A stretch of 33,980 bases of DNA from positions 1 through 33,980 of the forward strand of contig NZ_JAGEKP010000028.1 in the NCBI RefSeq assembly GCF_017565305.1, given 5' to 3'. The notes beneath the pieces are model-generated. The model was not told the origin of the DNA and did not search any database. It saw only the letters and a list, made by a program, of their open reading frames with translations. Below, one piece after another: positions 1 through 33,980 of this stretch (its first letter is position 1; every line of letters begins with the position of its first letter). The translations under genes and the position numbers were made by a program. The stretch comes from Leifsonia sp. TF02-11 (lineage in GTDB: Bacteria; Actinomycetota; Actinomycetes; Actinomycetales; Microbacteriaceae).

Positions 1-84
1 AATAGCTCGTCAGCGTCGCGGAGACGGTCGGCGAGCGCTGGCTGCAGCCGCACCTCTTCCGGTTCGGTGCCGCCAGCCTCCTGA

Positions 85-819
85 ACGACGTTCTGTTGCA
101 AAGCGGGTCAGGCTCCCGACGGCCACCGCATGTTCTCGGTGTTCATGCTCCAGCAGCTCACATTGATGATGACGATACCGCCGCTGCTGATCTTGGGAGC
201 GCCGGGCACCCTCCTTCTGAAGGCGACGCCCTCGAGGGGGTCGTGGCGGTTCATTCGGTGTTTCGCGCTCATCGGACTGCGGTCCCGTTGTCCTCGGCTG
301 CTGCTGCATCCGGGTTTCATGGTTCCACTGTTCCTGATGGTGTTCTACGGCCTCTACTTCAGCGGCATCGCGTCGATACTGCTGGCAACCGTCGTCGGGC
401 ATCTGTCACTGGAGGTGGTGTTTTTGGCTGCGGGCGTCCTCTTCACTTTTGCCGCTGATTTCACCGGATTCGTTGCCGCGACGTCAGTCGCATCTTGGAC
501 GGCTGCTGGACATGTTCATCGAGATGCCGTTGCACGCGTTCTTCGGAGTAATCGCGATGATGGCGACCATCCCGCTCGTCGACTTCTTCGCCCAGGCGCG
601 GCGTGGAACATCGATGCCGTTGCTGATCAGCGGATCGCCGGTGCGTTGGCGTGGTCGTATGGCGAGCTGCCCTCGCTGACCATCGTGCTCATCCTGCTCT
701 TCGCGTGGGCGTCTGATGACACACGTCGAGCGGAGGCGGCCGATCGTCGGAAAGACGCGGAAGGCGACGTTGAGCTCGAGGCGTACAACGCGTGGTTGTG
801 CCGGCTGAATCGCCGCTGA
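85..819 (+). pseudogene. CtaG-like cytochrome c oxidase assembly protein, frameshifted
   Basis: The caa3-type CtaG family consists of multi-pass membrane proteins tied to copper delivery to cytochrome oxidase. Translated pieces match the family in order but in different frames. From 130 the text reads MFSVFMLQQLTLMM and PPLLILGAPGTLLLKA. Around 455-600 the family block PDSLPRRQSHLGRLL then MPLHAFFGV appears one frame over. From about 601 the first frame resumes with DAVADQRIAGALAW and GELPSLTIVLILL up to a stop at 817-819. Two opposite frameshifts (about 430-455 and 590-601) are needed. A stop at 82-84 breaks the frame upstream, so the N-terminal membrane segments are not recovered. It ends 8 bp before the convergent copC-like gene, a usual partner in copper loci. 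A sequencing error cannot be excluded, but two or three indels favour a decayed gene. Confidence 0.75.
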
Positions 820-827
820 GCGCGTTA

Positions 828-1451
828 CTACTTACTGGTGCGTCGACGGTGGAGTTCGGTGGCGAGCCAGAGGCCGCCGCCGGCGAGGATGAGCACGCCG
901 ATGATGATGATGATGACCAGCGCGATCGGTGTTCCGGGCGACGTGTTTGCCGCCGTCGGGGTGCTGGTGGCTGAAGTGACGGCGGGTGGTGTTGTCGTGG
1001 CTGACGGGTTAGGTGCGGTCGTCGCGGCCAGGATCGGCCCGGCGTAACTAAAGGTGTAGCTGCCGTCGATCGGATGCCCGTCGGCGGATACCGTGCGCCA
1101 GGAGACGGTGTAGTCACCCTGATCGGTCATCAGGACGGCCCGGGACAGCGTCCGGTCTTGGATGCGGACCTCGCCGGTGGTGGCCTCATGTCCACCTGGT
1201 CCGACCACCTGGATGAGGATGCCGCCTTGTAGGCCATCAAGCGGTGCTTCGTTGAAGGTCAGGACGATTTGATCCAGATTTTCGGTGACTGTTTGGCCTT
1301 GAGCGGGATTGGATTCAGCTAGGGCGTCGTGCGCTTCCGCGGGGGGCGGGGTCATTGAGTTGGCGAGGAACGCGAGGGCGACTACGGCTAGGAGGGCGAG
1401 GATCCTCCACAGTGGACGGCTGGGCTCGGCGGACGGGGCGGGGGCGGTCAT
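828..1451 (-). CDS. CopC-domain copper resistance protein, membrane-anchored
   Basis: CopC proteins are exported, cupredoxin-like copper binders. This 207-residue protein has an N-terminal hydrophobic segment (about residues 14-35) ending in PAEAHDALAESNP, so the mature protein begins with the His that forms the CopC copper site. The CopC fold follows, with VLTFNEAPLDG and SWRTVSADGHPIDGSYTF, the second holding the other conserved His. After a Thr/Ala/Pro-rich linker (about 145-170) comes a C-terminal membrane helix and a short basic tail, an anchored architecture common in Gram-positive bacteria. The start is ATG at 1451, directly after a TTG that could also initiate. It lies 13 bp downstream of the CDF exporter and is probably co-transcribed with it. 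The convergent neighbour is the decayed ctaG-like gene, whose relatives often accompany CopC. Confidence 0.88.
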   Translation of the reverse strand: MTAPAPSAEPSRPLWRILALLAVVALAFLANSMTPPPAEAHDALAESNPAQGQTVTENLDQIVLTFNEAPLDGLQGGILIQVVGPGGHEATTGEVRIQDRTLSRAVLMTDQGDYTVSWRTVSADGHPIDGSYTFSYAGPILAATTAPNPSATTTPPAVTSATSTPTAANTSPGTPIALVIIIIIGVLILAGGGLWLATELHRRRTSK

Positions 1452-1464
1452 CAAGATTCCCGGG

Positions 1465-2400
1465 TTATTCGTGTGCGGAATGCTCGTGGCGGCTGTGCTG
1501 TGGAGGCTCGAATTGGAATGTGGAGTGTTCGATGCTGACGTCGAAGTGGCTGGCGACGCAGTCCTGGAGTTTGTCCAGGATCTGGGGCAGGCGCCCGTTC
1601 TCGAAGGTATCGGGTTCGACGATGACGTGTGCGGTGAGGACGGGGAGTCCTGTCGCGATCTGGGTGGCGTGCAGGTCGTGGAGGTCGATCACTTCCGGCA
1701 GTTCCAGGATGTGTTTGCGGACCGAGTCCAGGTCGAGCCCCGGGGGTGTTGATTCCAGCAGCACGCTGGTTGTCTCGCGCAGCAGCTTGAACGCACGCGG
1801 GAGGATGAGTACGCCGATGAACATGCCGGCCAGTGCGTCCGCAGCACCCCACCCGGTCAGGGCGATCAGGATCGCGGCGACGATGACGGCGACCGAGCCG
1901 AGCGCGTCGTTCATCACCTCGAGGAAGGCTGCGCGGAGGTTGAAGTTCTCGCTCCGGCTGGAGGCAAGTACCGTCAGGGAGGCGATGTTGCCGACTAGGC
2001 CGATGACGCCGAAGATCAAGAGCTCCGTGGACGGGATCTCCGGTGGTTCGAAGAGTCTTCGGATGCCCTCGATCAAAACGAACACGCCGACAGCAAGGAG
2101 GACTGCGGCCTGCGCCGTTGCGGCGAGTACCTCAGCGCGCCGGTACCCCCAGGTGCGCTTGTTGGTAGCCGGCCGGGTGCTGAGGAAGGATGCAACCAGC
2201 GCCATTGCAAGCCCGAGCGTGTCGGTGAGCATGTGCCCGGCATCGACGAGGAGGGCCAGCGACCCTGTCAGGATCGTTCCGATTACCTCGGCGATCAGAA
2301 TGACGAAGGTGATGCCGAAGGCGATGAAGATACGCACGCGGTGACGTTTTGCCGCCTCACCAAAGGCCTGCATGGTTGTGCCGTGGTCGTGGCCGTCCAT
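1465..2400 (-). CDS. Cation diffusion facilitator (CzcD-like) metal exporter
   Basis: CDF proteins export Zn(II), Cd(II) or Co(II) by antiport with protons. This 311-residue protein has six membrane helices, the TM2 motif DAGHMLTD (Asp53, His56, Asp60) and a cytoplasmic C-terminal domain with HDLHATQIATGLPVLTAHV, ending in a His-rich tail. In TM5 the usual H-x3-D pair reads EVMND (Glu161, Asp165). This Glu-for-His change at a metal ligand could alter ion preference, although similar sequences occur in actinobacterial relatives. The start at 2400 is chosen over an in-frame GTG at 2418 because an AGGAGG ribosome site lies 5-6 bases upstream of it. It is transcribed divergently from an ArsR/SmtB repressor, with palindromes between them, so metal-induced derepression is expected. 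Confidence 0.9.
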   Translation of the reverse strand: MDGHDHGTTMQAFGEAAKRHRVRIFIAFGITFVILIAEVIGTILTGSLALLVDAGHMLTDTLGLAMALVASFLSTRPATNKRTWGYRRAEVLAATAQAAVLLAVGVFVLIEGIRRLFEPPEIPSTELLIFGVIGLVGNIASLTVLASSRSENFNLRAAFLEVMNDALGSVAVIVAAILIALTGWGAADALAGMFIGVLILPRAFKLLRETTSVLLESTPPGLDLDSVRKHILELPEVIDLHDLHATQIATGLPVLTAHVIVEPDTFENGRLPQILDKLQDCVASHFDVSIEHSTFQFEPPQHSRHEHSAHE

Positions 2401-2436
2401 TCGGCCTCCTTTCCTCACCGCCCATCATACGGGAAT

Positions 2437-2448
2437 ATATGCGCATAT
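2437..2448. promoter_or_regulatory. Palindromic operator candidate between CDF and arsR genes
   Basis: ATATGCGCATAT is a perfect 12-bp palindrome in the 120-bp gap between the divergent exporter and repressor genes. ArsR/SmtB proteins typically bind AT-rich inverted repeats of this ATATG-type form. The site is 36 bp from the exporter start and 72 bp from the repressor start, so it could control both. Function is inferred from sequence and position only. Confidence 0.55.
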
Positions 2449-2470
2449 GTAAATCTATTGAGGTAATTGG

Positions 2471-2491
2471 GAACGGTAATCAGAACCGTTC
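2471..2491. promoter_or_regulatory. Second inverted repeat upstream of arsR
   Basis: GAACGGT and ACCGTTC form a perfect 7-bp inverted repeat around a 7-bp spacer, 29 bp upstream of the chosen arsR start. It could be a second repressor site or a hairpin in the 5' leader. TACGAT at about 2496 resembles a -10 element, which would place this repeat over the promoter. Confidence 0.35.
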
Positions 2492-2520
2492 TCGCTACGA
2501 TGAAGGGGGAGGAGCGGGTC

Positions 2521-2835
2521 GTGGATCAGTTGATGTTGAACACCCAGAGGGCCGGCGAACTGGCGGAGGTCTTTCAAGGACTCGCATCGCCGACGCGACT
2601 CCGGGTGCTTGCTCGGCTACGACAGAGCCCGTCGAGCGTGACGGCCTTGGCGGAGGAACTGCAGATCGGGCAGGCGACCCTGTCCAACCATCTGCGTATC
2701 CTCCGCCAAGCGAAGCTTGTCATCGGCGACCGCGATGGGCGCTCGATCACTTACCGACTGTTCGATGATCACGTCGTCGAGTTCTTCGACCAGGCGCTGC
2801 TGCACCTCGGCCACGCCCAGCCGGGCGGTGACTAG
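2521..2835 (+). CDS. ArsR/SmtB-family metal sensor repressor, zinc-type alpha-5 site
   Basis: This is a 104-residue winged-helix repressor. It has LASPTRLRVLARL, the recognition helix region IGQATLSNHLRILRQAKLV and the wing DRDGRSITYRL. The last helix carries D-x-H-x10-H-x2-H (in DDHVVEFFDQALLHLGH). That is the arrangement of the alpha-5 zinc site of SmtB/CzrA/NmtR-type sensors and argues for Zn, Co or Ni sensing rather than the cysteine-based arsenic or cadmium types. GTG at 2521 is preferred because a GGGGAGGAG ribosome site lies about six bases upstream; in-frame upstream codons lack one. The gene is divergent from the CDF exporter, the expected target. Its stop overlaps the convergent zinc-ribbon gene by three bases. 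Confidence 0.88.
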   Translation: MDQLMLNTQRAGELAEVFQGLASPTRLRVLARLRQSPSSVTALAEELQIGQATLSNHLRILRQAKLVIGDRDGRSITYRLFDDHVVEFFDQALLHLGHAQPGGD

Positions 2836-3128
2836 TCACCGAAGAGGTCTCCCAGCCAGCCACCGCGCCGCTTGTTCCCGTAGCCGTTGTGCCCAGAGTT
2901 TCCGTGCCCGCTGTTTCCGTGGTGACCCGATCGATTCGGATCGGGATATCCGGGGGAACCGGCTGGCGGGGATCCGGCATCTGACGGGTTGGGGGTGAGG
3001 GAACGGTCGATGATCTTGTCGAGTTCGCCGCGGTCCAGCCAAACACCGCGGCAGCTGGGGCAGTAGTCGATCTCGATTCCGGAACGATCGGAGAGCAGAA
3101 GTGTCTCGCCGTCAACGGGGCATTTCAT
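2832..3128 (-). CDS. Small zinc-ribbon protein (zf-TFIIB type)
   Basis: This 98-residue protein begins with a TFIIB-type zinc ribbon: CPVDG near residue 3 and YCPSCRGVWLDRGELDKII at about 22-40. The CPxC and WLDRGEL signature is characteristic of the family. A Gly/His/Asn/Pro-rich low-complexity linker (about 45-85) follows, then a basic C-terminus ending GGWLGDLFGD. The function of these proteins is generally unknown. The His-rich linker could bind metal, which would suit the island, but that is inference. The gene is convergent with arsR and its stop codon overlaps the arsR stop. A moderate AGAAAGG lies seven bases before the ATG. Confidence 0.8.
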   Translation of the reverse strand: MKCPVDGETLLLSDRSGIEIDYCPSCRGVWLDRGELDKIIDRSLTPNPSDAGSPPAGSPGYPDPNRSGHHGNSGHGNSGHNGYGNKRRGGWLGDLFGD

Positions 3129-3284
3129 GGTTGGCGCCTTTCTGGTGGGTTTAGTCCACGGAGCGTAGGGGCCGCTTCTGTGAGTCGGCTGACCACCAGC
3201 ACGCCTCGGATGCGACGATCAGGAGCCGTTTGCTACGCTTCCCTCCAAAGCTGGCTGTTATCGAACTGTGACTGTGGAGGTGAC

Positions 3285-3698
3285 GTGAACGCGCTGAGTC
3301 GAGGAGGAATCCAACGCTGGGTCGTCCTGGCCATCTCAGCGCTCACGGTCGTATTCGCCCTACTGCTGGCGCACATGTTCGAAACGGCACACCCCGCGAA
3401 CGAAGTGGCCGGTCCTTCGGCCTCCGTGATCGTGGACACCGCCGTTCCGGGCGCGGGAGGAACCGGAGTTGCGGTGCTTACGCCGTCAGACAACGGTGTT
3501 CCTCACGACCAGATGCTGGTCCTGGGTTGTGTTCTCGGGCTTGCCGCGGCGGCCCTGGCTCTGGCCTTGTTCGTGTGTTTGCTGCGCCGCGACTTGCGCC
3601 TTGCTCGGTCGCGCGTGGTGCGATCTTTGGCAGCGTCTTTGCTCCGTGAGCGGCCCATCGCGCCTTCTCTGGAGTCTCTGGCCATAAGCCGGACCTGA
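3285..3698 (+). CDS. Small two-TM membrane protein, DUF6153-like
   Basis: This 137-residue protein has membrane helices at about 12-31 (WVVLAISALTVVFALLLAH) and 82-103 (LGCVLGLAAAALALALFVCLL). Between them is an extracytoplasmic loop with a His and many Gly/Ala/Pro, and the C-terminal tail is Arg-rich. The layout resembles DUF6153-type actinobacterial proteins often found near copper genes; this match is from memory and weak. The GTG start at 3285 is chosen because GGAGG ends four bases upstream. An in-frame start at 3180 would add 35 non-hydrophobic residues with no ribosome site. No catalytic or metal-binding motif is visible. Confidence 0.6.
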   Translation: MNALSRGGIQRWVVLAISALTVVFALLLAHMFETAHPANEVAGPSASVIVDTAVPGAGGTGVAVLTPSDNGVPHDQMLVLGCVLGLAAAALALALFVCLLRRDLRLARSRVVRSLAASLLRERPIAPSLESLAISRT

Positions 3699-3775
3699 CG
3701 ACGACTGGGGCACCCTTGCCGGTGTCATGTCGTCCTTGTCCGCGCCCGTCTTGGGCCAAGTCCGGAAACTCCTGA

Positions 3776-4621
3776 ATGCTCATCACCCGCCGCGCGCGGC
3801 CGGTCCGCCGCGCAACCTTCACCCCCGCCCCCGCCGAACACCGGTCTCGCCGTGAGGCCCTCGCCGCCGAACGGAATGTCCCGGATCGGCAACCGAGACG
3901 CAGCCGCCCCCGCATGGGTAACCAGCGTGCCCGCCGATCCCTGCAGCTTCCCCTTGTGGGTGCCGTCTTCGCGATGGCCTTGAGCGTGGCGACCTCCGTT
4001 CCCGCCGAGGCTGTGGCCCCGGATGTCGCCCTCCGATCGACAGCCGGCCCGGTCACGGCCGGCGTTCCGCAAGCAATCGGGAACACCGTCGGTGCAGCCG
4101 TTCCAGTCACCCGTGACACGCTCGCCGCGACCTCCGAGGCCGACCTCGCAGCCGCAGCACGGACCGACCCGGCCGGGACCCTCGTGGGCAACACCCTGGG
4201 TCCCATCCAGTGGCCGTTCCCCGGAGATGTCCCGATCAGCGACGGGTACGGGTCCCGTTCCGCGCCGTGCTCTGGATGCTCCAGCAACCACAAGGGCCTG
4301 GACATGACCCCTGGCGGGGGAACCAAGATCGGCGCGATCGCCGACGGCGTCGTTCGTTCGGCGGAAGAATCCGACGTCGGGTTCGGCGTCAATGTGATCA
4401 TCGACCACCGGATCAATGGTGAACGATTCGCGAGCCTCTACGCGCACATGCAGTTCGGGTCGCTACAGGTCCGCGCCGGAGACCGCGTTGTCGCCGGCCA
4501 GATCATCGGACGGGTCGGCACCACGGGTGCAAGCACCGGCAACCACCTCCATCTAGAGATCTGGGCGAAGGGGGAGACACCAATCGACCCGTACTCCTGG
4601 CTTCGGGCTCGAGCGAGATGA
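3776..4621 (+). CDS. M23 (LytM) family peptidase, membrane-anchored or secreted
   Basis: M23 enzymes are zinc peptidases that cut peptidoglycan cross-bridges. The 281-residue product has a very basic N-terminus (residues 1-55) and a signal or anchor helix at about 57-80 ending in Ala-rich sequence. An unstructured region follows to about 140, then a C-terminal LytM domain. Zinc ligands are visible: His172 and Asp176 in NHKGLDM, and the HLH of GNHLHLEIW (257-259). Substrate-groove motifs LYAHMQ and GQIIGRVGTTG are also present, so the enzyme looks intact. It opens a tight co-directional run (M23, DsbA-like, small protein, lipoprotein, LspA, CcsB); its stop overlaps the next start by ATGA. No good ribosome site precedes 3776, so the exact start is uncertain. 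Confidence 0.85.
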   Translation: MLITRRARPVRRATFTPAPAEHRSRREALAAERNVPDRQPRRSRPRMGNQRARRSLQLPLVGAVFAMALSVATSVPAEAVAPDVALRSTAGPVTAGVPQAIGNTVGAAVPVTRDTLAATSEADLAAAARTDPAGTLVGNTLGPIQWPFPGDVPISDGYGSRSAPCSGCSSNHKGLDMTPGGGTKIGAIADGVVRSAEESDVGFGVNVIIDHRINGERFASLYAHMQFGSLQVRAGDRVVAGQIIGRVGTTGASTGNHLHLEIWAKGETPIDPYSWLRARAR

Positions 4622-5313
4622 GGCCAAGAATGCCGAAACAGCCACGCCAGCAGCCTCAACCCACCCGCCGGCTCTCCACCCGGTTCTGGGCCAACACCAT
4701 CATCATCGCGCTCGCGTTCATCGTCGTGATCGTCATCGTGCTCGTCGGTCGTGCCCAATCGGCGTCGCAACAGGCCACCGCGCCCGCCGTCACCCGAGCT
4801 GACAGCCGGATACTGCAGAAGGCGGCAACGGACAAGGTCACGGTGGTCGAGTTCCTCGACTTCGAGTGCGAAGCATGCGGCGCCGCCTATCCGGTGGTCG
4901 AGCAGCTGCGCGAGCAGTACAAGGATCGTGTCACATTCATCGCACGCTACTTCCCGATACCCAGTCACAAGAACGCTATGAACGCGGCAATGGCTGCCGA
5001 GGCGGCCGGCCGCCAAGGCAAGTTCACCGAGATGTACGCGAAGCTCTTCCAGACGCAGACGCAGTGGGCCGAACGACAGGATGACCAGTCGAATACTCTG
5101 CGTTCGGTGGCCGACTCGATCGGCCTGGACATGAGCCAGTACGACAAAGACATTGCCGACCCCACCCTTCGGATCCGGGTGACGAAAGACCAAGCCGAGG
5201 GTGTCCAGCTGGGTGTGACGGGTACGCCGACGTTCTTCCTGAACGGCGAGAAGCTCACGATGACCTCAACAGAGCAATTCGCCGCCGAGCTGGAGAAAGC
5301 ATGGCGGCGATGA
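4618..5313 (+). CDS. Membrane-anchored DsbA-like thioredoxin
   Basis: This is a predicted extracytoplasmic thiol-disulfide oxidoreductase. The 231-residue protein has a basic N-terminus, one membrane helix (about 26-44) and a DsbA/thioredoxin_4 domain. The active site reads FECEACGAAYP (Cys84 and Cys87, C-E-A-C). The cis-proline loop is VTGTPTFFLNG (Pro204). The helical insertion between them is of normal DsbA length. Such proteins oxidise or isomerise secreted proteins, or keep apocytochrome thiols in the right state. The start overlaps the peptidase stop (ATGA), so translation is probably coupled. Location in one run with LspA and CcsB fits envelope protein and cytochrome maturation. There is no sign of damage. 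Confidence 0.88.
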   Translation: MRPRMPKQPRQQPQPTRRLSTRFWANTIIIALAFIVVIVIVLVGRAQSASQQATAPAVTRADSRILQKAATDKVTVVEFLDFECEACGAAYPVVEQLREQYKDRVTFIARYFPIPSHKNAMNAAMAAEAAGRQGKFTEMYAKLFQTQTQWAERQDDQSNTLRSVADSIGLDMSQYDKDIADPTLRIRVTKDQAEGVQLGVTGTPTFFLNGEKLTMTSTEQFAAELEKAWRR

Positions 5314-5549
5314 GGTGGGGCGATCGCCGGATCCGCCGCCAGATGCAACGGCTGTGGAGGACACCAAAGGCACACGAGACCATCCCACCAGCCGTGTACC
5401 AGGAGGTAATCGAAGCGGCGACTGCGGCTTCCGCTAAGGTCCAGGTCCTCCGCCGCAGACCCGCAGGCTCCGACGCGGAGCTCGAGGCACTCAGCGACGA
5501 CATCGACACCCTCATTCGGATCATCAAGCGTCATCGACCCACCCACTGA
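5301..5549 (+). CDS. Small basic hypothetical protein
   Basis: This is an 82-residue protein of no recognised family. The N-terminus is strongly basic (RRIRRQMQRLWR), followed by a predicted helical body with AYQ/EAATAAS-type sequence and a C-terminal helix DDIDTLIRIIKRHR. There is no membrane segment and no cysteine. The start at 5301 lies inside the end of the DsbA-like gene (13-bp overlap), with GGAG six bases upstream; ATG at 5310 is an alternative. The overlap and spacing indicate co-translation within the envelope operon. A helper role is possible but nothing in the sequence shows it. Confidence 0.6.
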   Translation: MAAMRWGDRRIRRQMQRLWRTPKAHETIPPAVYQEVIEAATAASAKVQVLRRRPAGSDAELEALSDDIDTLIRIIKRHRPTH

Positions 5550-5562
5550 ATCGAGAAGAATC

Positions 5563-5991
5563 ATGTTCACTACTAACCGGCCCGTCCGCATCGTCGCTGC
5601 AACTGCGGTCGCGATGACGGTGCCGCTCCTGCTCTCAGGCTGCTCGATCGGGGAGAAGGTCTCCATGCAAGCCCAGAACGTCGGCTGCTCGTTGGTCACG
5701 CCGGTCGCGGATAGCATGGCTGCGGACATCGATGCCGCCTTGAAATCAGCGGTTCTCGACCCATCTGCGGCGATCGGCCGGCTCCAGGCAGCCCGGACGG
5801 TGCTGGCACCGATCGGCGATCAAATGCCTGCCGGGCAGCAGCAGACTGCCGTTCAGAACGTTGTCGACACGATCGACACACTCATTCCGGTGTTGAAGGC
5901 AGAATCCACGGGATCGACAACTGGCACCAGCTCAGACATCCTGACCAAGAAGCTCTCGGAGCAGATGAAAGCGTTGACAACCCTATGCTGA
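5563..5991 (+). CDS. Small lipoprotein, unknown function
   Basis: This 142-residue protein has a lipoprotein signal: basic NRPVRIV, a hydrophobic stretch and the lipobox LLLSGC, with Cys27 the predicted lipidated residue. The mature part is Ala/Thr-rich and mostly helical, with two further cysteines (one in NVGCSLV and the terminal residue) that could pair. It sits just before lspA, whose product cleaves lipoprotein signals, and the two genes overlap by seven bases, so it may be a dedicated client. I recognise no family. The ATG follows a weak AGAAGAA purine stretch. Confidence 0.7.
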   Translation: MFTTNRPVRIVAATAVAMTVPLLLSGCSIGEKVSMQAQNVGCSLVTPVADSMAADIDAALKSAVLDPSAAIGRLQAARTVLAPIGDQMPAGQQQTAVQNVVDTIDTLIPVLKAESTGSTTGTSSDILTKKLSEQMKALTTLC

Positions 5992-6566
5992 CCGACCAAC
6001 CCGTCGCCGCGACCACCACCGGGATCCTCGATCGTCGACGACTAGCGATGAGGGCGTTGTTCGCTGGCCTTTTCGCGATCGCTGCCGACCAGGCAGCCAA
6101 GGGTGTAGCTATCCTCACGCTCCCGTACGGTGAGCCAGTGCCGACCATGATCCCAACCCTGGACCTCGATCTGGTTCTCAACCCCGGAGCTGCGTTTGGG
6201 CTTGGTGCCCGGGTCGGGCCACTGCTGGCCGCCGGGATCCTTATCATCCTGAGTATCCTCACCGTGTGGGTCATCCGACGAGTGATCCGCAGAGAGAATC
6301 CGACAGTCACCGTGCTGATGGCGATCGCCGTCGGAGGCGGCTGGGGCAACATGATCGACCGCACATTCCGCGGCGAGCACGGAGTTCTCAGCGGCGCTGT
6401 CGTGGACTACTTCTCAGTCAGCTGGTTCGCCATCTTCAACCTCGCCGACGTCTTCACCGTCGTCGGCATCGCAGCTGCGGTCCTTGTCGCAACTCTTCAA
6501 CATCGGCGAACGCAATTGGACAAAGCGCGCTCCAACTTCGACCCGCGCGAGGTGCACCGCTCATGA
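5985..6566 (+). CDS. lspA: Lipoprotein signal peptidase (signal peptidase II)
   Basis: LspA is the membrane aspartyl protease that removes signal peptides from diacylglyceryl-modified prolipoproteins. This 193-residue copy has four membrane helices and all family boxes: DQAAK (35-39), LNPGAAFGLG (65-74), GGGWGNMIDR (117-126) with catalytic Asp125, and VDYFSVSWFAIFNLAD (140-155) with catalytic Asp155. It should be active. An actinobacterium normally has a housekeeping lspA elsewhere, so this is probably a second copy. Extra lspA genes are known on mobile metal-resistance islands. It overlaps the lipoprotein gene by seven bases and the ccsB start by ATGA. An lspA-like fragment follows this operon at about 7614. 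Confidence 0.92.
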   Translation: MLTDQPVAATTTGILDRRRLAMRALFAGLFAIAADQAAKGVAILTLPYGEPVPTMIPTLDLDLVLNPGAAFGLGARVGPLLAAGILIILSILTVWVIRRVIRRENPTVTVLMAIAVGGGWGNMIDRTFRGEHGVLSGAVVDYFSVSWFAIFNLADVFTVVGIAAAVLVATLQHRRTQLDKARSNFDPREVHRS

Positions 6567-7558
6567 CCGACACCCTCTCCATGCTTTCCACCCTCGGCAT
6601 CTATGTCGCGATGGGCTTCTACACCGCCGCCTTCGCAGTCTTCTCCATCGATCTGGCCAGACGCGGAGCCGAATCGACCGCACGCGTCCCAAGCGTTGTC
6701 GCGCGCCGGGGTATCGCGGCGCACCAGGGAACGACGGTCGTCATCGGTGAGGATCGAGCCGAGACATCCCCTGAGCCGGTGACAGAGCCCTCCGGGGCCG
6801 CGCGCGCAGTTATCCGGTGGGCATTCGTACTCACGGTCGCCGGCTTCTTCTTCCATCTCCTCGGGACCGCCCTCCGTGGGATCGCCGCGGCCAGGGTTCC
6901 GTGGGCGAACATGTGGGAGTTTTCGATGACCGGCACACTGGTCATCATCGGCGTCTTCCTGCTCAGTAATCTCAAGTGGGACCTCAAGTACCTCGGCACG
7001 TTCATCGTCGGGCTCGTGCTTGTCCTGCAGGGGATTGCGCTGCTGCGGTACTACGTTCCGGTCGTGCCGCTGCAGCCGGCCCTGCAGTCGTATTGGCTGG
7101 TGATCCATATCATCGTCGCTGTGCTGGGCACGGCGTTCTTCGCTCTCGGGTTCGCCCTCTCCGGATTGCAGCTGCTGCAGTACCGGCGTGAACGCCAGGT
7201 GGAAGAGTCCGTTCCACAACAGTTTCGGTTCCTCGCGACGCTGCCGAACTCCGCGGACCTGGAGAACTTGGCCTACCGGATCAACATTGTCGGTTTCGTC
7301 GCCTGGACGTTCACACTCATCGCTGGAGCCGTTTGGGCGTCCGCAGCGTGGGGCCGGTACTGGGGGTGGGACACGAAGGAAGTCTGGACGTTCATCATCT
7401 GGGTGATCTTTGCCGGCTACATCCACGCGCGGGCTACGCGCGGCTGGCGGGGGTCCCGGTCGGCATGCCTGGCCATCATCGGCTTCGCCGCGGTGCTATT
7501 CAACTTCGGCATCGTTAACGTGTTCTTCAAGGGGCTCCACACCTACTCAGGGCTGTAG
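6563..7558 (+). CDS. ccsB: Cytochrome c biogenesis protein CcsB/ResC family
   Basis: System II CcsA/CcsB-type membrane proteins move haem and attach it to apocytochrome c outside the membrane. This 331-residue protein has about eight membrane helices. The tryptophan-rich haem-binding motif WGRYWGWDTKEVW is in the C-terminal third, and conserved histidines occur in FFFHLLGTALRG, LVIHIIVA and FKGLHTYSGL. WANMWEFSMTG is another family block. The chosen ATG at 6563 overlaps the lspA stop; a longer reading from 6266 would lie wholly inside lspA and is rejected. No ccdA, resB or cytochrome gene is visible beside it, so this is an isolated handling gene next to a thioredoxin. Confidence 0.88.
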   Translation: MTDTLSMLSTLGIYVAMGFYTAAFAVFSIDLARRGAESTARVPSVVARRGIAAHQGTTVVIGEDRAETSPEPVTEPSGAARAVIRWAFVLTVAGFFFHLLGTALRGIAAARVPWANMWEFSMTGTLVIIGVFLLSNLKWDLKYLGTFIVGLVLVLQGIALLRYYVPVVPLQPALQSYWLVIHIIVAVLGTAFFALGFALSGLQLLQYRRERQVEESVPQQFRFLATLPNSADLENLAYRINIVGFVAWTFTLIAGAVWASAAWGRYWGWDTKEVWTFIIWVIFAGYIHARATRGWRGSRSACLAIIGFAAVLFNFGIVNVFFKGLHTYSGL

Positions 7559-7575
7559 GGCATCTGAGCCGTCAT

Positions 7576-7592
7576 AGCCGCAGAAGGCGGCT
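7576..7592 (+). terminator. Hairpin after the envelope operon
   Basis: AGCCGC and GCGGCT form a 6-bp stem with a 5-base loop, 17 bp after the ccsB stop. No T-run follows, as is common for actinobacterial terminators. It is a plausible end of the M23-to-ccsB transcript. Confidence 0.4.
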
Positions 7593-7613
7593 TGCGGTGC
7601 CGGTGCGTCTGAC

Positions 7614-7755
7614 TCGCGGTCTGGGTGCCCATCCTGTGCCCGGCGCCGCATTCGGACTCGGCTGGATGACCAATGATGCCTCATTCTTTCGCAGTCATAT
7701 CGGGGCCACCAATATCGGCAGCGAAGTGGTGCTGATCACGATCGGGTGCTCATGA
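7614..7755 (+). pseudogene. Possible lspA fragment
   Basis: The frame through 7640-7663 reads VPGAAFGLGWM, close to the NPGAAFGLG box of signal peptidase II that occurs intact 1.4 kb upstream. The frame continues with SEVVLITIGCS and then stops; the other LspA boxes are absent. It lies in the 270-bp gap between the convergent ccsB and P-type ATPase genes. It could be scar sequence of a second lspA left by rearrangement, but a short match like this may be chance. Confidence 0.3.
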
Positions 7756-7828
7756 TCACCGGCGTGTGGACTCTTCAATAGTTCGCGGGCGGCGCGCATC
7801 TCTCCATCTGAGCTGCGAACAGCATGCT

Positions 7829-9760
7829 TCATGGCCTCCCAGGGTGGTCGCTGATGGCACCCAGGGGAACGCGTTTCGCCTGGGCGGCGCGGAGGCCGTT
7901 GAGGATGACGATGACTTCGGCGACTTCGTGGACCAGGACCACGGCGGCCAGGCCGAGGATGCCGGTGATTGCCAACGGGAGCAGCACGGTGATGATGGCC
8001 AGGGAGAGGGCGATGTTCTGGTTGACGATGATTCGGCCGCGGCGGGCGTGGGCGAGGGCTTGGGGGATCAGGCGCAGGTCGTGGCCGGTGAAGGCGACGT
8101 CGGCGGATTCGATTGCGGCATCGGAGCCGGTTGCGCCCATCGCGATGCCGATATCCGCTGCGGCGAGGGCGGGGGCATCGTTGATGCCGTCGCCGATCAT
8201 CGCGGTGGGTCGCAGCTTGGCCAGCTCCTGGATGTTGGCGGCTTTGTCCTCCGGGCGGAGCTCCGCGCGCACGTCGGTGATCTGCGCGGCTTGTGCGAGG
8301 GCTGCGGCGGTGCGCTTGTTGTCACCGGTGAGCATCGTCGTCTCTACCCCGTCGAGGCGTAGCGCTGCGATCACCTCGGGAACTTCGGGGCGGAGTTCGT
8401 CGCGGATGCCTATCGCGCCGGCGGCGGTGCCGTCCCGGTGGACGATGATGACGGTCATCCCGTGCCCCTCCAACTCTTCCACTTTGGCTGCGAGGATGCC
8501 GGGGTTCAGCCAGCGGGGGTTGCCGACCGTGATGACCTGCCCGTCGATGCTGCCGCGGATACCGTGGCCAGCTATCTCGCTGATGTCGGACGCGGTGGCC
8601 GCGTGCGGGGCAGCGTTGGTGATGGCGGCCGCGAGTGGGTGTGTGCTCAGCTGCTCGAGGGCGGCCGCCAGGTTCAGCACCTCGTCCTTCGTGCTGCCGT
8701 CTGCCGTGAGCACTGCTGTGACGGTGGGCTGGTTGCGGGTGAGGGTGCCGGTCTTGTCGAACGCGATGTGCCGGATGGAGCCGAGCCGTTCGAACACGGC
8801 ACCGGATTTGATCACGACACCAAACTTGCTCGCTGCACCGATCGCGGAGACGACGGTCACTGGCACGGCAATCGCCAGCGCGCACGGAGACGCGGCCACC
8901 AACACAACGAGCGCTCGATTGATCCAGAATGCGGGGTCACCGGAGAGTAGTGAGCCGATCACCGCGACGAGCACGGCGAGGATCAGCACGCCGGGAACTA
9001 GCGGCCGCGCGATCCGGTCGGCCAACCGTGCGCGCTGGCCCTTCTCGGCCTGCGCCTGCTCGACCAGTTCAACGATGGTGGTCAGTGAGTTGTTTGCGCC
9101 TGCCGCAGTCGTTTCCACCTCGAGCGCACCCGAGAGATTGATCACGCCGGCGGCTACCGTTTCGCCGGGAGTCACGTCGACTGGGATCGATTCGCCGGTG
9201 ATCGCGGATGTGTCCAGGCTGCTGTTTCCGGTGCGCACCACACCGTCCGTTGCGACCCGCTCGCCCGGGCGGACGATCATCAATTGTCCGACCGTGAGGT
9301 CCTTTGCCGGGACCTCACGCGTGGCGTCGCGATCGAGGATGCGGGCGGTTTGCGGCACCAGCGAAAGGAGCGCCCGCAAGCCGTTGCGCGCCCGATCCAT
9401 CGCCTTGTCCTCTAGGGCCTCCGCGATGGAGTAGAGGAAGGCGAGCGCGGCCGCCTCCTCCACGTACCCCAGGATGACGGCGCCGGTCGCGCTGATAGTC
9501 ATCAGCAGGCTAATGCCGAGTCTGCCGCGGAAGAGCTTCCGGATCGCGCCTGGCACGAAGGTGAACGCACCCAGCAGCAGACCGATCCAGAAGAGCACTA
9601 GGGCGACAACATGTGCACCACCCCATTCCAAGCCGATCCCGGTGAGGAAGAACACCCCGGAGGCAACCGGTAGCAGAACCTCGCGATCCCGCCACCACGG
9701 CGACTCCTCCTCATGCTCGTCCTCGACGTGCTCACCGGCGTGGGTGTCTACAGTGCTCAC
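7829..9760 (-). CDS. P1B-type heavy-metal-exporting ATPase (CtpG/CadA-like)
   Basis: This 643-residue ATP-driven metal pump has all catalytic motifs: ITGES (187-191), DKTGTLT with phosphorylated Asp335, the HP pair at 374-375 of the nucleotide domain, MLTGDNKRT (476-484) and MIGDGINDAP (521-530). The TM4 metal motif is SPC (291-293) rather than CPC, and the last helices carry HEVAEVIVILNGLR (611-624), features closest to P1B-4 pumps. There is no N-terminal CxxC domain; instead a His/Glu-rich start (HAGEHVEDEHEEES) may sample metal. GTG at 9760 overlaps the stop of the CmtR-type repressor (GTGA), with AGGTGA upstream, so the pair is one operon. With that repressor, Cd(II)/Pb(II) export is the best guess; Zn or Co remain possible. 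Confidence 0.92.
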   Translation of the reverse strand: MSTVDTHAGEHVEDEHEEESPWWRDREVLLPVASGVFFLTGIGLEWGGAHVVALVLFWIGLLLGAFTFVPGAIRKLFRGRLGISLLMTISATGAVILGYVEEAAALAFLYSIAEALEDKAMDRARNGLRALLSLVPQTARILDRDATREVPAKDLTVGQLMIVRPGERVATDGVVRTGNSSLDTSAITGESIPVDVTPGETVAAGVINLSGALEVETTAAGANNSLTTIVELVEQAQAEKGQRARLADRIARPLVPGVLILAVLVAVIGSLLSGDPAFWINRALVVLVAASPCALAIAVPVTVVSAIGAASKFGVVIKSGAVFERLGSIRHIAFDKTGTLTRNQPTVTAVLTADGSTKDEVLNLAAALEQLSTHPLAAAITNAAPHAATASDISEIAGHGIRGSIDGQVITVGNPRWLNPGILAAKVEELEGHGMTVIIVHRDGTAAGAIGIRDELRPEVPEVIAALRLDGVETTMLTGDNKRTAAALAQAAQITDVRAELRPEDKAANIQELAKLRPTAMIGDGINDAPALAAADIGIAMGATGSDAAIESADVAFTGHDLRLIPQALAHARRGRIIVNQNIALSLAIITVLLPLAITGILGLAAVVLVHEVAEVIVILNGLRAAQAKRVPLGAISDHPGRP

Positions 9761-10113
9761 TCGGTCACCTGCTCGCAGCACCCCGGGACGGTGCAGCCCG
9801 CATCCAGGCATGGCGCGTTCTCGTCGACCGCGAGCGTCACATCGACTAGCGCGGTCAGTGCGGCGGCCAGGTGCGGGTCGGCGATCTCGTACCGGGTCTG
9901 CCGCCCCTCCGGTTCCGCCACCACGATCCCGCAATCCCGCAGACAGGTCAGATGGTTCGACACATTCGAACGCGTCAACTCCAATTCCCGCGACAACACC
10001 ACCGGATAGTTCGGACCTTTTAGCAAGGTCATCAGGATCCGCGAACGGGTCGGATCCGCCATTGCCCGGCCCAGCCGGTTCATCACATCAAGACGAGAAA
10101 CAATAGTCAGCAC
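9757..10113 (-). CDS. cmtR: CmtR-type Cd/Pb-sensing ArsR repressor
   Basis: This 118-residue winged-helix repressor closely resembles mycobacterial CmtR, including ADPTRSRILMTLL, LTRSNVSNHLTCLRDCG, EGRQTRYEIAD and TLAVDENAPC. With GTG at 10113 as residue 1, the metal-ligand cysteines fall at 57, 61 and 102, the numbering I recall for CmtR, which strongly supports this start. Extra C-terminal cysteines (DAGCTVPGCC) may add ligands. There is no ribosome site; TATAGT lies six bases before the GTG, suggesting a leaderless message. An 8-bp inverted repeat overlaps that -10 and the start, so autorepression released by Cd(II) or Pb(II) is expected. The stop overlaps the P-type ATPase start (GTGA). 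Confidence 0.9.
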   Translation of the reverse strand: MLTIVSRLDVMNRLGRAMADPTRSRILMTLLKGPNYPVVLSRELELTRSNVSNHLTCLRDCGIVVAEPEGRQTRYEIADPHLAAALTALVDVTLAVDENAPCLDAGCTVPGCCEQVTE

Positions 10114-10125
10114 GCACTGACTATA
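10103..10125 (-). promoter_or_regulatory. cmtR promoter -10 with overlapping operator
   Basis: ATAGTCAG, a 6-bp spacer and CTGACTAT form a perfect 8-bp inverted repeat (10103-10124). It covers the predicted -10 (TATAGT on the minus strand, 10125-10120) and the first codons of cmtR. Repressor bound here would block initiation. No convincing -35 is visible. Confidence 0.55.
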
Positions 10126-10151
10126 CAGTCGCGGATGACATCCCGATATGG

Positions 10152-10313
10152 CTAAAGAGCAGCGAGGACGTAGATGGTGAGGAAGCCGAGAAAGATCATC
10201 GCTGTCAGGCCGACTGTATCGGTCTCTTCGTGTGCCTCGGTGAGCAGCTCTTCCAGCACCAGGTACAACAGCGCAGCGGCTCCGAATGCCAGAACGAACG
10301 CTAGTCGGCAGGC
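10152..10313 (-). pseudogene. C-terminal remnant of a ZIP metal transporter
   Basis: The last about 52 codons of this frame read FGAAALLYLVLEELLTEAHEETD and then a final membrane helix. This matches the end of ZIP-family metal uptake proteins: the penultimate helix with EE and the H of EAH, then the last TM. Upstream of about 10313 the frame turns into Arg/Ser-rich, non-membrane sequence, so the first 200 or so residues are gone. The break lies about 230 bp from the first tRNA-derived repeat, so truncation by integration or deletion at the island edge is likely. It is 38 bp upstream of cmtR on the same strand and not expected to be functional. Confidence 0.6.
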
Positions 10314-10540
10314 ACGTGCATGTGCGTCCCAAGGGCGCGGCGGGGAGTGGCGTGAGCGCTCTGGAAAGGCTGATCGAGTAGTGCGCGCCCGGCGCGAGCT
10401 CAAGCGCGTTCTGCCGATCCCGCATTTACCCCGCACAGTGAATCGAGTCCGGGCAGACCGAGACTGCCACTGTGCAATCGAAAACGGCGGAAAATCGGGC
10501 AAAACGCGCCCTGCGCGACCCTATTAGATCTAGCGGAACC

Positions 10541-10580
10541 TAATCGTGGTGTCGCTGGTTCGAGTCCCCGCCTCGTTACA
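10541..10580 (+). repeat. Degenerate att-like copy of a tRNA-Met 3' end
   Basis: This 40-bp sequence matches 12911-12950 at 36 of 40 positions. It covers the 3' side of the anticodon arm, the variable region, a T-arm containing GGTTCGAGT and the acceptor 3' strand ending in CTCGTTACA. Its T-stem is mispaired and there is no 5' tRNA part, so it is not a functional tRNA. It is interpreted as an attachment-site scar. The surrounding gap 10314-10669 holds no gene I can support. Confidence 0.6.
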
Positions 10581-10596
10581 GACTCGATACAACGGG

Positions 10597-10623
10597 AACG
10601 GTGGCTGATGATCAGCCGTCGTT
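10597..10623 (+). terminator. Hairpin after the first tRNA-like repeat
   Basis: A 13-bp stem with two G-T wobbles surrounds a single central base. It is the degenerate counterpart of the hairpin at 12968-12996 and keeps the same distance from its tRNA fragment. It was probably duplicated together with the att copy. Confidence 0.55.
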
Positions 10624-10669
10624 TCGTCGTTGAGCCTCCGAGGGCGCGCCGGGCGGGCTCCGCCCGCGG

Positions 10670-11020
10670 TCAGTCGGCCGCCTCGCCCGCTCCACCTCGT
10701 CGGGACAGGTGCCGCTCGCGCATCGCCAGGTAGAGCGGGAACGCGAACGCCAGGGCCAGGAGTGGGATGAGGACGATGTAGACCCAGACGCGTCGCATGC
10801 CGATACGACGCGACTCGACGACCATGAAGACGATGGCGGCGACCGCGGCGACGAGGACGTCGATGGTGAGGGACGTCACGGCGGGGCCGCTTCCGGTCCA
10901 GTCGCCGATGTAGTCGCGGCGCTCGAGGATGGCGGCGATGTTGAAGGTCCACGTCCCGACTAGCCCGATCACCGCGAGTGCGAGGTAGGCGATCGCGCGA
11001 CCGTTCCAGCGCTGACTCAC
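10670..11020 (-). CDS. DUF2834-family membrane protein
   Basis: This 116-residue protein has three hydrophobic segments: AIAYLALAVIGLVGTWTFN (about 8-26), a central segment (about 52-68) and a last one (about 80-98). VTSLTIDVLVAAVAAIVFMVVESRRIG and FAFPLYLAMRER are the conserved blocks I associate with DUF2834. Its function is unknown. GTG at 11020 overlaps the stop of the upstream membrane protein (GTGA), so it is the third gene of the merR-led operon. Longer in-frame starts would read into that gene and encode Arg/Pro-rich non-protein-like sequence. Confidence 0.75.
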   Translation of the reverse strand: MSQRWNGRAIAYLALAVIGLVGTWTFNIAAILERRDYIGDWTGSGPAVTSLTIDVLVAAVAAIVFMVVESRRIGMRRVWVYIVLIPLLALAFAFPLYLAMRERHLSRRGGAGEAAD

Positions 11021-12027
11021 GAGCGCGTCCTCGGGAGGCTTTCCGATCGCGCGACCGTCGTCGGCCGGCGTCCGTGCCCGGGCCCGGCGGAGGCGGGTGC
11101 GGGAGGGGCACCCAGCGGCCGCCGCCCCATCCCCACAACTATGACCGCGGAGACGATCGCTGCGAGGGTGAGCGCCCATCCGGCCCAGAGGAACACACCC
11201 GCGGGCCGTACGATCGACTGCCCTGCCAGGGCTTGGAACGTGAGCAGGGCGAGCGCCCCTGCGTACGCCGCGGTCGCCACGACCACGAGCCGCAACCGCA
11301 CGCGGTCATCGGCGAGCGGGCGCCACCGGCTCCCCATCCAGCCCAGCAGGATCGCGAACAGCGGCAGCAGTTGCAGCGCGTGCATCCCCACGAAGTGCGG
11401 GATGCGCAGGTCGCCGGCGACCGTGCTCCACCCGAGCACCGGCAGGCCGGGCCCGCCATCCGGGAGCCCGACCGTGTGCGCACCCGCGATGCCCCGGAAA
11501 TCGTGGAGCTGCTGCGGGGTCGGACCGGTCATCAGGTAGGCGAGCCCCATCCCGACCAGGGCGATCACGCCTCCCGCCCGCACCGCGAACGTGGTGGACG
11601 GGGTCGGGAGACGCAGGAAGAACACGGCGATGGTGGTCAGCAGTGTGCACACGTAGAGCACGGTGATGGAGATCGCCATCGCCGCCCAGATCCCCTGGGC
11701 CAGCGGCGTGGACACGTTGAAGTGGCTGGTCGTGCCCGCGGCGGCGGCGCCGAGGATGAGCGCCTGCTCGACGATCAGGGCCACGGCGATGATCGTGCCG
11801 GCGACGTGAGCCACGCGGCGGAAGCGGGGGAGGTGTGCGATGAGCCACGCCCAGGTGACGCTGTAGACGAGGATGGACAACGAGAATTTGAGCGGTTTGG
11901 CCCACACGTCCAGCCCCGTGATTTGGCGGGGGTCGACCAGGAGGCCGATCACGCAGACGACGGTGCTCACGAGCATCAGCGCGGCGACCGTCATGAGCGG
12001 TCGGTGCCAGGCGTAGACGGATTTCAT
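11017..12027 (-). CDS. Multi-pass membrane protein of unknown function
   Basis: This 336-residue integral membrane protein has about eight predicted helices. Conserved-looking loops include DPRQITGLDVWAKPLKFSLS after the first helix, TTSHFNVSTPLAQGIW, and RIPHFVGMHALQLLP, which holds two histidines. Similar proteins occur beside MerR-like regulators in actinobacteria, but I know no assigned function. Histidines within or near helices leave haem or metal binding open, which is speculation. The ATG overlaps the merR stop (ATGA) and the gene stop overlaps the DUF2834 start (GTGA), so the three are co-translated. The C-terminal 30 residues are Pro/Arg-rich and probably cytoplasmic and disordered. 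Confidence 0.75.
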   Translation of the reverse strand: MKSVYAWHRPLMTVAALMLVSTVVCVIGLLVDPRQITGLDVWAKPLKFSLSILVYSVTWAWLIAHLPRFRRVAHVAGTIIAVALIVEQALILGAAAAGTTSHFNVSTPLAQGIWAAMAISITVLYVCTLLTTIAVFFLRLPTPSTTFAVRAGGVIALVGMGLAYLMTGPTPQQLHDFRGIAGAHTVGLPDGGPGLPVLGWSTVAGDLRIPHFVGMHALQLLPLFAILLGWMGSRWRPLADDRVRLRLVVVATAAYAGALALLTFQALAGQSIVRPAGVFLWAGWALTLAAIVSAVIVVGMGRRPLGAPPAPASAGPGHGRRPTTVARSESLPRTRS

Positions 12028-12650
12028 TGCATGCTTCTCTCACTGGTGACGACGGCCTGCGCCATGCGGCGGAGACCAAGGGCGAGCGTGTCGCCGAGCA
12101 CGGTGCCGACGACGACGAGCTCGGTCATGCGTGCGGGATCGGGAAGGACGCCGACCGTGGTGAGGTCGGCTTCGGCCTGCAGCCGGGCGGCGGCCGCGTA
12201 GCTGTCGAGGTAGTCGTCGGGGAGTGGGAACCCGGCGTTGTCGAAGGCGTCGATCACCTGTGCCGCGATCCCGCGGCCGATGTTGTCGCCGCAGTCGGCC
12301 CAGCCGGCGCGGTCGACCACGGCATCCACGCGCTCCAGGGCGGATGGGCTGGGCGGTGCGACGTCGGGGACCGCGGACCGCGACACGGCCTGCTGCGCAG
12401 CGTCGAAGGCGTGCGCGACCGGGGCACCTGGCTCGTCGAGCGCCTCCAGCACGGTGCGGACGGCCGCGACGGAGAGCTTGCCTACCTCGAGCATCGCCCG
12501 GATGAGCTTCAGTCGCCGCGCATGCTCCTCGCCGTAGATGGTCCGGTTCCCGCCGACGCGCTCGCCGGCGGGGAGCAGGCCCTCGCGGACGTAGTACTTG
12601 ATGGTCGCGGACGGCGTCCCGGTGCGTTCGGAAAGTTCCGAGATGAGCAC
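12024..12650 (-). CDS. MerR-family transcriptional regulator
   Basis: This 208-residue regulator has an N-terminal MerR winged helix: LISELSERTGTPSATIKYYVREGLLP at 2-27, then RTIYGEEHARRLKLIRAML. A dimerisation helix (about 60-80) and a C-terminal helical domain of unknown ligand follow. There are no clustered cysteines, so a metal-sensing role is unlikely. GTG at 12650 has no ribosome site, but TACTAT lies six bases upstream, suggesting a leaderless transcript. A perfect 14-bp palindrome lies just upstream of that -10, as expected for MerR operators. It heads an operon with two membrane proteins, its likely targets. Confidence 0.85.
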   Translation of the reverse strand: MLISELSERTGTPSATIKYYVREGLLPAGERVGGNRTIYGEEHARRLKLIRAMLEVGKLSVAAVRTVLEALDEPGAPVAHAFDAAQQAVSRSAVPDVAPPSPSALERVDAVVDRAGWADCGDNIGRGIAAQVIDAFDNAGFPLPDDYLDSYAAAARLQAEADLTTVGVLPDPARMTELVVVGTVLGDTLALGLRRMAQAVVTSERSMQ

Positions 12651-12656
12651 GTGCTG

Positions 12657-12677
12657 ATAGTAGCACTACCGGTAGTG
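12657..12677 (-). promoter_or_regulatory. merR operator palindrome and -10
   Basis: CACTACCGGTAGTG (12664-12677) is a perfect palindrome directly upstream of TACTAT (minus strand, 12662-12657), the predicted -10. The -10 and operator sit where a MerR activator would be expected to distort a long promoter spacer. The -35 is not clear (CTGGTA-like). Confidence 0.5.
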
Positions 12678-12776
12678 GTGCTACCAGTACTTTTGCGCTG
12701 CGCTACCGGTCCAAGCTCAACTCGAACAGGCGCGCCAGATTCCCAGGGCGGGGAGGGGCCCTTCGACCAAGCGTGC

Positions 12777-12797
12777 CCACATTTTGCCCACAATTGA
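12777..12797. repeat. Tandem GCCCACAWTTT repeat, possible integrase arm site
   Basis: GCCCACATTTT is followed directly by GCCCACAATT. The same 11-base spacing and core (SCCACAWTTT-like) recurs at 13015-13036 beside the integrase gene, as GGACACAATTT followed by GGACACACT. Paired short direct repeats flanking att cores are typical arm-type integrase sites. This is inferred from pattern alone. Confidence 0.35.
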
Positions 12798-12893
12798 TTG
12801 GCGAAGCAGGTGATGACCGTGATAGTCGGGGGGCTCAAAACCAGCGGAATCCCGTGGAAACGGGCTGCTGCGCCAGCATTCTGGAGGTGCCTA

Positions 12894-12950
12894 CTAGAGC
12901 ACACGGCTCATAATCGTGGTGTCGCGGGTTCGAGTCCCGCCCTCGCTACA
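12894..12950 (+). repeat. tRNA-Met(CAT) 3' two-thirds, att core of the element
   Basis: From TAGAGCAC onward this follows a tRNA: the 3' D-arm, anticodon stem CACGG/TCGTG around a CTCATAA loop (anticodon CAT), a perfect T-stem GCGGG/CCCGC around TTCGAGT, and acceptor strand CCTCGCT plus A. The 5' acceptor (expected AGCGAGG) and the first half of the D-arm are absent from 12840-12893, so it cannot form a complete tRNA. The last 40 bases repeat 10541-10580. With the integrase gene 95 bp away, this is the likely att site. The intact tRNA should lie outside the window. Confidence 0.7.
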
Positions 12951-12967
12951 GTCCATATAAACACTGG

Positions 12968-12996
12968 GAACGGCGGCTGATCATCAGCCGCCGTTC
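12968..12996 (+). terminator. Strong hairpin after the tRNA-like att site
   Basis: A perfect 14-bp stem (starting GAACGGCGG) around one central base is followed by TTTGG. It looks like the original terminator of the tRNA gene. It also lies downstream of the convergent integrase gene. Confidence 0.75.
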
Positions 12997-13014
12997 TTTG
13001 GTTTCCGGAGCGAT

Positions 13015-13036
13015 TTGGACACAATTTGGACACACT
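13015..13036. repeat. Tandem GGACACA-type repeat next to integrase gene
   Basis: GGACACAATTT is followed by GGACACACT, giving an 11-base direct repeat between the att hairpin and the integrase stop. It is a candidate arm-type integrase binding site, paired with the related repeat at 12777-12797 on the other side of the att core. Confidence 0.35.
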
Positions 13037-13044
13037 CCAAATCA

Positions 13045-14208
13045 TCAAGGATCGCTCGGATCTGTCGTGGTCACCGAATCGGCCTCTGGCTGTGACGGCG
13101 CAGCCGCGTCGTCGAGCGCCACAGAGGCGGCCTCGTCGAGCCGTTGTGCGACGTCGTCGAGGTCGTCGTTGAAGAGGTCGGCGTAAACGTCAAGCGTCAT
13201 GGCCGCGGAAGCGTGGCCGAGCATGCGTTGGACCGCCTTGACGTTGGCGCCCGCCGAGACCGCGAGGCTGGCCGTCGTGTGCCGCAGGTCGTGGATTGTC
13301 ATTGGAGACAACTCCGCCGCCACCAACGCTTTGTCGAACCAGGAGTTCTGGCGAATTGTTGGCGTGGTTTGGTGTTCGCCGAACCTGCCGGGGAAGACGA
13401 GATTGGTTTCGGTCTTGCCGTGGACGGCATCGCGGAGCGCGCCGTCCAGGAACGCGGGAAAGGGAACGCTGCGCCGTTTGTGGGTCTTGGGTGATCCAAC
13501 GATCACCTCGCCGCGCACGAAGACAGCGTTTTCGACGATGTGCAGCCGTCGCCGAGTGAGGTCAATGTCCTTGACTCGGAGCGCCGAGGCTTCGCCCCAG
13601 CGCACGCCCGTGTATCCGAGCAGGAGGATCAAGGTCGCGTTCCCACCGCTCGCCTCAGCGAGTCGGTGCAACTGCTGGTGGGAGAGGTAGCGGTGCTCTT
13701 TGGACACCTTTCGGGGGAGCGAGACTCCGCGCGCCGGATTGGAGGCGAGTCGATGGTCGCGCACCGCCACATCGAGAATTCCGGCCAGAATCCCGTAGCA
13801 GCGGTGAACAAGTGCTGGTGACTTAGCCTTGCCGAAGCCGTCTCCGCCGACGCTGAGTCCGGAGACCCATTGTTGGACGTCGCTGTGGCGAATCTCGCCA
13901 ATGGCTCGATTTCCCCAAACCGGCCGGACGTGCAGCCGCCACGCAGACTCGACCACCGCGACCGATGACGGCTTGAGGTGGGTTTGCGCGGTCATCCACT
14001 GCTCGCCGAGTTCACCGATCGTGGCGCGCGCTTCGGACGCGTCGATGTAGTCTCCGCGAGACTTCTTGACCTCGACGGACGCGAGGTAAAGTTCCGCATC
14101 CCGCTTGGTGCGAAAGCCGCGTTTGTTCGCCTGACTGTGGTCAGGTTTCCGGTAACGAACTCGATATCGGCGCCCGCTCGCGGACTCATAAGCTTCGATG
14201 CTTCCCAT
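13045..14208 (-). CDS. int: Tyrosine site-specific integrase
   Basis: This 387-residue phage-type integrase has an N-terminal arm-binding domain (about 1-55), a SAM-like core-binding domain (about 63-155) and a C-terminal catalytic domain. The catalytic residues can be read directly: Arg203 in TGVRWGEA, Lys241 in SPKTHKRR, His306 and Arg309 in IHDLRHT, His332 in MLGH, and the nucleophile Tyr342 in LDVYADLF. All are present, so the enzyme should be active. It faces the tRNA-Met-derived att sequence 95 bp away, the usual arrangement for tRNA-integrating elements, and an XRE repressor lies upstream on the same strand. It catalyses integration into, and with an excisionase excision from, the tRNA site. 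Confidence 0.95.
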   Translation of the reverse strand: MGSIEAYESASGRRYRVRYRKPDHSQANKRGFRTKRDAELYLASVEVKKSRGDYIDASEARATIGELGEQWMTAQTHLKPSSVAVVESAWRLHVRPVWGNRAIGEIRHSDVQQWVSGLSVGGDGFGKAKSPALVHRCYGILAGILDVAVRDHRLASNPARGVSLPRKVSKEHRYLSHQQLHRLAEASGGNATLILLLGYTGVRWGEASALRVKDIDLTRRRLHIVENAVFVRGEVIVGSPKTHKRRSVPFPAFLDGALRDAVHGKTETNLVFPGRFGEHQTTPTIRQNSWFDKALVAAELSPMTIHDLRHTTASLAVSAGANVKAVQRMLGHASAAMTLDVYADLFNDDLDDVAQRLDEAASVALDDAAAPSQPEADSVTTTDPSDP

Positions 14209-14250
14209 GCGAGTCCTCCACTCTCGCCGAATGACCGCGCTCGCCGCGGC

Positions 14251-14844
14251 CTACGCTCTTGGCATTTCCTCGTTGTCGGTTAGACCGGCGCTGGCCAGTA
14301 GACCTGCGACATTGGCGGCGTCTTCTGCAATCCGATTCATCCGCTTTTCAACGTCCGCATTCGCTCCGGTCAGATCAGGATCCCCTGAGGCCTTCTGGGA
14401 CTCGAGCACGATTCTTAGCCGATCGAGCTCACGTCGTAGGGTTCCGAGTTCCCGCAACGAGTTAAGGAGCGCGATGTCGGCGCGTTCGGATGCGTGGCGC
14501 GGTCGATAGGCGCTTGCCGGTATGGCGGACAGCCAGCAATCGAACTCGGCCGCACGCATCCCGTCGAAGTCGGCACTGAGGTTCGGCAGGTCCAGCGCGG
14601 AGTCGGGTGCTCCCATCGGCGCCAGCAGCATGCTTACCGGAACGTTCAGCCCGCGAGCGATATTGAGCAGCTGGCTAACGCTGATGTCGGCCTTCCTGCC
14701 GGACTCGATGTTCTCCAAGATCGCTTCGGTCACGTTGCCTCCCGGGATCGCCTCAGCGAGGTCCCCAGTGGTGCGAAAACCGCGCGCTCGCCGCGCCAAT
14801 CGAATTCGTACGCCGATGCCCGATTCGGTTCGGAAGTCTGCCAT
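14251..14844 (-). CDS. XRE-family repressor of the element
   Basis: This 197-residue regulator has an N-terminal Cro/CI-type helix-turn-helix at about residues 10-75: VRIRLARRARGFRTTGDLAEAI, then the recognition helix and SVSQLLNIARGLNVPVSMLL. The C-terminal half (about 120-185) is a long helical region with SLRELGTLRRELDRLRIVLESQ, likely a coiled-coil dimerisation segment. There is no S24 peptidase domain, so RecA-driven self-cleavage is unlikely. The start has no ribosome site and may be leaderless. It is divergent from the excisionase-like gene across a 102-bp gap with overlapping promoters, a classic lysis/excision switch layout. It lies upstream of int on the same strand and probably represses excision or transfer. 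Confidence 0.8.
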   Translation of the reverse strand: MADFRTESGIGVRIRLARRARGFRTTGDLAEAIPGGNVTEAILENIESGRKADISVSQLLNIARGLNVPVSMLLAPMGAPDSALDLPNLSADFDGMRAAEFDCWLSAIPASAYRPRHASERADIALLNSLRELGTLRRELDRLRIVLESQKASGDPDLTGANADVEKRMNRIAEDAANVAGLLASAGLTDNEEMPRA

Positions 14845-14868
14845 TTCAACAGCCTAGCGCACCGACTG

Positions 14869-14897
14869 TTGTCAAGCGAGCGGAAATGCGTTACCGT
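14869..14897 (+). promoter_or_regulatory. Promoter of the excisionase-like gene
   Basis: TTGTCA, a 17-base spacer and TACCGT form a good sigma-70-type promoter reading right. The -35 overlaps a TTGACA on the opposite strand facing the XRE gene. GTTGTC followed by A/G-rich sequence occurs twice (14868 and about 14923), giving possible repressor sites. Confidence 0.5.
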
Positions 14898-14946
14898 TCC
14901 TGCAACAACTCAAACGCTCCCAGGTTGTCGAAACGGAGGAGATACG

Positions 14947-15144
14947 ATGACTGGAGAATTCATACAGCCAGCTGAAGTGGTCGAGCTGACTGGGCTGTCC
15001 ATCGCAGCACTCGCCCAGCTGCGCTATCACGGCAAGGGGCCGCGCTTCTACAAGCCGACACCGCGAACCGTCCTTTACAAGCGGGCGGAGGTGTTGGCAT
15101 GGCTGGAAGCGAGCGCCCAGACGAAGACTGGAGTGTACGCATAG
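14947..15144 (+). CDS. xis: Excisionase-like helix-turn-helix protein
   Basis: This 65-residue protein has a MerR-like winged helix of the excisionase/HTH_17 type: FIQPAEVVELTGLSIAALAQLRYHGKGPRFYKPTPRTVLYKRAEVLAWLEA. The pattern LTGLS..ALAQLR, GPRFYK and VLYKRAEVLAWL is the family signature. Such proteins bend att DNA and steer the integrase toward excision. The ATG at 14947 follows a strong GGAGGAG site. It is divergent from the XRE repressor and first in the rightward genes of the element, as expected for a regulated directionality factor. It could alternatively act only as a transcription factor. Confidence 0.75.
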   Translation: MTGEFIQPAEVVELTGLSIAALAQLRYHGKGPRFYKPTPRTVLYKRAEVLAWLEASAQTKTGVYA

Positions 15145-15248
15145 CCGACCAGGTGCAGGCCGCTCCCGGCGTCATCCAGGACTTCGTCCGCGGCTACATT
15201 GTGCCGGTCGATCCGATGGATGATCTCCGGTGCGAGAGCTGTCAGTAG
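15099..15248 (+). CDS. Tiny protein overlapping the excisionase 3' end
   Basis: This frame encodes 49 residues: MAGSERPDEDWSVRIADQV, then a middle containing GVIQDFVRGYIVPVDP and the ending DDLRCESCQ. GGCGGAGGT lies about nine bases before the ATG. It overlaps the preceding gene by 46 bp in another frame. The non-repetitive, acidic composition and a CxxC near the C-terminus make it more gene-like than most shadow frames. No family is recognised. Confidence 0.35.
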   Translation: MAGSERPDEDWSVRIADQVQAAPGVIQDFVRGYIVPVDPMDDLRCESCQ

Positions 15249-15609
15249 AACCAGACTTCCACCCCGGCGCGCCGCACACCTCGCACCCCTGTTCGGGGGT
15301 AGCGTGCGGCAGCAAATGGAGCGGCCGATCCTTACCCTCTTCACCGTGGCGCACGACTCACAGACCGAGTCTGGGCGGCGGTGACGGATCGTGGCTGAGG
15401 CTCCCGAACCGCAGAGTCGCCCTCGCCACTCCACCTCTCGAACCGGACGCGTCGCCCACCTGAATTCCCGGCGTGCTCCCGGTTCACCGTCCTCACTCAC
15501 TCTGTGCTGGCGCACGCCGAGGCGCGCCGGCACACCGCACTAACGGGTCCTCAGACCCGAGCCCGATCCTTCACATAAGCCACCTCCGCACAAGGAAGGT
15601 AGTGATCTC
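15249..15609 (+). other. 361-bp gap before the sigma-like gene
   Basis: I see no convincing gene here. A hairpin of ACCCC/GGGGT around 15285-15300, with flanking complementary CGC bases, could terminate the excisionase transcript. The rest is C-rich; GAACCGGA at about 15440 partly matches the 16-bp transfer motif but lacks TTCTAAG. AAGGAAGG at 15592-15599 is the ribosome site of the next gene. Confidence 0.3.
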
Positions 15610-16353
15610 GTGGCTGAAGGAACTCAACTCCGCACGCGTGCGGATGCTCGACTGACGGAGTTGCTCCGCGAAGTTGACACACTGTTGCCGTATGTCCGTT
15701 TCCAACTGCGCGGCTGGCCGAACGAGGTCGACGCGGTACTACAGCTAGCGCGCGAAACGGTCTGGCACCGAAGCTCTCGATACGACCCTGAACGCGGCTC
15801 ACCTCACGCGTTCGTATTCGGCATCACCCGCAATGTCGTACTCAGAGAAGTCGAACGGAAGCACGTCGTCATGGACGACATTCCCGACGACGTCGAGTCC
15901 GATACGGACATCGACCCCCTGGATGCGCTGATCCGCAGGTTCGACGCGCACCGCTGGATGGTGCTTGTCGCCGACTTCGTCGGTCAATCCGACTGGCAAG
16001 TGATGAGCGACCTCAGCCTTGCTAACGGGGACGTCGATCGTGTGGCGAACGCCCATCGGATGTCCAAACGCGGCCTCCGCTCGGTGCACGACCGGGTGTG
16101 TCAGACCGCCCGAACCGTGCTCGCCGCCCTGGCAGCGGCAGATGCCGGGCTACCGCTGACCGGGTCCGTGATCGTCTCGTGCGTTCCTGAGATCGGTGGC
16201 TTCCGGGAGGTCGCGGAGATGATCGGTGAGGACGCCAGCACCATCGCCGATACGCTCCACATCCACCCGGGCTCCGCGCGGGCGCGGATCGCCACCGCGA
16301 AGCGGCTGCTGATGATCGCCCGTGTCGTGCTCGAGCAGGAGGCCGCGGCATGA
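15610..16353 (+). CDS. Sigma-70-like (ECF-type) regulator
   Basis: This 247-residue protein has the layout of an extracytoplasmic-function sigma factor or a derivative. The region-2-like block is SSRYDPERGSPHAFVFGITRNVVLREVER, where ECF factors have the FDPERGSPRAWLLGIARN-type pattern. The C-terminal part, GFREVAEMIGEDASTIADTLHIHPGSARARIATAKRLL, resembles a region-4 helix-turn-helix. The spacing between them is longer than in usual ECF factors. It starts at GTG with AAGGAAGG ten bases upstream and overlaps the next gene by ATGA. As the first gene of the transfer operon it may direct transcription of transfer genes. Confidence 0.65.
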   Translation: MAEGTQLRTRADARLTELLREVDTLLPYVRFQLRGWPNEVDAVLQLARETVWHRSSRYDPERGSPHAFVFGITRNVVLREVERKHVVMDDIPDDVESDTDIDPLDALIRRFDAHRWMVLVADFVGQSDWQVMSDLSLANGDVDRVANAHRMSKRGLRSVHDRVCQTARTVLAALAAADAGLPLTGSVIVSCVPEIGGFREVAEMIGEDASTIADTLHIHPGSARARIATAKRLLMIARVVLEQEAAA

Positions 16354-17453
16354 TCAGCGCCAGCGCAGCGGCAGCTCACGCGGTGACACATCCGAAGACG
16401 ATCCGGAACCTGCTGATCGTCGCCGCCGTCATCGTCCTCGTCGTCCCAGTCGCACTGGTCGCGGTGCCCGTCACCCTGGTGCTCGCGATGGGAGCCAACG
16501 GCTTCGGCGGTGGCGAGGGAGCGTGCGGCGGATCCGCACCATCGGTGAACGCGGGCAGCACGGTCGATGGGTACGGGCCGGAGCAGCTGAAGATCGCCGC
16601 GACGATCATCACCGTCGGGCAGCAGATGAGCGTTCCCCCGCACGGACTGACGTTGGCGCTGATGGTCGCGATCGGCGAATCCGGACTCCGCAACCTCGAC
16701 CACGGCGACACCGCCGACAACACCACCATCGGTGTCTTCCAGCAGGGCACAAGCTACGGCACCCGCGCGCAACGGATGGACCCGGCGAGCGCAGCCGCCG
16801 CGTTCTACACGCGAATGCTGCACGTCCCAGACTGGCAGACCACGGCTCCCACTCTGGTCGCACGCACGGTCCAGATCAACGCGGACCCGAACCACTACGC
16901 CCCGTTCTGGACGCCCGCCGAACAGGTCCTCGCCGCCCTCACCGGAGCCAGTGCGGGGTCGTGCCAGGTGCCAGCGGATGCCCGCGCTGCGGCGACAGTC
17001 CTGGTGGGCGCGATCCAAACGAACAAACTCAACTTCCTCGAGGCCCGCTACCAACAGCAAATCCTCAACATGGCAGACGGCACCGCAACACCAGCCTGCA
17101 CCATCGACGCCCACGTCCTGCAACTGATCGTCGTGGCCGTCCAAGTGTTCCAGCAGGTGGGAGTCAGCGACCTCAACCGGCGCTGCACCGGCATGACACC
17201 CGGCGCCGGCACGGCGTCCGCGCACTGGAAAGGCAAAGCGGTCGACTTCTACGCCATCAACCGCCAGTCACTCACCGGAGCAGACGCCCTCTCACTCCAG
17301 CTCATCCGCGCGCTGGACCCCTATGCCCCGCACGGCTCATCCGTCGGTCAAAGCGAATGCCGCGCCCGCGCCAACGTCTCCTTGGGCACCCTGCTCAACA
17401 TCACCAGCGCCTTCCCCGACACCTGCAACCACCAGCACATCCAGGTGCCCTGA
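16350..17453 (+). CDS. Conjugation cell-wall hydrolase (VirB1-like)
   Basis: This 367-residue protein has an N-terminal membrane helix (about 20-48) and an extracytoplasmic part. Residues about 85-160 resemble a lytic transglycosylase: LTLALMVAIGESGLRNL supplies a likely catalytic Glu, followed by HGD and TIGVFQQGTSYGT. The C-terminal region (about 240-367), with AHWKGKAVDFYAIN and a final HQHIQVP, may be a second hydrolase-like or binding domain; its HxH could bind zinc. In type IV secretion loci such enzymes open the peptidoglycan for the transfer channel. The start overlaps the sigma-like gene (ATGA). Four or more extracytoplasmic cysteines suggest disulfides. Confidence 0.75.
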   Translation: MISASAAAAHAVTHPKTIRNLLIVAAVIVLVVPVALVAVPVTLVLAMGANGFGGGEGACGGSAPSVNAGSTVDGYGPEQLKIAATIITVGQQMSVPPHGLTLALMVAIGESGLRNLDHGDTADNTTIGVFQQGTSYGTRAQRMDPASAAAAFYTRMLHVPDWQTTAPTLVARTVQINADPNHYAPFWTPAEQVLAALTGASAGSCQVPADARAAATVLVGAIQTNKLNFLEARYQQQILNMADGTATPACTIDAHVLQLIVVAVQVFQQVGVSDLNRRCTGMTPGAGTASAHWKGKAVDFYAINRQSLTGADALSLQLIRALDPYAPHGSSVGQSECRARANVSLGTLLNITSAFPDTCNHQHIQVP

Positions 17454-17492
17454 CCCAGGAGATTCCGAAGATGCGCGCCAAAAACCGTCCCG

Positions 17493-17508
17493 AACCGGAA
17501 GTTCTAAG
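17493..17508 (+). promoter_or_regulatory. Transfer motif copy 1 (AACCGGAAGTTCTAAG)
   Basis: This 16-bp sequence also occurs upstream of ssb (25426-25441) and at the start of the relaxase gene (33825-33840, minus strand). Here it lies 28 bp before the lipoprotein ATG in an 83-bp gap. GAAC-N5-GTTC inside it is an inverted repeat. GATGCGCGCCAAA sits about 20 bp upstream, as in copy 3. It is probably an operator or promoter element. Confidence 0.65.
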
Positions 17509-17536
17509 CGAAGGGCACGAACCGAGGTGAAGTGAG

Positions 17537-18190
17537 ATGAACAAGAAACTGATCGCATTCGCGTCCCTCCTGCCATGCCTGACCCTCGTCGGCTGCGCCA
17601 CCGCAGCCCCGGCACAGAACCCGTCCTTCACGGCTATCGCACCGGCTAAGCCGTCACCGACTCGGTCGTCGGGCGCAATGCCGGCCGCATCGGGCATCGT
17701 TAGCAGCGTCTGGGTCGACGTCTACCCGGGCGCCACGTTCAAGTCGAAGCACGGCTGTCGCTGCACCCTTCCCGGCTCGTCCCAGGAACTTTTCCCGTCA
17801 GGAACTCCCGTGCTGCTGCTCAGGGTGACGATGACCGGCAAATGGATCCCCTCACAGGGGAACCAAGACTTCCAAGATGTCACGGGCGCAAGCGTCACAG
17901 GCGCCCAATTCGACGGGCGACCAGAGCCAGCTGTTCTCGACAAGTCGGACGGTCCGGCAGCCGCCAAGGCCGCGCGCATGGCTTGGCTACCGGCTGGTCT
18001 CTTCGCCGGACAGACCAAGTGGACAATATCCAACGAAAAGAGCCGCTCGTTCGCAGTCGCCTACTACTTGCCTCCGGGCGTGGACCAGCTTGAGCTAACC
18101 GTCAACGTGCCTTCCGAGGGTATGGCCAACGCGCTTACGGTTCCGCTTCCGACTTCCGCCGTCGAGGCGAGCAACGGCAAAGGCGAGTGA
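17537..18190 (+). CDS. Lipoprotein of the transfer operon
   Basis: This 217-residue protein has the signal MNKKLIAFASLLPCLTLVGC, with a lipobox LVGC and Cys20 the predicted lipidation site. A Pro/Ser/Thr-rich linker precedes a domain with VDVYPGATFKSKHGCRC, GTPVLLLRVTMTGKW and a C-terminal beta-rich segment ending LELTVNVPSEG. I recognise no enzymatic motif. Position between the hydrolase and the VirB2/VirB6-like genes suggests a cell-surface component of the secretion apparatus. A GAGGTGAAGTGAG ribosome region precedes the ATG. The stop overlaps the next gene (GTGA). Confidence 0.75.
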   Translation: MNKKLIAFASLLPCLTLVGCATAAPAQNPSFTAIAPAKPSPTRSSGAMPAASGIVSSVWVDVYPGATFKSKHGCRCTLPGSSQELFPSGTPVLLLRVTMTGKWIPSQGNQDFQDVTGASVTGAQFDGRPEPAVLDKSDGPAAAKAARMAWLPAGLFAGQTKWTISNEKSRSFAVAYYLPPGVDQLELTVNVPSEGMANALTVPLPTSAVEASNGKGE

Positions 18191-18375
18191 CCGATATGGA
18201 CCTGCTGCCAAGCATCCTCGGGCTTATCGGGCTGGCCTGTTTCACCGTGCTGGGCATCGGCGTTTCCGGCTGCCTCGCCGCGCGACGAATGGCGGCGGCA
18301 GACCGCTCCATCGCGTCCACCGACCCACAGAAGGAGATACCAAATCATGAACGCACTCAGCGAAGCCCTCACTAG
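18187..18375 (+). CDS. Small membrane protein in transfer operon
   Basis: This 62-residue protein has one hydrophobic helix (about 6-33, LPSILGLIGLACFTVLGIGVSGCLAA) and a basic then polar tail. Its GTG start overlaps the lipoprotein stop (GTGA), and its end overlaps the next gene by 29 bp. Tight coupling indicates it is translated. It may be a small scaffold or pilin-like subunit; nothing more can be said. Confidence 0.6.
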   Translation: MTDMDLLPSILGLIGLACFTVLGIGVSGCLAARRMAAADRSIASTDPQKEIPNHERTQRSPH

Positions 18376-18670
18376 CGCACACTGGCGCACATTGACCGTC
18401 CTGACGGTGAGCAATCCGTCGCCGGACTTCTCCGGCCCAGGCGTCGGCGCTCTCCAGTCGATCGCGAACGTCGTATTCGCGATCGTCCTCACTCTCGGCG
18501 TCATCGGCGGTCTGATCGCCGCCGGTTTCATCGTCGTCGGCCACATCTCCAGCAACGGACGGGTTCAGAAGATGGGCATCGTCGGTGTCGTCAGCTGTGT
18601 TGCAGGTGTCGCCGTCGCTGCTGGCATCGCAGGGCTGATCAACTGGGGTCAGTCACTGCACGTGGCGTGA
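18347..18670 (+). CDS. VirB2/TrbC-like small membrane subunit
   Basis: This 107-residue protein has two hydrophobic helices (about 40-65 and 77-98) joined by a short loop GHISSNGRVQKMG, preceded by a polar N-terminal region. Two-helix proteins of this size just before a VirB6-like gene are usual for VirB2/TrbC-type pilin or channel subunits, and this role is inferred from layout only. A good GAAGGAG ribosome site lies nine bases before the ATG, inside the preceding gene. The stop overlaps the next GTG start. There is no obvious signal-peptidase site. Confidence 0.65.
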   Translation: MNALSEALTSAHWRTLTVLTVSNPSPDFSGPGVGALQSIANVVFAIVLTLGVIGGLIAAGFIVVGHISSNGRVQKMGIVGVVSCVAGVAVAAGIAGLINWGQSLHVA

Positions 18671-19713
18671 TCATGATGTTTGTTCTCGCCGCATCGCCGG
18701 ATCCGTTCTCGCCGAACTACGGCTGCTTCATCTCTGACTTTGGCTGCCAAGCTTCGCAGACGATCGCCCAATTCATGGGCTCCACGATCCGCAACCTCGG
18801 CGACTTCATCGCCACCATGATCGCCGGGTCGTTCAACACGAACATCGACCCGGGCAGCTGGGAGATCGCCCACTCGCAGTTCCTGTTCTGGGTCGCAGTC
18901 ACCGCCCCGATCATCCTGATCGTCGCCCTGGTGCAAATCGGGATCGCCATGATCCTGCAGGACTGGGCACGCATCGGCCGCACCGCAGCTGGCGCCGCCC
19001 TCGCCGTCCCCTTCTCCGTGATCTGTGTGTGGGGGATGCAGAAGGCATCCGGGATCACCGATGATGTGACGCAATCGCTCACCACCGCGGTTCAAGGCGG
19101 CGACCTTAGCCAGAGTCTGCTCCGAGTGGTCGGGCTGTTCGACGCTCCCAAACAGATCAACGGGGCGGCGATGAAGACCATGCAGTTCTCACACGAAGGC
19201 GCGATCTTCGGTATGGCCACCCAGGGCGCTCAAGGGCCCGGCGCAGTCGGCGAGTACGTCATGGCCGTACTAGTGGTCGGGCTGATGATGATCGCCTCCC
19301 TGTTCCTGTTCATCGCTATGTCCATCCGCGAGTTCGGCCTCCTCGCGCTGGCGGCAATGGCTCCGGTCGGGTTGATGATGATCGGGCAGCCGAAGCTCAC
19401 CGCTTGGGCGAGCCGCTGGATCAACCTGACCGTCGGGCTCTTGATCGCGAAACCGCTTGCCGCCGGCGTTGTCCTTCTCGCTGTCGAGCTGACGAAGGCC
19501 AGTCTCAGCATCGGAGTCATCCTCGTCGCCGCCGGCGCCGTGATCGCCGCGTCGTTCTCCCCGCTGTGGGCCACCAAGCTCGTGTCCTTTGCAGGCGCCG
19601 AAGTTGGTACTGCTCTGCATCACCGTTTCTCCGTGCGCGACCAGTTCTCGCGCGTCAATACCGCCGCCGCACCGGTTCGCTCCGCGGCTCGGGTCATCAA
19701 GGTTGGGAGATAA
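18667..19713 (+). CDS. VirB6/TrbL-like inner-membrane channel protein
   Basis: This 348-residue protein has about six to seven membrane helices. An extracytoplasmic N-terminal part contains paired cysteines (NYGCFISDFGCQ) and QTIAQFMGSTIRNLGDFIA. Helices are at about 77-97, 107-125, 203-225, 228-248 and 260-306, with the loop AMSIREFGLLALAAMAPVGLMMIGQPKL. This size and pattern fits actinobacterial TrbL/VirB6-type conjugation proteins. It probably forms the membrane pore of the transfer apparatus with the SCO6880-like and ATPase products. The GTG start overlaps the previous stop; ATG codons at 18673 and 18676 are alternatives. Confidence 0.75.
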   Translation: MIMMFVLAASPDPFSPNYGCFISDFGCQASQTIAQFMGSTIRNLGDFIATMIAGSFNTNIDPGSWEIAHSQFLFWVAVTAPIILIVALVQIGIAMILQDWARIGRTAAGAALAVPFSVICVWGMQKASGITDDVTQSLTTAVQGGDLSQSLLRVVGLFDAPKQINGAAMKTMQFSHEGAIFGMATQGAQGPGAVGEYVMAVLVVGLMMIASLFLFIAMSIREFGLLALAAMAPVGLMMIGQPKLTAWASRWINLTVGLLIAKPLAAGVVLLAVELTKASLSIGVILVAAGAVIAASFSPLWATKLVSFAGAEVGTALHHRFSVRDQFSRVNTAAAPVRSAARVIKVGR

Positions 19714-19716
19714 CTC

Positions 19717-21252
19717 ATGACCACCTTCACCGCCGACCAGATCATCACCGAAGAAGGTGCACCCCGCGTCCGCTTCGCCGCCCGTGAACGCCGTGGCATC
19801 TTCCTCGGCCTCACCTTCCTCCAACTTGTCGTCATCGGGGGCGCCGTCGCCGCCCTGCTGGCAACGCTGTTCATCTACCCGAACGGGTTCTGGGTGATGC
19901 TGCCGCTAATCGCTCTGATCGTGTTCTTCGCACTCGCCACCTACCGGCGCGAGCCGGTGCTGGTGATCGCCGCCCAGGCCGCCCGATACGTGTACCGCAG
20001 CATCGCCGGTCAGACCGTGTTCCGCCGAGATGTCTGGCTTCGAGTCGCCACCGCGTCACTGAACATCGGCCACGCGCACGTTGCCGCGGTCACGCCGACC
20101 GTGACCTCGAAGTTCCTGCTTCCCGGAGCGCTGGGCGATGTGCAGATCATGCAGATCCCTGGGGCGGGTGCGTTCATTTACAACGCTCACGGTCGCCTGG
20201 CCTCCATCACCGTGCGGGTGGGATCCCGGGCGTGGGCACTGCGCGACAAGGGCACCCAAGAGTCGGCTTACGACGGTTTCGTCGAGTGGCTCAGCTCGCT
20301 GGAGAACCTGCCCGGCGTGCGCGAGACCACCATCCGCATCCGCGTAGACAGAGCCTCGTCTAACGAGCTCCGTGACTACCTCATCGCCCGAGAAGACGAA
20401 CACGCCCCACGGGTCAGCTCGGAATTGCGAGAGCAGTACTGGGAGCTGACCCAGGCCGCCTCGAAGCGGTCGATGGGATTCACCAACTACGTCACCCTGA
20501 CCTTCGACACTGGTGTGCTCAACGGGGCGATCCGCGACGCAGGCAAGGGGCTCACGGGACTTGCCGCCGTGCTGAAGGAGCGCGTGGCTGGCATCGAATC
20601 CTCGATGGAGCACGCCCGTCTCACCCCGGCCGGATGGCTGACCTCCGACGACCTGGACGAGCTGCTCGCACTCTCCGCTGACCCCGTCTCGTCGGCGACC
20701 CGGCGCGAGCGCGATGCCACCCTTGAGCCGCAGCCCGCACCTCCCGTAATGGGCATCGACGAGGGCTGGGACGCGATGCGCGTGGACGAGTCCTGGCACC
20801 AGACCTTCTGGGTCGCGGAATGGCCGCGCACTGACGTCCGCACCGGGTTCCTCGAACCGCTCCTCTACGCCGGGGACGCCACCCGAGTGATCACCCTGCA
20901 GGTTCGCCCGGTTGCAACACACAAGGCGCTGGCCCAGCTGAACCGGGCCCAGTCCGACATGGAGACATCTGCCACGATCCGGATGAAGCTGTCCTCCCGC
21001 GTGCCGCTCACCCACCTGCGCGAGGAGGAGGACCTGGCCGTACGCGAGCACGACCTCGTCGACGGCTTCGGCGACGTGCAGTACCGCGGCTTCGTCACCA
21101 TCTCCGCCGAGTCCAAGGACACACTGGCGAAAGCCAGGACGGATATCGAGCAGGCTTCCCACCCGGCACGGCTCGTGTTGGCGTCCCTGTCGGGGCAGCA
21201 AGCCGCCGGGTTCGTCACCGGCGCTTTGCCCGTGCCGCTGGAAGGGGAGTGA
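19717..21252 (+). CDS. SCO6880-family conjugation protein (PrgI/VirB3-VirB4 N-terminal-like)
   Basis: This 511-residue protein matches the SCO6880 family of actinobacterial conjugative systems. It opens with two membrane helices (about 28-48 and 53-70) preceded by RVRFAARERRGIFLGL, a PrgI/VirB3-like part. A long soluble region follows with FVEWLSSLENLPGVRETTIRI, SMGFTNYVTLTFD, RTGFLEPLLYAGDATRVITLQVRPV and KTDIEQ-type sequence, equivalent to the N-terminal domain of VirB4. It has no Walker motifs; those sit in the next gene, so a VirB4-type protein appears split in two. It follows the TrbL-like gene by 3 bp and ends just before the ATPase gene. Confidence 0.85.
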   Translation: MTTFTADQIITEEGAPRVRFAARERRGIFLGLTFLQLVVIGGAVAALLATLFIYPNGFWVMLPLIALIVFFALATYRREPVLVIAAQAARYVYRSIAGQTVFRRDVWLRVATASLNIGHAHVAAVTPTVTSKFLLPGALGDVQIMQIPGAGAFIYNAHGRLASITVRVGSRAWALRDKGTQESAYDGFVEWLSSLENLPGVRETTIRIRVDRASSNELRDYLIAREDEHAPRVSSELREQYWELTQAASKRSMGFTNYVTLTFDTGVLNGAIRDAGKGLTGLAAVLKERVAGIESSMEHARLTPAGWLTSDDLDELLALSADPVSSATRRERDATLEPQPAPPVMGIDEGWDAMRVDESWHQTFWVAEWPRTDVRTGFLEPLLYAGDATRVITLQVRPVATHKALAQLNRAQSDMETSATIRMKLSSRVPLTHLREEEDLAVREHDLVDGFGDVQYRGFVTISAESKDTLAKARTDIEQASHPARLVLASLSGQQAAGFVTGALPVPLEGE

Positions 21253-21257
21253 CGGCG

Positions 21258-22706
21258 ATGAAGCCCAGCACGGTTATCGGCCGCATCCCCGCCGACGAGA
21301 AGCCCGGCGCCAAGGGCCGCCGCCTCCGGAGCAGCAACGTGGACAAGAACTCGTCGTGGAAGATCCAGCCCGCGGAACTGCCGGCGTCGAAGATGCCGGC
21401 GTGGGGGTGGAAGCAGCCGCACAACCTGCGTGGCCCGCTGCGCGCTACCCCACCCGCGCACCGCTGTAGTTCGAAGGTGCTGGGTGGTGCGTACCCGTTC
21501 TTGGCCGAAACAGGGGACATCCTCACCGGGGCGTACATCGGCGAGAACCTGCTCTCGCGGGCCCCGTTCTGCTTCGACCCCTGGGACGCGTACTCCGCCG
21601 AGGCCGTCCGCTCGCACTCGGTGGCGATCCTCGGGGTTAAGGGGACCGGTAAGTCGATGCTGGCCAAGTCCTGGTCGTCCCGGTTGGCGCGGCTCGGCCG
21701 GAAAATCGCGGTGCCGCACGACCCGAACGGGGAGTGGGTCCGCGTCGCCGCCTACGTCGGCGGCACCTCCATCTCCGTCGGCCCCGGCAAAGCCGCCCGC
21801 ATCAACCTACTCGACGAAGGACCGCGAGACGCGTCGTTCTCGGACGAGGACTGGAACCAGAACGTCCTCCAATACCGACGTGCGACCGTGAAGACGATCA
21901 TCCGCCGGCTCCGCGAAGGCGGCAACCTGGAACCGGTCGAGCACACCGCCCTCGACATCGCACTCGACGCCCTCCACGGCCAGTCGACGGTGACCATCAC
22001 CCACGTCTACGACCGGCTGGTCGACCCCAACGAAGCTCTACCGCTCGAAGTCGCGGACGCCGGGCACCGGCTCGCGCATTCACTGCGCCGCATGGTCTCC
22101 GGCGACTTGACCGGCTTCTTCGACGGACCCTCCACGGTTCGCTTTGATGCGGATGCCCCGATGATGGTCGTCGACACCTCCGCCTTGAAGGGGGCATCCC
22201 CCGAGGCGCAGGCCTTGGCCCGCCTGGCGACGGCGAACTGGATCCGCCGCGCCAGCCTCGGCGCCAACCGTCAAGCCCGCGTCATCATCCACGAAGAGGC
22301 CGCCGTCGAACTCCTCAACGACGTCTCCGGCGGTGACGGCCTCGCCGACCGGGTCGAAGACGAGAAGGTCGCCCGTCACCTCGGCACCTCCAACTGGTAC
22401 CTCCTCCACCGCGTCGCCGACCTCGACGCTCTCGGCGACCGCAATAGCGCACTCCACTCCCGCGCGCTTGGTCTCCTCGCCGACTGCGAGACCCGCATCT
22501 CGTATGCACAGCACTCCGGAGAGATCGCCCGGTCCCGGGAAATACTCGGCTGGAACGACACCCAAGCCGACCTCGTCCGAAAGCTCCACAAGGGCGAAGG
22601 GCTCTGGCAGATCGGCCAAGACCGGGTCGCGAAGGTCCGCAACATCTGCACCGACTACGAACTCGGCGTCTTCCGCACCGACACCATGGGCGGTGAACGA
22701 GCGTGA
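21258..22706 (+). CDS. VirB4/TraC-like conjugation ATPase
   Basis: This 482-residue ATPase of the type IV secretion system has a Walker A motif LGVKGTGKSML (about 125-135) and a Walker B-like strand RVIIHEEAA. GTSISVGPGKAARINLLD and a C-terminal LHKGEGLWQIGQDRVAKV are typical of VirB4-like proteins in actinobacterial elements. There are no membrane helices, so it probably docks on the SCO6880-like membrane protein. A GTG at 21249 overlaps the previous stop (GTGA) and is also possible. ATG at 21258 is preferred because GGGGAG lies nine bases upstream. It powers assembly or substrate movement. The stop overlaps the coupling-protein start. Confidence 0.85.
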   Translation: MKPSTVIGRIPADEKPGAKGRRLRSSNVDKNSSWKIQPAELPASKMPAWGWKQPHNLRGPLRATPPAHRCSSKVLGGAYPFLAETGDILTGAYIGENLLSRAPFCFDPWDAYSAEAVRSHSVAILGVKGTGKSMLAKSWSSRLARLGRKIAVPHDPNGEWVRVAAYVGGTSISVGPGKAARINLLDEGPRDASFSDEDWNQNVLQYRRATVKTIIRRLREGGNLEPVEHTALDIALDALHGQSTVTITHVYDRLVDPNEALPLEVADAGHRLAHSLRRMVSGDLTGFFDGPSTVRFDADAPMMVVDTSALKGASPEAQALARLATANWIRRASLGANRQARVIIHEEAAVELLNDVSGGDGLADRVEDEKVARHLGTSNWYLLHRVADLDALGDRNSALHSRALGLLADCETRISYAQHSGEIARSREILGWNDTQADLVRKLHKGEGLWQIGQDRVAKVRNICTDYELGVFRTDTMGGERA

Positions 22707-24508
22707 GAAACGACCACTCCTCCTGGACCCACCTTGCCCTCTACAGCCTCTTCGCCATCGTGGTCGCCGGCGCGCTGACGACTTGTATCGCCAGCGCAAC
22801 CATCGCCGTGGCCTGCGGAGGTGGTAGTCAGCCTGACAGTGTGTTCGCCGGCCTCCAGCTGGCGATAAGTGGTGACCCGGGTGGCTTCAGTCTGGAGCCG
22901 GGATGCACCGCACCGGTCACCTGGATCCGTGTGCTCGACATCATCGCCGTACTCCTCCTTCTCGCCGCCGTCGCGGCAAGCGTGATCTGGTGGCTTCGGT
23001 ACCGGCAATCGGACCGGCACTTCATCCACGAGCTCCGCGGTCGCGACGGCCTCGCCAAGCCCAGCGAGGTGCGAAAGCACACCTCCGCTCGAACCGCCCT
23101 GCGCCGCGCCAAGGTACTGCGGCCGTCGCTTGCCCATCCGGAGCCCTCCTCTGCCGGGTGGAAGGTCGGCAGCGCCCACGGTCAGGACGTGTATGTGTCG
23201 ATCGAGGACTCGATCGTGGTCGAGGGCGCACCCCGGTCCGGCAAGGGGTATCGGTTCATCATCAACGCCATCCTCGACTGGGACGGCCCTCTGATCACCA
23301 CCTCCACGCGGAACGACAATCTCTCCGCCACCATGCGTGAACGCGCCCGGGCCGGCGACGTGACCGTGTTCGACCCACAGGAACTGACAGGCGTCCGCTC
23401 GGCACTGCGCATCTCACCGGTCACTGGCTGCGAGGACCCGCTCATCGCCGATCAGCGCGGCCAAGCGATCGTGGCCGGCACAGCCCTCGGCGCCTCGAAG
23501 ACCAACCAGGAATGGGCGCAGGTGTCCTCCTCCGTCCTCTCCCGGCTACTCCATGCGGCCGCCGTCTCCGGCCGCGGAATCGACGCGCTCGCCCGGTGGG
23601 GCTCCAACCCGCGGCTCGCTCAGGAAGCGGTCGGGGTGCTCGCAAACCAGGGCACGCCGGGCTGGTCCGAGGACCTGGACGCGATCATTAACGGCGACGA
23701 GAAGCTCCTCGCCAACTCCTGGTTCGGCGTCTTCGGCTCCCTCCGCCCACTGTCCATCCCAGCAATCCGCAAGGCGATGACACCGGGCCCGGGGGAGCAG
23801 TTCGACCTCGACGCGTTCCTCGCCGGTCCCAACAGCCTCTACCTCGTCGGCACCGGCGCCGGTGCCGGCTCAGTTGGCGGGTTCCTCGGCGCGATCCTCG
23901 ACGACATCGTCGAGACTGCCCGCCGCAAGGCTCTCGCCTCACCCGGCTCCCGCCTCGACCGGCCGCTCGCGCTGATCCTGGACGAGATCGCGAACATGTT
24001 CTCCTGGCCAGCGCTGCCGCGGATCATGGCCGACGGCGGCGGCATCGGCATCTCCACCGTGGTCGTGCTCCAGGCGCTCTCGCAGGCTGAAACCGCGTGG
24101 TCGCGATCGGAGGCTGACACGATCTGGTCCGCCGCCACCGCCAAGCTCCTGCTTGGTGGCGCGTCCGACGTCGACCACCTCCGCGACATCGAATCCCTGC
24201 TCGGGTTGCGTCGGATCCGGAACACCGGGCACTCGTACAACGACAACGGTTCCTCCACGAACGTGCAGCACGAGAAGGTACCGGTAATGACGATCGACGA
24301 GATCCGCCGCATGCCCGAAACCGTCGGACTCCTCGCCTACCGCAACCGGCGCGGCATCCTCCTCGACCTCCGCGGGTGGACCGACCGCGACGACGCCCAC
24401 CAGATCCGCACCGGGAAGAAACTCACCGAGCTCGACCAGCAGGCCGTGTTCGCCGAGCAATATCAAGCCGCCCTCGATCGCCGAGGATCAGCGGGAGAAG
24501 ACCACTGA
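22703..24508 (+). CDS. VirD4/TraG-like type IV coupling protein
   Basis: Coupling proteins bring the relaxase-DNA complex to the channel. This 601-residue protein has two N-terminal membrane helices (about 11-37 and 76-98) around an extracytoplasmic loop with two cysteines, then a cytoplasmic ATPase domain. Walker A is VEGAPRSGKGYR (about 173-184) and Walker B is LALILDEIANMF (about 416-427). GIGISTVVVLQALSQAETAW and AATAKLLLGGASD are the conserved C-terminal blocks of TraG/TraD-type proteins. GTG at 22703 overlaps the ATPase stop (GTGA). The short C-terminal tail is charged and may contact the relaxase. It is intact and a defining gene for self-transfer. Confidence 0.9.
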   Translation: MRNDHSSWTHLALYSLFAIVVAGALTTCIASATIAVACGGGSQPDSVFAGLQLAISGDPGGFSLEPGCTAPVTWIRVLDIIAVLLLLAAVAASVIWWLRYRQSDRHFIHELRGRDGLAKPSEVRKHTSARTALRRAKVLRPSLAHPEPSSAGWKVGSAHGQDVYVSIEDSIVVEGAPRSGKGYRFIINAILDWDGPLITTSTRNDNLSATMRERARAGDVTVFDPQELTGVRSALRISPVTGCEDPLIADQRGQAIVAGTALGASKTNQEWAQVSSSVLSRLLHAAAVSGRGIDALARWGSNPRLAQEAVGVLANQGTPGWSEDLDAIINGDEKLLANSWFGVFGSLRPLSIPAIRKAMTPGPGEQFDLDAFLAGPNSLYLVGTGAGAGSVGGFLGAILDDIVETARRKALASPGSRLDRPLALILDEIANMFSWPALPRIMADGGGIGISTVVVLQALSQAETAWSRSEADTIWSAATAKLLLGGASDVDHLRDIESLLGLRRIRNTGHSYNDNGSSTNVQHEKVPVMTIDEIRRMPETVGLLAYRNRRGILLDLRGWTDRDDAHQIRTGKKLTELDQQAVFAEQYQAALDRRGSAGEDH

Positions 24509-24912
24509 TGTCGAATCGTCGCCGCCCTGCCCGGGACAACACTTACCGCACCGCGTACTTGCACTCCGTCGCGTGGTTCGCTCGCCGCGACCGCTGGTTC
24601 ACCGAAGAACAAGCCCGCAACGGAGAGGCCCGCTGCGCGCTCTGCCTCGGCGCCGGCGACACGCGTTCCCTCGAGCTGCACCACCTCGACTACCGCGGCG
24701 TCACCCAAACACCACACGGCTGGACCGCCCTCGAAGGGCACCAAGACCTGATCGCGCTGCACCCGCGCTGCCACGAATACGTCCACCAACTCATCGACCG
24801 TGACCGCGTCTTCTCCGGTTTCGTCTCCCGCCGCACCGCGTCCCTGCAAGCCATCGCCCGGCTCCAGGCCAAGATCGCCCACTACATCGAAGCCTCACTG
24901 GAACAGCAGTGA
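24508..24912 (+). CDS. HNH-like zinc-binding protein at end of transfer operon
   Basis: This 134-residue protein has an HNH-endonuclease-like core: CALCLGAGDTRSLELHHLDY (about 43-62) supplies a CxxC pair and a double His, and DLIALHPRCHEYVHQLI (about 82-98) supplies the second Cys/His zinc pair. The strict HNH Asn is not obvious, so the nuclease may be degenerate or serve only for DNA binding. The N-terminus is basic and the C-terminus helical. ATG at 24508 overlaps the coupling-protein stop by one base (TGATG); the stop overlaps the next gene (GTGA). It may act on element DNA or in entry exclusion, but no evidence decides this. Confidence 0.6.
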   Translation: MSNRRRPARDNTYRTAYLHSVAWFARRDRWFTEEQARNGEARCALCLGAGDTRSLELHHLDYRGVTQTPHGWTALEGHQDLIALHPRCHEYVHQLIDRDRVFSGFVSRRTASLQAIARLQAKIAHYIEASLEQQ

Positions 24913-25379
24913 CCGACGACACCCCACTCGACGACCTCGTTGCCTCGCTCGCCGAGCGGTGGGAGGACCAAGCTCCACGGCAAAGTCCCGGAATGCTCGG
25001 CATCCGCGTCATCAACTGGCGCACCCTCGACGACGCGGACGCTCCGGAAGTCTGGACCGACCTACGGGACTGGGTGAATTGGTTCACCCACCGGTACAAC
25101 CTCCCCACACGCAAGATCCCGCCCTGCTGGTTCAAACACGGAGCCCTCGTCGAAGAACTCTCCGCCCTCCACACCGCCTGGCTCGTCTCCTACGACAGCC
25201 TCGACGCCGGCTACGGCCCCATCGGCTGGCACGAACGACTCGCCGTCGCCATCCCACGCCTCGCAACTTGGTACAACGGCGAATGCCACGACGGCCACAC
25301 CGAGCTGCCGCGAACCGGTGGTGACGCCACTCCAGACGAGTGGGCGGACTGGATCAGCCAGAGCCACGCCGGCTCCTAA
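24909..25379 (+). CDS. DUF4913-like protein
   Basis: This 156-residue acidic protein is rich in tryptophan. The block PEVWTDLRDWVNWFTHRYNL, then CWFKHGALVEELSALHTAW and GPIGWHERLAVAIPRLATWYNGEC, resembles DUF4913 proteins common in actinobacterial conjugative and phage-like elements, whose signature is a WC..W..H..A...L..L...W pattern. Its biochemical role is unknown. GTG at 24909 overlaps the previous stop. It is the last gene of the operon that began at 15610; copy 2 of the transfer motif follows 47 bp later. There is no signal or membrane segment. Confidence 0.55.
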   Translation: MTDDTPLDDLVASLAERWEDQAPRQSPGMLGIRVINWRTLDDADAPEVWTDLRDWVNWFTHRYNLPTRKIPPCWFKHGALVEELSALHTAWLVSYDSLDAGYGPIGWHERLAVAIPRLATWYNGECHDGHTELPRTGGDATPDEWADWISQSHAGS

Positions 25380-25425
25380 GCGAGCCTCCGGGTTGCGCGC
25401 TATTTGAGCGCATTTTCCGTCTTTG

Positions 25426-25441
25426 AACCGGAAGTTCTAAG
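25426..25441 (+). promoter_or_regulatory. Transfer motif copy 2 upstream of ssb
   Basis: AACCGGAAGTTCTAAG is identical to copies at 17493 and 33825. It lies 45 bp before the ssb start, in a 107-bp gap that also contains GTTGCGCGCTATT about 32 bp upstream of the motif. It probably marks the ssb promoter or operator. Confidence 0.65.
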
Positions 25442-25486
25442 TGAAAGCGACCCGAACAGCGGGCGCAGACCGAAAGGAAGAGAACG

Positions 25487-25930
25487 ATGAGCACACGAGT
25501 CCCGATCAGCATCGAAGGCAACCTCGTCGCCGACCCCGACTTCGGCGAATCGCAGAACGGCACCAAGTTCGCCAAGTTCACCGTCGCCGTCACCGACCGC
25601 AAGCAAGTCGACGGCAAATGGGTCGACGGCGACACCCAGTACCACCGCACCACCGTATTCGGACGCACCGCCGAGAACGTCCGCGCCAGCCTCGCCAAAG
25701 GCGACACCGTCATCGTCAACGGCAACCTCGAATTCCGCCACTGGACCGACCAAGCCACAGGGGAGCCCCGAGCCGCCACCGAAGTCGTCGCGGACAGCGT
25801 CGGCCCCTCCCTCCGCTACACCACCGCAGAGGTCACCCGACGCGCCCCAAAAGCTGATGGCCCGGAAGCGTCAGCGGCCGGGCCGATGGCCACCAACGAG
25901 ATGGCCAGCCGCAGTACATCGATGGCCTAA
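25487..25930 (+). CDS. ssb: Single-stranded DNA-binding protein
   Basis: This 147-residue OB-fold SSB has VPISIEGNLVADPDFG, KFAKFTVAVTDR and the conserved YHRTTVFGRTAENV followed by GDTVIVNGNLEFRHW. The C-terminus is short, ends RSTSMA, and lacks the acidic DDxIPF tip used by chromosomal SSBs to recruit partners, so it likely only coats the transferred strand. GAAAGGAAGAG is the ribosome site. A strong terminator follows, making ssb a single-gene unit under the shared transfer motif. An SSB on a conjugative element protects incoming single strands in the recipient. Confidence 0.93.
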   Translation: MSTRVPISIEGNLVADPDFGESQNGTKFAKFTVAVTDRKQVDGKWVDGDTQYHRTTVFGRTAENVRASLAKGDTVIVNGNLEFRHWTDQATGEPRAATEVVADSVGPSLRYTTAEVTRRAPKADGPEASAAGPMATNEMASRSTSMA

Positions 25931-25934
25931 CACT

Positions 25935-25965
25935 GAGGTGGGGTGTGCGATGCACGCCCCACCTC
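25935..25965 (+). terminator. Rho-independent terminator after ssb
   Basis: GAGGTGGGG pairs with CCCCACCTC. An inner TGTGC/GCACG-like stem extends the hairpin, and TTTGTGTTG follows. It sits 5 bp after the ssb stop. The remaining 160 bp up to 26127 show no gene. Confidence 0.75.
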
Positions 25966-26127
25966 TTTGTGTTGACGACTCCCGCACTGCGATCCTTCTC
26001 GTGCTTTGCGGATGCCGAAAGCGATCTGGTCCGGGCACCCCGTATCGCCCGCTGTGGTGAATGTGAGGCTGTCGCTACGGACGCAATAATCGCTCACGCA
26101 CATTTTGGCGCAGCCGAGGCTATGTTC

Positions 26128-26949
26128 TCAACTGGCGGGGCTGATGCCAGGAAGCCCCGCTTCAAGCCGTTCGTAACGCCGCGGCTCCGTCGGGGCAGCG
26201 ACATTCTCTGTCCAGGGAAACGGTGGCTCGGTTTGGACGAGCAATCGCGAGCCGTCGCGCCGGAAGAAGCGGAAGTCGCCGTTGAATTTGAACGTGTCAC
26301 GCACGTTCATTCCAGGGTCGCGAATCCAAACCTCGACGTCGAATAGCCAGTTCTGGGGACGACCAAGGTCTTCTTCAGTTTGAAGGGCGAAGGTACTGAC
26401 GGTCCGCTCCCACGACACATTCGCTTCCTCGCCAGGGCCCAAGACAAGTTCATCTCCAGACCGCACGGACATGACCCCGTTCGCTGAGTAGACGAACGCC
26501 ACACGGGCGATTCGATCCGAAACATTTTTGACCGTGATAACCGCGGTGGTACGGAAGACGGCGGACTCCGATTCATTCAGTTCGAGCGAGTTCGAAACAT
26601 CTACCCAGTCTCCGGATTCATCCCGTATCTCGAGCCGCCCAGGCCGGGCCCGTGCGACAACGCTTGGGGCTACCTGATCAAGGCGGGACTCAATCTGCCA
26701 ACGCTCGGCCCGCTTGCGAGAAGCCTCCTGTGCCGCACCAGTCTCCTTGGCGTCGCGAGCTTCATCTCGTGCCAGAGCAAGCTGCTCGAGTCCTGTCTCG
26801 TGCTGCAGCGCGGCTGAAATCGCCTGCCTCTTCGTCCAATGGGCCGCTCGGCCGGCGAATGCGGCTGCCACCGCGGCGGCAACGAGCGTGAGCACGGCAG
26901 CACCAGCGGTGATCCAGTTGGGAATTCCGTCCCAGAAGACGTCAACCAT
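26128..26949 (-). CDS. TM-anchored coiled-coil protein, unknown
   Basis: This 273-residue protein begins with a short polar stretch and one membrane helix (WITAGAAVLTLVAAAVAAAFAG). A charged coiled coil (about 35-85, with LARDEARDAKETGAAQEASRKRAERWQ) follows. The C-terminal beta-rich domain (about 95-260) contains TTAVITVKNVSDRIARVAFVY and LVLGPGEEANVSWERTV, reminiscent of an Ig-like fold. I recognise no family. ATG at 26949 is chosen because the membrane helix follows at once; there is no ribosome site and CAATAT lies eight bases upstream, allowing a leaderless start. It is divergent from the HEPN-motif gene and forms the left edge of the cargo. Confidence 0.65.
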   Translation of the reverse strand: MVDVFWDGIPNWITAGAAVLTLVAAAVAAAFAGRAAHWTKRQAISAALQHETGLEQLALARDEARDAKETGAAQEASRKRAERWQIESRLDQVAPSVVARARPGRLEIRDESGDWVDVSNSLELNESESAVFRTTAVITVKNVSDRIARVAFVYSANGVMSVRSGDELVLGPGEEANVSWERTVSTFALQTEEDLGRPQNWLFDVEVWIRDPGMNVRDTFKFNGDFRFFRRDGSRLLVQTEPPFPWTENVAAPTEPRRYERLEAGLPGISPAS

Positions 26950-27052
26950 ACGCACAACATATTGGCATCGAACGGCGGGGGCGATGTCTTGCGCCATTGT
27001 CGGACGCAACATGTCTTCTGTTCTTTGTCACGAGGTGCGCAAGGATCAAGTC

Positions 27053-28421
27053 ATGTGGCCAAGCTATGTCGTGACTGGTGACCTGAGACGCGACGGACAC
27101 GCCTTTCGACCAGAGATCACTTGGCCGGAACTCAGAGTGGTTCTTGATCCACAGGCGCAGATGGACACCGCCGTCGCAGAGTATTTCAACGTCCTTCAGA
27201 GCCAGCCAGCTGGAGTACGTCTCTTCGTCGAGGGCGCGCAAGAAGAGGACATTGCCGACACTTACTATGTTCCTAACGAGCGACATGACGGCAACGGCGT
27301 CGTGTGCGTGCACGGAGATCGCGGGATCTCGACCCACGGGCTCTTCTCGCTTGAGAACAATCTTCAGGCCGCATTCAATTGGGCCAAGCATTGGAACTTT
27401 GATCCCTACCAGGCGCGAACGAGGCAGATCTACGCGGAGATCGCGACCGCGCTTCACGCCGACATATTGGTAACCGACAACGAGTTCGCGCTTGCGAAGC
27501 CGAATCGTCTGTCGGCCTTCGCGGTGGGACCGCGCGAGTCCTTGGCGATAGTCGGATTACACCAACGGCTCAGGGGCATAGTTGCGATCAACCGCGACCT
27601 CTTCGACGGCGTACTAGCAACGTGGCAAGTCGAACACGCACAAGCGTGGTCGATGATCCCCACATTGCGCGACCTCTTCGACCACACGTTCAAGAGCGGC
27701 GATGACGCGTTCCTAGATCTCATACGTGCAAGCGGCAATCGGTTAAAGCGAGTGCTTGACCTGCGAGACAGGCTCTTGTTCGAGAGCGTCCATCCAAATG
27801 AGCCCACTCTATTCGGGGAGCCCGAAGCGCTCGTTGAACAAATCGCATTGAACCTCAGCGGGATGCTAGATGCGCTAGCGCGTGCGATGAACGTGGCTCT
27901 TGGGCTTGATATCCGACCAGCGAATTGCTCGTTGGCGCGGAGGGACTTCCAGGGCAAGCTGAGTGAGCCGGTTCAGCGCATTCTTAAAGAACCGGTCAGC
28001 GTCGCGGTGATGACTCTGGTTCGAGAACTCCGCAACACCATTCATCATGAGGATCTGGGAGGCGGAAGGGGACCGGTCTGGTCGCACGACAGCCCGGCTG
28101 GTATCCGTCGACGACGACACTGCTGAGTTGATTCGAGAAACATCAGCAGTACTCGACCGCAATGGGTCTTGGATCGCACATGACTTGGATCAGTTTCGCC
28201 TAATGGCGCGACCCGTGCCGCTTGTGGAGGACCTAATTCAGTGTGTCGCGCGATTGGTTCAAGAGGTAGCTGGCGCCGCAGGCTGGCCGTCGGGGCTACC
28301 GCGCGCGGACGAGCGTGGCGAGGACGATCCGCGCAACTGGGCGAGATTTGCGCCAACGATTGAGGTGGTCAATCTCCTCTACGGCATCGATATGAGCGGC
28401 TCAGGCCCGCTGGACCGGTAG
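27053..28421 (+). pseudogene. HEPN-motif protein, single frameshift
   Basis: One reading frame runs from ATG 27053 (AAGGA seven bases upstream) to a stop at 28124. Its end loses protein character after LRNTIHHED, while the adjacent frame continues with EAEGDRSGRTTARLVSVDDDTAELI up to 28421. Removing one G from GGG at 28057-28059 joins them into about 455 residues with a natural-looking junction. The frame break follows RELRNTIHH, which fits the Rx4-6H motif of HEPN ribonuclease-like domains; many HEPN proteins act in toxin or anti-phage systems. The N-terminal half is unrecognised. The extra G may be a real mutation, a sequencing error or programmed frameshifting. The gene looks less GC-biased than the transfer genes. 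Confidence 0.6.
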
Positions 28422-28537
28422 TAACCCCGACAGGCCTAGTTGAGGCGCGCGGTTTGTCTAACGGGGCACTCTTGGAGAGGGGCCCTTCCTGGCCCCAGAT
28501 GAAGTGGGCCTCTATTAGGCTCCAGCTGGAGGACCTG

Positions 28538-29017
28538 ATGACCGATATGGACGCCGCCGCCGAGCTAGAGTCGATGCTTGCCACCCATCCCGGAAAGCTG
28601 AAGACACTCAATGACGAGCTCGATCGACAACGGGACATCTACTCTTCCCGCGCATCCTCGGTACAAGCCCGGGCCGCAATCCTTATCGCTACCGCCGGCC
28701 TCGGCGCGGGGCTTCAGTCCGCCCATCTAACGGGAGGCTGGTACATCCTCGCAGTCATCTTCGCTGCAGTGGCCGCCGGTCTCGGCATTGCCGCGACTCG
28801 TCCCAGATACGGCGGCGAGATCAATCTCGCATCCCTTCGCGACACCTTATTCGCGTCCGAAGAGAACACCGGTCTCCTGAAACTTATCGACGCAAAGATC
28901 GAGGTTCACGAAACGGACGAGAAGCGTCTAAACGCGATGGGCGAATTTCTTCGTTGGGGATTTGTTTCACTGGCTGTTTCTATCGTCTTCACATTGTTAG
29001 CCGTACTCAACGTCTGA
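28538..29017 (+). CDS. Multi-TM effector-like membrane protein
   Basis: This 159-residue protein has a helical N-terminal region (about 1-42, with LKTLNDELDRQRDIYSSRASS) and two adjacent membrane helices (about 45-62 and 68-84). A soluble loop contains LIDAKIEVHETDEKRLNAMGE, and a last helix (about 133-155) precedes the C-terminus. The layout and VQARAAILIATAGLGAGL recall SLATT- or PycTM-type membrane effectors of nucleotide-triggered anti-phage systems; this is a resemblance, not an identification. The start at 28538 is set by GGAGG five bases upstream. Two tiny genes follow at once. No cyclase or nucleotide-synthesising gene is adjacent. Confidence 0.65.
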   Translation: MTDMDAAAELESMLATHPGKLKTLNDELDRQRDIYSSRASSVQARAAILIATAGLGAGLQSAHLTGGWYILAVIFAAVAAGLGIAATRPRYGGEINLASLRDTLFASEENTGLLKLIDAKIEVHETDEKRLNAMGEFLRWGFVSLAVSIVFTLLAVLNV

Positions 29018-29025
29018 GGAGTCCC

Positions 29026-29172
29026 ATGTCTGATAGGTCAAAGCCCTCTCCCGCCCCGAAATCCAAAGTGCCGCCCGTTCAAAAAGTTCCCGGGCTGGTA
29101 GCGAATGTGATCAAGCACAGCTCGGGTGGAAACACCGACTCGAGGCCGCTGCCGAAGCCTGACAAGCGATAA
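29026..29172 (+). CDS. Tiny protein A, partner of the membrane protein
   Basis: This 48-residue, basic, Pro/Ser/Lys-rich protein contains PAPKSKVPPVQ and a short hydrophobic helix-like stretch GLVANVIKHSSGG. GAGGAG lies four bases before the ATG and only 8 bp separate it from the membrane-protein stop, so it is very likely translated. It resembles the following tiny protein in MSD.S...PAP..S, V.PP.Q and the K.SG end. No family is recognised. Confidence 0.6.
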   Translation: MSDRSKPSPAPKSKVPPVQKVPGLVANVIKHSSGGNTDSRPLPKPDKR

Positions 29173-29176
29173 GCGA

Positions 29177-29314
29177 ATGAGCGACGACAGCGAATCCATC
29201 CCGGCACCGCAGGCGAGCGTCATCCCACCTATCCAGGACACCGCCGAAATCATTCGTGGAGTGCTGAAGGCAAGCGGGGCGCCAGTTCGCCCGGGTGATG
29301 ACGAGGACCGCTAA
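29177..29314 (+). CDS. Tiny protein B, resembles tiny protein A
   Basis: This 45-residue, acidic protein reads MSDDSESIPAPQASV, then IPPIQDTAEIIRGVLKASG and a charged tail. It aligns with the preceding tiny protein over about 34 residues, sharing MSD, PAP, PP.Q and the K-x-S-G end, but has the opposite net charge. It begins 4 bp after that gene. The ribosome site is weak (AAGCGA). Opposite charge could allow the two to bind each other; this is speculative. Confidence 0.5.
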   Translation: MSDDSESIPAPQASVIPPIQDTAEIIRGVLKASGAPVRPGDDEDR

Positions 29315-29547
29315 CTAATGCCCAGCTGAGCAACGCTTAAATGGTCATGTCGTTGCTACCCGTGAACGTGGGTTCGACCGCGCGTCGCGGAGGCTACGCG
29401 CTTGTCTCATGTGAGCAGAGGCCCAATCGCGCCGTTTTCATCCGAAGGCGTCATCAACGTGTCGCGGCGCTTACCCATGCGTCGCTGTTGCAGTCCGGGG
29501 CGGTCCAGTGCCACGCCGGGATGCTTCCTGTGGAACCATACTGAGTT

Positions 29548-30423
29548 ATGGCTTCCAAAGCGCTCGACCCGGGTCGCTATACAGATCCCGTAAGCCAACC
29601 GGCCCCGGAGGGGCACCAGCATGGCCCGGGTTGGGTGGCAGAGCTCGAGTACCGGCCACTAGACGGCGGTCCGATCCAGGCCGTTGAGATGCACGGGCCT
29701 TCCGAAGAGATTGCACGAACAGAGCTCTTGGAATGGGTTCGCGCCACGTTAGGCCAAGTGCAGTCGATGGCGCCCCGTTCCCCGGCGGTCGAGAAGTTCA
29801 TTGAGGCGGCGAGCCACATGCATGACCTTCGACAGGCGGCAAAGGCGCTGGAAAAGGCAAATTCTGCCAAAGGTACCGACATCGCGAGGTTCCTTCGCTC
29901 GTACGCAGTTGTCACTTACTCTCGGACGCGCGGCTCGAACGTACGTCCCGATCTCGACAAGTTCATCGCTCTTGGGGCAGACGACATCGCGCTCTCGGCT
30001 CAGCTGAAGACACTTCGTAACAAGTTCGTCGCTCACTCAGAAAATCGGATGCTCACCACAACGCCAATAGTCGATCTTCGGCGTCAGCCAGATGGAGCCA
30101 TAGCAGTAGATGAGGTATTCGGCATAACGGTCGAGACCCCTATCCCACACGAAGTGATCCGAAATTTCGAGGCAATGCTTGAGCGCCTAATTGCAAAGCT
30201 CACGCACGCCTTGACTCCCCTCAAAGCCGAGGTGACCGCTGAGATCAGTCAAGTCGATGCAGAAGAAATGCTCGCCCACCCCAAGCGCCTTCAGTTCATT
30301 CCGGTGCCAGTTTCGGACTGGTCACCAGACGGAGCGCGGCCCCGGTATCCCAAATCGCAGTTTGCCCCCGTTCACATCGTGCCGAGCGGCGAAACATCAA
30401 CGCAGGTAACAATCACGAAGTGA
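29548..30423 (+). CDS. HEPN-like protein (AbiU2-type motif), putative defence
   Basis: This 291-residue cytosolic protein has no membrane segments. A helical region from about 78 to 225 contains LKTLRNKFVAHSENRML (about 152-168). The RN....AH pattern is the R-x4-6-H catalytic signature of HEPN ribonucleases and is typical of AbiU2-like proteins that act by RNA cleavage. The N-terminal part (GWVAELEYRPLDGG, a small beta sheet) and the C-terminal PVPVSDWSPDG segment are unrecognised. ATG at 29548 lacks a ribosome site, but CATACT lies five bases upstream, consistent with a leaderless start. It is a single gene in the defence-like cargo. A non-defence HEPN role is possible. Confidence 0.65.
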   Translation: MASKALDPGRYTDPVSQPAPEGHQHGPGWVAELEYRPLDGGPIQAVEMHGPSEEIARTELLEWVRATLGQVQSMAPRSPAVEKFIEAASHMHDLRQAAKALEKANSAKGTDIARFLRSYAVVTYSRTRGSNVRPDLDKFIALGADDIALSAQLKTLRNKFVAHSENRMLTTTPIVDLRRQPDGAIAVDEVFGITVETPIPHEVIRNFEAMLERLIAKLTHALTPLKAEVTAEISQVDAEEMLAHPKRLQFIPVPVSDWSPDGARPRYPKSQFAPVHIVPSGETSTQVTITK

Positions 30424-30676
30424 TCGGAGTTTGTGCGTCAACACGTCCACAAGCCGCCTTTTCTTGTTGTGTATGTTCGCGAACCGCACGGCTGTATTCC
30501 GCCGAGGACGCCGGCTCCGCGACAGAGACGATGCCCGCATAGTCTGGGCGATTGTTCTGCCAGAAGAGGGTTCGCTTCGCTGAGCTCCTTGTTCGAAGCG
30601 AGGGCCGCTAGGGTCGAGAGGCATTCGCACCAGGCCTCAGGACTAGTGGTCGGATGCCAGTGGTCCGGAGCAGACT

Positions 30677-31084
30677 ATGCGCGTGAGTGTTGAACCGCCT
30701 TTACCGAGACCATGGGGAGTTTCGGATCACCAAGCGATCGAACTGTGCCGGGAGTGGATGGTCCACCTCGGCGCAATTGACGCGCGGGCGGCGGGGGCGT
30801 CGTCCAATCATGTTTGCGACCTTTACAGCTCACAATTCCTCGGTTGGGTCGCAAGCCGGTCAGCAAACATCGACGTTGATCTTGTTGAGCGAGCCGCGGC
30901 GGCCGCAGCAGGAGACGGGCGATGCCCTCTGGTTTTCGTGCCGGGTGGAGTGTACCCGGAAGCCCGTGATCGAGCCGATGCGCTTGGCGTTGCCCTCCTT
31001 CGCTACCGGGCACAGGACGGCGCGTTGGACGGTGTCAACGGGCTCGGTCGGGAAGCCCGGGCCTTTGGACTGGCTAAGCGATAG
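30677..31084 (+). CDS. Restriction-endonuclease-like protein, possibly degenerate
   Basis: This 135-residue protein has SDHQAIELCREWMVHLGAIDA (a helix typical of the start of Mrr-like folds), then CDLYSSQFLGWVASRSANIDVDLVERAAAAAAG, and LVFVPGGVYPEARDRADALGVALLRY. The last block matches the end of Mrr-like PD-(D/E)xK domains, where the text usually reads F.S..GYT..A...A...GI.L. The middle should carry D...QxK; here D is present (CDLYSSQF) but the Q-x-K Lys is not, so catalysis may be lost. GGAG lies seven bases before the ATG. It is convergent with the relaxase gene, 27 bp apart. The 253-bp gap before it shows no gene. Confidence 0.55.
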   Translation: MRVSVEPPLPRPWGVSDHQAIELCREWMVHLGAIDARAAGASSNHVCDLYSSQFLGWVASRSANIDVDLVERAAAAAAGDGRCPLVFVPGGVYPEARDRADALGVALLRYRAQDGALDGVNGLGREARAFGLAKR

Positions 31085-31111
31085 CCGCAATCACCGGCCG
31101 GGGGGCGACAC

Positions 31112-33823
31112 CTAGTCCAGATGTGCCGCCGTGGACGGCCTCGGCTCACTCTGGGCTGCGCGATTGAATTCAGCTCGCGCTGCCGTCCGGGATGCATCCA
31201 AAGTCTCTTCGATGGGTGTGCGCTGCATCATCTCTACGAGCTGCGTTTTCGCGGAAGCCTGGGTCGGCGCGACGAGAACGATGTCGTTCGTACTCTTGCC
31301 TCGAGTGAGGCCAACGTACAGTCCCGCGGCGTCGATGCCGGGTCCAACAAGCGCGCGATCTGTCGTTTCGCCCTGGACTCCGTAGACAGTCGACGCATAG
31401 CCAAGGTGCATGTGGGCGTTCGCGTATTCGCGTGTGACCATTTTGAGATCGGTCGAGTCTGAGGTCGATGCAAGAACAACATGGGCCTCGGTTATTCGCT
31501 TGACTGTCCAATGCTGACGGTTTTGAACGGCGGCCTGCCGATCGTTTCGACGAGTCTGGACGACGTCTCCGACGAAGATTGCCTGGCCGCCCTGTCCAGA
31601 TGTGGACTGAGAAGTGTCAAGTTCGCCGGCTCGGATTCTCTGATTTTGGATGTCCTCACTTACGGCCAGCGCTTCAGCGTGCGTTGAAGCAACCAGGGCA
31701 ATCGTCTGCCGCTGCTCGTTCGCCTCGAACCAGGCAGAGACCATTTTGGTTCGAGCCTCGTACTCGCTATTCGCAAGAACTACGTGGCCAGTGTGGACTA
31801 GTTCGTCGGCGACGATCTCGGATCCCTCGCGACCATTTGGATCGCGCAACCTGAGTGTCAGCTCTGCCCAGGAGGGATCCGTGAACCGATGGATCGCCGT
31901 AAGTTCGACCTGATCCGCGGAGTGAGCCCAGAAGAGAGCCATCGCCCCGGAGTGTCCGACCGGCAGCGCCTGACGTTCGTCGCCGATCAGTGCCACCGTC
32001 GACTGAGTTCGTTCCAACACCTGGACAAGTGCGTTGGCTGACTCAAGATCGAGCATCCCGGCCTCATCCACTACGATCCGGTCACCGGGATAAATCGCAA
32101 TGCGCGGACCGTCGTACGCGACTCCTGTATCGCGATCAAGCTCGCCGACCTGAAGACAGCGCCAAACAGTTGCGCCGGCCTCGTCCACCGCCCAACGCCA
32201 GCCATGGTCGTGCAACAGCTGATGCAGCGATGACGACGCGCTCTGTGTTTCACGTCCGGCCACGGCAGCCGCTTTCTTCGTCGGTGCAACGATAATCATC
32301 CTCCGCCCACGACGTCGAAGGGCTGCGCCGGCGACCTTAAGCATCGTCGTCTTGCCCGTCCCTGCAGCGCCGGAGATCGCCACACTTCTCGAGCTCCCAG
32401 CTATGACCGCCGCACCAGCAACTTGTCCTCTGTCGAGCGAACGCGCTGGTTCAATTGCTTGTCCAACTTCCTTCACCTCGGCGGCGCTCAGCGCGCTGCC
32501 CGGGATGGAAATCCGTTCGACTCTTTGCGCCAAAGTGGCCTTGAGAGTCGCGGTCGCCGTGGCCATCCGTCGCTTGATGTGCGCCGGGACGTTCGCGTCG
32601 CTGAGGAGTGTCACCGTGTGAGCGCTCGTGGCGTGGGCAACTACCTCGTCAACTAATGCTGCCAAGCGTTGCCGGTCGGCGACGACTCCAGAACTGGCGA
32701 TTGCCCGAATCACCCCGGCCCGGACGTCCAAGTCGCTGAATCTTCCTCCCGTACGGGTCGATCGGGCATCCGCATCGACAATGGCCTTCGCGGCGAGGAT
32801 CTCGACGTCGAGTTCTTCGAAGGCGACCGGTCGCGTCACTGCTATCGTCCGCGGTCGGCTCAGATCCGGGTCGGCGTTTAGCATCTCTGCTGTCACCATG
32901 GAGGACCAGTCGTCCTCGCTCAGCGGCCCCGGCTTGTTCGGCCGGCCGGCTGCCCACGCCCACTGGTCAACCTGAGCCAGCACCGTGGAGGACGGCTCCT
33001 CACCCGGGTGTTGCTCCCTCCACGTGCGGAGGTGATCCGCCTTGTTTGCTTCGATCTGTGCGGACCGCTTCGAAAGCGGCTGCACAACATGCCGCAGTTG
33101 CGCGATCTCCCCATCCGAATCTAGTGTGAAGCCTTTGGCTGCCAGCGCGGCTATCCACACAGGATCGGTCCTAGAAGCGAGGTCCCCCTCCGCATTCACG
33201 ACGTTCTGGAACCGCAACGCCACCCGTGTGTCGACGTTTGACCACTTCCCGTTCACGCCCTGGACTTTGACGTTCAACCACAGGTGACGGTGCTTGTGCG
33301 GGTCCAGCGAACGGGACCGTTCATGCCGCAGCTCGACAACCTCGATCCTGGCAAGATCTTCCCGGATGGCACCCTGCTTGCCTCGGCGGGCGTTGAGCTC
33401 GCTCTGCCACAGCTTCACGATGCGGTCCCGCAACCGGTCCTGCAGATCCTCGTACGCGGCCGCCAAATCCGCGTCCAGCATCGCCGCGATCGAGAACGAC
33501 TTGGGTGCGTTGATCGTCGCATCGAGGATGAGATCAGCGACAGGCGACTCCAGGTCTCGGCCACGGCGCTCGCCGCTGAGCGGGTCGACACCGTCCACCC
33601 AATCCTTCAGCTGTGACCGCGTTAGAAGGTCCTCTCGGATGGCGCCATTCTCGACGATGTACCGGGTCATGACCGCGTCCGCATAGCCGGCCGCAGCGAG
33701 TACGCCGTCGGCAGTTTTGGCCGTCAGGGTCGCATCACAGACGCCCCCGAAGGCGTAATGCACAGCCTGCTTGACCCCCTGGGCTGCCTGCCCGCGTTTC
33801 CAGCGCGCCACTCCACCTCTCAC
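31112..33823 (-). CDS. MobF-family relaxase-helicase (TraA/TraI-like)
   Basis: This 903-residue protein nicks oriT and unwinds the transferred strand. The N-terminal relaxase domain (about 1-300) has NAPKSFSIAAML (105-116) and the metal-binding histidine triad in DPHKHRHLWLN (His176, His178, His180); tyrosines at 23, 47 and 55 are candidates for the nucleophile. The C-terminal helicase has Walker A GAAGTGKTTML, Walker B VVDEAGML and the superfamily-1 motif GYASTVYGVQGETTDRAL, then LYVGLTRGK. GTG at 33823 is preferred because the text VRGGVARW begins there and GGAAG lies eight bases upstream; GTG 33811 and ATG 33862 are alternatives. Transfer motif copy 3 overlaps the start region. It points inward from the element's right side. 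Confidence 0.9.
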   Translation of the reverse strand: MRGGVARWKRGQAAQGVKQAVHYAFGGVCDATLTAKTADGVLAAAGYADAVMTRYIVENGAIREDLLTRSQLKDWVDGVDPLSGERRGRDLESPVADLILDATINAPKSFSIAAMLDADLAAAYEDLQDRLRDRIVKLWQSELNARRGKQGAIREDLARIEVVELRHERSRSLDPHKHRHLWLNVKVQGVNGKWSNVDTRVALRFQNVVNAEGDLASRTDPVWIAALAAKGFTLDSDGEIAQLRHVVQPLSKRSAQIEANKADHLRTWREQHPGEEPSSTVLAQVDQWAWAAGRPNKPGPLSEDDWSSMVTAEMLNADPDLSRPRTIAVTRPVAFEELDVEILAAKAIVDADARSTRTGGRFSDLDVRAGVIRAIASSGVVADRQRLAALVDEVVAHATSAHTVTLLSDANVPAHIKRRMATATATLKATLAQRVERISIPGSALSAAEVKEVGQAIEPARSLDRGQVAGAAVIAGSSRSVAISGAAGTGKTTMLKVAGAALRRRGRRMIIVAPTKKAAAVAGRETQSASSSLHQLLHDHGWRWAVDEAGATVWRCLQVGELDRDTGVAYDGPRIAIYPGDRIVVDEAGMLDLESANALVQVLERTQSTVALIGDERQALPVGHSGAMALFWAHSADQVELTAIHRFTDPSWAELTLRLRDPNGREGSEIVADELVHTGHVVLANSEYEARTKMVSAWFEANEQRQTIALVASTHAEALAVSEDIQNQRIRAGELDTSQSTSGQGGQAIFVGDVVQTRRNDRQAAVQNRQHWTVKRITEAHVVLASTSDSTDLKMVTREYANAHMHLGYASTVYGVQGETTDRALVGPGIDAAGLYVGLTRGKSTNDIVLVAPTQASAKTQLVEMMQRTPIEETLDASRTAARAEFNRAAQSEPRPSTAAHLD

Positions 33824-33824
33824 A

Positions 33825-33840
33825 CTTAGAACTTCCGGTT
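33825..33840 (-). promoter_or_regulatory. Transfer motif copy 3 at the relaxase start
   Basis: AACCGGAAGTTCTAAG on the minus strand is identical to the copies at 17493 and 25426. It ends one base before the chosen GTG start, so its GGAAG could serve as ribosome site here, unlike the other copies. GTGCGCGCCAAA lies about 20 bases farther upstream, as in copy 1. Confidence 0.65.
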
Positions 33841-33897
33841 GCGCGCGCCTTCCGGCACGCATTTGGCGCGCACATCTCGAAGAGTGCCTACGTGCAT

Positions 33898-33980
33898 TGC
33901 TATTTCTTTTCTATCTCCTTATCTCCGTCGTCCTAGTCGTCCTAGTCGTGTCTCGTTTCTGGTCTCGTCTCCGGTCTCGT
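33898..33980 (-). repeat. Pyrimidine-rich tandem repeats upstream of relaxase, possible oriT
   Basis: On the plus strand CGTCCTAGT is repeated at 33929-33937 and 33938-33946. A 12-base unit, TCTCGTTTCTGG then TCTCGTCTCCGG, with a third TCTCGT, fills 33951-33980. The whole stretch is almost free of plus-strand purines except G. Short iterated repeats with strand bias directly upstream of a relaxase gene are what an oriT or accessory-protein site looks like. The window ends inside it, so its full extent and any nick site are unseen. Confidence 0.5.

Follow-up and report, generated by a model that had tools for sequence, protein, structure and literature searches.

A probable dedicated promoter at the transfer genes of a Leifsonia ICE and its candidate reader, an element-encoded ECF-like sigma factor

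The transfer genes of the Leifsonia ICE studied here probably share a dedicated promoter that is read by the element's own ECF-like sigma factor, with sigma factors and promoters forming matched classes and with satellite elements responding to the sigma factor of a helper.

The promoter element and the genes behind it

The 16-mer AACCGGAAGTTCTAAG occurs exactly at 17493-17508 (+), 25426-25441 (+) and 33825-33840 (-) of the window, the 33,980-nucleotide stretch of DNA that was analysed. The original prediction that three identical copies are improbable by chance is borne out: when up to 3 mismatches were allowed, the same three copies were recovered where 0.12 were expected, and none of 100 shuffles reached three, which rules out a chance repeat as the origin of the 16-mer. 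It forms the downstream half of an element of ~42 bp, TGCGCGCC-N13-AACCGGAAGTTCTAAGTGAA, found with fixed spacing and constant orientation 5' of the T4SS operon, ssb and the relaxase gene. The upstream box is in register (21 bp before AACC) in all three copies, perfectly in copy 1 (TGCGCGCC, 17472-17479) and imperfectly in copies 2 and 3 (TGAGCGCA at 25405; TGCGTGCC at 33861, minus strand). The complete elements, all of class A, span 17472..17513 (+), 25405..25446 (+) and 33820..33861 (-). Copies 2 and 3 carry an extra TGCGCGC 11 bp 5' of the -35-like box (25394..25400, +, at exactly this distance, and 33866..33872, -). In classes A and B, the ssb promoters and most relaxase promoters have the -35 box twice, with the additional one at a distance of exactly 11 bp on the 5' side. 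The GCGCGCCAAA described earlier as lying about 20 bp upstream of copies 1 and 3 does so for copy 1 (20 bp), but is 31 bp away in copy 3. With a weight matrix built from 65 class A/B sites, all from outside the window, the three copies scored 54.8, 45.0 and 41.0, against -7.4 for the next-best window site and -3.1 for the best site in five mononucleotide shuffles. The same scan of the window gave no site 5' of the sigma gene itself.

Copy 1, with a predicted start at about 17509 (+), precedes a lipoprotein-like gene (17537..18190, +; a lipoprotein by eye), the first of the T4SS operon. The T4SS core follows (18347..24508, +) and encodes a small membrane protein, a weakly pLS20_p028-like membrane protein, an SCO6880 family protein, a VirB4-like ATPase (family matches below cut-off) and a TraG/TraD-type coupling protein. 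Copy 2, predicted to start at about 25442 (+), precedes the gene for a single-strand binding protein (25487..25930, +), and copy 3 that for a MobF-type (TrwC domain) relaxase-helicase (31112..33823, -). The likely start codon of the relaxase is the GTG at 33823 (MRGGVARW); the aligned stretch of four related loci contains an in-frame TAA, which by eye lies 5' of this GTG. The predicted start of copy 3 (about 33824, -) adjoins the GTG, so that the message is possibly leaderless. A tyrosine integrase (13045..14208, -) and an XRE-like regulator (14251..14844, -), both with family matches below cut-off, are also encoded. Integrase, relaxase, coupling protein and VirB4-like ATPase thus occur together in one element, an ICE by gene content.

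The candidate reader is encoded at 15610..16353 (+). It contains a sigma2 domain and a sigma4 (-35 binding) domain, and its structure model has two tandem sigma4-like domains. Its TIGR02937 score of 17.7 bits falls short of the cut-off of 42.9 for this curated ECF family model; we therefore name it ECF-like and give no ECF group. In the fold searches, rows other than sigma factors were set aside; one further weak match of the A1 profile (E 0.15) was to a de novo designed protein. From a by-eye alignment with sigmaH, using the residue numbers of PMC6411747, we take residue 66 to lie in or beside the specificity loop, and residue 79 presumably stands opposite N92 of sigmaH. The next gene (16350..17453, +) overlaps the sigma stop codon and encodes an N-terminal membrane helix with a large domain after it. 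Looked at as a candidate anti-sigma factor, its product had no match in Pfam or NCBIfam; by eye the large domain is possibly a cell-wall hydrolase.

Two boxes, fixed spacing, a mostly unconserved spacer and a single orientation to the gene give the element the build of a sigma-type promoter. The 16-mer would be its -10/start half, the -35-like box TGCGCGCC(AAA) being followed about 17 bp on by GGAAGTTCTAAG, and transcription would begin about 11 bp past the G of GAA. The putative sigma factor, encoded just 5' of the T4SS operon, would, once made, have RNA polymerase transcribe this operon as well as ssb and the relaxase gene, and so turn transfer on; in related elements it would also drive the integrase. 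Mobilizable elements with neither sigma factor nor T4SS would have their promoter copies, 5' of the relaxase, started by the sigma factor of a co-resident helper ICE. The DNA itself displays the sites, how they are spaced, which genes they accompany and how they covary with the protein; we infer that this protein is a sigma factor and reads the sites, and also where and when transcription would begin.

Distribution of the sites and covariation with the sigma-like protein

In the window's own genome (5.09 Mb, 50 contigs), the 16-mer is found at eight places at up to 2 mismatches (six exact, one with one mismatch, one with two), against one for a reversed-pattern control. At one mismatch it occurs in 15 of 60 genomes (own included), which all belong to one genus, and the control gave no match; a host-wide motif is thereby ruled out; random occurrence across the chromosome, the case raised against the original prediction, is not what these searches show. 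Among 28 Leifsonia genomes, all 63 exact composite class A/B matches stand 5' of ssb or of a gene for a relaxase, a T4SS lipoprotein or an integrase. The class A/B matches number 86 in all, eight of which, each with one mismatch, are apparently away from transfer genes (surroundings inspected for two); for class C the figures are 37 and four (inspected for one). The collected DNA holds 109 distinct sites, 106 at transfer genes and three not, a biased count because most of this DNA was taken around good-looking sites. A regulon site shared by three transfer units, as originally proposed, is well supported; the number three holds for the window and understates the range, since the site also stands 5' of integrase genes in other elements and of relaxases in many small elements.

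Where the sigma-like protein of an ICE has diverged, the downstream box has changed with it, in most cases at every operon read. The best explanation for this sequence pattern is that sigma factors and promoters would have diverged jointly into classes. Of the regulators suggested earlier, the sigma-like protein at 15610 is accordingly the best-supported link, to which both the promoter geometry and the tracking of its divergence by the downstream box point. The label "operator" lacks support, because the element consists of two parts, has a direction and shows no symmetry. So does the GAAC-N5-GTTC inverted repeat seen within it: class A sites differ in its first G, and in the other classes its right half is replaced, which rules out an inverted-repeat operator.

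It is unlikely, in our estimate, that the block is instead a conventional activator site, at which the XRE regulator, or the sigma-like protein as a DNA-binding activator only, would aid the host's sigma70 polymerase in the style of AcaCD/SetCD. Known transfer regulons do employ such activators (PMC4344509), and the XRE protein is conserved in these ICEs. Its divergence correlates with that of the motif over all classes (Mantel r 0.69, against 0.73 for sigma; near full-length proteins of 10 elements). The use of near full-length XRE narrowed sigma's lead; a run in which XRE pieces ended at locus ends in several elements gave r 0.68, 0.59 and 0.58. However, XRE does not split class A from class B, although the motif changes there: two class A elements are 70% identical in this protein, and the window is no further from class B, at 70-73%. 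For this reason XRE, also named in the original prediction, is the less favoured regulator despite the overall correlation. Moreover, the conserved block spans both the -35 and -10 positions, and the site is asymmetric. A scan of 14800-18000 gave no sigma70-like promoter, which says little because only 0.4 were expected.

Two further explanations appear very improbable. Were the block a leader RNA element common to the operons, acting for example in antitermination or leader-peptide control, its position just 5' of genes would fit, as would the reading frames that by eye cross copy 3. Against this, the distance from site to start codon ranges from about 1 to 79 nt, no reading frame is common to the copies by eye, and in mobilizable elements the ORFs that follow class C sites have little in common past their first few residues; a leader peptide is ruled out by the frame, which differs between copies by eye. 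Equally remote is the idea of functionless copies homogenised by recombination within each element. Site copies are indeed more alike within one element than between elements, and the lipoprotein site of one locus (G015:C17) appears recombinant; yet the boxes agree while flanks and most of the spacer differ between operons, and they are kept in unlinked small elements.

Small, putatively mobilizable elements with predicted tandem promoters

The proposed sigma-read promoter also bears on 23 small loci. Each has a relaxase, which in 15 of them is followed after about 0.55 kb by an integrase homologue. The 6-17 kb examined downstream gave no match to a T4SS or sigma protein, and the nearest VirB4 on the same contig is about 90 kb or more off, or absent. 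Two of the loci (C9 and G024:C21) lie near contig ends. At the level of sequence, helper-type sites are carried 5' of satellite transfer genes. Tandem promoters of two sigma classes are present in 22 of these 23 elements (all 23 in the relaxed count). The 16 site-bearing relaxases with VirB4 within 25 kb have a single promoter, a contrast that was unexpected.

There is perhaps an even chance that the satellites are "bilingual", their tandem relaxase promoters answering two diverged classes of helper sigma factor so that either helper ICE would wake them, and that the sigma factor uses its two sigma4-like domains to read the two copies of the -35 box, which are separated by one helical turn.

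Relation to known systems

If the proposed reading is correct, a conjugation regulon would be under the element's own sigma factor, sigma factor and promoters would evolve as matched sets, and satellites would bear promoters of two helper classes. The elements would offer a natural series for matching sigma residues to promoter bases, and helper-satellite eavesdropping in conjugation would become testable from sequence alone. As here, Tn916, an integrative conjugative element, encodes a sigma-like regulator, Orf7; we know of no shared-promoter regulon or satellite link for it. ECF sigma factors such as SigH of Mycobacterium tuberculosis (PMC6411747) and SigR of Streptomyces resemble the candidate reader in their sigma2 fold, strictly spaced two-part promoter and -10 recognition through the sigma2 specificity loop. 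Unlike SigH and SigR, the protein described here has two tandem sigma4-like domains, a GC-rich -35 box and no recognised anti-sigma factor, and is ICE-borne.

SigN (ZpdN) of the Bacillus subtilis plasmid pBS32 is likewise an alternative sigma factor encoded by a mobile replicon; it is reported to lead to cell death after DNA damage, and the available portions of PMC6751061 and PMC10601692 mention no conjugation regulon or satellites. In the five passages of the review PMC6540685 that deal with sigma factors, actinobacteria or Streptomyces, phrI of ICEBs1 is the one case for which a sigma factor is named, and our literature search found nothing on helper-satellite eavesdropping in conjugation for this bacterial group. 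The closest known logic is that of AcaCD/SetCD in IncC plasmids and in SXT/R391 ICEs, together with the satellites SGI1 and MGIs that depend on these helpers (PMC4344509, PMC5704250): there too, a helper's master regulator activates transfer operons, and mobilizable islands bear its sites and move along. Unlike SGI1 and the MGIs, the small elements here encode a MobF-type relaxase themselves and carry promoters of two classes, one behind the other. SetCD is an activator whose site lies beside the -35 box (PMC4344509), whereas here the whole promoter appears to be specific and its likely reader is a sigma factor.

The two-box element and its distribution

Three identical 16-mers, at 17493 (+, before the lipoprotein and T4SS genes), 25426 (+, before ssb) and 33825 (−, at the relaxase start), were judged very unlikely by chance in the original prediction, and this judgement stands: the match is exact in all three copies and far above chance expectation. 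Flank comparison shows that each 16-mer forms the downstream half of an element about 42 bp long. The upstream, −35-like box lies exactly 21 bp before AACC and reads TGCGCGCC, TGAGCGCA and TGCGTGCC in copies 1, 2 and 3, respectively. A weight matrix built from 65 class A/B sites (classes denote downstream-box variants), all outside the window, scored the three copies 54.8, 45.0 and 41.0; the next site in the window scored −7.4.

The 16-mer, with one mismatch allowed, was found in 15 of 60 genomes including its own, every one of the same genus. This genus is taken to be Leifsonia (Microbacteriaceae), the name borne by close homologues of the sigma-like protein. The composite GCGYG-N18-CGGAANKWSTARG (≤1 mismatch) gave 86 matches in 28 genomes of the genus, own genome included. 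Of these, 41 precede relaxase genes, 32 lipoprotein or ssb genes and 5 integrase genes, with 8 unexplained. Exact matches sat at transfer genes in 63 of 63 cases, and the 8 unexplained ones all belong to the 23 carrying a mismatch; these need gene context, because the reversed pattern gives 50 matches at equal tolerance. For the class B–F pattern, exact matches occurred in 17 of 398 family genomes (reversed control, one match); four outside the genus (G292, G418, G112 and G075) look like chance, since none of the searched window genes matches within 1.5 kb.

By Pfam and NCBIfam, with several matches under the curated cut-off, the window holds an ICE-like gene set: a tyrosine integrase, an XRE-like regulator (14251..14844, −), a sigma-like protein (15610..16353, +), an SCO6880 family protein, a VirB4-like ATPase, a TraG-type coupling protein, SSB and a TrwC-type relaxase-helicase. 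In ICE loci whose contigs run on, the sigma gene directly precedes an overlapping or adjoining membrane-protein gene, followed by the lipoprotein–T4SS operon. A sigma gene (E 1e-10) was found in 14 of the 28 genus genomes, being a fragment in G007 and a 36% relative in G024. The 465 bp from the end of an excisionase-like ORF to the sigma gene (15145–15609) contain neither a promoter copy nor an assigned gene, and a tRNA-Val lies at 3996–4085 (−), ~9 kb from the integrase.

Proposed promoter classes and the sigma-like protein

The downstream box differs in ICEs whose sigma is more diverged. It reads GGAAGTTCTAAG in class A (sigmas 78–99% identical to one another), GGAACGTGTAAG or close in the four elements of class B (66–74% to the window's sigma) and ACAACGTGTARG in class C (sigma 52%); in other genera it is GGGAACGTGCAGG or similar in class D (63–64%), GGGAACGTGTAAG and TGGAACTTGTAGG in class E (55%) and GCAACGTGYARG, with the relaxase variant GCAAGTAATAAG, in class F (59%). 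VirB4 identity is at least 90% among classes A–D, and 82–89% for E and F versus the others. Boxes of different operons agree better inside one element than across elements: mismatches in 14 positions were 2.46 within versus 4.64 between elements for lipoprotein–ssb (13 elements), 1.45 versus 4.04 for lipoprotein–relaxase and 1.45 versus 3.55 for ssb–relaxase (11 elements each). With one element per class p was 0.004–0.014; p-values over all elements are optimistic because the elements are related.

Motif distance tracks sigma more closely than VirB4, and XRE comes near sigma (correlations of 0.69, with XRE near full length, and 0.73), but only sigma separates class A from class B. There are counter-examples: G015:C17 has a class A lipoprotein box together with class B ssb and relaxase boxes and a class B sigma, G140 has no relaxase site, G174 has no clear site, and class C ssb sites lack the usual upstream box. 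G015:C17 (L076) is a mosaic ICE in this sense, and VirB4 matches there in two pieces with a stop.

The agreement of sigma and box classes was checked on an independent case in the window's own genome, which carries a further ICE on C23 (relaxase probably on C38), a small element on C9 and a third ICE in pieces (C49, C41 and C25). The sigma on C49, a contig ending just behind that gene, shares 72% identity with its class C counterpart in G027 and 47–57% with the others; a class C composite search of the genome then found class C sites before a lipoprotein gene (C41) and a relaxase (C25), and the C25 ssb has ACACAACGTGTAAG by eye. From gene content we infer that C49, C41 and C25 belong to one ICE, since the sigma gene and this T4SS are each present three times in the genome.

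The structure model of sigma (pLDDT 82, pTM 0.55) has a sigma2 domain resembling SigR and E. coli sigmaE in a fold search, and its C-terminal half modelled alone (pLDDT 94) gave two sigma4 matches, at about residues 100–176 and 179–246. The last recognition-type helix, IHPGSARARIA, is near-invariant across classes, as is the −35 box, and sigma2 residues 66 and 79 vary together with the downstream box. In sigmaH, the flipped −9 base sits in the specificity loop (72–79) and N92 touches the −11 pair (PMC6411747); by an alignment made by eye, residue 66 would lie in or beside that loop and residue 79 opposite N92. If G27 of the element is −11, transcription would start at position 38, just before the apparent relaxase GTG, so the ICE relaxase message may be leaderless.

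At 16/16 ssb and 30/39 relaxase sites of class A/B, TGCGCGC (≤1 mismatch; control windows ≤0.3 per group) occurs a second time, exactly 11 bp 5′ of the −35 box. No such copy is present at the lipoprotein (13), integrase (5) or class C (33) sites. Together with the two sigma4-like domains, the duplicated box suggests, speculatively, a double −35 contact by sigma. In L075, a distant ICE (sigma 34%), TGCGCGCC and, at about the usual spacing, AAGTAC lie ~60 bp before the lipoprotein gene and are perhaps the same promoter type.

Small, putatively mobilizable elements with two proposed promoter classes

The 28 genomes hold 55 relaxase rows, representing 53 loci because two genes are each split over two rows. 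By site, 19 loci have A/B only, 2 class C only, 22 both and 9 neither; G008:C3, with a class C site and an A/B site at one extra mismatch, brings those with both to 23. A VirB4 match lies within ~25 kb on the same contig at 18 loci, 16 of which have exactly one class; the remaining two, both distant (G024:C17 and G000:C7), lack a promoter site. Five other loci are single-site, three on breaking contigs (C38, G020:C8 and G020:C19) and two without VirB4 nearby (G004:C1:3341478 and G009:C1:1666054).

None of the 23 two-class loci has VirB4 within ~90 kb on the same contig, or a T4SS or sigma match in the 6–17 kb examined downstream, and 15 have an integrase homologue ~0.55 kb behind the relaxase. 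Their class C site lies 157–306 bp upstream of the A/B site, whose box frequently takes an intermediate form (GTAATAAG, CTTGTAAG). Genomes without any VirB4 match at E 1e-50 (G007, G008, G009, G012, G013, G014 and G018) contain eight of these small elements, and G035, of another genus, has one further such element, with relaxase and tandem sites.

By eye, ATGCACG(T/C)AGGCAC is conserved ~130 bp or less before the relaxase start (33897–33884, −, in the window), in L011, L075, L078, L079, L081, L082 and L184–L188, and is absent in L080. It also occurs at relaxases without the promoter, its frame not always kept, and may represent an oriT/nic region or a former start codon. The relaxases of L184, L185, L186, L187 and L190 form a group 65–66% identical to the window's; four of these five lack the promoter and a T4SS match in the stretch examined, and L190 is at a contig start.

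The simplest account, drawn from sequence comparison, is that an ICE-encoded sigma factor would drive the conjugation regulon, its promoters having diverged along with it, and that satellites would carry promoters for two sigma classes. In the literature searched, which covers few subscription papers, we found no sigma-run conjugation regulon with such satellites. SigN is a known plasmid sigma factor (PMC6751061, PMC10601692), and satellites reading their helper's regulator are already known for AcaCD and SetCD (PMC4344509, PMC5704250). The likeness is that satellites there read the helper regulator, as is proposed here from sequence.
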